A stretch of 40,497 nt of DNA from a virus, in IMG/VR virus record IMGVR_UViG_3300012964_000022, positions 1 to 40,497 of that record; one strand, 5' to 3'. This document shows positions 1 to 40,497 of this stretch, one piece after another; position 1 is the stretch's first letter; every line of letters starts with the position of its first letter. Made by a program: the position numbers and the translations under genes. The notes below the pieces were generated by a model. The model was not told where the DNA came from. It saw nothing but the letters and a program-made list of their open reading frames with translations, and searched no databases.

Positions 1-2
1 AG

Positions 3-110
3 AATAATGCCGAGATGGAAGCCATCGCCAATGTCGTTATGAACCGGCTCGGCCATAAGGGCTTCCCAAACACCATCTGTGGAGTTGTCAAGCAAGGCCA
101 CGAACTGTAG
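3..110 (+). pseudogene. Host SleB-like cell-wall hydrolase, 3' part lost to the phage insertion
   Basis: The frame is open from the window edge and reads EMEAIANVVMNRLGHKGFP and then NTICGVVKQGHE. This matches the helix and loop of the Hydrolase_2/SleB family (AIA-V-NR...FP-T-CGVV-Q). Host reading ends at base 105. The stop TAG at 108-110 is formed by the first phage bases, TGTAG. The domain normally continues well past this point, so the gene is interrupted. The 5' part lies outside the window. Alternatively, this is host DNA packaged at the end of a virion genome. Confidence 0.62.
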
Positions 111-142
111 CAGCGCGGAATTTTTGAGGTGCTTTTTTGAGA
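106..142. repeat. Phage terminal inverted repeat, genetic right end
   Basis: It starts TGTAGCAGCGCGGAA and contains AGGTGCTTTTTTGAGA at 127-142. Aligned without gaps to the reverse complement of 40461-40497 it matches at 23 of 37 positions, and at 14 of 16 in the inner block. It is the probable outermost transposase-binding site and strand-transfer end. Confidence 0.82.
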
Positions 143-345
143 TTTTAGGACAAATAAGGTTATTTGATCAGGTAAAATGGGTATTTTAAAAACGGCGGTT
201 TTCCGATCGTATCTTAGCCGTTATTTTACCTCTAAAAAATCAAAAGGCATTTGAAAATCTGCCTCAATAGTCGGAAATGAGTAGTTCGATGTGCATAATG
301 AGGAACTTCCCAATAGGGTTGAGAGTCACTTGTTAGTATTCCTGT
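143..345. other. Non-coding phage end region with nested inverted repeats
   Basis: There is no gene here. The region holds TTTGATCAGGTAAAAT at 163-178, which shares TTTGAT-N3-GTAAAAT with the two exact repeats at the other phage end. Two nested inverted pairs follow: GGTAAAAT (171-178) with ATTTTACC (223-230), and AACGGC (191-196) with GCCGTT (217-222). These suit internal transposase sites. The hairpin could also stop transcripts leaving the tail-fibre gene, but it has no clean T-run. Confidence 0.5.
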
Positions 346-1500
346 CTATACGCTGAATCTCCATCCGATCACGTAGAGGGAAAGTGCAGTGTTAGTTGTG
401 GCTATCTTATAATAAATATTTGATGCTGTGATGAGAGAAAGCCACTGACTACCGTAGATTGCAGCATTGGCCCCAGATCCCACAGATACTCTAATTCGAG
501 TGTAGGGAGAGATGGTTGAATCGGGACTCAGATAACAGTCTGCTTCGGTCATATAGGTACTAGTGCCCAACTGAAAGTGTATGTTTACTTCCCATGCATT
601 CGGAGGAATGGCTGCGGCCAGATTAATGGCCGTCCATGAAGTCGCACTTCCATTATTCAAGACGGAAATATTTTCAGTAACTACCCTATCCCCTCTCTGC
701 CTAAGAGTGATGAAATCTCCACTTGAATTATTATAGATCGCTCCAACCAAAGCCTTGAATGTATAGCCAGAGGGCATTGTCGGCGCGCTGGAAGAAGTCG
801 AGAAAAGACCGGCCACCGTGCCGTCGAGTTTGCCAATCGCCCAGATGTAATACCAGGTGGAGATTGCCTCGGACCCCGTGTCCAACCCATTCGCCCCACT
901 CACGGTAATATCCAGCGTCCAATCGACCGCGGTCTTTTTCAATAGGTTCCCACTTGCGTCCTCCATGATTATGGAGTCCGCATCCACATCGATTTGATAA
1001 GCCGGATTCGTGGCATTATTCTTTATGATCAGGTTGACGTACTCGCCGGCCCGCCCGATCCCTGCGGGGGCGAAAGAGGCCCTGGTGGTCCAAGTGGGGG
1101 ATCCCTCAGTCCCGGTATTCTCGCAGATCTCCAGATAGCCGTTGTCGCTCCGGAGGGCCCATTCTTTTCCTCCTCCGCCGGTATCTTTGAATCTGAGCAG
1201 TAAGGCATCGCCTTTGATCTTCTGACTGGCCGAGAACTCGTTCAGGGCAACCAAAAAAGCCAGCCCCCAGTAGTCCTTGGTCAAATCCGCAATGGTAATC
1301 CAGGCGTCATTCGCGCCGTTGCGCATTTTTAAAAGGCCGGTCGTCGTATCCGCCCAGAGCATATAGGCATAGGTCGTGGTCGGCGCAGTAGCCCCGGACT
1401 GCAAGCTTCCTAGGGCCTGCAAGGCCGCGTTGAGTTGGGCCCTTACGCTGGCACCGGTATTTGCATCAGCGTTAGTTATCTCTAAATCATGCTGGCTCAT
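346..1500 (-). CDS. Distal tail fibre protein, second fibre
   Basis: The product has 384 residues. It starts at the ATG at 1500 behind AAGGAGGACGC; the open frame further upstream belongs to the neighbouring gene. Its first ~75 residues (MSQHDLEITNADANTG, then NAALQALG and LWAD-TTG) match the start of the fibre at 1903-2580. This is probably a shared virion-attachment domain. The rest is rich in Gly, Ser, Thr and Asn with short beta-strand-like stretches and no catalytic motif, as in receptor-binding fibres. It is the last gene before the phage end. Its start overlaps the preceding stop as ATGA, so translation is probably coupled. Confidence 0.8.
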   Translation of the reverse strand: MSQHDLEITNADANTGASVRAQLNAALQALGSLQSGATAPTTTYAYMLWADTTTGLLKMRNGANDAWITIADLTKDYWGLAFLVALNEFSASQKIKGDALLLRFKDTGGGGKEWALRSDNGYLEICENTGTEGSPTWTTRASFAPAGIGRAGEYVNLIIKNNATNPAYQIDVDADSIIMEDASGNLLKKTAVDWTLDITVSGANGLDTGSEAISTWYYIWAIGKLDGTVAGLFSTSSSAPTMPSGYTFKALVGAIYNNSSGDFITLRQRGDRVVTENISVLNNGSATSWTAINLAAAIPPNAWEVNIHFQLGTSTYMTEADCYLSPDSTISPYTRIRVSVGSGANAAIYGSQWLSLITASNIYYKIATTNTALSLYVIGWRFSV

Positions 1501-1883
1501 GCGTCCTCCTTCCCGGTTTCTCCCTCCTGGGGCAGGGCAAATTCTTTCATCTTCTCGATTTTCAACCTCCGTGATCTTTCGGCCACGAAGGATGAAAGGT
1601 CTATTCCCGAATTGCGCCCCAAGACTTCGGCCACGATCTGGACCCAGACTGTCTCGTTCCTTAGCTGCTCCTGGGAGGATTGGACGGCTACCAAGCGGTT
1701 GCTTAATTCCTGGAGCATGAGAAGCGAGCGGATCGGACTGCAGTCGTAGACAAGGTAAGCCTGACCCGGAGCTGTCGGGGGGGGAACATAAGAGACCTTT
1801 ACACACATAGGACAAGGCCTTTCATTATTACCAGTCAGCATCCAAAAAGGGCATTTGTCTTTCTCACATGTGTCTGTTACCAT
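1497..1883 (-). CDS. Small Cys-rich protein between the two fibre genes
   Basis: The product has 128 residues. It starts at 1883 behind AGAGGATGGC and ends in an ATGA overlap with the second fibre. The N-terminus carries CEKDKC and later CPMC, a possible four-cysteine zinc site. The C-terminal half is charged and probably helical. The position between two tail-fibre genes suggests a fibre chaperone or a small virion protein, but I recognise no family. Cysteines are unusual in this fibre region. Confidence 0.6.
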   Translation of the reverse strand: MVTDTCEKDKCPFWMLTGNNERPCPMCVKVSYVPPPTAPGQAYLVYDCSPIRSLLMLQELSNRLVAVQSSQEQLRNETVWVQIVAEVLGRNSGIDLSSFVAERSRRLKIEKMKEFALPQEGETGKEDA

Positions 1884-1902
1884 GCCATCCTCTTTTCCGA
1901 TA

Positions 1903-2580
1903 TTAATCTTTTTGGACTACAATACCAACCGCCGCATAGGGGCGATATGAACTAACGGTGGCCGCATCTCCGGTCGCGCCATGATTGTGCGCTTGTCCTC
2001 CACCAATCAAGCCTCCAGCGCCGGCGTCTATTTCTCCGAGCGAAGCACCGGCGGGGTTGAGCCCGTAGGGAAGGTTTATAGAATAGGTTGATCCCGTTCC
2101 ATAGAGATTAAAAGCATGACGGTGGGAAGGGATTTCATTCGTCGTCAATGTGAAATTCCCACTCGTGTGGCTATGATTCGGCTGCGTCCAGGTCCCCGCC
2201 AGGGTGCCTCCATTGACATTATAAGCCTGGGATCCGCCCTTGCAGGCCAGAACGATATCGGCGCAGGCGGAGACGATGGTCCAGCCCGTGGGCGCGGTGT
2301 TTTCATAGATCCACAGCTTCCTCCCGGCTGCCAGAAAGGCGTGGGGATCCCCGATCTTGGCCAGGTCGCCCCATTCGATCCAGGCGCTGTTGGCGGCGTT
2401 CCGGATCTTCAGTTTCCCGGTAGTCTCGTCCGCCCAGAGCTCGAATTTGTATTTCGTGCCGGGCTCGGATGCACCGGCCTGCAGATTTCCCAGCGCCTGC
2501 AGGGCCGCATTCACGGCGGAGCGGAAGCTCATCCCGGTGTTGGCGTCGGCGTTCGTTATTTCCAAATCGTGCTGTGACAT
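1903..2580 (-). CDS. Tail fibre/collar-like protein, first fibre
   Basis: The product has 225 residues. The start at 2580 lies one base after the stop of the large tail-tip gene, with GAGGGGG upstream. The first ~75 residues are shared with the fibre at 346-1500. The C-terminal part contains NHSHTSG, SHRHAF and AHNHGATG, followed by SSYRPYAAVGIVVQKD. This His-rich arrangement is typical of phage tail-collar/MdpB-type fibre tips, where the histidines can bind metal along the trimer. It probably determines host range. Confidence 0.8.
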   Translation of the reverse strand: MSQHDLEITNADANTGMSFRSAVNAALQALGNLQAGASEPGTKYKFELWADETTGKLKIRNAANSAWIEWGDLAKIGDPHAFLAAGRKLWIYENTAPTGWTIVSACADIVLACKGGSQAYNVNGGTLAGTWTQPNHSHTSGNFTLTTNEIPSHRHAFNLYGTGSTYSINLPYGLNPAGASLGEIDAGAGGLIGGGQAHNHGATGDAATVSSYRPYAAVGIVVQKD

Positions 2581-2581
2581 A

Positions 2582-5500
2582 TCAGTACCCCCTCGCCTCC
2601 CAGTCGATGGTCCGGGCCACGCCGGAACCGCCGGAATCGAGAATTTGAATGGTGAACCCCGTGACGGAAAGAGCCGTCAGTTTGATTACGTCGCCGGCCA
2701 GGGCCGATTGGATCGAGATCCCCACCACCGGACGGGCCATGAACGTCTTGGAAAAGGTTACCGCCAGGCCGCCCGCCCCCACGGAGACATCCTTTCCTTC
2801 TTCGATGCGGTCGGGCATATCGATGACGAACTGTGCCACGTCCACGTAGAGTTGCTGGGTGTCTTTGTTGGAATAGGCTTTCAGGCGGAACTTAAAGGCC
2901 CGGGCGGTATAGTCGCCTACCAGGAAATTCATCCAATCCCCGAAAGAAGTCCCATTCTGGGAAAGGGCGATCTGGGTAAGCAGCCCGACCTGATCCACCA
3001 CGCCGTCGAAATTGGCCACGGCATCGAAGTCCAAAATATTGTCGAAAAGGTTTTCCTGATCTATGCCAAAGAAGAAAATCGCCGCCGAGCAACGGGCGGT
3101 CTGCACAGAGCCCAAGTCTACCGGCGCCGTCTCGTAATATCCCACTGTGCTTCCCTGGGCTCCCAGACCATCCAGATTGGCCACGGCGTCCAGGTCGGTG
3201 ATGTCGTCAAAAACCTCCCCGCCGATATCCAGCCATAAATCCCCCGCCATTATGGCCATCTTGGTCTTAATCCCAGTCCAAGCGGGATTTTCGGTGAGAG
3301 TCTCCTGGACGTTCCATCTTAGGATGGTCGGGATCGTGGTGATTACCGCCCTGGCTGTCGCGCTCTCATTCCCCGAGGTGTCCACCGCCTTTATGAAATA
3401 GACTCCCGATTTGGCCGCGGGGAGGCTCAGGGATGTGCCCTTCGTGGCGGCCACGAAGATGGCGTTTGGCCATGTTCCGATCCCGCTGTCCGGGTGCCAG
3501 CGGATCTCATAATAATCGAGGTCAACGTCGGAGACCGGCGTCCATGATAATTTCAGGCCGCCCTGAGCCGTCTCCGACCAGAGATCGGAGATATCTTCGG
3601 GCGGCAAGGTTTTGCCATAGACATAAATCTCCACCGTCGGCGCCTTGGCAAAGGGCTCTTTCTGCCCGAGGCTATTCACCGAGACCGCGCGGATTTTGTA
3701 CGTGGAAAGTTCCTCTACATTCTCTAGGACAAACCTCCCATCCGGACAGCGGCCGGCATATTTCCAGCCCGAATTTTCGCGGGAATACCAGATCTCCGCG
3801 TGGCTGAAGACCGATGAACTGGGCCGGGTAAAAATAACGTCGATAACCACCCGAATGCCTCCCGTGCTCTTTTCCAGTCTCTCGTTCACCTCCAGCCCGG
3901 TGACCGGCGTTATCGGATCCAAACTCGAATAGTTGGGGGTGGCGATGACTGGCTGGGCGCTGTCCGAGCCGAAGACGCTCTCATTGTATTCCAGGAGGGC
4001 CAGGGTCACGGCCATCTCCTGGCTCCTGGACATGCCGATCACGGTGAAGGGCTTGGGCCCGGGCGTAGTCTCGCCCATCCAGAAAAGATCGTGCTGTTGA
4101 GGCACGGGATCGAAGGCGGAAGACAGATTCAGCACCGTATAGGACCCCGGATTATTGGTCACCTGGCGGGTCACCAGGACATCATTCTGCAGGCGGACCA
4201 TGACCGAATAGGACTTGCCGGCCTCGATGGTCACGGCCCGGTCCAGGGTGACCGACGTCGAGGTCGCGGAGATCAGGCGGCCCCCTTCGCCCCAGGCCGG
4301 GATATCGTGTTGCACGTAAACCTGGTCCCCTATCGAGCACCCCACGGCGTCAATATCCGCGTCAAATTCCACGATGCGCTTCAATACCCGGTTGCAGTTG
4401 AGCCTGTATTTCCCGTGGCGCCAGGCCTCGCTCGCCTTGGTGCAGCCAAAGAGATCCAGGGAGGCCGGGGGCAGATTCCTGGTCATGTCCGGGTCATAGA
4501 GGCTGAAAATTTCTCGGCGGTAATCGTTGTCCCGGTTCAGGAAATGGATCTCCAGTTCCGAGGCCCTCTCCTGGAGAGGAAGGAAGATTTCCTTAAAGGA
4601 ATCCGCTTTGATATTGCCGACGGTAAATTTGGCCGTCGGGTTCGTCGCCTTGTTGATCGCCAGGGAGATCTGGGTGCCGGTCGGGATGGGGATGCAGCGG
4701 GCCAGGGCGCATACCCGCAGGGCCGCTTCCCACATCGAAGTGGCGGAATCGAATACGCCGTTAAAGGTGATCCGCTTCTCGGTCCCGCCTTCACCGTCGG
4801 GGACCAACTCATCGCACCAGGCGGCCAGCTCGCAGAATTTATCCAGGTCCAGGCGCGACGGGTCCAGGCCGTCATAGCGGATCACACCGAACCCATTATT
4901 GAAGATCGGCTGGGTGAAGATGTCCCATAGAATCCAGGCGGGATTTTCTGAAAAACTGACATTCCAGGAAGAGCCGTTCCAGATCCGGACCAGCCTCCCC
5001 TCGCACATTACCGAGAAGCGCAGGGATCCCGAGAGCTGGTCCGTGGCCAAGGCGCGGATCCCCACCAAAACCTGGCGCGGGTGTTCCTGGTTGTCATAGA
5101 AGGATTCCCGAACCGCGGTCACGTACATATCATCTCCGTACCTGGGATCGGTCCGGTCATCGGTGAGGTTCGTTACCTCGATCTGGTATTGGCCGTGGGA
5201 AAGATGCTCCACCCGCGCGGTCCGGCGGATGGTCTTCTGGACCGCGGCCTTCACGGTGAGATAATCCACCCAAGTCTTGACGATCTGGGTATATTCCTCG
5301 GCGATCCAGCGCCAGAAATATCCGCCGGAGGGTTCCCCGTCATAGTGAGCGTAAGGATCCGTACCCCCGGTTGCGGACTCGTACCAGTATGGATAGCCTT
5401 CCTCTCCTCCGCCCATCCAAATGCCAAGGCTCCAATATCCCCCCGCGGTCTTGGTCTCCACATCAATTACCTGGTGGGTGATCGTCTGCCAGCTCCCGCT

Positions 5501-6409
5501 GGGGAGTTGGCGGATTCTTATCCGGACGTCGACAGAATTGGGGTCCAGTCCCCCGCGATCGTTGGCATACCACAGGCCCGCCGGGAAAGTGACATCCACT
5601 TCCAGCCCGTCGAAATCCGAGCGGATCGTATCGTAGGGGTAAGGCGTCCCTTTTACGACCTTGACCGAGAGGGGATACTCGATCTTGGTATTCCGAAAAT
5701 AAGGGATCGGATACTGATCGAGGTTTCCATACCTGGCATAGATACCGACTCCCCGCAGGTTCTCCCAAGGCTGGTCGTTGATGCGGTAGTCATAGAGTCT
5801 CTTGATCGGCCCCATGCCCAGGCCTAAGAGGACGTTCAGATATTGATTGTCCCCCTCGTTCTCGATGAAGGCGTCGATGATGTTCCCGTAAAGGATATGC
5901 GTGCCGTAGACACGGGGGATGGGGACTCCCTGCTGTTGGATCGTTTGCGGGTTCCAGGAATAGACCTGGCTGGATTCGGCCGAGGCGCGGTCAAGAGTGG
6001 GCGTCTTCGGGCCTGGCGGAGGGAGGAGGGCATTCATGGTCAAGGCGGTGGCGGTGGTGGCCGCCGTGACGGCAAGCATCTTGGCCCACATGGGCCAGCT
6101 TTGCGGTAAAAAGTAAGAGACGACCGCCGCCACGATGATGATCGCCGCGAGCTTCAGGATCGGGATCATGTTGTCCCCCTGGACCCGGGGGACGAAAGTC
6201 AGAAAGTCCCCGTCCCGGACCGTGATTTGCCCCAGCTCCTCCGGCAGGACGATCCGCCCGTTGAGGGAGACGATGAATTCCACGTCGCCGGGGAAATTTT
6301 GATCCAGGATCTGCCGCAGGCTCTCTCCCCGATACGGGACGGCGCAGATATCGCGGTCCTGTCTTTGAAACGGGTTGCGGATCTTGATCAGGCTTACTTG
6401 CCCGCCCAT
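2582..6409 (-). CDS. Tail tip/host-specificity protein (fused gpI- and gpJ-like)
   Basis: The product has 1275 residues. Residues ~1-78 look like the ubiquitin-like tail assembly protein I. One or two hydrophobic segments follow at ~80-130, as in the region joining I and J. The remainder is a gpJ-like tail-tip protein, beginning around VPIPRVYGTHILYGNI, with two fibronectin-III-like repeats at ~835-1020. J proteins form the central tail tip that contacts the receptor. The start overlaps the NlpC/P60 gene by 16 bases, matching the lambda order M-L-K-I-J. Confidence 0.85.
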   Translation of the reverse strand: MGGQVSLIKIRNPFQRQDRDICAVPYRGESLRQILDQNFPGDVEFIVSLNGRIVLPEELGQITVRDGDFLTFVPRVQGDNMIPILKLAAIIIVAAVVSYFLPQSWPMWAKMLAVTAATTATALTMNALLPPPGPKTPTLDRASAESSQVYSWNPQTIQQQGVPIPRVYGTHILYGNIIDAFIENEGDNQYLNVLLGLGMGPIKRLYDYRINDQPWENLRGVGIYARYGNLDQYPIPYFRNTKIEYPLSVKVVKGTPYPYDTIRSDFDGLEVDVTFPAGLWYANDRGGLDPNSVDVRIRIRQLPSGSWQTITHQVIDVETKTAGGYWSLGIWMGGGEEGYPYWYESATGGTDPYAHYDGEPSGGYFWRWIAEEYTQIVKTWVDYLTVKAAVQKTIRRTARVEHLSHGQYQIEVTNLTDDRTDPRYGDDMYVTAVRESFYDNQEHPRQVLVGIRALATDQLSGSLRFSVMCEGRLVRIWNGSSWNVSFSENPAWILWDIFTQPIFNNGFGVIRYDGLDPSRLDLDKFCELAAWCDELVPDGEGGTEKRITFNGVFDSATSMWEAALRVCALARCIPIPTGTQISLAINKATNPTAKFTVGNIKADSFKEIFLPLQERASELEIHFLNRDNDYRREIFSLYDPDMTRNLPPASLDLFGCTKASEAWRHGKYRLNCNRVLKRIVEFDADIDAVGCSIGDQVYVQHDIPAWGEGGRLISATSTSVTLDRAVTIEAGKSYSVMVRLQNDVLVTRQVTNNPGSYTVLNLSSAFDPVPQQHDLFWMGETTPGPKPFTVIGMSRSQEMAVTLALLEYNESVFGSDSAQPVIATPNYSSLDPITPVTGLEVNERLEKSTGGIRVVIDVIFTRPSSSVFSHAEIWYSRENSGWKYAGRCPDGRFVLENVEELSTYKIRAVSVNSLGQKEPFAKAPTVEIYVYGKTLPPEDISDLWSETAQGGLKLSWTPVSDVDLDYYEIRWHPDSGIGTWPNAIFVAATKGTSLSLPAAKSGVYFIKAVDTSGNESATARAVITTIPTILRWNVQETLTENPAWTGIKTKMAIMAGDLWLDIGGEVFDDITDLDAVANLDGLGAQGSTVGYYETAPVDLGSVQTARCSAAIFFFGIDQENLFDNILDFDAVANFDGVVDQVGLLTQIALSQNGTSFGDWMNFLVGDYTARAFKFRLKAYSNKDTQQLYVDVAQFVIDMPDRIEEGKDVSVGAGGLAVTFSKTFMARPVVGISIQSALAGDVIKLTALSVTGFTIQILDSGGSGVARTIDWEARGY

Positions 6410-6780
6410 TTATAAAACCCCGCCGCGACCTTCGACCAGAGCAAATGATCCAGCCGCTCCACGGCCACGTTCCGACCCCGGAGGCAGTGGATGAAGCTTC
6501 TGCCGTCCTCCATCACCACCCCCGCGTGGTTCACCCATTTTCCCCGCAGACAAAAAGCCACGATGCAGTAAGGCTCCGGGCCCGGGATCTTCACGAACTC
6601 CGGCCGAGCCCGCTCCATGACCCCGGCCACGTCCTCGAAAGAGCCGGGGGACTGGAAATCGGGCAATTCGATCCCCGCCCGCCGGCAGACCTCGACGCAT
6701 AGACCCCAGCAGTCCAGGGATCTCGCCGAGTCGCGCCCGCCCAGTTCGTAGGGAATACCCAAAAGATCCGCGTAAATCAT
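6394..6780 (-). CDS. NlpC/P60 tail-tip peptidase (gpK-like)
   Basis: The product has 128 residues. LDCWGLC carries the expected catalytic cysteine, and NHAGVVM carries the histidine. HCLRGRNV follows, as in phage K-type proteins. NlpC/P60 enzymes cut murein peptides and in phage tails help DNA entry. The start at 6780 has only a weak AAAG ribosome site, because a tandem simple repeat fills the space upstream. It sits between L-like and I/J-like genes, as in lambda. Confidence 0.85.
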   Translation of the reverse strand: MIYADLLGIPYELGGRDSARSLDCWGLCVEVCRRAGIELPDFQSPGSFEDVAGVMERARPEFVKIPGPEPYCIVAFCLRGKWVNHAGVVMEDGRSFIHCLRGRNVAVERLDHLLWSKVAAGFYKWAGK

Positions 6781-6787
6781 ATCTTTT

Positions 6788-6820
6788 ACTTTCAGCTTTC
6801 GGCTTTGAGCTTTGAATTTC
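6788..6820. repeat. Simple tandem repeat of CTTTNAG type at a gene junction
   Basis: Imperfect copies of ctttcagctttcggctttg fill the short gap between the L-like and K-like tail genes. The same family appears at 20428-20466 and 27395-27423. Confidence 0.75.
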
Positions 6821-7437
6821 TATACGAGCCTCACGGTCGGATTGGCCAGGCCGAACTGCGCGCCGAATCTCCTCAGGTTGTTGAACGTCGCCGCGCACTC
6901 GGCCCGGGTCCGCTTGCAGACGCCGGCGGCCGCCGGCTTGGCGCATTCGGCCCCGCCGGGAATCCATTGGCAGTATTCGGCCATAAACCGCTCGGGAGGG
7001 AACCTGTACCTCAAGGGCGAAGGCGCGCCGAGCGAAAGATAGATCCACTGCGCGTCCGCGTGGGAACTTATGACATCGGCGGTGATCGCCAGGAACTCCT
7101 CGTTCGGGTAGGCCACGTTCACGGCGCTGATCGTCACCTCGTAATCGACCAGGCCGTCATAGGCCTGGTACTGCGCCTCCAGGGCGCGGGTGACGTTGCC
7201 CACCCGCAAAACGAGGCTGGGCACGTCCCCTTTACTGGATTCCGAGACCATGTCCAACTCGAAAGGAAAAGCCGTGTATTCCTGCCCATCGGAGGTGATA
7301 TTCTCGGTATTGCGCACCAGGTAAATCGGGTCCAGCTCGGTGGAGGCGGGTGGGGTTATCTTCAAGAGCAAGACCGTGGCGTTGGGAGACGCCAACTTGT
7401 TCTTTTCCAGGATAAAATTATTCGGCAGCGTCTTCAT
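6820..7437 (-). CDS. Minor tail protein L-like, four-cysteine C-terminus
   Basis: The product has about 205 residues. I prefer the ATG at 7437, 8 bases after AGG, over the adjacent GTG at 7440. The C-terminus has four cysteines (YCQWIPGGAEC, GVCKRTRAEC), as in lambda gpL, which binds an iron-sulfur cluster there. It lies directly after the M-like gene and before the NlpC/P60 gene, which is the canonical order. It probably joins the tail tube to the tip. Confidence 0.78.
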   Translation of the reverse strand: MKTLPNNFILEKNKLASPNATVLLLKITPPASTELDPIYLVRNTENITSDGQEYTAFPFELDMVSESSKGDVPSLVLRVGNVTRALEAQYQAYDGLVDYEVTISAVNVAYPNEEFLAITADVISSHADAQWIYLSLGAPSPLRYRFPPERFMAEYCQWIPGGAECAKPAAAGVCKRTRAECAATFNNLRRFGAQFGLANPTVRLV

Positions 7438-7440
7438 CAC

Positions 7441-7791
7441 TTAGACCTGCTCCAGGTCGAACTCCGCCGACCAGACCTCCCCGTCCGCGGCGAGGCGGAA
7501 AAGGATCGGCGCCAGGAAGCGTACGGAATAAACCGTGCTGTTTGTGGGGTTCGTCCAGTTGAAGGAATCTGATCCCACCTTGACGGTGTTCTCGAAGGTC
7601 TTCAGGGTGCCTTTATCGGTGTCTGAAAGATCGCCATAGGCGACATGCCAGTGGTAGGGGATCCGGGTGAACTTGGGGCGCGTCTGGATGTAGCCGGCCT
7701 CGAAGGGGCTGCGCAGGGTGGGATCGAAGGCGGCCTTCTCCTCCCAGGCCGATATGAGGGGCGCGCTGGATAGAGTCGGGAAATCGGCCAT
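7441..7791 (-). CDS. Minor tail protein M-like
   Basis: The product has 116 residues. It starts at 7791, overlapping the end of the tape-measure gene, with GGCGGGTGAC upstream. Length, position between tape measure and L-like gene, and the pattern IPYHWHVAYGDLSD...GSDSFNWTNP fit the phage minor tail (gpM-like) family. It is a structural component of the tail tip. Confidence 0.72.
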   Translation of the reverse strand: MADFPTLSSAPLISAWEEKAAFDPTLRSPFEAGYIQTRPKFTRIPYHWHVAYGDLSDTDKGTLKTFENTVKVGSDSFNWTNPTNSTVYSVRFLAPILFRLAADGEVWSAEFDLEQV

Positions 7792-7792
7792 G

Positions 7793-9874
7793 TCACCCGC
7801 CTAATCCATAGGCGCCCCTGACGGTCATGTCCTCCTGCGCCAGCTCCAGCATGACATTGCGTACGTATTTTTTCCCGTCGAAGCGCATCTCCGATTGCCT
7901 GGCCTTGACCGGGTAGCCGGTCCGGTTCTCGATGTTGATATTGATCTCGGGCGCGCTTCCCAGTCCCCCCGCCACCTCCTTCCGTGATAACACTCGCTCA
8001 CCCGCCTGCAGGATGGCGGGGAATTCGTCCGGGCCCAGGCCCGAATGGAAGCGGGGGATCCAGCGGTAATTTTTAAAATTGGGGACCGTTCCGCCTTCAT
8101 GCCAGGTACTTATGTTATATTCGCTGCCGGGGTTAGTGCCCGGGCCTCCGCCCCCGCCGGCGAAGGCATTTATTAAGAGGCCCATGAGCCCGCCAGTGCC
8201 CCCTGGCCCCTGGTAGCCGGAAATATTGCCGAACATGATGGCGTTGGCCGCCATCTGGGCCAAGGCCCGGTACCAGGAGTTGATCATGTTGGCGCAGAAA
8301 TCCTCGAAGACCTTGCCCAAATCGGTCAGGCCGTTTTTATAAAGGTCGAAGAAGCCGGCCTGCATGGCCGTGGACATATTCATGGCCACGCCGTCCCACA
8401 GGTCCTTTATCTGCTGGGCGGTCTCGAAATTTACATTGTAGGTTTCCTTGATCTGGATTAAATCGCGGTTCCGTTCTCTGCTCTCCTGGGCGGCCCGCGC
8501 GGCCTCCATCGGCTGCTCCTCGTCCACCATGCGATTCAGGTCGGCCTGGAGAATAAGCTCTTCGCTTTTTATATCCCGGATCCTTTCCCTTTCCTCCGCC
8601 TCGCGCGCCGCCGCGACCGCCGCTTTCTGGTCCTCCTCGGTGATGATCTCCGAGTTTTTCAAGATGAGCTCGGTGGTCTTTAACTCTCTTTCCTTCTCAT
8701 CGGCCTTTTGTTTTTCCAGGGAAGCCTGGGCGGCCAGAACCGACGCCAGGGTGTCCTCTTCCTGTACCTGCGACTCCAGCAATTTGAGGTTGGCCAAAAG
8801 CCTTTTTTCCTCTTCCGCCGCCCGGCCCGCATCCGGGAGAGGGATATCTTTCAGGCTCTTTACCGGCTTCGATTCCTTCTCCATCACGCCCTGGAGCCGC
8901 TTGATCTTCTCCTCGGCCTCCTTCATCTGGCGGGTCCAGAATTCTATCTCATCTTTATATGTCCGCTCCGCCCCGAAAAATTTTCCGACCGCATCCATTT
9001 CCCGGAGCTCTTTTTCCGCGCCGGCGATGTTCCTCCGCGCCTCCACCCAGCGTTTCACGGCGTCCGCCATCTGCTGCTGCGCGGTCCCGCCGGTCAGAAA
9101 TTTATTCATCTGGTCGGTTATGTCTTTAAGATTGTCAAAAAGATTTTTTAGGACCGGCAGGAGCTCGTTCCCCAGCGTCTCCTTCAGATCCGACCAGCTG
9201 TTTTCAAAGGCCTTGACCTTGCCGGCATAAGTATCCATGTCGGCTTGGGCCGTGCCCCCGAATTTATCCTGGAGGATCTTCAGCGCGTAGGCCGCCTTAT
9301 CGGCCGCGGTGGCGTTTTTGCCCAGTTTGTCATCCAGCTCCCGCAGCTCGGGGATGAATCGGCCCAGGATCTCTACGTTCCCGTTCATCGCCATCCCGAT
9401 GTAACGTGTGGTCGAGCCCAGGTCCTGGCCGGTCCTCACGCTCATGTCCATCGCCAGGCGGGCGCCGTCCTGGGCCTTGGCGAAATCCCGGGTATAAAGC
9501 AGCATGTCGGTGAGGGCCTTGCGGGCCTCCTCGTCGGAGAAGCGAGTCATCTCCTGCACGGACTGAGCGTACTTGTCCACGTGCGGCTTCAATTCGGCCC
9601 AGGCGTACCCCAGCCCTTCCAGGGCGAAGCGCAACCGGTTCTCGATCTGCTCCGCCTCGGCCGCCTCGGTGACGAAGGATTTCAGGAGCGAGGTGACTCC
9701 GGCGATCCCCCCGGCTGCGGCGGTGAAGGCGAGGAAGTGTTTGCCCATGAGGGAGAAGACCTCGCCGGTCTTCGTCCCCGCGCCCTGGATGTCCTGCAGT
9801 TCTCTCTCCAGCTGGTTGAGCTCGCTCCTGGCTCGGTTTACGGCCTCGATGCTGACCTGGACTTTAGGATCCAC
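7793..9874 (-). CDS. Tail tape-measure protein
   Basis: The product has 693 residues from a GTG start at 9874, with AAGGAAG upstream. Residues ~1-30 and ~270-480 are strongly heptad-like and rich in Glu, Lys and Arg. A hydrophobic stretch lies near residues 45-65 and Gly-rich segments near 560-620. From the rule of ~1.5 angstrom per residue, the tail should be about 100 nm long. The start overlaps the end of the frameshifted chaperone by 11 bases. Confidence 0.85.
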   Translation of the reverse strand: MDPKVQVSIEAVNRARSELNQLERELQDIQGAGTKTGEVFSLMGKHFLAFTAAAGGIAGVTSLLKSFVTEAAEAEQIENRLRFALEGLGYAWAELKPHVDKYAQSVQEMTRFSDEEARKALTDMLLYTRDFAKAQDGARLAMDMSVRTGQDLGSTTRYIGMAMNGNVEILGRFIPELRELDDKLGKNATAADKAAYALKILQDKFGGTAQADMDTYAGKVKAFENSWSDLKETLGNELLPVLKNLFDNLKDITDQMNKFLTGGTAQQQMADAVKRWVEARRNIAGAEKELREMDAVGKFFGAERTYKDEIEFWTRQMKEAEEKIKRLQGVMEKESKPVKSLKDIPLPDAGRAAEEEKRLLANLKLLESQVQEEDTLASVLAAQASLEKQKADEKERELKTTELILKNSEIITEEDQKAAVAAAREAEERERIRDIKSEELILQADLNRMVDEEQPMEAARAAQESRERNRDLIQIKETYNVNFETAQQIKDLWDGVAMNMSTAMQAGFFDLYKNGLTDLGKVFEDFCANMINSWYRALAQMAANAIMFGNISGYQGPGGTGGLMGLLINAFAGGGGGPGTNPGSEYNISTWHEGGTVPNFKNYRWIPRFHSGLGPDEFPAILQAGERVLSRKEVAGGLGSAPEININIENRTGYPVKARQSEMRFDGKKYVRNVMLELAQEDMTVRGAYGLGG

Positions 9875-10229
9875 CGGTCTTCCTTTCGCCTTTCGAATCT
9901 TTCATCTCAATTTTCCGACTACAGGACTTGCATTCCTGCTTCCCTTTGAACGCCCGGCGGCAGGCCCGGCAGAAATCATCCTCGACCTGGTCCTGGCCCT
10001 TGATCCCCAGGAAGTGGAGCCCCGCCTCGCGGAAAAGGATCTCCCTCTGCCGGTATTTCAGGAATGGCCCGCATTCTCCCGGGGTGTATCCCCAGAGGAT
10101 CTCATCCCGCCGGGTGATGTCTCCCCCGGCGAGGGCGCAGACGGCGCGGTCGACCCACCCGCCCGGATCCGGATCTTGCTTCTGATCCCCTCCAGGCGCG
10201 CCGTGAAAGTCTGTATCGGGCTCATGCCG
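9864..10229 (-). CDS. Tail assembly chaperone, T-type extension reached by -1 frameshift
   Basis: This open frame lacks its own start and is one base back from the upstream chaperone gene. It codes for a protein-like sequence (DRAVCALAGGD, DEILWGYTPGECGPFLKYRQ, REAGLHFLGI) ending with two CxxC motifs, CRAC and CKSC. The extension is 122 codons including the stop TAA at 9864-9866, counted from the slip site at 10229-10235. In lambda and many siphophages a -1 slip joins G to T in this way. The zinc-site-like tail is an uncommon addition. Confidence 0.72.
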   Translation of the reverse strand, partial: RHEPDTDFHGAPGGDQKQDPDPGGWVDRAVCALAGGDITRRDEILWGYTPGECGPFLKYRQREILFREAGLHFLGIKGQDQVEDDFCRACRRAFKGKQECKSCSRKIEMKDSKGERKTGGS

Positions 10230-10486
10230 AAAAAATCCTCCACCACCTCCAAGGTGGTCATGCCATCGACATTCTCATCCAGGTAGGTCGCGAGTTCTTC
10301 CACGTCCTTGTCCTTCAGGTTCCGATCTTTTTCCCGGAGGATGATGGCCAGGGCGCGCGAGCTCCCGAATATATCCACCGGGTCTCCCTTCGCCCCGCCC
10401 AGGTGCTCCATGAGCTGCTTCCATTGGCCTAGGACGAGCGGCCGCTGGGTGAAGACCCGCTCCCCGATCTTATACTCCTTCTCCAT
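10058..10486 (-). CDS. Tail assembly chaperone, G-type (zero frame)
   Basis: The product has 142 residues and lies between the tail tube and tape-measure genes, the usual place for the chaperone. Its first ~90 residues are helical and charged. The C-terminus after the slip site is Gly/Pro/Ser-rich (SAPSPGETSPGG) and looks like unselected sequence, while the overlapping -1 frame is protein-like. Most ribosomes would make this short form. Start at 10486, behind GAGGTTCTG. Confidence 0.72.
   Translation of the reverse strand: MEKEYKIGERVFTQRPLVLGQWKQLMEHLGGAKGDPVDIFGSSRALAIILREKDRNLKDKDVEELATYLDENVDGMTTLEVVEDFFGMSPIQTFTARLEGIRSKIRIRAGGSTAPSAPSPGETSPGGMRSSGDTPRENAGHS
10229..10235 (-). promoter_or_regulatory. 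Predicted -1 ribosomal slippery site T TTT TTC
   Basis: On the coding strand, zero-frame codons GAT TTT TTC contain the heptamer TTTTTTC in the phase needed for tandem -1 slippage (X XXY YYZ). A small possible hairpin (GGC-atga-GCC) follows directly. After slippage the reading frame is open to 9864. Confidence 0.68.
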
Positions 10487-10510
10487 CAGAACCTCCTCAA
10501 CTCTCGCCAG

Positions 10511-11479
10511 TTAGAACGCCGCCGTCGGGCAGTCCAGGATCGCCCTCAGGGCCGATGCGTCCGCGTCCACCCGGTAATAGGCCTCGAAGGCCAGCTCCAC
10601 GAGAAGTCCCGTGGGCCCGGCGATGACCGGGGACTTGGGGCTGAACTTCATCTCGTCCATCAGGAAATCGAGTTTTTCGTTGCCCGCCGTGCCCGCGCCC
10701 GACCCATGCGTAAAGATGATCTCCAGAGTCGTTTCGGTATTGCCGATCGCCAGCTCATAAAGAGTCGTGTTCGCGAAGAAGGCCGTCAGCCTGCCGGTGA
10801 CCTTGGCTATTCCCTCCCGAAGCGCCGACCTCTGCCCGGACCCTCCTATGGCGAAGATGGAATCGTCGAGGGCGTTTTCCAGGACGAACTCAAATGCGGT
10901 CACCAGCTCCGTGAGCGGTGATCCTCCTTGCTTGATGGTCACCTCGAACCCGTCAAAGGGCGTGTGCCCCAGGTCCGTGGCCGTGGCGTCGAAGGAGGAT
11001 CCGCCCACCGTCTCCTTGGCCCCGATCAGGCTGACCGAACAGTCCACGAACCCCTCGGCCCCGCCCCGGCAGCGGAAGGAATTCACTTTGACCCCGTTGT
11101 AGAGGAAATATTTCGCCGTGTCGAGGTCGGGGTATTGCTTCTCCAGGCACATGCCCGCCGGCAGGGTGGCGATCTTGTAGACGTAATTATAGGGCCCCGT
11201 CCCCGTCTTGGTTTCACTGCCGAAGATGTGCCTGAACATCCGGCCGTATTCGGGCGACAGTTCGAAATTTATGTCCCCGGCCACGTTCAGCCTTCCCCGT
11301 ACGGGCATCTGGGGCTGGCGGGAGCTGCGGATAGTCTTCGAGGAGAGAAGCGCGCGGTCGATGGCGATGCTCTCCGAGACGAAGGGCAGCAGCATGGCGT
11401 CCGGACTCGCCGGGGTGCTCTTGTATGTTGCCTCTGTGTCATAAATGATCTTTGCGGTTGCACCGGTCTGCTGGGCCAT
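10511..11479 (-). CDS. Major tail tube protein
   Basis: The product has 322 residues from an ATG at 11479 behind AAGGAGGATCGATT. Its place immediately before the G/T chaperone and tape measure is diagnostic for the tube subunit. The text (AGDINFELSPEYGRMFRHIFG, cut here to a sense of the motif, and a C-terminal FEAYYRVDADAS) resembles the Phage_tail_tube family of siphophages. It polymerises around the tape measure. Confidence 0.82.
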   Translation of the reverse strand: MAQQTGATAKIIYDTEATYKSTPASPDAMLLPFVSESIAIDRALLSSKTIRSSRQPQMPVRGRLNVAGDINFELSPEYGRMFRHIFGSETKTGTGPYNYVYKIATLPAGMCLEKQYPDLDTAKYFLYNGVKVNSFRCRGGAEGFVDCSVSLIGAKETVGGSSFDATATDLGHTPFDGFEVTIKQGGSPLTELVTAFEFVLENALDDSIFAIGGSGQRSALREGIAKVTGRLTAFFANTTLYELAIGNTETTLEIIFTHGSGAGTAGNEKLDFLMDEMKFSPKSPVIAGPTGLLVELAFEAYYRVDADASALRAILDCPTAAF

Positions 11480-11532
11480 AATCGATCCTCCTTATCGCGC
11501 GCAGCGCGGGGCGCCGGGCGCGAGATCAAAAA

Positions 11533-11718
11533 TTAATTTCCTTTGCGCTTCGCGCCGTGTTCCGCGCGCTCGACGCTTTTTTCCTCCCATTTTTTCGCCC
11601 GCCCCTTGCGGATGATCTCCCGGGCGGCTTCGTCCGGAATTTCCACGGGCTCGCCGATCCGCAATTCATGCGGACCGAAGCGGACCAGGGGCGGCCCTTC
11701 CTCGTAATAGATTTTCAT
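11533..11718 (-). CDS. Small DUF2635-like protein (Mu gp38 position)
   Basis: The product has 61 residues, with AGGAGGAAAAG before the ATG at 11718. It carries GEPVEIPDEAAREIIRKG, which recalls the short basic proteins found between gp37-like genes and the tail tube or sheath in Mu-like phages. The C-terminus is Lys/Arg/Glu-rich. The role is unknown. Confidence 0.6.
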   Translation of the reverse strand: MKIYYEEGPPLVRFGPHELRIGEPVEIPDEAAREIIRKGRAKKWEEKSVERAEHGAKRKGN

Positions 11719-11727
11719 CTTTTCCTC

Positions 11728-12138
11728 CTATGTATTGGTCTGCATCCGGTATTCCAGCCCGTAGACATAGAGCCCGTTCTCCGCCAGGAGCAGTTCCTCC
11801 CGCACCGGACAGAGCCAGCCGTAAGTCAGAATCTTATGCCCGACCAGCTTCGCCCTGGCCGACTCCACCAGGGCGTAAGCTTCCTCGGACGCCTTCCTCC
11901 GCGACGCCAGGTTCTTGTGGACCAGGATGACCAGGAAGGTCATAGCATGGTCCGCCCGGTCCGACCCGATCACTTTCTTCTCCGTGAAGAAAGCCCCCTG
12001 GTAGATCACCCAGAGCGAAGGAAATCTCTGGGCCTGCTCGATCAGCAGGTCCTCGGCCCCCTGCCAGGCGTCGACGGTCATAGCCTCCGGGATTTCCCTG
12101 AGCCGGTCAATAATGGCATCCTGAATTTCCTTTAACAT
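11728..12138 (-). CDS. Mu gp37-like protein (DUF1834), tail terminator candidate
   Basis: The product has 136 residues. The N-terminus LKEIQDAIIDRLREI and the alternating strands after it fit the gp37/DUF1834 family, which sits at the head-tail junction in Mu. The start codon at 12138 is the end of a 9-bp tandem repeat, and there is no ordinary Shine-Dalgarno, only AAGACCT close to the ATG. The DUF2635-like gene follows. Confidence 0.72.
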   Translation of the reverse strand: MLKEIQDAIIDRLREIPEAMTVDAWQGAEDLLIEQAQRFPSLWVIYQGAFFTEKKVIGSDRADHAMTFLVILVHKNLASRRKASEEAYALVESARAKLVGHKILTYGWLCPVREELLLAENGLYVYGLEYRMQTNT

Positions 12139-12166
12139 AGGTCTTATAAGTCCTATTGGACTTATT
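12136..12166. repeat. 9-bp tandem repeat ending in a start codon
   Basis: On the coding strand three imperfect units, AAGTCCAAT, AGGACTTAT and AAGACCTAT, run directly into the G of the ATG at 12138. The same 9-bp family lies before two other start codons (20902 and 23022). Confidence 0.78.
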
Positions 12167-12172
12167 TTTTTA

Positions 12173-12196
12173 TAGGGCCCGATCCCCGATCGGGCC
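12173..12196. repeat. Oriented palindromic element, CGATC type (intergenic)
   Basis: Arms GGCCCGATC (12176-12184) and GATCGGGCC (12188-12196) are separated by CCC. It lies between the gp37-like gene and the stop of the gp36-like gene, and is nearly identical to the element inside the portal gene at 21762-21786. Confidence 0.82.
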
Positions 12197-12197
12197 G

Positions 12198-12650
12198 TTA
12201 GTAGTTATCCAGCGTCCCCGAAGACCCGTCGCTTTTCTTGCCCTTGGTGAAGGTCCGGTCCTCGGCCGAGGTACTCACCTTCACCTGGTCCTCCTCCCCC
12301 GCCGGCTCCGTGGCCTCGCCGATGGAGATCTTCCCCGCCGCGATCCCCTCCAGGAGGCGCAGGCAGTTCTTATAACGCTCGGCCCTGGTCTCCGGGATGC
12401 TCTCCATCCGGCGCGAATAAAGATTATAGACGGCCATGTCCACGGAGAGCTTTTTCACGATCGCCGGAACCGGGGAGAGGGGAAGGGAGTATTTCATCCC
12501 CAGGTAAGCATTGATCTCGTCGTCGGCCTGGGCGATGGCCTCGGAGATCCGTGTCTGGTTTGCCACCCCCGCGCCCTCGTCGTCGGTCAGTTGGACCAGC
12601 GTCTCCTCGGGGAGGATCTTCTTGATGTCCGCATACGCGCAATATGCCAT
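12198..12650 (-). CDS. Mu gp36-like head-tail connector (DUF1320)
   Basis: The product has 150 residues. MAYCAYADIKKILPE and the later AQADDEINAYLGMKY are characteristic of DUF1320, the Mu gp36 family. It is a connector or adaptor protein at the neck. The ATG at 12650 overlaps the preceding stop as TAATG. The C-terminal ~30 residues are polar and lower in complexity. Confidence 0.85.
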   Translation of the reverse strand: MAYCAYADIKKILPEETLVQLTDDEGAGVANQTRISEAIAQADDEINAYLGMKYSLPLSPVPAIVKKLSVDMAVYNLYSRRMESIPETRAERYKNCLRLLEGIAAGKISIGEATEPAGEEDQVKVSTSAEDRTFTKGKKSDGSSGTLDNY

Positions 12651-12985
12651 TAGGGCCCCTCCGCCTCCACTTCCGCTTCTACCTGAATGAGCAACAGCCC
12701 CCAGACGATGCCATTGGGATTCGTAGGATCATAGACCAGCAAGGGGGCCCGGTAATCTCCCGCGGCGATCGATTGGCTGCCCAAGGAGATCCGGACTTCT
12801 CCGGTCTCGTATCCGGGCTTGGCCCACTTGATCGGGTCCGTATCCCCATTATCTGAATCGATCAATACGGAACCGAAGGTCAGGGTCATGCGAGTGACGC
12901 TGGAGAGATCCACGGCCGACCCGTCGGCCTTCAGGAGAATATCGATCCGATTGTCATGCCCCAGGTAGACGATCTCATACTCCAT
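12650..12985 (-). CDS. Hypothetical structural protein of the fibre cluster
   Basis: The product has 111 residues with a mostly beta-strand pattern (MEYEIVYLGHDNRIDILL, GEVRISLG). It starts at 12985, with AAGAGGCGCGG upstream, and ends in TAATG overlap with the gp36-like gene. Its length and pattern recall the N-terminal domains of baseplate or fibre-associated proteins, but I cannot name a family. The C-terminus ends in an EVEAE run. Confidence 0.6.
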   Translation of the reverse strand: MEYEIVYLGHDNRIDILLKADGSAVDLSSVTRMTLTFGSVLIDSDNGDTDPIKWAKPGYETGEVRISLGSQSIAAGDYRAPLLVYDPTNPNGIVWGLLLIQVEAEVEAEGP

Positions 12986-12996
12986 CGCCGCGCCTC

Positions 12997-13767
12997 TTAA
13001 TCAAGACTTACATCCAAGTCCCCGCTGGGGAACTTGACCGTATCTCCACTATTGGGAGTCTGATCCGTCACATCGCCCCTCCAGAGCGGATTTCCCACCG
13101 TGAGAGCATCGTGAATCGTGCCATAGGTTATCAGCCCCCATGTCCCTGACGGGATATTAAAAGTGATATCCCCGGTATTGGATGTCGCGCCGCCTGATGC
13201 CACACCCCAGGTTGCATGTGCTTTTCTGGCATAGTTCCCGCTGCCGGGCTCGGTAATATTCGTCCCATCATCGTTCGGAACCGTCGTGCTGAGGCCGATA
13301 TAGATCGTCGGCGCTGAATAGGCCTGGTTCCTGAACGCAAGGTCCAGAAGTTTGTGGGCGAGATAATTAAAAATCGCGCCCGTATTGAAAGAGATGACCA
13401 CCTCGCTCGCGGCCACGCTCGGAGTATTGCCCGCCACCACCTCCTTGGAGACGGACAAGGCTCCATAGGCCATCATGTTTCCGGACGTAAGGGCATCCAT
13501 GATGGCATAATGCGTGATTGTTCCCCAAGAGCCCGTCGCCTGATCAAAATTTACCTGGGCCGACTGGACAATCTGACGCGAAGCGGCGGCGCCGAAGGTG
13601 ATGGCCTCCCGGGCGTACCCATTCCCTGAAGGTTCGGTGGGAGGCCCGGCTTCTCCGGGGTCCGCTGTGGCCAGTGCAAGGTAGACCGTCGCCGGTGGCG
13701 TATAAGCCCCGCCGCCAAAGACGTGATCTATCAATTCGTTTTCGAGAAAATTGCTGAGAGAGCCCAT
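12997..13767 (-). CDS. Tail fibre-like protein with two tandem ~125-residue domains
   Basis: The product has 256 residues from an ATG at 13767 behind AAGGAGGCTTAAA. The halves repeat one plan: LIDHVFGGGAYTPPATVYLA in the first and LLDLAFRNQAYSAPTIYIG in the second, then GNGYAREA / GNYARKA, GSWGTITHYAIMDALTSGN / GTWGLITYGTIHDALTVGN. This domain occurs in many phages as a capsid or tail surface protein. A within-gene duplication is clear. Confidence 0.72.
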   Translation of the reverse strand: MGSLSNFLENELIDHVFGGGAYTPPATVYLALATADPGEAGPPTEPSGNGYAREAITFGAAASRQIVQSAQVNFDQATGSWGTITHYAIMDALTSGNMMAYGALSVSKEVVAGNTPSVAASEVVISFNTGAIFNYLAHKLLDLAFRNQAYSAPTIYIGLSTTVPNDDGTNITEPGSGNYARKAHATWGVASGGATSNTGDITFNIPSGTWGLITYGTIHDALTVGNPLWRGDVTDQTPNSGDTVKFPSGDLDVSLD

Positions 13768-13778
13768 TTTAAGCCTCC

Positions 13779-16661
13779 TTATTTATTTGAGATGGATCTA
13801 TGGATCGTTCGCGATTCCACGCCTCGCTCGGCCGATTTTGAATCCCAAACCCTGGAGGCGGTGATGGATAAAATCTCCGGGTCAATGATGATGCCCAGGG
13901 CCAGGAGAATGAGATCGATGGCCGAGAGTTGCGATTGCCCAGAAAGAATCGCCTGCAGAATTCTCTCTATTTGCAAACTCGGCATGGAGAGATTTGCCTG
14001 CCCGGCAGCCGAGCATAAGAGGTTTCTCAGGACCTGCATCTGTGATGAGTTCCCCTGAGAAATAGCTTGCATCTGGGCGGATAGATTCCTCCCTACAATC
14101 AAGTCCGCCGAAGGCAGATTCGAAATCCCTTGAGCCGCCGAGGAAAGCGGCCGAAGAACGGATAGATCCGGATTCGGAAGAGAAGACAGGGCGCCGATCT
14201 GGGATGAGATCGGCCTCTGGATGTTGGCCTGCGCGGCGGATAAGGAACTGACCGCGTCGATCAGCATAGAAAACAGGATCATCCCCTGGATGGTCAGATC
14301 GATGTCCGATAAGGATGTCTGGCCGTTCATAGACGCGGATAGCAATCTCTGGATCAAAACGGCAGGAGACGAGACGGATGAAATTCCATTCATCGATGAA
14401 ATCAAGGGTCGTTCGATTTTGAGTTCGGAATCGTCGAGCGCCGCGGTTCCAGCCATGAAGGCCGCCAGGGCCCTCTGCACCTGGAGATCGGCGAGCGCGG
14501 ACGAAGAAATCGCAGCGACCGAGGCGCCCAGCGGCCGGTTTATGGATGCGGCCGGATTCGACGCGGCCGAAGCCGCGGCGATGCTGGAGGAAAGATTCCG
14601 GGCGACGGAAAGGTCGGCCGTGGCAGCCGAGATAACGGCCGCGATCATGGTGGAGAAAAGAATCAAATTTTCGATTGTGAGATCGATGGACGAAGTGGCA
14701 CTTTGGCCATTGATCTGTAAAGATAGTGGTCGCAGAATATTTAAATCTGCGATGGCTGTGTCAACGATCGTCGCCATTGCAGAATTCAAGGCCCTGGAAA
14801 TGGGTAGCGATAAGTCGGGCGTCGATGAAATTCCCCCAATCGTGGCCACCAAAGGCCTGGAAACATTCAGGGCTGGCTGGCTGGATGCGATGACGGCCGA
14901 AATCGCTGAAGCGAAGGAAACAAGGTTGGAGAGATCGATTGCGGCTGTTGCCGACTGAGTATTTATGGCTGATGCCAAAGGCCTTTGAATATTCAGACCC
15001 GGGGTCCCCGCAGTCAGAACTCCATTGATCGCCGCAACCAGATTCCTTGCAATGTTCAACGCCGGCTGGTTGGTCGCCACAACAGCGGAAATGACTGAAG
15101 CGAAAGAAACGAGGATGGATAGATCGATATTTGCGACTGCCGACTGGCCGTTCGCCACTAGAGACATAGGCCTCTGAATATTCAGATCGGTCGCGCCCGC
15201 GGCAACGATTCCATTAATCGCCGAGGCAAGAGATCGCGAAATATTCCCATCAATGGCGGCGGCAACCGTAACCCCGTTGATGGCCATGCTGAAATTGATA
15301 ACGGGTGAGGTCTCTTTAAACGAGATCAGGAATCCCGTCCCGGCGTCCGGGGCCACATCGCCTTCTTGGTTGACAACCGCCCCGGTCCCGCCCGCCGTCG
15401 CCTGAACTTTGAAAGCGAAAGAAGCCGACCCATCCTGACCGGCATTGTTTCGGATCTGTGCGACTCCTGTGGGATTGGCCCATCCCGAAGTCTGCAACGC
15501 CCAGGTATCGTCATCAGGGGTGAACCATCCGGCCAGCACCAGGGCGTTGTTTACAAGCGTCGTGATTTCCGCAAGGCTCACATTGTAAGGACTGGAAGGC
15601 GAAGCAAAATCTCTTTCGGCAAGGGACACATCCACGGCCCAGGTCTTTGCGGCATCACTGGGACTGAAGACGATTAAATAGACCGAATTGTGAGTCGTCC
15701 CTGCAAAGTCTACTGAGGGATTGGCGCTCCATGTCCCGTTGAATTCGCACATCCAGGCGCGGACACCGATATTGGTCGCCCCCACGGTCCCGAGACTAGT
15801 CCAAGTTTGCCCGCCACTATTAGAAATCGCCAGACTACCGCCGCCATCAGTTGCCCTCTCCATCGCGACGAGAATCGCCAGCATCCCGGCGGTCATGCTT
15901 TCGGGCGGAGTAACGGCTGTCGGATCTGTGGAATTTGTTCCATCATCTGCGGGGGTGGAAGCGAAGCCATAATACGCGATCGCTGGCACAGCAGCCTTAT
16001 ATTCAACCGCACAGGCGGCCCATGTCCCATCGTCCGTTACACTCCAAGTATGGGTTGCATTCCCGGTTGGAAGGGATTCTTTATACACCGAAGAAAACCG
16101 GTTATAATAATTTTCTGGGCTTCCATCTTCGTTTTCCTGTATTGTTGACCATGTGGCTGCGGGACTGATCGCGCTGTTTATTGATTGAATATCGCCAAAC
16201 AGGGCGACCATCATTGAGCCGGCAGTCCCGATATTTACTGTTACATTTGCATCCCCAGTGGTGTTCTGATTGGTGCCGGTGTTTCCTATATAGCCGCTTG
16301 TGAGATAACCGCTGAACTCCGCTGCCCAGATAGAGGGAACGCAAGTTTGGTCAAAAGTAACCGTGATGGCCAGTTTGCCACTCGCGGATTGATTGATGGT
16401 TGACCATATACCAACCGCTTGCATTTCCGTGCCAGAGTAGTTATAATGGTTGAGAGCATCCAGCGTATAGGTATTTGATCCCCCCACTTTGTTATCGGTG
16501 CAATCAGCAGCATCCAGGGTCCAAAGCACGCTATCCCAAACGGTTGCACCGACCACGAGTAGATTATTCAGTGTGTTATCCGATGACCAGGCCGCTCCAC
16601 CGACAATAAGAGAACTAACCTCGGAACCGTTAAGTGTGATGGCGGATTGTACGAGGCCCAT
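13779..16661 (-). CDS. Large fibre protein with ~22 repeats of 21 residues
   Basis: The product has 960 residues. Residues ~1-450 are beta-rich, Gly/Ser/Thr-rich modules. From ~460 to ~925 the chain consists of about 22 units of about 21 residues, with consensus R-P/N-L-x3-I-x-G-x-S-x6-DL-x-I-x. A few units are longer (DLTIENLILF-type inserts). This suggests a solenoid or extended shaft. The start overlaps the previous stop (TAATG). Its place after the capsid gene, apart from the distal tail-fibre genes, suggests a head or neck fibre or a second adsorption fibre. No family is recognised. Confidence 0.72.
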   Translation of the reverse strand: MGLVQSAITLNGSEVSSLIVGGAAWSSDNTLNNLLVVGATVWDSVLWTLDAADCTDNKVGGSNTYTLDALNHYNYSGTEMQAVGIWSTINQSASGKLAITVTFDQTCVPSIWAAEFSGYLTSGYIGNTGTNQNTTGDANVTVNIGTAGSMMVALFGDIQSINSAISPAATWSTIQENEDGSPENYYNRFSSVYKESLPTGNATHTWSVTDDGTWAACAVEYKAAVPAIAYYGFASTPADDGTNSTDPTAVTPPESMTAGMLAILVAMERATDGGGSLAISNSGGQTWTSLGTVGATNIGVRAWMCEFNGTWSANPSVDFAGTTHNSVYLIVFSPSDAAKTWAVDVSLAERDFASPSSPYNVSLAEITTLVNNALVLAGWFTPDDDTWALQTSGWANPTGVAQIRNNAGQDGSASFAFKVQATAGGTGAVVNQEGDVAPDAGTGFLISFKETSPVINFSMAINGVTVAAAIDGNISRSLASAINGIVAAGATDLNIQRPMSLVANGQSAVANIDLSILVSFASVISAVVATNQPALNIARNLVAAINGVLTAGTPGLNIQRPLASAINTQSATAAIDLSNLVSFASAISAVIASSQPALNVSRPLVATIGGISSTPDLSLPISRALNSAMATIVDTAIADLNILRPLSLQINGQSATSSIDLTIENLILFSTMIAAVISAATADLSVARNLSSSIAAASAASNPAASINRPLGASVAAISSSALADLQVQRALAAFMAGTAALDDSELKIERPLISSMNGISSVSSPAVLIQRLLSASMNGQTSLSDIDLTIQGMILFSMLIDAVSSLSAAQANIQRPISSQIGALSSLPNPDLSVLRPLSSAAQGISNLPSADLIVGRNLSAQMQAISQGNSSQMQVLRNLLCSAAGQANLSMPSLQIERILQAILSGQSQLSAIDLILLALGIIIDPEILSITASRVWDSKSAERGVESRTIHRSISNK

Positions 16662-17011
16662 TATTGCTCCGTATAGGCGGACACCCCGATGAGTACGGGT
16701 TTATTTATGCCTAGAGAAATCCTCGTGCTTTTCCCGCTAAAATCATAACCGACTGGACAGACGGATGGACCCTGTTGAGTAGCACCGTTTTTGGTGCGAT
16801 GGATGCCGCCTTTATAAGTAAAGCCGAACAGAAGCTCCCACTCAAGTCCATTCCATATTTCGCACGAAAAAGAGAGATTGAATGCCTCATCCTGCAAATC
16901 GGTCAGAGAAAGTTTCGGGGCGAATCGCAGATTCCTGCTTACTGCGGGAATGGTATTTTCTACAGAAAACGTACCATTTCTGATTTTGGGTTCCATCAAG
17001 ACTATTTCCAT
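16661..17011 (-). CDS. Hypothetical protein upstream of the large fibre
   Basis: The product has 116 residues, with GAGGTAATCC before the ATG at 17011. It is predicted beta-rich (FNLSFSCEIWNGLEWELLFG) without motifs or membrane segments. It is coupled to the 960-residue fibre through TAATG, which suggests a virion or assembly partner of that fibre. Confidence 0.58.
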   Translation of the reverse strand: MEIVLMEPKIRNGTFSVENTIPAVSRNLRFAPKLSLTDLQDEAFNLSFSCEIWNGLEWELLFGFTYKGGIHRTKNGATQQGPSVCPVGYDFSGKSTRISLGINKPVLIGVSAYTEQ

Positions 17012-17030
17012 GGATTACCTCGAATCATCC

Positions 17031-17366
17031 TCAAGGAACCACCCTCACATTTCCAGGCCCCGTGGCCGGTCCTGGAGCATCGCGAAAAGGGCTCCATGCG
17101 CTATACCACCCATCCGATCTGGCCAACCTAACCCTGAAACGATAGGCTCCTGCTTCGCTTAGATTCTTTAAATCGAGGATGAGAATATCATTTCCGCGAA
17201 CTACATAAGATCCCGGTATGGTCTGAACCGTGCTGCCTTTTGTTATTTCTACTTCCACGAGTGCAATCACTTCTTGGCTTGGGTCGCAGGCCAGGAATGG
17301 AGCCGCGGAACAGAAGCCGGGAATCAGACATACAAATAGAACCAAAAGAGCCAGCAGGCTTTTCAT
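17031..17366 (-). CDS. Exported Fn3-like small protein
   Basis: The product has 111 residues with a signal peptide (MKSLLALLVLFVCLIPGFCSA) reduced here to its hydrophobic core, cleaved probably after the Ala-rich end. The mature part resembles one fibronectin-III-like sandwich (GAYRFRVRLARSDGWYSAWS). AAGGAGGGGAAG precedes the ATG. An exported protein between capsid and fibre genes is unusual; it could alter the lysogen's surface or act in superinfection exclusion. Confidence 0.6.
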   Translation of the reverse strand: MKSLLALLVLFVCLIPGFCSAAPFLACDPSQEVIALVEVEITKGSTVQTIPGSYVVRGNDILILDLKNLSEAGAYRFRVRLARSDGWYSAWSPFRDAPGPATGPGNVRVVP

Positions 17367-17401
17367 CTTCCCCTCCTTATTGACGATCGATCTTATCCCG
17401 C

Positions 17402-17425
17402 CAGGGGCGGCCCTCCGGCCGCCCC
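17402..17425. repeat. GC-rich palindrome after the capsid gene
   Basis: Arms GGGGCGGCC (17404-17412) and GGCCGCCCC (17417-17425) are separated by CTCC. It resembles the oriented palindromic family but lacks the TGTA prefix. It could also be a processing or termination hairpin, although no T-run follows on the transcribed strand. Confidence 0.6.
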
Positions 17426-17458
17426 CGTTTTCGTTACGCCGAGACGCGCGTCACCCTG

Positions 17459-18442
17459 CTAGGTGAGGATCGTATCCTTCCACAGGAATCCGCCGTAGTC
17501 CCCGGTGATGACGATGTCCGTCTCTTCCGCGACCTCGTAAACGTCCTGGTGCTCGGCGGGCTCGCGCCAGGTGCTGGTCCGCCGGATCTGGCCGTCTTCA
17601 TACTTGACGCGCACCTGGTATCCGGTGGCGGGCACCTTCAGCCCCGGGCTCGGTGGGCGGTAGAATAGGAAGCCGGCCCCTTTCGTGGCATTGACTTCCC
17701 AGATATTCACCGAAGTGAAGTCCGTCCCGGCTTTCGCCTCCGCCGCGCTGCTGTAGATCGCCCCGGCCACCAGGCATTCCTCCAGGCCGAAGAGGGCGGC
17801 GATCACGTTGGGGGTGATGATCGCCCGCTCGACGTAGACGATCCGGTTCTGGATCGCGGTCACCAGTTTGATCTTGCTATAGGTGTTGGCCGAGATCAGA
17901 AGCACGTTCGGCCTCCGGCCGATAGTGTTCCGGATGGTCTCGATCCGGGTCTCGACATCTTCCACAAAGGTGTTTGTGGCGTCATTGGGCGCCCAGAGCC
18001 CCGCGGCGTCCTCGCCCGTGGCCACTCCGCACCAGGTGGCGGCGAAGATCTTGGCGGCTATCCGCCGCTCCTTGGAGAGATCGATCTTGTCCGCGCAGAA
18101 TTCGAGTGCATCCTGGTCGGGTTTCACCGGCGGCGCCCCCTGGGAGGTGGCGAACCTCCGGTCCTCGTCCGTCACTTCCTTGGCGAAGGCGTACTCCTTG
18201 GTCGCGATATCCACAAAGTCCATCGGATACCCGCCGCGCTTCGCCCTCGCCCCGGGGCCCCGGATCCCGGCCTCGTCGCGGAACCAGGCTCCTTTGAGAT
18301 ACCTGGCGATCTTGGCCTTGGGGTCGTCCGTGTCGATGATCGGGAAAATCCGGTCGCCGACATATTCGGCGTTGCGGTAGGCCACGCTTACGTTGGCCAG
18401 CGGCCCCGCGACAATCAACTCTTTGATGTTCGGCTGTGGCAT
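17459..18442 (-). CDS. Major capsid protein
   Basis: The product has 327 residues from an ATG at 18442 behind AAGGAGGATTAGC. It follows the protease/scaffold and decoration genes, the standard place of the capsid gene (Mu gpT position). The N-terminal segment SVAYRNAEYVGDRIFP and the later GRRPNVLLISANTYSKIK fit the capsid proteins of Mu-like and related siphophages with the HK97 fold. The natural stop is TAG, which argues against amber recoding in this phage. Confidence 0.82.
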   Translation of the reverse strand: MPQPNIKELIVAGPLANVSVAYRNAEYVGDRIFPIIDTDDPKAKIARYLKGAWFRDEAGIRGPGARAKRGGYPMDFVDIATKEYAFAKEVTDEDRRFATSQGAPPVKPDQDALEFCADKIDLSKERRIAAKIFAATWCGVATGEDAAGLWAPNDATNTFVEDVETRIETIRNTIGRRPNVLLISANTYSKIKLVTAIQNRIVYVERAIITPNVIAALFGLEECLVAGAIYSSAAEAKAGTDFTSVNIWEVNATKGAGFLFYRPPSPGLKVPATGYQVRVKYEDGQIRRTSTWREPAEHQDVYEVAEETDIVITGDYGGFLWKDTILT

Positions 18443-18465
18443 TGCTAATCCTCCTTTTCCTTGGG

Positions 18466-18512
18466 AACACGCAGGGCGTGTTTAATTTTCGTGGGCGCGT
18501 CTCGGCGCGCCC
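18466..18512. other. Two hairpins between decoration and capsid genes
   Basis: AACACGC-AGG-GCGTGTT (18466-18482) and GGGCGCG-6nt-CGCGCCC (18493-18512) stand in tandem in the gap between the decoration gene and the capsid ribosome site. They may stabilise or separate transcripts; neither ends in a T-run. Confidence 0.5.
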
Positions 18513-18519
18513 TTGCCGG

Positions 18520-18930
18520 TTACGGCAGATCTTCGGTCAGCGCCTTGTGGATGGGCGCCAGGAGAATGCTGCAGAGGTCATCCTCCACAACCCCGGGCTC
18601 GACGCACAACCCGAGCGGAAACTGAGTCGTGACCGCCTTGTTCACCTTTCCCGCGTCGCCGGCGCCGACGTATTCAAGCCCGGCCAGTTCATTCACTGCG
18701 CAGGGAGTGGCCCCGCATACTGCCTTGGAAATCCCCCCGCACCCGATCACGGCGACGACGGCCGCCTCGTTGATGTTGGGCGCGTTCTGCAGGATTCCCA
18801 GGGGGATGTCCGTTGCCGCCGCCGGAAGGGCCACCCCGGTCGCCGTCCTCTTCACCACGTGATACTGGTAGGTGCGCAGATCGGCGTCCGCAGAGTATGA
18901 GACTTTCAATAAAATATTTTCCGTAGCCAT
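18520..18930 (-). CDS. Capsid decoration protein (DUF2190-like)
   Basis: The product has 136 residues from the ATG at 18930 behind AAAGGAGGCAATC; the longer open frame upstream is not used. Small Ala/Gly/Val-rich proteins with this pattern (GILQNAPNINEAAVVAVIG) placed immediately before the capsid gene are decoration or stabilising proteins, like lambda gpD in role. It carries four or five cysteines, which is unusual for this role. Confidence 0.75.
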   Translation of the reverse strand: MATENILLKVSYSADADLRTYQYHVVKRTATGVALPAAATDIPLGILQNAPNINEAAVVAVIGCGGISKAVCGATPCAVNELAGLEYVGAGDAGKVNKAVTTQFPLGLCVEPGVVEDDLCSILLAPIHKALTEDLP

Positions 18931-18961
18931 GATTGCCTCCTTTAATTTGTTTTGGGCCCTT

Positions 18962-19582
18962 TCACTTCTGCCCGATTTCCTGCATGTACTCCTTGGCCAG
19001 TTCGGGGTTCTCCTTCTGCGCCTCGGTGAATGCCGCGCTATAGGAGAGCTTCGGGTTTGCGGCGATCTTCTGCTGGACGATGGCCTCCAGCTTGGCCCCG
19101 GCCTGGCCGGCCCCGGCAACGACCTTATCCCGCGTGGCCACCTCCTTGAACTCGACCATCTTCGGCAGATTCTCCAGGAAGGACCTGGCGAAATCCAGCG
19201 GGGTCTGCTTCTTCTTCTCGCCGCCCTCCTCGAACTCGATCTCCGTGGGGATCGCCGCGGCCATTTCAAGGAAGGAGATGAGGCCCATCCCGACTTTCAT
19301 CAAAGCCGGCGTGACCTTCCCGGCCTTGAGCAACCCCTCGCAGAAATCGGCCAGGTTCTTCTTCCTGGCCTCCTTCTCCTGCGCAGCGATAGCCTCTTCG
19401 CGGGTTTTGAGCTTCTTTTCTTTCTCCGCGAACTCCTTACCCGCGTTTTCGGCGGCCAGTCGTTCCCGCTCCTTCACTTCGACCTCGCTGAAGCTGCGCG
19501 GCGGATCCATCTTCAGCTGGTCCTCCGGCAGATCGTCGATCGCCTTGGTGAAGATGCCTTTGAGTAAATCTTTCAGACTCAT
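18962..19582 (-). CDS. Nested scaffold protein (Mu Z-like), internal start
   Basis: An in-frame ATG at 19582 inside the protease gene has a very strong ribosome site, AAGGAGG, seven bases upstream. It would yield a 206-residue scaffold (MSLKDLLKGIFTKAIDDLPE...) without the protease domain. Mu makes its scaffold Z from a start nested in gene I in the same way. The product is Glu/Lys-rich and helical, as expected. Confidence 0.78.
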   Translation of the reverse strand: MSLKDLLKGIFTKAIDDLPEDQLKMDPPRSFSEVEVKERERLAAENAGKEFAEKEKKLKTREEAIAAQEKEARKKNLADFCEGLLKAGKVTPALMKVGMGLISFLEMAAAIPTEIEFEEGGEKKKQTPLDFARSFLENLPKMVEFKEVATRDKVVAGAGQAGAKLEAIVQQKIAANPKLSYSAAFTEAQKENPELAKEYMQEIGQK

Positions 19583-20242
19583 GACTTTTCCTCCTTTTTT
19601 TTCTTTTTGGATTTCATCCCCATATTCGATGGTCACCGCATTTTGCTCGAACTTTATATCGGCTAATCCTTTCACCGCCGGCGGCACCGCGCCGAGAAAT
19701 CCGATATGCCGCAGGGTCAGGTCGGGATAAATGGCTATGGATCTTTTTTTAAATAGTCCCTTTTTCATCATGTCCATGAATTCGGGGACCAGTCCTTTTA
19801 GTTTCGCGTAGAGGAACTCCCCTTCGCGCTTCAACGCCTCCACCCAGCCCCAGGCCGGGGCGTTGTCCCTGGGGTGCCCGATCACCACCGGGGCCTCATG
19901 CTCCGATGGATGATAGGAAGAGACGATCTTGTCTAGGTCTTCTTCTTTCCATTCCTTCTCGACCCCCGCCGAATCGGTATGCCTCCCCGTTCTGAAGACC
20001 TGGATCCATTGATCCTTTAACTCCGAGCTATGAACTCCCTGCTCCGAGCTCTTCGCCACCCACTCCCCCTTCTCATTCTTCTCATATTTATTCTTCACCG
20101 CGGCCCAGGCCGTGGCGAAGGCCTTCTCCTCGTCCTTGTATTGCTCCATCGCCGAGTTGAAGGCCGACATCCAGATCTCCTGCCCGTGCTCGGGCAGGAC
20201 CCTCACCGCGTCCGGCAATTCCTCTTTTTTCTGGTACGGCAT
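18962..20242 (-). CDS. ChaB domain fused to Mu I-type head maturation protease and scaffold
   Basis: The product has 426 residues from the ATG at 20242, with AGGGGGTTGAAA upstream. Residues 1-64 match the ChaB family (ELPDAVRVLPEHGQEIWMSA, AFATAWAAVK). Residues ~78-210 are the Mu gpI-like protease (GHPRDNAPAWGWVEAL, then LRHIGFLGAVPPAVKGL). Residues ~220-426 are a charged, coiled-coil scaffold. The seam between ChaB and protease, residues 65-77 (SSEQGVHSSELKD), is itself encoded by a simple repeat. The protein cleaves scaffold and capsid during head maturation; the role of ChaB is unknown. Confidence 0.82.
   Translation of the reverse strand: MPYQKKEELPDAVRVLPEHGQEIWMSAFNSAMEQYKDEEKAFATAWAAVKNKYEKNEKGEWVAKSSEQGVHSSELKDQWIQVFRTGRHTDSAGVEKEWKEEDLDKIVSSYHPSEHEAPVVIGHPRDNAPAWGWVEALKREGEFLYAKLKGLVPEFMDMMKKGLFKKRSIAIYPDLTLRHIGFLGAVPPAVKGLADIKFEQNAVTIEYGDEIQKEKKGGKVMSLKDLLKGIFTKAIDDLPEDQLKMDPPRSFSEVEVKERERLAAENAGKEFAEKEKKLKTREEAIAAQEKEARKKNLADFCEGLLKAGKVTPALMKVGMGLISFLEMAAAIPTEIEFEEGGEKKKQTPLDFARSFLENLPKMVEFKEVATRDKVVAGAGQAGAKLEAIVQQKIAANPKLSYSAAFTEAQKENPELAKEYMQEIGQK
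20012..20051. repeat. Simple repeat of AGCTC..GAGTTC type inside the protease gene
   Basis: Direct repeats with ctccgagct and gaactccc encode residues 65-77 of the ChaB-protease fusion. It has the character of a junction repeat, yet it is translated. Confidence 0.7.
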
Positions 20243-20302
20243 TTTCAACCCCCTATTTTTCTCAGACCAGGGTCCGAATCCCCCCGCCAGGGCCGAAAAT
20301 CG

Positions 20303-20324
20303 TGTTCATGAACATAGGTGTCAA
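20303..20324 (-). promoter_or_regulatory. Possible promoter with a 12-bp palindrome
   Basis: In the 219-base gap between gpG and the protease gene, TTGACA (coding strand, 20319-20324) is followed by the perfect palindrome TGTTCATGAACA (20303-20314). At 17 bases spacing the -10 would be GATTTT, a poor match. It is a candidate regulated start for the scaffold, decoration and capsid genes. The rest of the gap has no gene, only the repeat at 20428-20466. Confidence 0.32.
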
Positions 20325-20427
20325 GCAAATTGGCCCAATCCCCTATGTTTTTCCGGATCGCCGGTCCTGGGCCGAGTTTGGAAGAATCTCCATTTTTCAA
20401 ACGCCTTTTGATTTTTCGCCTCTTCCT

Positions 20428-20466
20428 TTGCTTTGAGCTTTGACCTTTCAGCTTTGACCTTTCAGA
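20428..20466. repeat. Simple tandem repeat of CTTTGAG/CTTTCAG type
   Basis: Imperfect units such as gctttgagctttgac and ctttcagctttgac lie at the end of the gpG-like gene and include its stop codon. Confidence 0.75.
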
Positions 20467-20902
20467 TTCGAGCTATGAATTCCTGTATCGCCTGCCCGAA
20501 GATCTCCGGGATCCGCCCCTCGACTTTTTTAAGGGCCCGCTTCATGTACGGATTGGGCTTCTGGCCCTTCACGCTCCGGACCACGATCTTCTGCCCCCCG
20601 ATCGTGAAGGCCAGGGCTTTTTTATGTTTGGGCACAATCCTGGTTTTGTAGGGCCCGAAGAGCCCCGTCCCCTCATGCACGAAAAATGAATAAGGCGCGG
20701 TCGATTTGACGATCGCCCTGTGGGACTCGATGTATTTCCGGATCGCGTTGGCCAGGTTCCCGGTCTTCTTGGGCGCCCCTTCCACGGCCGCCGCCTCCAC
20801 CGCCCCGGCAGTCCGCAGCAGGCCGGCCCTGATCCCCGCCTCTATCCGGTTCCCCAGGTTCAAAAGCTCCGGCGATATCTTCACTTCCGCCTTCAGTTCC
20901 AT
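20462..20902 (-). CDS. Mu gpG-like tail completion/morphogenesis protein
   Basis: The product has 146 residues. APKKTGNLANAI, APYSFFVHEGTG and PNPYMKRALKK fit the HK97 gp10/Mu gpG-type virion morphogenesis family (KTG, HEGT and P-x2-RA features). The ATG at 20902 is the last part of a 9-bp tandem repeat (AGGACCTAT-G), which supplies AGGA three bases before it instead of a normal ribosome site. It joins head and tail. Confidence 0.75.
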   Translation of the reverse strand: MELKAEVKISPELLNLGNRIEAGIRAGLLRTAGAVEAAAVEGAPKKTGNLANAIRKYIESHRAIVKSTAPYSFFVHEGTGLFGPYKTRIVPKHKKALAFTIGGQKIVVRSVKGQKPNPYMKRALKKVEGRIPEIFGQAIQEFIARI

Positions 20903-20936
20903 AGGTCCTATTCGTCTTATGCGTCCTATTCGTCCT
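20900..20936. repeat. 9-bp tandem repeat spanning a stop and the next start codon
   Basis: On the coding strand four units, AGGACGAAT, AGGACGCAT, AAGACGAAT and AGGACCTAT, run from the end of portal-MuF to the ATG of gpG. The portal-MuF stop TAG is inside the array, and so is the AT of the ATG. Confidence 0.82.
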
Positions 20937-23022
20937 GTGCCTTCATGATTAACCTGCAAACGCAAGTCGGGTGAAACGGAGGCACGTCGTTGAATGTGCC
21001 AAAATCTTCCGGCGTCTTCACTGCTTTGTCCATCCGTTCCTGCATTCCTCTCGCCGCGATAACCATCCCGTGCAGCGGTTGGCAGATCTCGCAGGCCCTC
21101 TCCCCCCGGGTCACATAGACCTGCATATCAACCCCCGCCTGGACCCCCTGCCGCAGGTCCGCGTAGGACCGCATCCGGCTGACAGACGTGTCCAGGATCC
21201 TCCGGATCTGCCAATCCTCCACCCCCTCCAGCTGCCCCGCGAATTGCGACCGGAAGGCGGTGATCCCCTCGGCGCTTCCCCTGCCGAAAAGCCCCTCGCC
21301 TTTTTCCAGGTACTGCTCCTTCAAGAACTTCATCACCGGGCCCTGCATGTCCTGGTTCTCGATATACTTGGAAAGATAGACCGTATCAATCCTGCCCATC
21401 GCCTGCAGCGCAGCCCGGTCCACGGCGTCGAAGGACATGGCTACCGGGGCCTCGGCCCCGGCCCACGCACTCTTGTCGGTCACCCTGTAGTAGCTGTAGA
21501 TCGGCTCCATCGCCCGCTCCACCACCGGGACCAGGTCTTCGGCCGATGCCCCGTAATGCTTCCGGAGGATCGCCCGGATCTTCTCCCCGAATTCTTCCTG
21601 CCCCATGCCCGCGCTGGCCAGGAGAGCTCCCTGGATTTCATCCAGGGCCTTGCCGCGGATCGCGCCGAAGGAATTTTTCACCTCCCGCATATACTGCCCC
21701 ACCAGCTTCTGCCGCGCCGCCTCCATCCCCGCTTCCTGCTCCGGACTCATCTCAATAAAATGTAGGGCCCGATCCCCGATCGGGCCGGATCTCCGCCGCC
21801 CGGCATCGGAAAACCCTAACGGCCCGGGCATCGCCGCCGGCGGCGTCACCAGCTCCTCCCCCTCTTCCGGCTGCGGCAGGTTGTATGTCTCATAAAAATA
21901 TTTCTTGGACACCGGGACTCCGATCTCCCGAATCAGGATCTTATCGCGCTCGGCCAGGGCCTTGAGATCTTTTTCCGGCTCGGTCCGGACCCAGACCTGG
22001 GGATATTTCTTCTGCGGCCCGAAATTGTAATCCACGAGCCAGCTCACCACCGTTTTATTCAGGCAGGCGCAGAGAGCGTCCGCGTCGGCTTTAACGATCC
22101 CCTGCTCCGCCTCCTCATGCGTCGCGGCTGCGGAATAGGCCCCGCCGGTCTTGCCGATCTCCGTGGTTAGCGTGCCACCCAGGACGGTCTTGCTGATCTC
22201 CGCGTTCATGAAATTGCAGAGCGACTCGTAGGTATTGACCGAACTCGTGCGCGCCGCCTCCAGGAGATCAATGGCCATCGTCTCCGGAATGATCACCCCG
22301 GTCTCCTGATGGATCGCCTCGATCGCCTCCAGCAGTTTGTCCTGGTCGGTCTTCTCCGCGCCCGGCGGGTATTTGCCCACCGCCGTGGGCCCGCCGAATT
22401 TCTCCGCGAACATCACCCAGAACTTGATCCCGTTCTTTTTGAACCAGATCGGCCACCATAACCGGCGCCCCAGGCCCTCGCCATAGGGATTATCCGCCGA
22501 GCCGTAAGTGTAGATGATGAACTTGCGCTCCGGCACCGTTTCCCCTTCGATCATGGCCGCGGGGGTCAAAAGGCGCAGCTCGCGCTCCATGTTGAAGACG
22601 AAGCGATATTGTTTCTTGTCCAGGAGCTTGTCGATCCAGATATCCCCTTCGGAGATTTGCCACATGACCTCGCTGACGGCGAATCCATAGAGCACCGAAC
22701 TCAGCAGCTTTTCCCGGCCCAGGTCGTAGTTGCAGGAAAGGAAGACCTCCTTCACAAAATCGCCGATCTCCACGTCCCTGGCCCGTTCCGAAGCTGGGAC
22801 CACGTCCCATTCCTTGCCCACTACCGACCGGTAGCGTTTTTCCAGGACCCCGCCGGCGTGGGAATCGCGGGCGATCTCATCGTAGAGTTTGATTCCCTTG
22901 CCCGCGGCTTCGGTCCGGAGCACCGGATCGGGGTTCTCCAGGCGCCCCAACCATCCGCCGAAGAGCTCAACGTCCTTGCTCGTGGTGGCGATCTCATTCA
23001 CTTCGGGTTTTTTATTTTTCAT
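20926..23022 (-). CDS. Portal protein (DUF935, Mu gp29) fused to MuF-type head protein (gp30)
   Basis: The product has 698 residues. Residues ~1-410 are the Mu gp29/DUF935 portal (PDPVLRTEAAGKG, IYDEIARDSHAGGVL-like start). Residues ~425-698 are a MuF head morphogenesis domain, with RRILDTSVSRMRSYADLRQG and the metal-site end CEICQPLHG...HPTCVCRL. In Mu these are separate genes. The seam at residues ~415-425 (SGPIGDRALHF) is encoded by a palindromic element. An ATG directly after the seam (21750) has no good ribosome site. The start at 23022 is formed by a 9-bp repeat. The portal is the DNA gate; MuF proteins act in head assembly or are ejected. Confidence 0.85.
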   Translation of the reverse strand: MKNKKPEVNEIATTSKDVELFGGWLGRLENPDPVLRTEAAGKGIKLYDEIARDSHAGGVLEKRYRSVVGKEWDVVPASERARDVEIGDFVKEVFLSCNYDLGREKLLSSVLYGFAVSEVMWQISEGDIWIDKLLDKKQYRFVFNMERELRLLTPAAMIEGETVPERKFIIYTYGSADNPYGEGLGRRLWWPIWFKKNGIKFWVMFAEKFGGPTAVGKYPPGAEKTDQDKLLEAIEAIHQETGVIIPETMAIDLLEAARTSSVNTYESLCNFMNAEISKTVLGGTLTTEIGKTGGAYSAAATHEEAEQGIVKADADALCACLNKTVVSWLVDYNFGPQKKYPQVWVRTEPEKDLKALAERDKILIREIGVPVSKKYFYETYNLPQPEEGEELVTPPAAMPGPLGFSDAGRRRSGPIGDRALHFIEMSPEQEAGMEAARQKLVGQYMREVKNSFGAIRGKALDEIQGALLASAGMGQEEFGEKIRAILRKHYGASAEDLVPVVERAMEPIYSYYRVTDKSAWAGAEAPVAMSFDAVDRAALQAMGRIDTVYLSKYIENQDMQGPVMKFLKEQYLEKGEGLFGRGSAEGITAFRSQFAGQLEGVEDWQIRRILDTSVSRMRSYADLRQGVQAGVDMQVYVTRGERACEICQPLHGMVIAARGMQERMDKAVKTPEDFGTFNDVPPFHPTCVCRLIMKAQDE
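21762..21786. repeat. Oriented palindromic element inside portal-MuF
   Basis: TGTAGGG prefix, arms GGCCCGATC (21766-21774) and GATCGGGCC (21778-21786), loop CCC. It is translated as SGPIGDRALH, exactly between the portal and MuF domains, and keeps the frame. Confidence 0.86.
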
Positions 23023-23060
23023 AGGTCCTATGCGTCATATCGGTCCTATATGACCTATTA
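23020..23060. repeat. 9-bp tandem repeat filling the terminase-portal junction
   Basis: On the coding strand AGGTCATAT, AGGACCGAT, ATGACGCAT and AGGACCTAT follow the terminase stop TAA directly and end in the ATG of the portal gene. No other sequence lies between the two genes. Confidence 0.82.
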
Positions 23061-24566
23061 ACAGAATGCTCCCATCTCCGTGTATGCCCGCTTCACGCCA
23101 GTCCCCCTGAACTCGATCTTCCCCGCCGGCCTGCTCGCGGCCTGCGCGGCCAGGGCCTTGGCCCAGAAGTGATCGGCATGGCCCGTCTCCTCGGTCTTGT
23201 CCGCGTCGAAGCGGAAGTGCCCGGTCGCGGTCTCATACTTTTTCACGCTGTGCAGCGAATTGCGGATCGCGTTGGAGATGGGGATCCGGCTCTGCAGGTC
23301 CTCGAAATTCTTCTTCAGCCCCGTGGCCATCGCCTCTTTGCTGGCCACGGTGAAGTCGATCCCCTCGACCTTGTGCTCGCCGAATTTCTCGACGGCCTCC
23401 TCGGCCATCTGCATGCCCAGCCCGGTCTGGTCGATGCACGCCCGCCTCACGCCCGGGTGCCCGAGCAGCCGGAAGAGGATCCGCTTCTGCACGAAGAAAG
23501 GCTGCTTCAAAAGCTCGATCACCGCCCGGCCCCATGCCACCCCGTCCTTCGCCTCGTCCACCCAGATCACCGACAGGTCCCGCCTCCGCCCCACGTCAAA
23601 ACCTATATAAATGTTTTGTAGGGGCGATTCGGGAATCGCCCCTACGGTTGGAGGAGGTAGAGGAGGTTCTGAGGAGGTGCGACGGAATATCTTGTAAGCC
23701 TCTTTCGCTTCATCCACGGTCTCCGCGGCCCAGCCCGGCAATGCTTCGCACTGTTCGCTCTCCACCTGGGTGATCAGGTCATAGGTGAGGAAAGCCGTGG
23801 CCTCGTCCAGGAACTCCACCTCGTATTCCTGGGCCCATCCTTCTTCATCCCCGAACCCCTTCTTCAGCTCCTCCACCGTCGTGGGTTTCCCGCTTTCATC
23901 GCGCAGGACCAGCCCTTCCTTGATCGCCAGCTGGATGGGGACCACGTGCTTGGAGTAGCCGTTGTCCGCCGTGCAGAGTTCGTAGAACTTGTTCTTCTTG
24001 CCGAAGGGCGTAGAGATGATCCGGATCTTGAACCCCCTGGTGATAGTGGGATAGAGGGCCCGCCAGATGGCCCGGCTGTCCTTGTGCAGCGCGAACTCGT
24101 CCAGGAGGATATTCGCCGACCAGCCCCGGGCCGTGTCCGGATTGGCCGGCAGTCCGATGATCCGCGAGCCGTTGGGGAAGACGATCTCCAGCATTTTGTA
24201 CTCGGCGTCGCCTTCACCTTTGAAGGTTCCCTCGATCTCCTCCACCGCCACGTCGATCGCTTTGGCATGGACTTTGCTTTGGGCGATCAGTTCCTTGGAC
24301 TGCCTCTCCCCGCGGGACAGGCAGACCCACTTGGTCACCCGTTCGTAACAGTCGAACACGGCCTCCAGCGTGGCCCCGAAAGTCTTCCCCCCTTGCCGGG
24401 TGATCCGCCCGATCTTGAATCGCGATTTATCCTCGACCCACCGTTTTTGATAAAGGGTCAAAGGGATCACGGGCGATTGCGGATCCGGGGTTTTGCCTTT
24501 TGCCGAATCTGCGTAACCTGCGAAATGTGCGGATCTATTTTTCGGCCGTGCCGCCCGTGATGCCAT
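23058..24566 (-). CDS. Terminase large subunit (Mu gp28-like)
   Basis: The product has 502 residues. The ATPase has a Walker A-like ITRQGGKT (55-62) and Walker B ILLDEF (153-158). The nuclease half begins near residue 319 with IYIGFDVGRRRDLS, carrying the first acidic metal ligand. Two repeat-derived segments are present: residues ~11-27 (AHFAGYADSAKGKTPDP) and residues ~307-317 (TVGAIPESPLQ), the latter between ATPase and nuclease. The start lies within the gp27-like gene. The enzyme packages DNA and, in Mu-type phages, cuts in host DNA beyond the phage end. Confidence 0.9.
   Translation of the reverse strand: MASRAARPKNRSAHFAGYADSAKGKTPDPQSPVIPLTLYQKRWVEDKSRFKIGRITRQGGKTFGATLEAVFDCYERVTKWVCLSRGERQSKELIAQSKVHAKAIDVAVEEIEGTFKGEGDAEYKMLEIVFPNGSRIIGLPANPDTARGWSANILLDEFALHKDSRAIWRALYPTITRGFKIRIISTPFGKKNKFYELCTADNGYSKHVVPIQLAIKEGLVLRDESGKPTTVEELKKGFGDEEGWAQEYEVEFLDEATAFLTYDLITQVESEQCEALPGWAAETVDEAKEAYKIFRRTSSEPPLPPPTVGAIPESPLQNIYIGFDVGRRRDLSVIWVDEAKDGVAWGRAVIELLKQPFFVQKRILFRLLGHPGVRRACIDQTGLGMQMAEEAVEKFGEHKVEGIDFTVASKEAMATGLKKNFEDLQSRIPISNAIRNSLHSVKKYETATGHFRFDADKTEETGHADHFWAKALAAQAASRPAGKIEFRGTGVKRAYTEMGAFC
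23617..23645. repeat. Oriented palindromic element inside the terminase gene
   Basis: Perfect 13-bp arms GTAGGGGCGATTC (23618-23630) and GAATCGCCCCTAC (23633-23645), loop GG. In frame it reads VGAIPESPLQ in the linker between ATPase and nuclease domains. Confidence 0.92.
24500..24533. repeat. Simple repeat of TCTGCGTAAC type in the terminase N-terminus
   Basis: Units such as aatctgcgtaacctgcgaaat begin directly after the gp27 stop and are translated as part of the first 27 terminase residues. Related arrays lie at 31758-31798 and 33259-33292. Confidence 0.75.
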
Positions 24567-25074
24567 AGATCTCTTCCTTGATCATCTTCATGGCCTCGGG
24601 GCTGAGCCCCCGGGCCTTCCCTTTCTCCTCGATGTTCTTCACCGCCTGCCGCGCTTTTTCCCTGACCTCGCGCGCCCATTTCTTCTGGGTGACCGCGGCG
24701 CGGTTCAGCCGGGCGATCATGATTCCCATCTTGGAGACGTCCACCGTTTTCGGGTCCGGGGCCTCCATCTCCACCAGGACCTTGAAGGCCCTCTCCTGGC
24801 AGAGGCGCGTTAGCGCGTCGCCCATGACCCCTTCCTCGTCCCCCACCGCCTCGGTGATCGCCCGCGCCTGCTCGGTGGCGATTTTGATGGCGGATAACTT
24901 CTCCTCGAATTCCTTCCCGTATCTATGCGCGGCCGAGCGGGAGATCTCGTACCCCTGCTCCTTCAGCCAGGCCGCCAGCCCGTCATAATCGGCGAACCCG
25001 CCGGCGATCAGCTTCTTCTCGAACGCCTCCCGGATATCCTTCGGCAAGAGGCAGATTTTAGACCGCGCCGGCAT
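24535..25074 (-). CDS. Mu gp27-like small terminase candidate (DUF3486)
   Basis: The product has 179 residues. I choose the ATG at 25074, which overlaps the previous stop as TGATG with AAGGAG upstream, over two GTG codons just before it. ARSKICLLPKDIREAFEKKL and the later SRSAAHRYGKEFE (helix-turn-helix region) fit DUF3486, found directly before gp28 in Mu-like phages. It probably recognises the phage end for packaging. Confidence 0.85.
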   Translation of the reverse strand: MPARSKICLLPKDIREAFEKKLIAGGFADYDGLAAWLKEQGYEISRSAAHRYGKEFEEKLSAIKIATEQARAITEAVGDEEGVMGDALTRLCQERAFKVLVEMEAPDPKTVDVSKMGIMIARLNRAAVTQKKWAREVREKARQAVKNIEEKGKARGLSPEAMKMIKEEIYGITGGTAEK

Positions 25075-25385
25075 CACCACTCCTTGGGGCGGGCGATCCC
25101 GGGCTGGCAGTCCACCGTGTACTCCACGATGTCCACCCCGTTCCGGTTGATCTTAGCGAACCAGACCGGCCTATTGCGTTCCGAAATGGTCACCAGGTCC
25201 CGCTCCGCCAGGTAGTCTAGCTCCCTGCGCAGCTCGGTGATGGTGAGGTCGGGGATGCACGGGTCGATGGCGTTGCGGATGATCGCCTCTGAGGCCCCCA
25301 CCGGTTGCGCGGCATAAAGAGAGCGCAGGATCATCCATCGCAGTTCCTCCCTCCGCGCCTTGGCCAGGTCCATTTTGCCGCTCAT
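25074..25385 (-). CDS. Winged-helix phage protein of the Mu gp26 position
   Basis: The product has 103 residues. ARREELRWMILRSLYAAQP and the pattern ELRRELDYLAERDLVTI show a small winged helix. The family (called VpaChn25_0724 in some databases) is common immediately before gp27 in transposable phages. ATGA overlap with the previous gene and TGATG with the next indicate a tightly coupled packaging operon. Confidence 0.75.
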   Translation of the reverse strand: MSGKMDLAKARREELRWMILRSLYAAQPVGASEAIIRNAIDPCIPDLTITELRRELDYLAERDLVTISERNRPVWFAKINRNGVDIVEYTVDCQPGIARPKEW

Positions 25386-25717
25386 TCCTCCGTCTCCTTT
25401 TGCTTGCCGGCGGCCGATATCAGCCTGCCCAGGCGGTCCAGCTTGGTCAGGATCGTCACCTCATGGCGGATGAAGTCCTCCCGCCGCACGTAGCAAAGTG
25501 GCAGATCCGCCTTCATCTCCAGGACCTCGCGCTCCAGGGTCTGCTGCTTTTCCCGCTGGGTCTCCATCTTATTCGTGAGCTCCCCGAATTTCTCCGACAT
25601 TCCTTTCAGCCCCGAGCTGATCGTCCAGCGGGCCGTGGCGATGATCACCAGCGACCAGGCCGCGATCAACCCGAGCAGCCATCCGAAATGATCCCACGTC
25701 AGGCACTGCCCTTCCAT
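25382..25717 (-). CDS. Membrane-anchored coiled-coil protein (DUF2730, Mu gp25-like)
   Basis: The product has 111 residues. One membrane helix at ~12-30 (GWLLGLIAAWSLVIIATA) is followed by a coiled coil at ~38-75 (EKFGELTNKMETQREKQQ). GGGGGAGCG precedes the ATG. This matches DUF2730 of Mu-like phages. Its topology would also suit an inner-membrane spanin, but it lies between lysis and packaging genes. Confidence 0.75.
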   Translation of the reverse strand: MEGQCLTWDHFGWLLGLIAAWSLVIIATARWTISSGLKGMSEKFGELTNKMETQREKQQTLEREVLEMKADLPLCYVRREDFIRHEVTILTKLDRLGRLISAAGKQKETEE

Positions 25718-25735
25718 CGCTCCCCCAGGGTTCGC

Positions 25736-26209
25736 TCAAATCTTCAGCCCGCTCGCGCCTACTACGCGCGAGATGATTTTCTCCATCTTCTCCCGGCCGG
25801 TCTCCGGATCCACCGGCCCGGCAAAGCGCCCGGAAGGTTCTCCCGTCTTGATGTATTCCTCGTCGAAATACCATTGCGTGCAGAGCGGGCCATCATAGGA
25901 AACCGCGAAGGCCAGGAGGTAATAATCATGGCCGTTGGGCTCTTTCTTGCGGACGTAGGCAAAGGACATGACGGTCATGTTCTCTTTGACGTCCGCGCGC
26001 ACCGCCCAGAAATCCCCATTGGGCAACTCCTCCGCCGCAATGATTTCTTCTTTCCATTCCGCGCCCAGAAAATCAGGCGCTTTTTCGGGGACGGTGATCT
26101 TGTAAGTCCCGCGGGGGCTGACTAGGCGCTTCTCTTTTTCCGGCTCAGCTCCCCAGCCCCATGCGCAGGCCAGAAGCAGCGCGATCGCCAGGATAAAGAT
26201 TCTCTTCAT
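25736..26209 (-). CDS. Exported protein of unknown function
   Basis: The product has 157 residues with a signal peptide (KRIFILAIALLLACAWGWG); a cysteine at residue 15 could also be a weak lipobox. The mature part has a compact mixed alpha/beta pattern (GTYKITVPEKAPDFLGAEWK, YYLLAFAVSYDG). It lies in the lysis cluster. It may be a lysogen-expressed periplasmic protein rather than a lysis factor; no family is recognised. Confidence 0.6.
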   Translation of the reverse strand: MKRIFILAIALLLACAWGWGAEPEKEKRLVSPRGTYKITVPEKAPDFLGAEWKEEIIAAEELPNGDFWAVRADVKENMTVMSFAYVRKKEPNGHDYYLLAFAVSYDGPLCTQWYFDEEYIKTGEPSGRFAGPVDPETGREKMEKIISRVVGASGLKI

Positions 26210-26235
26210 GACTCGATCCTTGTCTTTCCTTTTTT

Positions 26236-26261
26236 GTAGGGGCGAGTTTCAAACCCGCCCC
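26236..26261. repeat. Oriented palindromic element, GTTT type (intergenic)
   Basis: TGTAGGGGCGAGTTTC followed by AAACCCGCCCC. Arms pair apart from one internal mismatch. It sits in the 87-base gap between the exported protein and the holin candidate; nothing else is visible there. Confidence 0.8.
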
Positions 26262-26296
26262 ATTAAAACCCCGTTCTCAACGCCGCCGATCTGCGG

Positions 26297-26650
26297 CTAT
26301 CCTGTCGGGGGTTTAGTCAGCTTTTTGATCAGGTCATAGAGCAGAGTGGCCACGCCGGAGACGTAGCCGACGTTCACAGTGGTGTCGACATACCCGGTCC
26401 CCGGCGAGGGTCCCACGTTCAAGAGCGCGGCGAGCCCGCCCAGGAGGAGTACGACGACGGGCGCGTACTTACTCTGGATCCATTTCTTTAGGACCTGGGT
26501 CAACCCGATCACGACCAGGGGCGCCAGATACCCGATGATCGCCGCGAAATCAAGAGGCTGCCCCGACGCAGGCTCGGCAGCCAGAAGGCTCCCCGGAAAA
26601 AAGGCGATCGTTACGAAGATCATCGCCAATAGCATAAAAATCATCTTCAT
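26297..26650 (-). CDS. Holin candidate, three hydrophobic segments
   Basis: The product has 117 residues from the ATG at 26650 behind AAGGAGGAAAAC. Hydrophobic segments lie at ~1-23, ~35-52 and ~62-80, and a basic tail (LIKKLTKPP) closes the chain. Size, topology and position beside the transglycosylase suit a phage holin. The first segment might be a cleaved signal. Confidence 0.62.
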   Translation of the reverse strand: MKMIFMLLAMIFVTIAFFPGSLLAAEPASGQPLDFAAIIGYLAPLVVIGLTQVLKKWIQSKYAPVVVLLLGGLAALLNVGPSPGTGYVDTTVNVGYVSGVATLLYDLIKKLTKPPTG

Positions 26651-26675
26651 GTTTTCCTCCTTTTTTTGCTGACAA

Positions 26676-26708
26676 GATTGATCATTGCCCATTGATCATT
26701 GGTTATTG
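26676..26708. repeat. Simple repeat of TGATCATTG type at a gene end
   Basis: Two exact copies of attgatcatt and a partial third include the stop codon of the next small gene. Confidence 0.7.
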
Positions 26709-26885
26709 TTTTTTCAGCGGGTCTTTCGGCCTCGATGCCTCCATCACTGTTATCAGGGCCTCGAAATCCTTGGCCGTCGGATCGACTTTTTGCCAGGCCG
26801 CGGAGACGTCGTTGATAATCTGCGGCCCCTCCTGGGCGATCCTCCCGATCAGCAAGAGTGAAGCGAATATTGCGGTGGGGTCCAT
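26703..26885 (-). CDS. Small protein of the lysis cluster
   Basis: The product has 60 residues from the ATG at 26885, with AAGGAGG upstream. A short hydrophobic helix (AIFASLLLIGRIAQ) is followed by an amphipathic helical part. Its final codons and stop lie in a TGATCATTG repeat. It may be a holin partner; no family is known to me. Confidence 0.58.
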   Translation of the reverse strand: MDPTAIFASLLLIGRIAQEGPQIINDVSAAWQKVDPTAKDFEALITVMEASRPKDPLKKQ

Positions 26886-26899
26886 CTCTTCATCCTCCT

Positions 26900-26926
26900 T
26901 GTAAGGGCGATTCATGGATCGCCCTT
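26900..26926. repeat. Oriented palindromic element, GATTC type (intergenic)
   Basis: TGTAAGGGCGATTC with arms AAGGGCGAT (26903-26911) and ATCGCCCTT (26918-26926). Next to it, at 26938-26963, stands another simple repeat, caactcccaactctcaactc. Confidence 0.8.
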
Positions 26927-26965
26927 TTGTTCATTTCCCAACTCCCAACTCTCAACTCCCATCCA

Positions 26966-27379
26966 TCAAAACAGCGGCTTCTGCTGTTCCTTCGGAATCT
27001 TCTTTTGGTAATATTCCGTCAGCTCTGCCAGCGCCTTCTGCAAGGCTTTCTGGACAAGCTCCACCGCGGACTGCGGCTTCTCCCCTCTCTTGTATTCCGC
27101 CATCGCCTTCGACAAAGCCTGGTGCTCATCCACGAACTTATTCCCGATCTTTTCATACTCCGCCCACCCCGCGTCCGAGATCAGCCCCGTTGCCCGCATC
27201 TCTGTGAAGGTCCCGTTGATCATCTTGTACGTGGTGGCCGAAGTGGATAGGGATCGGTACGCCGAATAGGCAAAAGGATCCTCCGGCGCCTTCTGCGGCA
27301 GCCCGCACCCCCAGGCGAAAGCCAGAATCCCGATGATCGCGATGGCGATCATGCTTTTAAATCCGCAATTTCTTTTCAT
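26966..27379 (-). CDS. Lipoprotein of the lysis cluster
   Basis: The product has 137 residues from the ATG at 27379 behind AGGAGGGGAAG. The N-terminus has a signal with a lipobox ending FAWGC at about residue 22. The rest is helical (ALSKAMAEYKRGEKPQSAVE, KALQKALAELTEYYQKK). It could be an outer-membrane spanin subunit by position and class, although spanins of this kind are usually shorter. Confidence 0.62.
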   Translation of the reverse strand: MKRNCGFKSMIAIAIIGILAFAWGCGLPQKAPEDPFAYSAYRSLSTSATTYKMINGTFTEMRATGLISDAGWAEYEKIGNKFVDEHQALSKAMAEYKRGEKPQSAVELVQKALQKALAELTEYYQKKIPKEQQKPLF

Positions 27380-27394
27380 CTTCCCCTCCTTTCC

Positions 27395-27423
27395 TTTCAG
27401 CTTTGAGCTTTGAGCTTTGAGCT
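27395..27423. repeat. Simple tandem repeat of AGCTTTG type
   Basis: Three near-exact copies of agctttg follow one another. The array forms the C-terminal codons (KLKAQS) and the stop of the transglycosylase gene. Confidence 0.78.
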
Positions 27424-27999
27424 GTATTCGCGGTATTTCCCCCAAATCTTTTCCACGTAATCCCAAACCTGCATGAAATCGGGCTTCCTGCCCGCCACCA
27501 TGCACTTCGGCGAGGCCAGCAGCCGGGAGGAAAACTTCCACGTCTGCCATTTCCCCGCGACCGTGGCCAGGGGCTGAAAGCCGAATTCCTCTTCCCTCGC
27601 CAGGCGCAGCGCCTGGTTGACGTAACCGCGCCCGCAGTTGTAGGCCGCCAGCATGAACTTCAGCTTCTCCTCCCGATCTGGGATTTCCGGGAACCGGTCA
27701 TGCTGGATCCGATCGTACTGGACCCCCGCGGCGATATTCTTCTCCGGCTCGAATACCTCGTGGGTATCCAGCCTCATCTCCCGCGCCGTGCCGGGCATCA
27801 GCTGCATGAGTCCCTGGGCGCCGGAGGGTGACTGGGCGGTGGGATTGAACCTGGACTCCTGCCAGATCTGCGCCTTGATGAGCAACGGAATATTCACCGC
27901 GGCAGGTTGGGCCGAGTAGGGACTCGCCCATTCTTCAGGGAAAAACTTGCGGGCATACGTGGTGATCAGGCCGTCAAATCGGTCCTCATCTTTGTTCAT
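27397..27999 (-). CDS. Lytic transglycosylase, phage endolysin
   Basis: The product has 200 residues with an SLT domain: QIWQESRFNPTAQSPSGAQG holds the catalytic Glu, followed by GLMQLMPGTAREM and AAYNCGRGYVNQAL. No signal peptide is visible, so it should need the holin. It cleaves the MurNAc-GlcNAc bond of murein. Its last residues (SSKLKAQS) derive from a simple repeat, as if the original stop was replaced. The ATG at 27999 follows GAAGG. Confidence 0.86.
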   Translation of the reverse strand: MNKDEDRFDGLITTYARKFFPEEWASPYSAQPAAVNIPLLIKAQIWQESRFNPTAQSPSGAQGLMQLMPGTAREMRLDTHEVFEPEKNIAAGVQYDRIQHDRFPEIPDREEKLKFMLAAYNCGRGYVNQALRLAREEEFGFQPLATVAGKWQTWKFSSRLLASPKCMVAGRKPDFMQVWDYVEKIWGKYREYSSKLKAQS

Positions 28000-28041
28000 G
28001 CCTTCATTGTGGGTTAAGGGGGATTACAAGGGAAGATGGTA

Positions 28042-28070
28042 GGATAACGAGTTGATACGAGTTGATACGA
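28042..28070. promoter_or_regulatory. 10-bp direct repeats before the lysis/late genes
   Basis: gttgatacga occurs twice exactly (28051-28070), preceded by a degenerate copy ggataacga at 28042-28050. A 10-bp period puts all copies on one face of the helix. They lie in the only sizeable gap between the excisionase-like gene and the transglycosylase, where a Mu-type late promoter would be expected. No clear -10/-35 pair is seen. Confidence 0.45.
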
Positions 28071-28074
28071 GGGC

Positions 28075-28269
28075 TTAAAAAATTCTTTCTTTTGGCGAGT
28101 TTATTTCGAGGAAAGTGGTGATTTCGCTCTTCCGGATGCGCCATTGCCACCCGACTTTAAGCGCCCGGATCTTTTGCTCGTAGATCATTCTTTTTAGATT
28201 GCAGATCGAAGTCTTCAGAATTTCGGCCGCCTCCCGCGTGGTCAGCAACTCATCCCCGTAAAGGTCCAT
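28075..28269 (-). CDS. Excisionase/MerR-type helix-turn-helix protein
   Basis: The product has 64 residues: LLTTREAAEILKTSICNLKR, IRALKVGWQWRIRKSEI. This is the compact winged HTH_17 domain of excisionase-like proteins. GAGGAGGGGGCG precedes the ATG. Since transposable phages need no excisionase, it more likely regulates transcription, perhaps at the adjacent 10-bp repeats, in the role of Mor or C. Confidence 0.75.
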   Translation of the reverse strand: MDLYGDELLTTREAAEILKTSICNLKRMIYEQKIRALKVGWQWRIRKSEITTFLEINSPKERIF

Positions 28270-28289
28270 CGCCCCCTCCTCTTTTTTTT

Positions 28290-28322
28290 ATTCCGCATTC
28301 CGCATTCCGCATTCCGCATTCG
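28290..28322. repeat. 7-bp tandem repeat (ATTCCGC)n
   Basis: Four to five exact units lie between the HTH gene and the GemA stop codon. A related array is translated inside the transposase gene (34750-34783). Confidence 0.85.
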
Positions 28323-28323
28323 A

Positions 28324-28731
28324 TTAATTCCATCTTACTTCCCGGTCCCGCATCGCCTTCAGCCCCTCGATCACCCGCTGCGCCGCTTTCCCGGAAAGCT
28401 CCTCCGGCTTCTCCTTCCCGGTCATCTTGCGGATGAACCCGTAAAGCCGCGCCGGCCACCACCCCAGGTCCTCCATGAGATGATAAATAACCTTCTTCTG
28501 CCCCTCGCTTGCATACTCGGGTAGGGGCGGCCCTGCGTGGCCGCCCGACCTTCGTTTTTTGAACCCGAGGGATTTGAAAACCAGGAGGACCTTCTCGAAC
28601 CCGAAATCATCCAGATGTACCGAAGACTCCGCCCCCCCATGCGCCTTCAGGATCTCCCGGTACTGTTCCTCCGAAAGCCCCAGCTGCGCCTTGGCGACAT
28701 GAATCAATTGAATTTGTTTTTTATTAATCAA
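28324..28731 (-). CDS. gemA: GemA-like protein (Mu gp16, DUF1018)
   Basis: The product has 135 residues from a TTG start at 28731. MINKKQIQLIHVAKAQLGLS at the start and WWPARLYGFIRKMTGKEKPE later fit Mu GemA/gp16, which affects host gene expression in Mu. The middle (RSGGHAGPPLPE, ~75-87) is encoded by a palindromic element inserted between the two conserved halves. The TTG directly follows a long pentamer array that supplies GAGGTAGGG as ribosome site. Confidence 0.84.
   Translation of the reverse strand: MINKKQIQLIHVAKAQLGLSEEQYREILKAHGGAESSVHLDDFGFEKVLLVFKSLGFKKRRSGGHAGPPLPEYASEGQKKVIYHLMEDLGWWPARLYGFIRKMTGKEKPEELSGKAAQRVIEGLKAMRDREVRWN
28521..28546. repeat. Oriented palindromic element inside gemA
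   Basis: GTAGGGGCGGCC, arms GGGCGGCC (28525-28532) and GGCCGCCC (28539-28546), loop CTGCGT. It is translated as SGGHAGPPL without a frame change. Confidence 0.85.
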
Positions 28732-28925
28732 AACCCTACCTCACCAAACCTGACCGCGCCTTTCCGCACCATACCTGTCCAGACCATGCCGCGCCTTTCC
28801 TAGCCTTTCCGCTCCGATCCTCGCCCTGCCTTGCCCCACCAGGCCCCGCCACGCCCGGCGCCACCCTAACACGCCATCCCGCGCCAGACCGAACCGGCCC
28901 CCGCCATGCCATCCCCTACCTCTCC
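28731..28925. repeat. 195-bp array of 39 pentamers, NNNCC (GGNNN on the coding strand)
   Basis: Reading pentamers from 28731, 37 of 39 end in CC; only those at 28856 and 28866 differ. The first three positions vary freely. The array fills the gap exactly from the stop codon of the upstream gene (28926-28928) to the start codon of gemA (28729-28731). On the transcript it is (GGNNN)n, which could form two-layer G-quadruplexes and offers many weak ribosome sites. There is no gene in it. Confidence 0.93.
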
Positions 28926-29474
28926 TCATTGGACCTCAAACCGGGTAACCTGGAACCGGCCAAAGGACCCGCCCTTCGCCGGGCGGAAATCGCCGATCCC
29001 CACATTACGTCCTGCTAGATCTAGCATCTCCTTCAAAACCGCAACCGGAATTTCCATTTCGTCCACGATGAATTTGAAAGACAGGGCCCATTCCCTGAAG
29101 CATGGTCTTTTCCTTAGGACGCGGCCTTTTGTCGCGGGGACCACGACAGGCCGGGAATCGATTTCCCACTTGGGATTTAAATGGGGAATGGCAAATGGTT
29201 CTATGATCAAATAGCCGCCCGAAACCACATTTTTGTAGGTGACCTTCCTCCTCCCCGGGATCTGGAAGCTGGGTCCGGCGGTCTTGAGCGCCCCCATCAG
29301 ATGCTCCGCGGGCTGATAGACTGTTCCATCCGGCAGTTGATAAAGGCTCTTTTTGATATCGGCATCGCCGGAGGTCGCGCTCTGCTTCTTGCTTTTTGCG
29401 TCGTGATCCTCTACGGCAAAACGATGCTGCAACAATGGCGAAATTCCCTCGATCCTCACCTCGATGGTTTTCAT
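28926..29474 (-). CDS. Conserved phage protein of unknown role
   Basis: The product has 182 residues from the ATG at 29474 behind GGGAGGAAATA; residues encoded further upstream come from a simple repeat. KTIEVRIEGISPLLQHRF and the later YQPAEHLMGALKTAG mark a protein type I have seen in other phages, between Gam and GemA. It has an alternating strand pattern that faintly recalls RAMP-like folds. A role in DNA replication or protection of ends is possible but unproven. Confidence 0.65.
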   Translation of the reverse strand: MKTIEVRIEGISPLLQHRFAVEDHDAKSKKQSATSGDADIKKSLYQLPDGTVYQPAEHLMGALKTAGPSFQIPGRRKVTYKNVVSGGYLIIEPFAIPHLNPKWEIDSRPVVVPATKGRVLRKRPCFREWALSFKFIVDEMEIPVAVLKEMLDLAGRNVGIGDFRPAKGGSFGRFQVTRFEVQ

Positions 29475-29491
29475 TATTTCCTCCCTTCCTT

Positions 29492-29530
29492 GTTTTCCCT
29501 TTGCGCCCTTCGCGCCTTTGCGTGAGATCA
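29492..29530. repeat. Simple repeat of CTTTGCGCC..TTTGCGTGAGA type
   Basis: It lies between Gam and the following gene, and includes the Gam stop. Similar copies stand at 30823-30846 and 33228-33256, always with tttgcgtgaga at the same end. Confidence 0.75.
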
Positions 29531-30037
29531 TTCCGTCTCTGTTTTTAAAATCGCCTCCACGATCCGGTCAATATCCGAATCCGTGGCCTTGATGAATACC
29601 TCGTCTGTATCATTATCCACGGTCACCCCGAGCTTCTTCAGGTCTGCCGCCGGCAGCCGTCCCAGGGCCTTCTTCACCGGGGTCTCCGTGACCTTTATCA
29701 GCATCTCCTCCTGCTCCGGAAAATGCTTGCGAATCAGCATCACCACCTTGGCCTCGTCCTCCCAGCTGATCTCACCCTTCTGTTTCTGGTATCCGAACCG
29801 GATCCCGTGCAAAATCATCGTCCGCGGCTTCACGAAACTCTCCGGGCTTTCCTTGATCGCGTCGTGCAGCGCCAACTGGTTTTCCGCCGCCGCCTCCGCC
29901 CACTTGCGGATCGCCGGCAACTGCTTCCTCTTCAGCGCCGCCACCTCCGCCTCCAGCGCCTGCACCCGCTCCTTCAGCATCATCCTGGCCCCCGCCAGGT
30001 CCTGCGCCATCCGATCAAAATCAACCCCGCTTTCCAT
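29528..30037 (-). CDS. gam: Host-nuclease inhibitor Gam
   Basis: The product has 169 residues from the ATG at 30037 behind AGGGAGGGAAG. An N-terminal coiled coil (LKERVQALEAEVAALKRKQL) is followed by the Gam signature (RTMILHGIRFGYQKQKGEIS). Mu Gam is a Ku-like protein that binds double-stranded ends and blocks RecBCD-type nucleases. It protects linear phage DNA. Confidence 0.9.
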   Translation of the reverse strand: MESGVDFDRMAQDLAGARMMLKERVQALEAEVAALKRKQLPAIRKWAEAAAENQLALHDAIKESPESFVKPRTMILHGIRFGYQKQKGEISWEDEAKVVMLIRKHFPEQEEMLIKVTETPVKKALGRLPAADLKKLGVTVDNDTDEVFIKATDSDIDRIVEAILKTETE

Positions 30038-30194
30038 CTTCCCTCCCTAATCTTTTTTCGATCGCCTTCCGGTCTCTCTCCAGATGATCCATGACATGAT
30101 CAAGCGGCTGCATTTCCATCCGCAGCAGCCCCGCTTCCTCCCGGACCATATCCTGAATCATCCCCTTCGCCATCTCCCTGGTCTTCTTATCCAT
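30021..30194 (-). CDS. Small charged protein upstream of Gam
   Basis: The product has 57 residues (MDKKTREMAKGMIQDMVREE and so on). A very strong ribosome site, GGGGGAGGAGGAGC, precedes the ATG at 30194, and the end overlaps Gam by 17 bases. It is helical and Met/Glu/Lys-rich, with no motif. The length, ribosome site and coupling support a real gene. Confidence 0.68.
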   Translation of the reverse strand: MDKKTREMAKGMIQDMVREEAGLLRMEMQPLDHVMDHLERDRKAIEKRLGREDGKRG

Positions 30195-30217
30195 GCTCCT
30201 CCTCCCCCTCCTGTTTT

Positions 30218-30802
30218 CTATTCCATCATCCCGGCCACCAGGTGGATAAAACTAACCGGTTCGACTTTCCGGAGATCAACTTCTTCCGGATTCGCAATGA
30301 TAAAAGCCCTGACTTTCTTAGGCTCGAAATGCCACATATCCCCGCCCTGAATCTCCGTCCTGGCCGTGCCCTTCCGCTTGGCCGTCAAAAGGCCACGCTC
30401 GATCCAGGTATAAATTTTCTTGTGATCTTGGCCCAGGAGATCCTCCATCATTCGGATGGTCAGGCCATTGGATCGCTTGTTGATATGAAGCCGCTTGGTC
30501 TTCAGGAGGATCGCGCAGGGACTGCGGGTGATTCCGCCATTGATCCTGCGCAGGCCGGCCTGAACAGCCTGATATCCCTTGCGGGGAAAATTTTCGTGCA
30601 GCCAATCTTCCTCGACCTCACTCCAGTTTGCTATCTTGGGCTTGGCCAGGCCCATCTCGGCAGCTTTCCGGCGTATATGCCAGCGTGGATATTTCGATCC
30701 CAGAAGCCGCATGATCTTGTTCAGGCTGGGGGTGCTGCCGTCGTAATGATCCTTGATGATCTGGAGTTCCTCGGGAGTGAAGAAATATATTCTGGCACTC
30801 AT
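30218..30802 (-). CDS. DNA-binding protein with Myb/SANT-like and HTH segments
   Basis: The product has 194 residues. The N-terminus FFTPEELQIIKDHYDGSTPS and the following segment to ~110 look like two Myb/SANT-like helical units (SKYPRWHIRRKAAEMGL, ANWSEVEEDWLHENFP). A second HTH-like part follows (NGLTIRMMEDLLGQDHKKIY, YTWIERGLL). It is probably an early transcription regulator. Confidence 0.65.
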   Translation of the reverse strand: MSARIYFFTPEELQIIKDHYDGSTPSLNKIMRLLGSKYPRWHIRRKAAEMGLAKPKIANWSEVEEDWLHENFPRKGYQAVQAGLRRINGGITRSPCAILLKTKRLHINKRSNGLTIRMMEDLLGQDHKKIYTWIERGLLTAKRKGTARTEIQGGDMWHFEPKKVRAFIIANPEEVDLRKVEPVSFIHLVAGMME

Positions 30803-30808
30803 TTTTTA

Positions 30809-31204
30809 CTACTCTTCCTCCGCGTCCTTTGCGTCTTTGCGTGAGATAAAATCCATCCCCATCTGCCCCACCAGCGCCGGCAGCGAGCACCCCCGCAGCC
30901 TCGACTCCACCGTCAGGCAGGCCATCGCGTAGCCGTGGTAATACCGGCAGGACCGATCCACTTCCTCCTCCGTGACCGGCGTGTAATACCCGCAGGGACC
31001 GGAGGCGATAGGGATCCCGTGCTCCATCACCAGGTGCTTGATCGCGCGCCTCACCTGCCGCTCGGAGACCCCGTCAAACAGGTCCATGAGCCTCTCCCGG
31101 GGAATGGCGTTGCCTTCACCCCGCCGCGCCCCGATCAGCTCCTTGAGATCCTTCTCCAGATCGGTCATCTGCCCGTGGTCAGGTCTTATCGACAGGTCTT
31201 CCAT
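30809..31204 (-). CDS. Winged-helix early protein with repeat-derived C-terminus
   Basis: The product has 131 residues from the ATG at 31204 behind AAAGGATACTAA. It has a helix-turn-helix (ERLMDLFDGVSERQVRRAI) and a short YYTPVTEEEVDRSCRYYHG segment. The final ISRKDAKDAEEE comes from a simple repeat (tttgcgtgaga family). It may resemble small replication or regulatory proteins of other transposable phages. Confidence 0.62.
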   Translation of the reverse strand: MEDLSIRPDHGQMTDLEKDLKELIGARRGEGNAIPRERLMDLFDGVSERQVRRAIKHLVMEHGIPIASGPCGYYTPVTEEEVDRSCRYYHGYAMACLTVESRLRGCSLPALVGQMGMDFISRKDAKDAEEE

Positions 31205-31553
31205 TTAGTATCCTTTCCGCCTCGCTGATCAAATACTTGTCCGCTATCTGCCGCCGAAATCTGAAAACCAATCGCCAGAGATTCCAGATCTGCCTCTCGG
31301 TCGCATGCGTCATGTCACAAACCTGCAGGGCAAATCGCTTATCCGACGTACCCGGAAGAAATCTGCACCTGGAAAGCTGCTCGGCTGCATATTTCTCCCG
31401 CGGGCTCATTTCCCGCCGAGAAAGCGGAAGTTCCTTTTTCCGAAAAATGGGCCCGTTTGCGGGAAGCTGAAATCTTTGGCAAGGGCAGAGGGGGGCCAGG
31501 CATCCTCCCGCGATCTGATGCTCTTTCATCGTACGCCCGCACCTGCAGCTCAT
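31179..31553 (-). CDS. Zinc-site protein with conserved Trp/Arg-rich C-terminus
   Basis: The product has 124 residues. MSCRCGRTMKEH and CLAPLCPCQRF give a probable Cys cluster. The C-terminal EKYAAEQLSRCRFLPG...QIWNLWRLVFRFRRQIAD is a pattern I have seen in early genes of other phages, where the N-terminal part is often absent. Coupled by ATGA to the small gene before it. Role unknown. Confidence 0.62.
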   Translation of the reverse strand: MSCRCGRTMKEHQIAGGCLAPLCPCQRFQLPANGPIFRKKELPLSRREMSPREKYAAEQLSRCRFLPGTSDKRFALQVCDMTHATERQIWNLWRLVFRFRRQIADKYLISEAERILNGRPVDKT

Positions 31554-31717
31554 TTTTCCTTCTTTACCCCCAATAGAAATCTCTTCGCGCCCTTGCTCCG
31601 GGCCAATATTCTGAACACCCTCGAAGGTATTGCCATCCCTGGCTTCATGTCCTTCTTCATCAACTCCCGCGCGATCGTCTTCTTCGTCGGCGCCTGATTG
31701 ACCATCATTCTCCCCAT
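31550..31717 (-). CDS. Small basic protein
   Basis: The product has 55 residues (MGRMMVNQAPTKKTIARELM...), very rich in Lys and Arg. It ends in an ATGA overlap with the next gene and lies two bases after the preceding one. GGGGAGGATCGG stands upstream. A nucleic-acid-binding role is plausible. Confidence 0.65.
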   Translation of the reverse strand: MGRMMVNQAPTKKTIARELMKKDMKPGMAIPSRVFRILARSKGAKRFLLGVKKEK

Positions 31718-31718
31718 A

Positions 31719-32240
31719 TTATCCGATCCTCCCCAGCAGGTCCTTCACCTTGCCCGGCAGGTCTTGAATCTGCGAAATCTGCGTAATCTGCGGATCCCCA
31801 GTTTTTAGACTTTTTTCTTTTGTTCGTAAATTTTTTTCTTCCTGCCGCGATCTCTCTGTGGATTCGCCCTCCGCGATCCCGATGGCCACCTTCTTCAAAT
31901 AATTATGGTTCTGTAGGGGCGACCCCCCGGGTCGCCCGCTCCTTAATTGATTGCATACGGTCCGCATGGCCTGGACCAGGCCTTCCCGGGAGATCTCGTA
32001 CCGCCTCTTCTGGAAATCGAACGCCTGCGCGATGAATATCTCCCGCACCTCGGCGAGCACCCGGTAAAGTTTCCGCGCGTTCAGCGGCGGTCGGATCCCG
32101 AAGAGCTCCGCATATTCCCAGGCCAACCGCGAGTGCGGCCCGAAATCGGGCAGCATCCTGATCACCTGCACCATGATCGAGTCTTTCAAGTAAGCCTCCA
32201 GGTCGAATTCCGCCTCGCAATACGGGCAGCGGACTTTCAA
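31719..32240 (-). CDS. Zinc-finger early protein carrying two repeat insertions
   Basis: The product has 173 residues from a TTG at 32240 overlapping the previous TGA. It starts with a CPYC half-finger (KVRCPYCEAEFDLEAYLKD), then a helical core (LAWEYAELFGIRPPLNARKL). After residue ~100 comes RSGRPGGSPLQN, encoded by a palindromic element, and near residue 150 GDPQITQISQIQD, encoded by a tandem repeat. The CPYC plus helical-core layout appears in phages near replication genes. Role not known. Confidence 0.65.
   Translation of the reverse strand: MKVRCPYCEAEFDLEAYLKDSIMVQVIRMLPDFGPHSRLAWEYAELFGIRPPLNARKLYRVLAEVREIFIAQAFDFQKRRYEISREGLVQAMRTVCNQLRSGRPGGSPLQNHNYLKKVAIGIAEGESTERSRQEEKNLRTKEKSLKTGDPQITQISQIQDLPGKVKDLLGRIG
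31758..31798. repeat. Simple repeat of AATCTGCGTAATCTGCG type, translated
   Basis: Units tgaatctgcgaaatctgcg and taatctgcgga lie inside the zinc-finger gene and read DPQITQISQIQ in frame. Confidence 0.78.
31913..31937. repeat. Oriented palindromic element inside the zinc-finger gene
   Basis: TGTAGGGGCGACCC, arms GGGCGACCC (31917-31925) and GGGTCGCCC (31929-31937), loop CCC. It reads SGRPGGSPLQ without breaking the frame. Confidence 0.88.
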
Positions 32241-32401
32241 TTAAACACCCCGATCCGCAGCATTCTCACCCTATACCGAATGATCGGCCCAGTTTGCAGA
32301 TAGGCCGCCTGATTCTTTCTCTCCGCCCGCTCCTTCCAGAGCGCATGCAACCCCGCGCCCCACGCCGCTCCCACGACCAACCCCACCAGAAATAGGATCA
32401 T
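32237..32401 (-). CDS. Small membrane protein
   Basis: The product has 54 residues from the ATG at 32401, chosen for AAAGGAGAGGCGGC. A membrane helix (ILFLVGLVVGAAWGAGLHAL) is followed by a basic tail. An alternative ATG at 32446 overlaps the preceding stop. Role unknown. Confidence 0.62.
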   Translation of the reverse strand: MILFLVGLVVGAAWGAGLHALWKERAERKNQAAYLQTGPIIRYRVRMLRIGVFN

Positions 32402-32442
32402 GCCGCCTCTCCTTTCGTCTTTGCCTCCAACCTCAAACCGCT

Positions 32443-32637
32443 TCATTTCGCCCGCGTCATCGACAGCGCGATAACCCGCCTCTCAGGATCGAGATCCACC
32501 ATGCCACTGGGCCGATTCCCGTTCAACCCGTCCTTAAAATCTTCCCCGCGGGATGCCATCGCCAATATGCACATTGCCATCACTCCAATGATGGCCCCCC
32601 CGAAGCCTGCCGCCAGAATCCAGTACCAAGCAACCAT
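32443..32637 (-). CDS. Small membrane protein
   Basis: The product has 64 residues with one N-terminal membrane helix (WYWILAAGFGGAIIGVMAMC) and a soluble tail. AAGGGGGGAGGA precedes the ATG at 32637. Several such single-helix peptides occur in the early region of this phage. Confidence 0.62.
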   Translation of the reverse strand: MVAWYWILAAGFGGAIIGVMAMCILAMASRGEDFKDGLNGNRPSGMVDLDPERRVIALSMTRAK

Positions 32638-32652
32638 TCCTCCCCCCTTTCT

Positions 32653-32690
32653 TTCATTCGAAATTCAAAATTCGAAATTAAAAATTTACA
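32653..32690. repeat. Simple repeat of GAAATTC type
   Basis: Units attcgaaattcaaaattcg and gaaattaaaaattt surround the stop of the SANT-like gene. A closely related array is translated in the MuB-like gene (34170-34193). Confidence 0.75.
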
Positions 32691-33054
32691 ATCTAAATCG
32701 GTGCCCCGCCACACACACCAGGTCAAACTCCCCCGGCGCGATGTACCCGTATCCTGACGGCACCATCTCCTTCCGCAGAAGATTCCCGCATCCCCGCCCG
32801 ATCCCCGGGCAGCGCATCGATTCCAGCAAGTCCGTCCGCGCCGGCGCCTCCCGGAACTTCCTCCCGGCTTTTGCTTTCTTCCTCCCGTTCGTAAGCCCCA
32901 GCCGGTAGGCCCGGTAATGAACCGCCCTCAGCGTCCTGCCCGTGGCTTCGACCAGTTTTCCCGGTCCGCCGTATTCCCGGTAGAGATCCCGGACCATCTC
33001 GTCTTCCCCCGGTGTCCATCGCCCGAAACAATCCTGCGGCCGCATTCCTTTCAT
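32686..33054 (-). CDS. Myb/SANT-like DNA-binding protein with Cys motif
   Basis: The product has 122 residues from the ATG at 33054 behind GGAGGCCGG. GRWTPGEDEMVRDLYREYGG and LRAVHYRAYRLGLTN form a SANT/Myb-like helix set common in phage regulators. A Cys/His part (RCPGIGRGCGN ... CVAGHRF) follows and may bind zinc. Confidence 0.65.
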   Translation of the reverse strand: MKGMRPQDCFGRWTPGEDEMVRDLYREYGGPGKLVEATGRTLRAVHYRAYRLGLTNGRKKAKAGRKFREAPARTDLLESMRCPGIGRGCGNLLRKEMVPSGYGYIAPGEFDLVCVAGHRFRL

Positions 33055-33223
33055 ATCCGGCCTCCTTGGTATGCCCGGCATTTATCATCGCCAGCAGTTC
33101 GCTCTCGATCCGCGCCTCCTCCAATGGAACGCATGGATCGCAAAGCCCATGAGACAGTCTCTTGTCCTCAAGGGGTTCCTTCTCCCCGTAAATCCTCCCG
33201 CACCGGTAACAGAACTTGATCAT
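32723..33223 (-). CDS. Zinc-ribbon protein, reading frame runs over the next gene
   Basis: The first ~57 residues look real: IKFCYRCGRIYGEKEPLEDK and LCDPCVPLEEARIESELL hold two CxxC motifs. After that no stop occurs and the frame overlaps the SANT-like gene for about 330 bases, with shadow-like composition (Gly/Arg/Glu-rich). Either a stop has been lost by mutation or a small indel, or the long form is made. I trust only the N-terminal part. Confidence 0.5.
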   Translation of the reverse strand: MIKFCYRCGRIYGEKEPLEDKRLSHGLCDPCVPLEEARIESELLAMINAGHTKEAGYERNAAAGLFRAMDTGGRRDGPGSLPGIRRTGKTGRSHGQDAEGGSLPGLPAGAYEREEESKSREEVPGGAGADGLAGIDALPGDRAGMRESSAEGDGAVRIRVHRAGGV

Positions 33224-33227
33224 TTTC

Positions 33228-33292
33228 CCTTTGCGCCCTTTGCGCCTTTGCGTGAGAATATCTGCGTAAATCTGCGTAATCTGTGGATCAGA
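33228..33292. repeat. Two simple repeats in tandem before the MuB stop
   Basis: ctttgcgccctttgcgcc with tttgcgtgaga is followed by atctgcgtaaatctgcgtaat. They fill the gap between the zinc-ribbon gene and the MuB-like gene. Confidence 0.78.
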
Positions 33293-34463
33293 TCTCGAAC
33301 TGATTCATTACGTCTGCCACATGGTCCTTCGTCACCGTGAGAGACCCGTCCCGGTACGCCAGTTTCATCGCCCGCATGGCGACGTTGTTCGCCGCCTGCG
33401 GCTGCGGCGCCTTCTTCACCAGCATCTTCAGCGCGTCGTCGGAAAAGATCTTCCTCACTTTCCCGCCCGTGCGCGAAAACCTCCAGTCCAGGTAATCCGC
33501 CATGCTCCCGTTCATGCTCCCCAGGTCCACAAGGTAGCACCGCTCCGCGAATTCCCTGAGAGCGTTGTGGAAAAGGAGCGCGCCCTTCAGCCCCCATGCG
33601 CCCCGGCTGTCCTCTCCCCCCTGGCCGAGAATGATCACGCTCAACAGTTTGAAGATCATCCCCGAATCCCACAGCCGTTTGAGCCCGATGATCGCCTCCG
33701 GCCGGAGATCGTGCGCCTCGTCGATCACCAGCACCGGGTCGGACCCGGCCCTCACGCTCTCTTCCAGCATCCGCTTGGCGAGCTTGTCGCGCTCCACCGC
33801 GAACCTGGGGACCTTCGTGCAGTCCATCTGGGAGATCACCGCCTGGGTAATGTTCGACCCGCAGAGCCTCTCCCGGTCGATGGCGTCGGGCATGATCAGC
33901 CTCACCGACCGGTCCTTCATCATCCGGCCCAGGATGTGCCGCAGCAGGGTCGATTTCCCCGAGCCTACCTCGCCCACGACGGCCATGATCCCGTGCCGCT
34001 TGATCGTCTCCCAGAACTTCCGCTCCACCACCTTGAGCTGGGGCGACTTGTAGATATCCTGGTAATCCTCCAGGTCGAAGAAAGGATCCCCCTCCAAGTG
34101 AAAGTGCCGCAGTTCCTCCTCGGTCAGATACTCCTTCGTGAAATTCATCTCCGCCTTCACCTCCTTTTTTTCGAAATTCGAAATTCGAAATTTGCGCGGC
34201 TGCTTGCCGCGCGTGGGTTCCGGTTCCACCTGCCAGATCCCCGCACAGGCGACCTTGCGCGCGCGCAGGAAGGCCTCCACTTTTTCCTTGAAATCCTCGA
34301 TGGACGGGGGCAGGTATCCGCGCTCGCAGCAGACATTGATCAGCGGGCGGGAGAGCTTTAATTCCCGGGCCAGATCCGCCTGGCATATCCCTGCCTGGCG
34401 CAGCCTCTCTTTCAGCCGGATGGCCCGGCTCTTCATGCTCCAGACTTTAGCCTCGTGCCTCAC
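33288..34463 (-). CDS. MuB-like AAA+ ATPase, target-DNA activator
   Basis: The product has 391 residues from a GTG at 34463 behind AAGGAGGTGAGAG. Residues ~12-68 are an HTH (LRQAGICQADLARELKLSRP). The AAA+ domain has Walker A GEVGSGKS (164-171) and Walker B VLVIDEAH (244-251). Between them, residues ~90-100 (RKFRISNFEKK) are encoded by a GAAATTC repeat. An internal ATG at 34148 with AAAGGAGG upstream might give a form without the HTH. MuB-type proteins bind target DNA, activate the transposase and give target immunity. Confidence 0.88.
   Translation of the reverse strand: MRHEAKVWSMKSRAIRLKERLRQAGICQADLARELKLSRPLINVCCERGYLPPSIEDFKEKVEAFLRARKVACAGIWQVEPEPTRGKQPRKFRISNFEKKEVKAEMNFTKEYLTEEELRHFHLEGDPFFDLEDYQDIYKSPQLKVVERKFWETIKRHGIMAVVGEVGSGKSTLLRHILGRMMKDRSVRLIMPDAIDRERLCGSNITQAVISQMDCTKVPRFAVERDKLAKRMLEESVRAGSDPVLVIDEAHDLRPEAIIGLKRLWDSGMIFKLLSVIILGQGGEDSRGAWGLKGALLFHNALREFAERCYLVDLGSMNGSMADYLDWRFSRTGGKVRKIFSDDALKMLVKKAPQPQAANNVAMRAMKLAYRDGSLTVTKDHVADVMNQFEI
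34170..34193. repeat. Simple repeat of GAAATTC type inside the MuB-like gene
   Basis: Three copies of cgaaatt in tandem, translated as FRISNFE in the linker between HTH and ATPase domains. Confidence 0.8.
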
Positions 34464-34485
34464 CTCTCACCTCCTTTGCCGTTGA

Positions 34486-36249
34486 TCACTGATTACTGGT
34501 CACTGTTCTCTGCCTGGCCGCCGCCTCCTTCGCCGGCGTCTCTTCTGTGTAGGGCGCGTTCCCCGAACGCGCCGCTTGCTCCTCTTTCATGCCCAGGTGT
34601 TTCCGCATGGCCGCCACCGCTTTCTCAATGCCATCCTCGTTCATTTCCTCGGAAAGGTACCGCTCCAAAAGCTGCGCCTGCACCGGCGTCAGCCGGCTCA
34701 AATTCAATTTCTCGCGGATGATTTTCCGGGCCTCGTAAGCGCTGTATTTCAATTCCGCATTCCGAATTCCGCATTCCGCATTCGTCAGGGCCGGCACTCC
34801 CGGCCGCGCCAGGTAATGTAGCCCCTCCACCTTGCCCCGCTGCGGCTGCGGCTTGATCTGCGAGATATCGATCTTCTTTGCCTCCACGTCGGCGATGAAC
34901 CGCTGGGTCTGATCGTAGGCGTGGCTTTTGTAGGACTGCCCGATCACCGCCGCGTCTTCCCGGAATCCCAACTTGTTCGTCATCACCGGCGCCGTCGCAT
35001 AGGTTCTGCCCGCTTCGTCCTCTACCTGGAACTGCCGGGGGTTGTAAAAGTCCGGGGTGATCTTCATCCGCATCCCCCTGCGGACCGGGCCCCGCACCTC
35101 GTAGACCGTCCCGTCGATCCGGATCTGCTTGGCCCCGTCCACCACCGCCGCGAATTCCTTACCGCTGATCAGCCTCCGGCAGATCTCCGGCGCCGGGAGG
35201 TACCGCAACTGCTCCCGGGTGATCGCCTGCCAGGCGCTGAACCTGGGCACCCCGGTCCGCCTGTGCTTGTGGATGGCGTTGAATTTCATGACGTAGTCGT
35301 AGGCCCGGGCGTTGAGATGCTCGATGTCCGGCGCCTTTTCCAGGGAGAGCTCGCTCTCGAAGGCGTGCTCCCAGGTGAGATGCGCGTTCTCCACCTGCCC
35401 GCAAGCCCTGGGATTTCCCGGTTCGTGGACGATCAGGTCCACTTTCAGATTCTTGACCAGCGTCCGGAAAGGGGCGGAGATATTCGCCGATCCCGCGTCG
35501 CACATGAGGATCCGCGGCACGCCGTGGAAGGGAAAAAGCTCCGGGTCGGCCTTCACCGCCCAGGCCCGCAGGACGAAGTCCACCAGGGTCCGCGTGTCCT
35601 CGCCGCGGACATAATAATAATAAGGATAGATCGTCCCCGAGGCGTGGTCGGTCAGCAGGTAGCGCAGCAGGATTTTCTTGATCTCCTTGAAGTACTGCGG
35701 CTTGTTCTTGTAGAAGGCCAGCTTCATGTCCCGGTCCACCATCTCCCACCGGGTCCCCTTGTCCTTGAAGTCGTACTGCACGCAGACCGAGGGGTCCATC
35801 TGGTGGACGTGGTTGGGATGGAGGGAGGCCAGATTGACGTGGGCCGTGGGGGAAAGCAGAGAGGACTGATTGAGCCCCATCTCCCGGAAGTAGCGGTTGA
35901 GCGTGCTGTCGCTCACCGTCCCCGGGGGGATCAGATTGTTGTCCTCCATCACCTCCCTGATCTTCCAGGTGGGCATGATGATCCGCTCGGTCTTCCGCTT
36001 GCTCTTGTAGGACAGGGCCGCCGCGGTCTCGATCTGCTCGGGGGCGAGTTTTTTCCGGCCTTTGTCGGCCCGCGCCTTGCTGAATCCCTCGAAGCCGAAC
36101 TCCCTGGCCACTCGGTAGACCGTGCCCCTGGACCAGCCCATCATCTCTACGTACTCCTGGACGATCCGGGCCTTATCCCCATTGGTCGAAAAGGCCAGCC
36201 GCCGCGCGATTTCCTCCCCCACTTGGGGGTCCACCAGGCCGGGGGTCAT
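34486..36249 (-). CDS. MuA-type DDE transposase
   Basis: The product has 587 residues. The catalytic triad is visible as D152 (VHQMDPSV), D251 (RILMCDAGSAN) and E287 (GQVENAH), with an HTH near 39-53 (WSRGTVYRVAREFGF). The target-interacting C-terminal region is altered by repeats: NAECGIRNAEL (7-bp array), ARSGNAPYTE (palindromic element) and the end TVTSNQ (a gatcactg repeat), which even gives the stop. It carries out phage integration and replicative transposition. ATGA overlap with the DUF3102 gene. Confidence 0.92.
   Translation of the reverse strand: MTPGLVDPQVGEEIARRLAFSTNGDKARIVQEYVEMMGWSRGTVYRVAREFGFEGFSKARADKGRKKLAPEQIETAAALSYKSKRKTERIIMPTWKIREVMEDNNLIPPGTVSDSTLNRYFREMGLNQSSLLSPTAHVNLASLHPNHVHQMDPSVCVQYDFKDKGTRWEMVDRDMKLAFYKNKPQYFKEIKKILLRYLLTDHASGTIYPYYYYVRGEDTRTLVDFVLRAWAVKADPELFPFHGVPRILMCDAGSANISAPFRTLVKNLKVDLIVHEPGNPRACGQVENAHLTWEHAFESELSLEKAPDIEHLNARAYDYVMKFNAIHKHRRTGVPRFSAWQAITREQLRYLPAPEICRRLISGKEFAAVVDGAKQIRIDGTVYEVRGPVRRGMRMKITPDFYNPRQFQVEDEAGRTYATAPVMTNKLGFREDAAVIGQSYKSHAYDQTQRFIADVEAKKIDISQIKPQPQRGKVEGLHYLARPGVPALTNAECGIRNAELKYSAYEARKIIREKLNLSRLTPVQAQLLERYLSEEMNEDGIEKAVAAMRKHLGMKEEQAARSGNAPYTEETPAKEAAARQRTVTSNQ
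34549..34573. repeat. Oriented palindromic element inside the transposase gene
   Basis: TGTAGGGCGCGTTC with arms GGCGCGTTC (34553-34561) and GAACGCGCC (34565-34573), loop CCC. It reads RSGNAPYTE near the C-terminus. Confidence 0.86.
34750..34783. repeat. 7-bp tandem repeat (ATTCCGC-type), translated in the transposase
   Basis: Imperfect units of attccgc/attccga code for NAECGIRNAEL. The same family is intergenic at 28290-28322. Confidence 0.82.
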
Positions 36250-37217
36250 GACGGCATCCCTTCCCCTGATGTGCTTTCATCCTGTAGGGGCTGCCCTCCT
36301 GCCGTGGCGGGACCACCCGTTTTCCCTGCATACACCTGAGGGTATTTCCGAATGACCTTCTTTTCTTGGTCATTGACTTCCACGGGGGTGGTGCGCTGGC
36401 TCTCCATGCGGTTGTACTGATTGTCCTTGCGCAGGAAGAGCAGCTTCGACAGATCGTGCATGTACTCGCAGAGGATCAAAAATTCGGTCAGGAATCGGTC
36501 CGATGCCCTGCTCAGGTCGGCCGTGTCCATCCGGTACCAGAGGGAGTTGAAGGCCATCTTCATGGCCGTCAACTTCTCGAACTCCTTCTCCTCCTCCAGC
36601 CCCAGACCCAGCTGCAGCCCGTAGATCTGATTCTGCAGATCGATGATCTTCTCGTCTTTCCTCTGGAGCTTCTCCTCCCAGGTCTTCTTCCGGTCCCGGT
36701 GCCCCCGCACCAGGTCCCGGAGATCCTTCACGGACATCTGGTCCACTTCGTCCTGGGGCTTACCCAGGAGGGTCCCGGATTCCTGAAAAAGCTTTAAATC
36801 TTCGTCAGGTACATCCAAAAGGGCGTATAATTTCCCGATCCCTTGCTTCAGGCTTTTGATGGCCAAATCATTCACGCGTGAATGATTTGATAGCTTTCGG
36901 CTGATGGCCATCATCCGCCAGGCCGTGGGCTGGCTGATCCCCAAATCGTCATTGACTATCCGGGTGAATTCTCCGTGCCCTTCCTTTTCCTTCATCCAGA
37001 TCAGCCGCTTGCCAGCCTCGAAGATGCTCATGGCGGTCTCGGTTAGATAGAACTTTGTCTCCCCGATCACCCGCGTTTTGTCATACGGCTGCCCGTCGGA
37101 ATAAAGCGTCAGCTCCTCCTCCCGCTTCTTCAACGCCACCCGGCGGTCCACCTCCGCGTGGATCTTCGCCGCCTCTTCCTTAGTCATGACCTTCTTTTCT
37201 TTCTTCTTCCGTCCCAC
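36246..37217 (-). CDS. DUF3102-like protein preceding the transposase
   Basis: The product has 323 residues from a GTG at 37217 behind GGAGGTGAAAG. The segment KFYLTETAMSIFEAGKRLIW with GEFTRIVNDDLGISQPTAWR fits DUF3102, a domain of plasmid- and phage-borne DNA-associated proteins. A coiled coil follows near 175-215. The C-terminus holds GGPATAGGQPLQD, read from a degenerate palindromic element. Possible partner of the transposase or a regulator. Confidence 0.72.
   Translation of the reverse strand: MGRKKKEKKVMTKEEAAKIHAEVDRRVALKKREEELTLYSDGQPYDKTRVIGETKFYLTETAMSIFEAGKRLIWMKEKEGHGEFTRIVNDDLGISQPTAWRMMAISRKLSNHSRVNDLAIKSLKQGIGKLYALLDVPDEDLKLFQESGTLLGKPQDEVDQMSVKDLRDLVRGHRDRKKTWEEKLQRKDEKIIDLQNQIYGLQLGLGLEEEKEFEKLTAMKMAFNSLWYRMDTADLSRASDRFLTEFLILCEYMHDLSKLLFLRKDNQYNRMESQRTTPVEVNDQEKKVIRKYPQVYAGKTGGPATAGGQPLQDESTSGEGMPS
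36283..36312. repeat. Degenerate palindromic element inside the DUF3102 gene
   Basis: It starts TGTAGGGGCTGCCC like the others, but the second arm (cctgccgtggcggg) pairs poorly. It is translated as GPATAGGQPLQ in the same frame as the terminase copy. Confidence 0.62.
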
Positions 37218-37248
37218 CTTTCACCTCCGTTGCATGTCTTTATTCTTT

Positions 37249-37273
37249 GTAGGGGCGATTCATGAATCGCCCT
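37249..37273. repeat. Oriented palindromic element, GATTC type
   Basis: TGTAGGGGCGATTC, arms GGGCGATTC (37253-37261) and GAATCGCCC (37264-37272), loop AT. It provides the final codons (AQGDS) and stop of the small membrane gene. Confidence 0.86.
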
Positions 37274-37400
37274 GGGCGCATCTGTTTCTCATCGAAAAAG
37301 AGATCATCCACCAGAACAAAAACGCGAACAGGATCCCGCCGGCCACGGCCACCCATCCCACGACGTTCCCCCACTCGTGATACATAATGACGTGATCCAT
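37260..37400 (-). CDS. Small membrane protein ending in a palindromic element
   Basis: The product has 46 residues from the ATG at 37400 behind GGGAGGAACG. One membrane helix (VVGWVAVAGGILFAFLFWWM) is followed by a basic tail. The last residues and the stop come from the palindromic element at 37249-37273, so the natural end was probably replaced. Confidence 0.65.
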   Translation of the reverse strand: MDHVIMYHEWGNVVGWVAVAGGILFAFLFWWMISFSMRNRCAQGDS

Positions 37401-37428
37401 CGTTCCTCCCGCCATCTTCTCTTCCTGA

Positions 37429-37455
37429 TGTAGGGGCGATTCACGAATCACCCCT
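37429..37455. repeat. Oriented palindromic element, GATTC type (intergenic)
   Basis: TGTAGGGGCGATTC, arms AGGGGCGATTC (37432-37442) and GAATCACCCCT (37445-37455), one G-A mismatch. It lies between the small membrane gene and the IclR-like gene, in a gap with no gene. Confidence 0.84.
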
Positions 37456-37488
37456 GCTCTGTTTTTTCCTTTTCCTATGACCTCTCAG

Positions 37489-37797
37489 CTATGATCCCAA
37501 GTGTTCCAGCTTCAGCCGCTCCAGGTCCCCGACTTTCTTTCCCAGGTACCGCCGGAACCCGTCCGAAAACTGGGTGAATGCCGGCGCGATCCGCCACTTC
37601 CCATCCACCTCCTCCACCCACTGGTACCGCTTCAGGGTCTGCAGGATCCGGAAGGTCTTGTTGACCGAGAGCGACAGAGATTCGGCCAGGTCCTTCAGCG
37701 ACAGCTCCACATACTCCGGGATCCCCAGCCCGATCATGACTTTGACGCCGCACTCCAGGGCCTTCACCGCATAATCCCTCTGCCCGTTCTCCTCCAC
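37489..37797 (-). CDS. IclR-type winged-helix regulator
   Basis: The product has about 102 residues from a GTG at 37797 behind GGCGGAGGTGAAT. The longer open frame upstream overlaps a palindrome and another gene and is not used. LSLKDLAESLSLSVNKTFRI and LKRYQWVEEVDGKWRIAP form the IclR-like DNA-binding domain, without an effector domain. It stands before the transposition genes and probably controls early transcription. Its stop lies in a ctatgatc-type simple repeat. Confidence 0.68.
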   Translation of the reverse strand: MEENGQRDYAVKALECGVKVMIGLGIPEYVELSLKDLAESLSLSVNKTFRILQTLKRYQWVEEVDGKWRIAPAFTQFSDGFRRYLGKKVGDLERLKLEHLGS

Positions 37798-37873
37798 ATT
37801 CACCTCCGCCGATTTTCCTCGTGTCTCCTCCTCCCCCTCGATGGAGGAGGGCGGGTTGGGGGTGATTCCGCGC

Positions 37874-37898
37874 GTAGAGCCCGATCCCTGATCGGGCC
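37874..37898. repeat. Oriented palindromic element, CGATC type (intergenic)
   Basis: CGTAGAGCCCGATC with arms GCCCGAT (37879-37885) and ATCGGGC (37891-37897). It is related to the elements at 12173 and 21762 and lies upstream of the IclR-like start. Confidence 0.8.
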
Positions 37899-37904
37899 AC
37901 CCAT

Positions 37905-38009
37905 CTACCTCAACAGATTCCAGATCCACAGGACCCCGCCGCAGAGAATAACCGCGATCACCGCGATCCCGATCACCGCGAACAGCCTGATTCCCTCCGC
38001 CGATTCCAT
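37905..38009 (-). CDS. 34-residue membrane peptide
   Basis: MESAEGIRLFAVIGIAVIAV continues to a short tail; one membrane helix fills most of the chain. GAGGGAGAAAAAG stands in good distance before the ATG at 38009. The gene lies 15 bases after the secreted protein gene. The role is unknown. Confidence 0.65.
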   Translation of the reverse strand: MESAEGIRLFAVIGIAVIAVILCGGVLWIWNLLR

Positions 38010-38024
38010 CTTTTTCTCCCTCGA

Positions 38025-38423
38025 TCACCAGGACCACTTGGCCCCGATTGAAAAATTCTTAAGGACGACCGTGCCTTCCACTCCTATGGTCATGTACTGC
38101 CAGATCTCCCGGCATGGCTTGGGCAACACGTGGCTCACGCCCAGGTGCGCCGCCGACGCCCCGATAAAATAAAGGTAGACCGCCCCGGGGTTCGGATGCT
38201 TGCCCAGGATGGGATTATGCTCATGCCATCCGTCCGGGTTCCGCGCGATGTAGAGCGTCTGGAACATATCCGTGAAATGCAGTGTCTGGTAGACGGCCTC
38301 GCGGGCGACGTCCCCATTAGTCCAGGGGTCCGCGGCCCTGGCCTGGCAGGGTCCGATCAGAAGCAGAAAAATGAAGAAGCAGAGGAAGGGCAAGGAGGCC
38401 GACATCAGGTCTTGTCTGCTCAT
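38025..38423 (-). CDS. Exported/membrane protein with NPILG motif
   Basis: The product has 132 residues from the ATG at 38423 behind GGGGGAGGGATGCC. It has a signal or membrane segment (FLCFFIFLLLIGPCQARA) and a soluble part with QTLHFTDMFQTLYIA and HNPILGKHPNPGAVYLYF. The NPILG pattern is found in short membrane proteins of various phages, without a known role. It could protect the lysogen against superinfection. Confidence 0.62.
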   Translation of the reverse strand: MSRQDLMSASLPFLCFFIFLLLIGPCQARAADPWTNGDVAREAVYQTLHFTDMFQTLYIARNPDGWHEHNPILGKHPNPGAVYLYFIGASAAHLGVSHVLPKPCREIWQYMTIGVEGTVVLKNFSIGAKWSW

Positions 38424-38542
38424 GGCATCCCTCCCCCGGCCAACATCCCGGCCAGCCATTCCCACGCCCCCGCGATATACAGCAGGTTGGCCGCCCAGGT
38501 CGCTATGGCCGCGCCGATTAGTGCTTGCCAGAATCTACGCAT
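38420..38542 (-). CDS. 40-residue membrane peptide
   Basis: MRRFWQALIGAAIATWAANL is followed by a second hydrophobic half (YIAGAWEWLAGMLAGGG). AAGGAGACGAG stands before the ATG at 38542, and the stop overlaps the next start as ATGA. The start lies in the end of the regulator gene. These features support a real, coupled small gene. Confidence 0.7.
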   Translation of the reverse strand: MRRFWQALIGAAIATWAANLLYIAGAWEWLAGMLAGGGMP

Positions 38543-39015
38543 CTCGTCTCCTTCAGGAGCCGGCGAATGAGCCGCTCTCGGTCCGCGAACTCCTTTTGTT
38601 CGTGTTTGATTTTGCCGAGCTGGGTGAGGAGCGCCTCGCGGTTTTCGATGACGTAGCAGCCCAGCAGTTCGGTCATGATCCGCAGCGGCTCTTTATAGCC
38701 GGTGGCTTCGCAGAAGGCGGGCAGATAGGCAGCGGGAAAGCGGTGATTCTCTTTGGACTCGGCCGTCCAGGAGTCTAACTGGGGCTTGGAAACTTCCACC
38801 CCCAGGAGCTCCGACATCCGGGCCGCGACCTGGTAGCGAGAGAGGGGCGAGCGCTTGAGCCCCAGGGAGAGTTCCTCTCGTAACCGGAGGTCAATATTAA
38901 AGGATGCGGGCCCGGAAGGATTTGATGCCGGATGCTGGTTCATGGCCCGGGAAAGGAAATCTTCGAAACTCAGCTGGCCGGGCCCGGGGTCTATTTTTTT
39001 CTTTGATTTAGCCAT
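38518..39015 (-). CDS. Early regulator-like protein of transposable phages
   Basis: The product has 165 residues. The middle (SPLSRYQVAARMSELLGVEV, then QLDSWTAESKENHRFPAAYL) is a pattern I recall from the early region of other transposable phages, with a helix-turn-helix character. A charged helical C-terminus follows. No good ribosome site is seen before the ATG at 39015. It follows the terminator after the Ner-like gene, so its expression depends on read-through. Confidence 0.65.
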   Translation of the reverse strand: MAKSKKKIDPGPGQLSFEDFLSRAMNQHPASNPSGPASFNIDLRLREELSLGLKRSPLSRYQVAARMSELLGVEVSKPQLDSWTAESKENHRFPAAYLPAFCEATGYKEPLRIMTELLGCYVIENREALLTQLGKIKHEQKEFADRERLIRRLLKETRCVDSGKH

Positions 39016-39057
39016 TGCAAGGCCAAAAAAAAATAGGTTACAATGTGGGTGAAAAAC

Positions 39058-39093
39058 GGATGGGCCGGGGGGAGGTGAGGCCTCGGCCCATCC
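39058..39093 (-). terminator. Intrinsic terminator/attenuator after the Ner-like gene
   Basis: A 10-bp perfect stem, GGATGGGCCG with CGGCCCATCC (39058-39067 and 39084-39093), begins directly after the Ner-like stop. On the leftward transcript it is followed by GTTTTT. It would limit transcription from the early promoter to the Ner-like gene unless anti-terminated. Confidence 0.72.
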
Positions 39094-39094
39094 T

Positions 39095-39298
39095 TTACGG
39101 CCCGATCAATCTGGTGAGCTCGTCCGGGGAGATCCCCAGGACCCGCGCCACCCGGGCCTTTATCCTTTTTGACTTCCGCTGCCCATGCAACAGTTGCCCC
39201 ATGAACCGGAACGAGCAGGGAATCCGCCTCGCCAGCTCGCTCTGATTCACCTCCGCGTCGATCATGAGCTTTTTGATAGTCTTTTCGTTCTGGGTCAT
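39095..39298 (-). CDS. Ner/Cro-like early repressor
   Basis: The product has 67 residues from the ATG at 39298; the ORF upstream covers the promoter. KLMIDAEVNQSELARRIPCS and ARVARVLGISPDELTRLIG form a helix-turn-helix. As the first gene of the leftward early operon, diverging from the XRE repressor, it holds the place of Mu ner or lambda cro. A weak GAGGA lies about 14 bases upstream. Confidence 0.78.
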   Translation of the reverse strand: MTQNEKTIKKLMIDAEVNQSELARRIPCSFRFMGQLLHGQRKSKRIKARVARVLGISPDELTRLIGP

Positions 39299-39345
39299 GG
39301 CATTTTTTTTGGTCCTCGATAGCACTATATTTGAGCTTTTCGGTA

Positions 39346-39375
39346 TAAATATCATCTTTCTTAATCGTTTGTCAA
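39346..39375 (-). promoter_or_regulatory. Leftward early promoter
   Basis: Perfect -35 TTGACA (39370-39375) and -10 TATTTA (39346-39351), spacing 18. It would start the early operon just before the Ner-like gene. The -35 overlaps that of the repressor promoter. Confidence 0.75.
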
Positions 39376-39399
39376 GCAAAAAAGATTAGAAAATATTAA
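39369..39399 (+). promoter_or_regulatory. Rightward repressor promoter and operator-like repeats
   Basis: TTGTCA (39369-39374) and TATTAA (39394-39399) with 19 bases between. Transcription would start close to the ATG at 39408, so the message is probably leaderless. AAAAAAGATTA occurs twice (39378-39388 and 39398-39408), 20 bp apart, with an inverted CTTAATC on the other side; these are operator candidates. Confidence 0.58.
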
Positions 39400-39407
39400 A
39401 AAAGATT

Positions 39408-39941
39408 ATGCCACCTGTGGATTCTTTAAAAATCAAAGACTTACGGGAAGGATTAGGTCTTACGTTGGAAGAGCTCGCCGATAAGGTGGGAGTTTCCGCC
39501 AATCAATTATCAAAAATAGAAAGGGGAGCCGGGACTAGGCCAAAAACCCTAAAAAGGCTGGCCGCCGCCTTAGAGGTCGGCGCTGATACATTGCGGGTTA
39601 AAAAAGGACTTCAGGAAGAGGAGGGATCAGCCGATAAGTTTAATGAGGTGGCTCAGGTTGAAATGGCTCAGAAGGCAGATGGATTAGATAGGACTTCCTT
39701 TTTCGAGATCGATCTAGGTACGGACTCTTTTGGTCAGGCCGTCTCCGATCTGCGGGAAATTTTTAACTCCGGAGACCGGGCTCTCATCACCGCGATACTG
39801 GCCAATCTCTTCACCTTTAAGCGCGCCACCCGGCGGGAGCAGGAAATCGCCAAAATGAAATCCGAAAACCAGGCCCTCCAGGAGACCGTCCAGTCCCTGG
39901 CTTCCCGCCTCACCACCCTGGAGGAGAAGATCAATAAATAA
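39408..39941 (+). CDS. XRE-family immunity repressor
   Basis: The product has 177 residues. Residues ~8-60 are a classical XRE helix-turn-helix (IKDLREGLGLTLEELADKVG, SANQLSKIERG). Residues ~140-177 form a coiled coil (EIAKMKSENQALQETVQSLA). There is no self-cleaving peptidase domain as in LexA or lambda CI. It is the main rightward gene and should keep the prophage silent. No ribosome site is seen before the ATG. Confidence 0.85.
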   Translation: MPPVDSLKIKDLREGLGLTLEELADKVGVSANQLSKIERGAGTRPKTLKRLAAALEVGADTLRVKKGLQEEEGSADKFNEVAQVEMAQKADGLDRTSFFEIDLGTDSFGQAVSDLREIFNSGDRALITAILANLFTFKRATRREQEIAKMKSENQALQETVQSLASRLTTLEEKINK

Positions 39942-39955
39942 AGGAGGAATCCTTT

Positions 39956-39991
39956 ATGGGTAGTCGATCTGACCGATTGAAAGGAGGTTAA
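39956..39991 (+). CDS. Possible 11-codon leader peptide
   Basis: ATG at 39956 has AAAGGAGGAATCC upstream and reads MGSRSDRLKGG, then TAA. Its last codons (AAA GGA GGT) form the ribosome site of the next gene, so the two may be coupled. It is short and may be accidental. Confidence 0.35.
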   Translation: MGSRSDRLKGG

Positions 39992-39993
39992 AG

Positions 39994-40317
39994 ATGGGAG
40001 CTCTTCTTTTCATTGTCGGTATGCTCTAGGCGATTCTCGGTGTGGTCAACATCTATTCAGGCCTTTCCAATATTTCTGCTTCTGGCGGATCTTCTACTCT
40101 AGGGGCCATTAATCTCCTTGTCAGTATGGTCCTTTTTATTTTGCCGGGGCTTCTTGTTGCCGGGCTTGGATACTATATCAACGCGAAGAGAAAACCTGAT
40201 CCATCATCCTTAAAAAAATGCCCTGTCTGCGCCGAGAGTATAAAAAAGGAGGCCCGGGTCTGCCGCTTCTGCGGCCTCGAATTTGCGTCTCCCCCGGCCC
40301 CTGACTCCAGGACATAA
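39994..40317 (+). pseudogene. Membrane zinc-ribbon protein interrupted by an in-frame amber codon
   Basis: A strong site, AAAGGAGGTTAAAG, precedes ATG at 39994. After MGALLFIVGML an amber TAG stands at 40027-40029; the same frame goes on with AILGVVNIYSGL, completing a membrane helix. A second helix (LLVSMVLFILPGLLVAGLGY) and a zinc ribbon (CPVCAESIKKEARVCRFCG) follow. Possible explanations are a nonsense mutation, a sequencing error, or restart at GTG 40042. It follows the repressor, so it is probably a lysogeny gene. Confidence 0.68.
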
Positions 40318-40330
40318 AAAATCAAACCTG

Positions 40331-40414
40331 TTTTGATACAGTAAAATCACCCCGGCCGTCCCGCGCGAAAATTTGCGGCCAAATTTTTAAAACGTATTTT
40401 GATACAGTAAAATC
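40331..40414. repeat. Two identical 18-bp direct repeats near the phage end
   Basis: TTTTGATACAGTAAAATC at 40331-40348 and 40397-40414, 66 bp (about six helical turns) apart. A related copy lies near the other end (163-178). They are candidates for internal transposase or MuB-independent end-binding sites, like L2 and L3 of Mu, or for repressor operators. Confidence 0.75.
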
Positions 40415-40460
40415 GATCATCCCACCAAGTCCCGACAAATTTCTCTTATTCCCACGTTTG
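40415..40460. other. Non-coding spacer at the phage left genetic end
   Basis: AT-rich spacer between the direct repeats and the terminal repeat. No open frame or further repeat is seen. Confidence 0.5.
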
Positions 40461-40497
40461 TCTCATAAATGCACCTGAATTATTTCACCTCCGGTCA
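40461..40497. repeat. Phage terminal inverted repeat, genetic left end
   Basis: Its reverse complement starts TGACCGGAGGTGAAATAATT and contains AGGTGCATTTATGAGA. It pairs without gaps with 106-142. The last base pair of the window is the phage terminus (CA). Confidence 0.8.

What the first reader, a model, noticed from the sequence alone, without database searches (positions are those of the whole stretch)
21762..36312. Palindromic elements are inserted in frame in at least six phage genes, mostly in one reading frame
The terminase, portal-MuF, gemA, zinc-finger, transposase and DUF3102 genes all carry an element without loss of frame. In five of the six the end of the element is read in the same frame (CC CTA C, giving P/A-L-Q/P/H, for example SPLQN, QPLQD, PPLPE). 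They lie in linkers or C-terminal tails. This resembles the Rickettsia palindromic elements that add peptides to unrelated proteins, but here it happens in an essential viral gene set.
Basis: partly seen in the sequence, partly recalled or inferred. Interest (0 to 1): 0.9.

Follow-up and report, generated by a model that had tools for sequence, protein, structure and literature searches.

The report
Host REP palindromes inside phage genes
A Mu-like phage carries short bacterial palindromes (GTAG-type REP elements) in frame in the flexible linkers and tails of at least five of its genes, and in sister phages the same linkers hold unrelated palindromes, so selfish host DNA repeatedly rewrites viral protein linkers; the elements are of a known kind but I found no earlier description of them inside phage genes.

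Summary
Nine distinct GTAG-tagged hairpins lie in the window (about 0.1 expected by chance). Five sit in frame inside genes: portal-MuF, terminase, gemA, zinc-finger and transposase. The sixth (DUF3102) is not a recognisable hairpin. The claim of one preferred reading frame fails: 5 of 6 has p about 0.05, and among in-gene copies in other loci (nearly all phage contigs) all usable frames occur. The elements are GTAG REPs. The transposase copy is letter-identical to a chromosomal family in bacterial genome G151, where such REPs flank a RAYT-type transposase on both sides. They are not clean 8-13 residue insertions: net gains run from +2 to +15 residues, and existing linker sequence is usually replaced. 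The strongest result lies outside the window. In sister phages the terminase linker carries at least five other palindromes, and terminases 96-97% identical carry unrelated ones. One 60-bp palindrome sits in the terminase linker of one phage and the portal-MuF junction of another. AlphaFold2 gives pLDDT below 50 at both sites. Best explanation: host REPs, probably moved by RAYT (inferred), land across the phage genome and persist where the protein tolerates them. Intragenic REPs are known in bacteria; phage genes with fast turnover are a new variant.

The parts
21762..21786 (+). GTAG REP (GTAGGGCCCGATCCCCGATCGGGCC) inside the portal-MuF gene, residues 413-421, antisense to the gene
   Evidence: between Portal_Mu (45-382) and Phage_Mu_F (602-692); pLDDT <50 at 392-425
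23618..23645 (.). full-palindrome GTAG REP (GTAG...CTAC, 28 bp) inside the terminase gene, residues 308-317
   Evidence: between Terminase_6N (57-265) and Terminase_6C (321-473); pLDDT <50 at 307-314
28521..28546 (+). GTAG REP inside gemA, residues 62-71
   Evidence: variable linker in GemA relatives
31913..31937 (+). GTAG REP inside the zinc-finger-like (phrog_2161) gene, residues 102-110; net +5 aa against two relatives
34549..34573 (+). GTAG REP (GTAGGGCGCGTTCCCCGAACGCGCC) in the C-terminal tail of the transposase; letter-identical to the chromosomal REP family of genome G151
36284..36312 (+). degenerate or chance GTAGGGGC in the C-terminal tail of the DUF3102 gene; not a recognisable hairpin
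26236..26260 (+). intergenic GTAG REP
37249..37272 (+). intergenic GTAG REP
37430..37453 (+). intergenic GTAG REP
37874..37898 (+). GTAG REP, probably upstream of the IclR-type HTH gene (the relative's homology starts at residue 82)
12172..12196 (+). degenerate REP (ATAG tag) between genes; body identical to the 21762 copy
17404..17425 (+). untagged hairpin GGGGCGGCC-CTCC-GGCCGCCCC between genes, possibly a decayed REP
26902..26926 (+). degenerate REP (GTAAGGGCGATTCATGGATCGCCC) between genes
24505..24535 (-). in-frame array of an 8-9 bp unit in the terminase N-terminus; absent from relative L261
31766..31796 (-). in-frame array of the same unit in the zinc-finger gene tail (ITQISQIQ), net +4 aa
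34753..34787 (-). in-frame 7-bp array (NAECGIRNAELK) in the transposase, net +4 aa; near-identical intergenic copy at 28291
20926..23022 (-). portal-MuF fusion gene
23058..24566 (-). terminase large subunit gene
28324..28731 (-). gemA gene
31719..32240 (-). zinc-finger-like gene (phrog_2161)
34486..36249 (-). Mu-type transposase gene (phrog_310)
36246..37217 (-). DUF3102 gene

Best explanation
The elements are GTAG-type REP sequences of the kind carried by bacterial chromosomes. They entered the genome of a Mu-like phage while it lived in a REP-bearing host, probably as single-stranded insertions by a host REP-associated tyrosine transposase (RAYT/TnpAREP). Copies that fell into folded domains or broke the frame were lost. 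Copies between genes, and copies that fell in frame into disordered linkers and tails, persisted. In this phage clade the terminase ATPase-nuclease linker and the portal-MuF junction are recurrent acceptors: different dispersed palindromes have replaced one another there quickly, so linker sequence is largely a record of past selfish insertions. The extra peptides themselves most likely do nothing specific. Shown: REP identity, the RAYT-REP pairing of the identical REP family in a bacterial genome, location in low-confidence linkers, and recurrent turnover in relatives. Inferred: insertion by RAYT, the identity of the host, and neutrality of the peptides.
For: 9 GTAG hairpins against about 0.1 expected. 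Element 34549 is letter-identical to a chromosomal family with 9 pattern matches in genome G151; pattern control 0 in 395 genomes. In G151 (L322) a Y1_Tnp gene with an HLH motif is flanked on both sides by an alternating array of these REPs. Y1_Tnp is in all 17 bacterial genomes tested and not in the window. Linker location from Pfam boundaries and AlphaFold2: pLDDT <50 at terminase 307-314 (element 308-317) and portal 392-425 (element 413-421). In relatives 7 of 13 terminase hairpins with stem >=9 fall in the 20-residue linker bin (p about 3e-7, or 6e-4 with near-identical pairs collapsed). Terminases L023, L024 and L025, 96-97% identical outside the linker, hold three unrelated palindromes there and L026 (93%) holds none. 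The 60-bp element of the L023 terminase linker is 95% identical to one in the L025 portal-MuF junction, in a different frame. Portal-MuF junction: 7 hairpins in 13.1 kb against 4 in 60.9 kb of portal domain. Four of nine window REPs are intergenic although about 89% of the window is coding (p = 0.01).
Against: The host of this phage is unknown and no close-clade prophage was found in bacterial genomes. RAYT association was shown only for the type-B family (34549, and the similar 21762), not for the GTAGGGGCGA type. No clean empty-site pair with a precise junction exists at this divergence; element gains are imprecise. The window REPs are singletons in one orientation (8 of 8 non-palindromic copies, p = 0.008), whereas bacterial REPs often form alternating arrays. 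Other palindromes in the same linkers (C6..G6, GGGACAC) are not GTAG REPs, so RAYT alone cannot explain the linker hot spots.
Confidence: 0.78

Rival explanations
1. Host REPs and other dispersed palindromes entered by recombination, template switching at hairpins or gene conversion rather than by RAYT transposition; linkers are simply where such patches are tolerated.
For: Insertions are imprecise and replace existing sequence. Palindromes that are not GTAG REPs (C6..G6, GGGACAC, CGTAACTCAG) use the same linkers. Short tandem arrays, which no RAYT moves, are also in frame.
Against: The dispersed single copies with an intact GTAG tag and the RAYT-flanked identical family fit transposition well for the GTAG copies.
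Confidence: 0.3
2. The elements are selected for function: the mRNA hairpins or the encoded peptides regulate or stabilise phage proteins.
For: The linker keeps a palindrome in most distinct close-clade sequences, the majority with strong folding z-scores.
Against: Peptide sequence is not conserved; near-identical terminases carry unrelated palindromes or none. Distant relatives have a short constant-length linker, and few of them show significant folding.
Confidence: 0.1
3. One reading: insertions favour one reading frame (CC CTA C), by target choice or peptide selection.
For: 5 of 6 counted copies share the frame.
Against: p = 0.053, or 0.14 without the unclear DUF3102 copy. In-gene copies across all fetched loci use all usable frames about equally. 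One 60-bp palindrome is in two different frames in two phages.
Confidence: 0.06
4. Chance palindromes in GC-rich coding sequence.
For: The DUF3102 element is of this kind or very degenerate.
Against: 9 tagged hairpins against 0.075 per shuffle; a letter-identical copy in a bacterial REP family.
Confidence: 0.01

Closest known systems
GTAG REP super-family with intragenic REPs (Di Nocera et al. 2013, PMC3733652)
   Same: GTAG tag, 5-13 bp stem, short loop, dispersed copies, some in frame inside genes in linkers or tails; the authors already compare them to Rickettsia palindromic elements
   Different: Described in bacterial chromosomes; 'phage' does not occur in the paper. Here they are in a phage's packaging, transposition and accessory genes, with fast turnover in sister phages
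REP-RAYT / REPtron systems and REPINs (PMC2817692, PMC8266576, PMC3116915)
   Same: The REP family identical to element 34549 flanks a Y1 transposase gene in genome G151
   Different: The phage itself carries no RAYT; its copies are singletons in one orientation, not alternating pairs
Rickettsia palindromic elements (Ogata et al. 2000, cited in PMC10969869)
   Same: Palindromes inserted in frame in unrelated proteins, giving extra peptides
   Different: RPEs are about 100-150 bp and specific to Rickettsiales; here 24-28 bp GTAG REPs in a virus
Mu-like phages such as B3 and vB_RhkS_P1
   Same: Terminase and head-gene homologues
   Different: At most 43% identical in terminase; the palindromes belong to a clade of uncultured phages

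Membership tests
GTAG REP | GTAG tetranucleotide next to a 5-13 bp stem with a short loop | tested here: met
   9 copies, stem 8-9 bp, loop 2-6 nt; three further copies degenerate or untagged
GTAG REP | multi-copy and dispersed | tested here: met
   9 in the window; 9 and 11 pattern matches in bacterial genomes G151 and G179
GTAG REP | association with a RAYT (Y1) transposase gene | tested here: met
   type B: RAYT flanked by the identical REP in G151; type A (GTAGGGGCGA): not shown
GTAG REP | mostly outside genes | tested here: inconclusive
   window 5 of 9 in genes; 17 sampled sites in G151, G179 and G332 show none clearly in a gene; intragenic copies are allowed by PMC3733652
GTAG REP | pairs or clusters in opposite orientation | tested here: not met
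   window copies are singletons, all in one orientation; not obligatory, since singletons dominate some families
Rickettsia palindromic element | about 100-150 bp element of Rickettsiales | tested here: not met
   24-28 bp; phage relatives in Nitrospirota and Deltaproteobacteria MAGs
Rickettsia palindromic element | in-frame insertion in unrelated protein genes | tested here: met
RAYT-mobilised insertion | precise insertion next to a CT dinucleotide on single-stranded DNA | not testable with these tools
   no empty-site pair at high identity; cleavage rule from PMC8266576

The most novel reading that the evidence does not exclude
In a clade of uncultured Mu-like phages, interdomain linkers of packaging proteins (terminase ATPase-nuclease linker, portal-MuF junction) are standing landing sites for many unrelated host palindromes that replace one another faster than the protein evolves, so these phages both tolerate and may carry REP elements between hosts.
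Probability: 0.6. Interest if true: 0.68.

Novelty: new variant of a known kind. Interest (0 to 1): 0.56.

Why it matters
REPs are called extragenic and studied in bacterial chromosomes. Finding them in frame in essential viral genes, with turnover visible between nearly identical terminases, offers a fast-evolving system in which to watch REP movement, and a reason why linkers of phage packaging proteins do not align. It would also make phages candidate vectors of REP families between hosts, which bears on the open question of how REPs spread.

Tried and rejected
Frame preference: rejected on the wider set. DUF3102 element as a REP: not supported. RAYT in the window: none; local tblastn of RAYT proteins from the host MAGs against all viral loci found none. 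RAYT loci of the first eight MAGs had no GTAG REPs of this type beside them. Host by terminase homology: nothing closer than 57-61% identity in bacterial genomes. Claim that the REP caused the portal-MuF fusion: rejected, relatives without the REP are fused too. Strand bias of insertion (all copies antisense in the window): not general, sense and antisense both occur in other loci. REP enrichment in phage over host (5 of 6 type-B copies of MAG G016 on the phage contig) was noted but not pursued, because MAG binning of phage contigs is unreliable. DUF3102 relatives were not found by the viral scan but are present in L098/L257.

Full report
WHAT IS THERE. The window is a 40.5-kb virus record of a Mu-like phage whose genes run almost entirely on the minus strand. 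A search for GTAG followed by a stem of at least 8 bp finds nine distinct copies; shuffled sequence gives 0.075 on average. Five lie in genes: portal-MuF 21762, terminase 23618 (a full GTAG...CTAC palindrome), gemA 28521, zinc-finger 31913 and transposase 34549. Four lie between genes (26236, 37249, 37430, 37874), and three decayed or untagged hairpins are also intergenic (12172, 17404, 26902). About 89% of the window is coding, so four of nine outside genes is more than chance would give (p = 0.01). All eight non-palindromic copies carry GTAG on the plus strand, opposite to the genes (p = 0.008); this orientation is not general in other loci.

FRAME. Over all fetched loci, non-palindromic in-gene copies in ORFs of at least 150 aa fall 37/38/28 in the three antisense frames. 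In sense orientation they fall in two frames, the third being closed by the TAG of GTAG. ORFs were called mechanically there, so this set is noisy, but restricting it to internal positions gives the same picture.

COMPARISON WITH RELATIVES. Codon alignments: zinc-finger gene +5 residues against two relatives, with conserved flanks, but the P-L of SPLQN already exists there as [AP]-L; portal +15 residues at the portal-MuF junction; gemA +2 against one relative, with the other longer than the window; transposase tail replaced, and the sister phage has a different tandem array there. The terminase linker is replaced rather than lengthened. So these are not clean 8-13 residue insertions. None of the genes shows a frameshift or stop at the element.

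RECURRENCE. This is the strongest result. In relatives of the terminase, 7 of 13 hairpins with stem of at least 9 bp fall within one 20-residue bin, the linker between the two domains (p about 3e-7, or 6e-4 after collapsing near-identical pairs). Besides the window, the linker carries: a 46-bp C6..G6 palindrome (L017, L018); GTAGGGAAGGG or GTAGGGAACGG full palindromes (L025, L028); a GGAACGG REP (L022, L076); GTAGGGGCAATTC (L061); a 60-bp GGGACAC palindrome (L023); a 38-bp CGTAACTCAG palindrome (L024); and nothing in L019, L021, L026, L027, L075 and L083. Terminases L023, L024 and L025 are 96-97% identical in amino acids outside the linker, and L026 93%, yet they hold three unrelated palindromes and none. 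The 60-bp element of the L023 terminase linker is 95% identical to one in the portal-MuF junction of L025, in another frame. That is direct evidence that one dispersed element has landed in two different viral linkers. Portal-MuF junctions carry 7 hairpins in 13.1 kb against 4 in 60.9 kb of portal domain. More distant terminases have a linker of nearly constant length, and only 3 of 69 show significant folding.

STRUCTURE. AlphaFold2 gives pLDDT below 50 at terminase residues 307-314 (element 308-317), between two confident domains, and at portal residues 392-425 (element 413-421). The portal model is poor overall (mean pLDDT 61.5), so only the terminase result is strong. Pfam boundaries agree for both.

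WHAT THE ELEMENTS ARE. A stem-and-tag pattern for the second type (as at 34549) finds matches in 9 of 395 bacterial genomes of one phylum and 2 of 396 of another, control 0. Genome G151 has nine matches, most of them letter-identical to the window copy. In G151 a Y1 transposase gene with the HLH motif is flanked on both sides by an alternating array of these REPs. That is the hallmark of REP-RAYT systems (PMC2817692, PMC8266576). The GTAGGGGCGA type was not tied to a RAYT here. Y1 transposase genes are in all 17 bacterial genomes tested and absent from the window.

MECHANISM. Host REPs, moved by a host RAYT acting on single-stranded DNA (inferred), land across the phage genome. Selection removes copies that break folded domains or frames, leaving copies between genes and in disordered linkers. 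Because non-GTAG palindromes and short tandem arrays use the same linkers, tolerance of the linker is as important as the enzyme; recombination is a live rival for those.

KNOWN AND NEW. Intragenic GTAG REPs in bacteria, in linkers and tails, were described in 2013 (PMC3733652), with the comparison to Rickettsia elements. I found no report of them in phage genes in the held library (searches; papers read). Most subscription papers are not in it. I rate this a new variant of a known kind.

LIMITS. The host is unknown. Most relatives are metagenome fragments. Independence of insertions rests on one tree and on unrelated sequences at the same place. Trimming of ends and compensatory drift in old copies could hide shared ancestry for the window and L061, which share site and frame.

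Noticed in passing
24505-24535, 31766-31796, 33268-33289: Array of an 8-9 bp unit (AATCTGCGTAATCTGCGGATC) dispersed in the window; in frame in the terminase N-terminus and in the zinc-finger gene tail.
   Followed up: partly
34753-34787 and 28290-28321: GCATTCCGCATTC array, in frame in the transposase (NAECGIRNAELK) and near-identical between genes.
   Followed up: partly
29493-29527, 33223-33257, 30812-30846: Dispersed repeat TTTGCGCCCTTTGCGCCTTTGCGTGAGA in short intergenic gaps, 97% identical between two copies.
   Followed up: no
L122 (G016:C268): In MAG G016, 5 of 6 matches to the type-B REP pattern lie on the phage contig; either binning error or REP enrichment in phage DNA.
   Followed up: partly
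L025:4964-4988: GTAG REP in frame inside the portal domain itself (FPVGNGLKPFRAKYP against FGPQKKYP), in a loop.
   Followed up: partly
20926-23022: Portal and MuF are fused in one gene here and in several relatives; others have a separate portal of about 500 aa.
   Followed up: partly
L006 and L035 portal-MuF junctions: CCCCCTTTGGCAAAGGGGG palindromes in frame (FGKGG-type peptides), another dispersed family.
   Followed up: no

What the first reader, a model, noticed from the sequence alone, without database searches (positions are those of the whole stretch)
28731..28925. A 195-bp NNNCC pentamer array that fills a gene junction exactly
37 of 39 consecutive pentamers end in CC while their other three bases vary. 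The array runs from the stop codon of one early gene to the start codon of gemA with nothing left over. On the message it is (GGNNN)39. The preserved period with variable filling suggests selection for spacing of GG, for instance stacked two-layer G-quadruplexes, a ribosome-sliding track between stop and start, or a protein-binding track. Slippage alone would give identical units.
Basis: seen in the sequence. Interest (0 to 1): 0.82.

Follow-up and report, generated by a model that had tools for sequence, protein, structure and literature searches.

The report
VIPR guide-RNA array in Mu-like phage
The odd five-base repeat is the guide-RNA array of a recently described phage-versus-phage targeting system, VIPR, and its variable letters spell out part of a gene that rival jumping phages need, so a strange sequence pattern becomes a readable address.

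Summary
In detail: 37 of 39 pentamers at 28731-28925 carry GG in phase on the minus strand. A G-quadruplex spacer or ribosome track is not the best reading. The gene just upstream (vipr, 28926-29474, 182 aa) is a small Cas7-fold protein. Its relatives turned up in 59 of 89 other IMG/VR contigs picked by the DNA pattern alone. In reverse, 73 of 80 loci picked by the protein carry a same-strand array, against 0 of 64 control loci. This is the VIPR system of a 2026 preprint (PMC13142463, main text read), in which NN dinucleotides between GGY motifs specify a target with every third base skipped. Under that rule, units 1-11 match 22 of 22 bases of a MuB-like transposition ATPase gene at its Walker A motif, and units 1-28 match 44 of 56. 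The gene belongs to other transposable phages; the phage's own genome gives only 29 of 56. Units 24-33 probably address gemA (18 of 20; 0 of 2000 shuffles reach it). Verdict: new member of a known, very new kind, with its target read out.

The parts
28731..28925 (-). (GGNNN)39 array: vrRNA (guide RNA) locus; units 12 (28866-28870) and 14 (28856-28860) lack GG
   Evidence: same-strand arrays beside vipr relatives
28811..28925 (-). guide 1 (units 1-23): NN bases match the Walker A stretch of MuB-like genes (phrog_296) of other transposable phages with one base skipped per unit
28736..28810 (-). probable guide 2 (units 24-38): NN bases resemble the N-terminal codons of gemA genes (tentative)
   Evidence: for; weak or against
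28926..29474 (-). vipr: 182-aa Cas7/RAMP-fold protein (phrog_4652, unknown function); the 201-aa ORF to 29531 is an N-terminal over-extension
28324..28731 (-). gemA (PF06252), gene after the array; TTG start overlaps the last unit
29528..30037 (-). gam, Mu Gam-like host-nuclease inhibitor (PF07352), gene before vipr; no vap-like gene between
33288..34463 (-). the phage's own MuB-like transposition ATPase (phrog_296), not matched by guide 1 (25 of 56)
34486..36249 (-). MuA-like transposase (phrog_310): the window is a transposable phage

Best explanation
The array is the guide RNA (vrRNA) locus of a VIPR system in a transposable phage. The gene before it, vipr, makes a small Cas7-like protein that is expected to line up along the GG repeats of the RNA. 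Each unit then offers its last two bases for pairing with DNA, skipping one base of the target per unit, so that here the units read the first two bases of successive codons. Guide 1 (units 1 to about 23) addresses the Walker A region of the MuB-like transposition ATPase gene of other transposable phages; guide 2 (units 24-38) probably addresses the start of a gemA gene. Binding should block transcription of these early genes and keep a rival phage from replicating. Shown here by sequence: the repeat, its tie to vipr, the fold (predicted), the guide 1 match and the lack of a match at home. Inferred from the preprint's work on other members: RNA binding, one-base-skip DNA pairing and repression. 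Not known: transcription, RNA ends, and whether this locus works.
For: Pattern-found contigs carry vipr relatives: 59 of 89. Protein-found loci carry same-strand arrays: 73 of 80, opposite strand 1 of 80, controls 0 of 64; 6 of 7 annotated records. Predicted fold: pLDDT 90.1, best PDB matches type VII Cas7 and Csm3. NN positions turn over between near-identical Felixounaviruses while GG and flanks stay. Guide 1: 22/22 bases over units 1-11, 44/56 over units 1-28 in L311; outside the searched core 34/64, reached by 1 of 100000 shuffles; one-base skip 26/28 against 16-18 for other skips. Target family phrog_296 in contigs with other transposable-phage genes; again in a bacterial genome. No self-target: 29/56 at best in the own genome. 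The published mechanism.
Against: The unit here is less strict than published: third base a pyrimidine in 27 of 37. No 3' tail hairpin or vap gene was recognised, and 38 units exceed the published 9-16. Two of three target scans found nothing that extends. The match falls off after unit 11 (units 12-28: 22 of 34) and no perfect target was found (0 of 395 genomes). Bulk decoding of 396 other arrays against held sequence shows no clear excess for the one-base skip. Twenty-two of 90 array contigs had no vipr hit in the stretch held, and 6 of 45 vipr clusters had no array.
Confidence: 0.9

Rival explanations
1. The locus is a VIPR guide locus but inert: a decayed remnant whose resemblance to MuB records a past target.
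For: Units 12 and 14 have lost GG and the third base is relaxed; no perfect target was found; no tail or vap recognised.
Against: 37 of 39 units keep GG in phase; the vipr frame is open and the protein folds confidently in prediction; units 1-11 match 22/22.
Confidence: 0.15
2. The GG track acts as structure in the mRNA (stacked two-layer G-quadruplexes, or a ribosome-sliding or translational-coupling track for gemA).
For: GG every 5 bases fits two-layer quadruplexes on paper; the array joins a stop to a start codon; it folds somewhat better than shuffles (z -2.53).
Against: Arrays go with vipr, before or after it, not with gemA; exact spacing of 5 and the pyrimidine after GG are not needed for quadruplexes; the NN bases match a rival gene. 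Only ordinary base pairing was folded here.
Confidence: 0.04
3. The array is a binding track or decoy for Vipr (for example autoregulation of its own message) and the NN bases carry no information.
For: Same-strand linkage of array and vipr and free turnover of NN would look the same.
Against: The NN bases match a MuB-like gene far beyond shuffles, in the frame that the preprint's rule predicts.
Confidence: 0.05
4. It is a slippage-grown microsatellite or a short-tandem-repeat array like the heptamer and nonamer arrays elsewhere in the window.
For: The window has several heptamer and nonamer arrays.
Against: Units hardly repeat as words, and Tandem Repeats Finder sees only a 24-base fragment of the array (28833-28856).
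Confidence: 0.01

Closest known systems
VIPR (Viral Interference Programmable Repeat), preprint PMC13142463 / doi 10.64898/2026.04.26.720920 (main text read in full; supplement not read)
   Same: Small phage-encoded RAMP/Cas7-fold protein; same-strand arrays of GG(Y)NN with hypervariable NN in the flanking non-coding gap; target readable with one skipped base per unit, at the wobble position, in a rival phage.
   Different: 38 units without a break, no tail or vap gene recognised, third base less strict, array lying inside an early operon between vipr and gemA of a transposable phage; targets are transposition genes. The preprint's seven types could not be assigned without its supplement.
Class 1 CRISPR-Cas backbone proteins (Cas7/Csm3; type VII Cas7)
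   Same: Predicted fold: Foldseek E 1.6e-8 to 8z4j_J, Z 12.6 over 162 residues to 8do6_E.
   Different: One small protein, no other cas genes and no CRISPR repeats beside it; pentamer repeat instead of repeat-spacer units.
IMG/VR contig 3300033489_000052 (L347), closest relative found (vipr 66% identical, MuA-like transposase relative present)
   Same: Array directly after the vipr stop, same strand.
   Different: 23 units with unrelated NN, followed by a hairpin, and no gemA relative found in the stretch held.

Membership tests
VIPR | small protein with RAMP (RRM-type) fold | tested here: met
   182 aa; pLDDT 90.1; Cas7/Csm3 best PDB matches
VIPR | glycine-rich loop and thumb that hold the guide RNA | tested here: inconclusive
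   Invariant G159 and G172, nearly invariant G155, R164, P165 in a C-terminal motif; loop and thumb were not mapped on the model
VIPR | tandem repeats of conserved GGY alternating with hypervariable NN | tested here: met
   GG in 37 of 39 units, Y in 27 of 37; NN turnover seen in Felixounavirus relatives
VIPR | array in the non-coding gap next to vipr | tested here: met
   array abuts the vipr stop; 73 of 80 relatives
VIPR | target given by NN with one skipped base | tested here: met
   22/22 and 44/56 to a MuB-like gene; other skips 16-18 of 28 against 26 of 28
VIPR | targets are competing mobile elements, not self | tested here: met
   phrog_296 gene of other transposable phages; own genome 29/56
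VIPR | vap accessory gene (typical, not universal in the text read) | tested here: inconclusive
   neighbours are gam and gemA; the preprint's vap families were not available to search with
VIPR | vrRNA expressed and bound by Vipr; target silenced | not testable with these tools
   needs experiment
VIPR type II (SUSP1-like) | vrRNAs of 9-16 repeats with a conserved structured 3' tail | tested here: not met
   38 units in one run, the gemA start codon follows directly
CRISPR-Cas | repeat-spacer array and cas gene set | tested here: not met
   pentamer array; neighbours are gam and gemA; no PADLOC match for Vipr
Slippage-type short tandem repeats | near-identical units | tested here: not met
   27 distinct units of 39
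G-quadruplex element | K+-dependent quadruplex folding | not testable with these tools
   needs circular dichroism or similar

The most novel reading that the evidence does not exclude
The array is two guides written end to end, each collinear with an unbroken run of codons of a rival transposable phage (about 23 codons of its MuB-like ATPase, then about 13-15 codons of a gemA), used as one long guide or as a tiled set. Together with the en-bloc turnover of NN between near-identical phages, this would mean that VIPR arrays are written by an active process that copies codon positions 1 and 2 of a target into a GG scaffold, a way of acquiring memory not described in the preprint's main text.
Probability: 0.15. 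Interest if true: 0.92.

Novelty: new member of a known kind. Interest (0 to 1): 0.68.

Why it matters
The array was noticed in raw sequence without reference to VIPR, and the preprint's decoding rule, applied without adjustment, turned it into a named gene of rival phages. That is independent support for a non-contiguous guide code that I found in one preprint only. It adds a transposable phage with transposition functions as targets, and shows that a phage's conflict partner can be read from its genome. The collinear stretch of some 20 or more codons, and the wholesale exchange of NN content between near-identical Felixounaviruses, make the question of how such guides are acquired testable in public genomes.

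Tried and rejected
Slippage array: rejected by unit statistics. Coding repeat: ORFs of 58 and 62 aa cross the array, but the period is 5, and in Felixounavirus alignments array lengths vary freely. Known RNAs: no Rfam match at gathering threshold in the window, so no hammerhead; two int-alpA matches and nothing else in 13 related loci. Protein family models: no Pfam, NCBIfam or PADLOC match to Vipr. Local target search in 2.2 Mb of held loci: best 17/20, same as shuffles. Target scan with units 28-35: 12 hits, flank matches 16-21 of 62, near chance. Target scan with units 15-21: 24 hits, no extension among the best. Near-exact target in bacterial genomes: 0 of 395. The gemA idea was not convincing at first: 9 of 60 shuffles reach the 10-unit score over 15 gemA genes; 3 of 300 with four genes from target contigs; no better than shuffles over 26 whole loci. 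It held with 29 gemA genes, 28 of them from genomes of one phylum, but for many of those gemA-like genes no MuB or MuA relative lies in the stretch fetched, so it stays tentative. A prophage with both targets: looked for in 20 fetched regions, not found. Host of the phage: not found. Bulk decoding of 396 other arrays: no clear skip-1 excess in held sequence.

Errors of mine: the bulk part added logical values and so counted units, not bases; it was redone. The vipr identity printed is out of register for L278 and is not used; the 96-98% comes. The vipr profile was trained on contigs of the same set and is not an independent count.

Full report
Observation. On the - strand 37 of 39 consecutive pentamers begin with GG; the two exceptions are units 12 and 14 from the 5' end. 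Lag-5 identity is 0.537 against at most 0.453 in 5000 dinucleotide-preserving shuffles, and no shuffle puts more than 20 GG in one phase. The units differ (27 distinct of 39) and hardly repeat as longer words, so slippage is unlikely to have made them. The array fills the gap between a TGA at 28926-28928 and the TTG of gemA (PF06252).

Where else it occurs. Ninety contigs, the window included, had varied (high-entropy) arrays. The third base is nearly always a pyrimidine there (median fraction 1.0), so the unit is GGYNN. The gene next to the array in the window, not gemA, explains the set: phmmer with the 201-aa ORF upstream finds relatives in 59 of the 89 other contigs at E 0.01 or better (a few borderline), while gemA, gam and four other neighbours find none apart from one borderline hit of the 64-aa protein. 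A profile built from these hits reaches 67 of 89; it was trained on the same contigs and is not independent. Twenty-two contigs remain without a hit.

Reverse test. Loci fetched by protein similarity alone carry the arrays: 6 of 7 annotated phage or plasmid records (the exception is an Azospirillum plasmid, L279), and 73 of 80 IMG/VR loci on the same strand, with 1 of 80 on the opposite strand. By protein clusters at 90% identity it is 39 of 45, or 35 of 41 after leaving out contigs already in the pattern scan. Sixty-four control loci of 616 kb, 16 of them gemA loci, have none. Six clusters have no array in the stretch held (L356, L389, L391, L408, L409, L423).

Fold. An alignment of 53 relatives gives a confident model of the window protein (mean pLDDT 90.1, pTM 0.86). 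The best PDB matches are type VII Cas7 and Csm3, the backbone proteins that line up along CRISPR RNA (Foldseek E 1.6e-8; Z 12.6 over 162 residues). Middling Z is common, but all rows listed are CRISPR effector proteins.

Turnover. In eight Felixounavirus genomes (vipr of seven 96-98% identical to that of the eighth) the 120 bases after one array are 98.8% identical on average, while array positions 4 and 5 agree in 39% and 46% of cases over 28 pairs, or 32% and 40% after leaving out the three pairs that share the array. GG and the period stay. Arrays there sit between repeated hairpin-like and tail-like segments, in varying number. This is exchange of content on a fixed scaffold.

Prior art. 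A literature search returned a 2026 preprint, PMC13142463, whose main text I read in full (supplement not read). It describes VIPR: a small phage-encoded RAMP protein, guide RNAs of alternating GGY/NN, DNA recognition by NN with one target base skipped per unit, transcriptional repression, and rival phages, prophages and satellites as targets. A second search for its terms found only this paper. The window's locus meets the defining features that can be tested by sequence (membership table). It lacks the 9-16-unit RNA with tail of type II, and no vap gene was recognised, so I file it as VIPR, type not determined.

Reading the address. I took the last two bases of each unit and searched IMG/VR for them with one free base between units, in three separate stretches. 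Units 28-35 gave 12 hits and units 15-21 gave 24 hits, none found to extend. Units 3-9 gave 12 hits, of which 5 (L311-L315) lie in one gene family and extend. In L311 units 1-11 match 22 of 22 bases and units 1-28 match 44 of 56. Outside the seven searched units 34 of 64 bases match, against 16.2 (sd 3.5) in shuffles of those units; 1 of 100000 shuffles reaches that. With other skips the best 14-unit score in the region is 16-18 of 28, against 26 with one base skipped. The skipped base is the wobble base throughout, and the encoded stretch is ESMIGPSLAMVTGPAGRGKSEAAK, with a Walker A motif. Where units 12-28 differ from these genes the array still reads as a Walker A motif (G-R-V-G-L-G-K-S), as if written from a relative not in the collections; that step is inference.

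What the target is. The gene matches phrog_296, DNA transposition protein, and an AAA domain. Four of the five contigs also carry a relative of this phage's gemA, and some carry relatives of its early gene at 30809-31204, its portal or its terminase, so they look like other transposable phages. Twenty-six loci fetched by the protein (five are the same contigs) score 39-44 of 56; they are one family and count as one match, not 26. A bacterial genome in the phylum of a Desulfobulbaceae assembly carries the gene at 91% identity and again gives 22/22 and 44/56. The phage's own genome reaches only 29 of 56, and its own phrog_296 gene 25 of 56.

Second guide. Units 24-38 decode to a stretch like the conserved start of GemA. 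Early tests were weak. With 29 gemA genes, 28 of them from genomes of that phylum, units 24-33 match 18 of 20 in L477, reached by 0 of 2000 shuffles, with 0-8 of 2000 across window lengths 9-13; units 1-22 as a control give 120-1239 of 2000. Over all 15 units the best is 21 of 30, not much above unrelated hits of 19-20. I hold this as probable, about 0.6.

How it most likely works. Vipr lines up on the GG repeats, and the NN bases pair with one strand of a rival phage's MuB-like gene, and perhaps gemA, stopping their transcription. MuB-like ATPases serve transposition (established for Mu, recalled), so this would block a rival's replication. Binding and silencing are inferred from the preprint's experiments on other members; nothing here shows that this locus is expressed.

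Noticed in passing
window 28290-28321 and 34752-34783; 29497-29522 and 33227-33252: The same heptamer (ATTCCGC) array and the same nonamer (CCCTTTGCG) array each occur at two gene junctions of this phage; the nonamer is read as ISRKGAKGAKGK in over-extended ORFs.
   Followed up: no
L135:7799-7880: The array of this VIPR contig decodes, with one base skipped, to an HNH-endonuclease-like stretch in two unrelated loci: L039 (21 of 22) and L279 (20 of 22).
   Followed up: no
L279 (Azospirillum oryzae plasmid) 2489-3253: A vipr relative with no array found in the 5.5 kb held, and an HNH-like stretch just before it that the L135 array matches.
   Followed up: no
L278 and L282-L288, both sides of vipr: Felixounavirus arrays lie in repeated modules: a hairpin-like leader, a GGYNN array, and a conserved tail-like segment; module number differs between near-identical phages.
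   Followed up: partly
L275:3079-3570, L276:3070-3525, L277:3034-3477, L278:3088-3528: A second small gene of about 150 codons follows vipr closely in four annotated phages, perhaps a vap gene; the window has none there.
   Followed up: no
L503, L512 and similar stretches: Chromosomal stretches of one phylum carry a gemA-like gene (KKKALVHIAKEDLHL...) without a MuB or MuA relative in the stretch fetched.
   Followed up: no
L020:1635-1704 and L385:1241-1310: Rfam int-alpA RNA (RF02996), 36.8 bits against a gathering score of 35.8, in two vipr loci.
   Followed up: no
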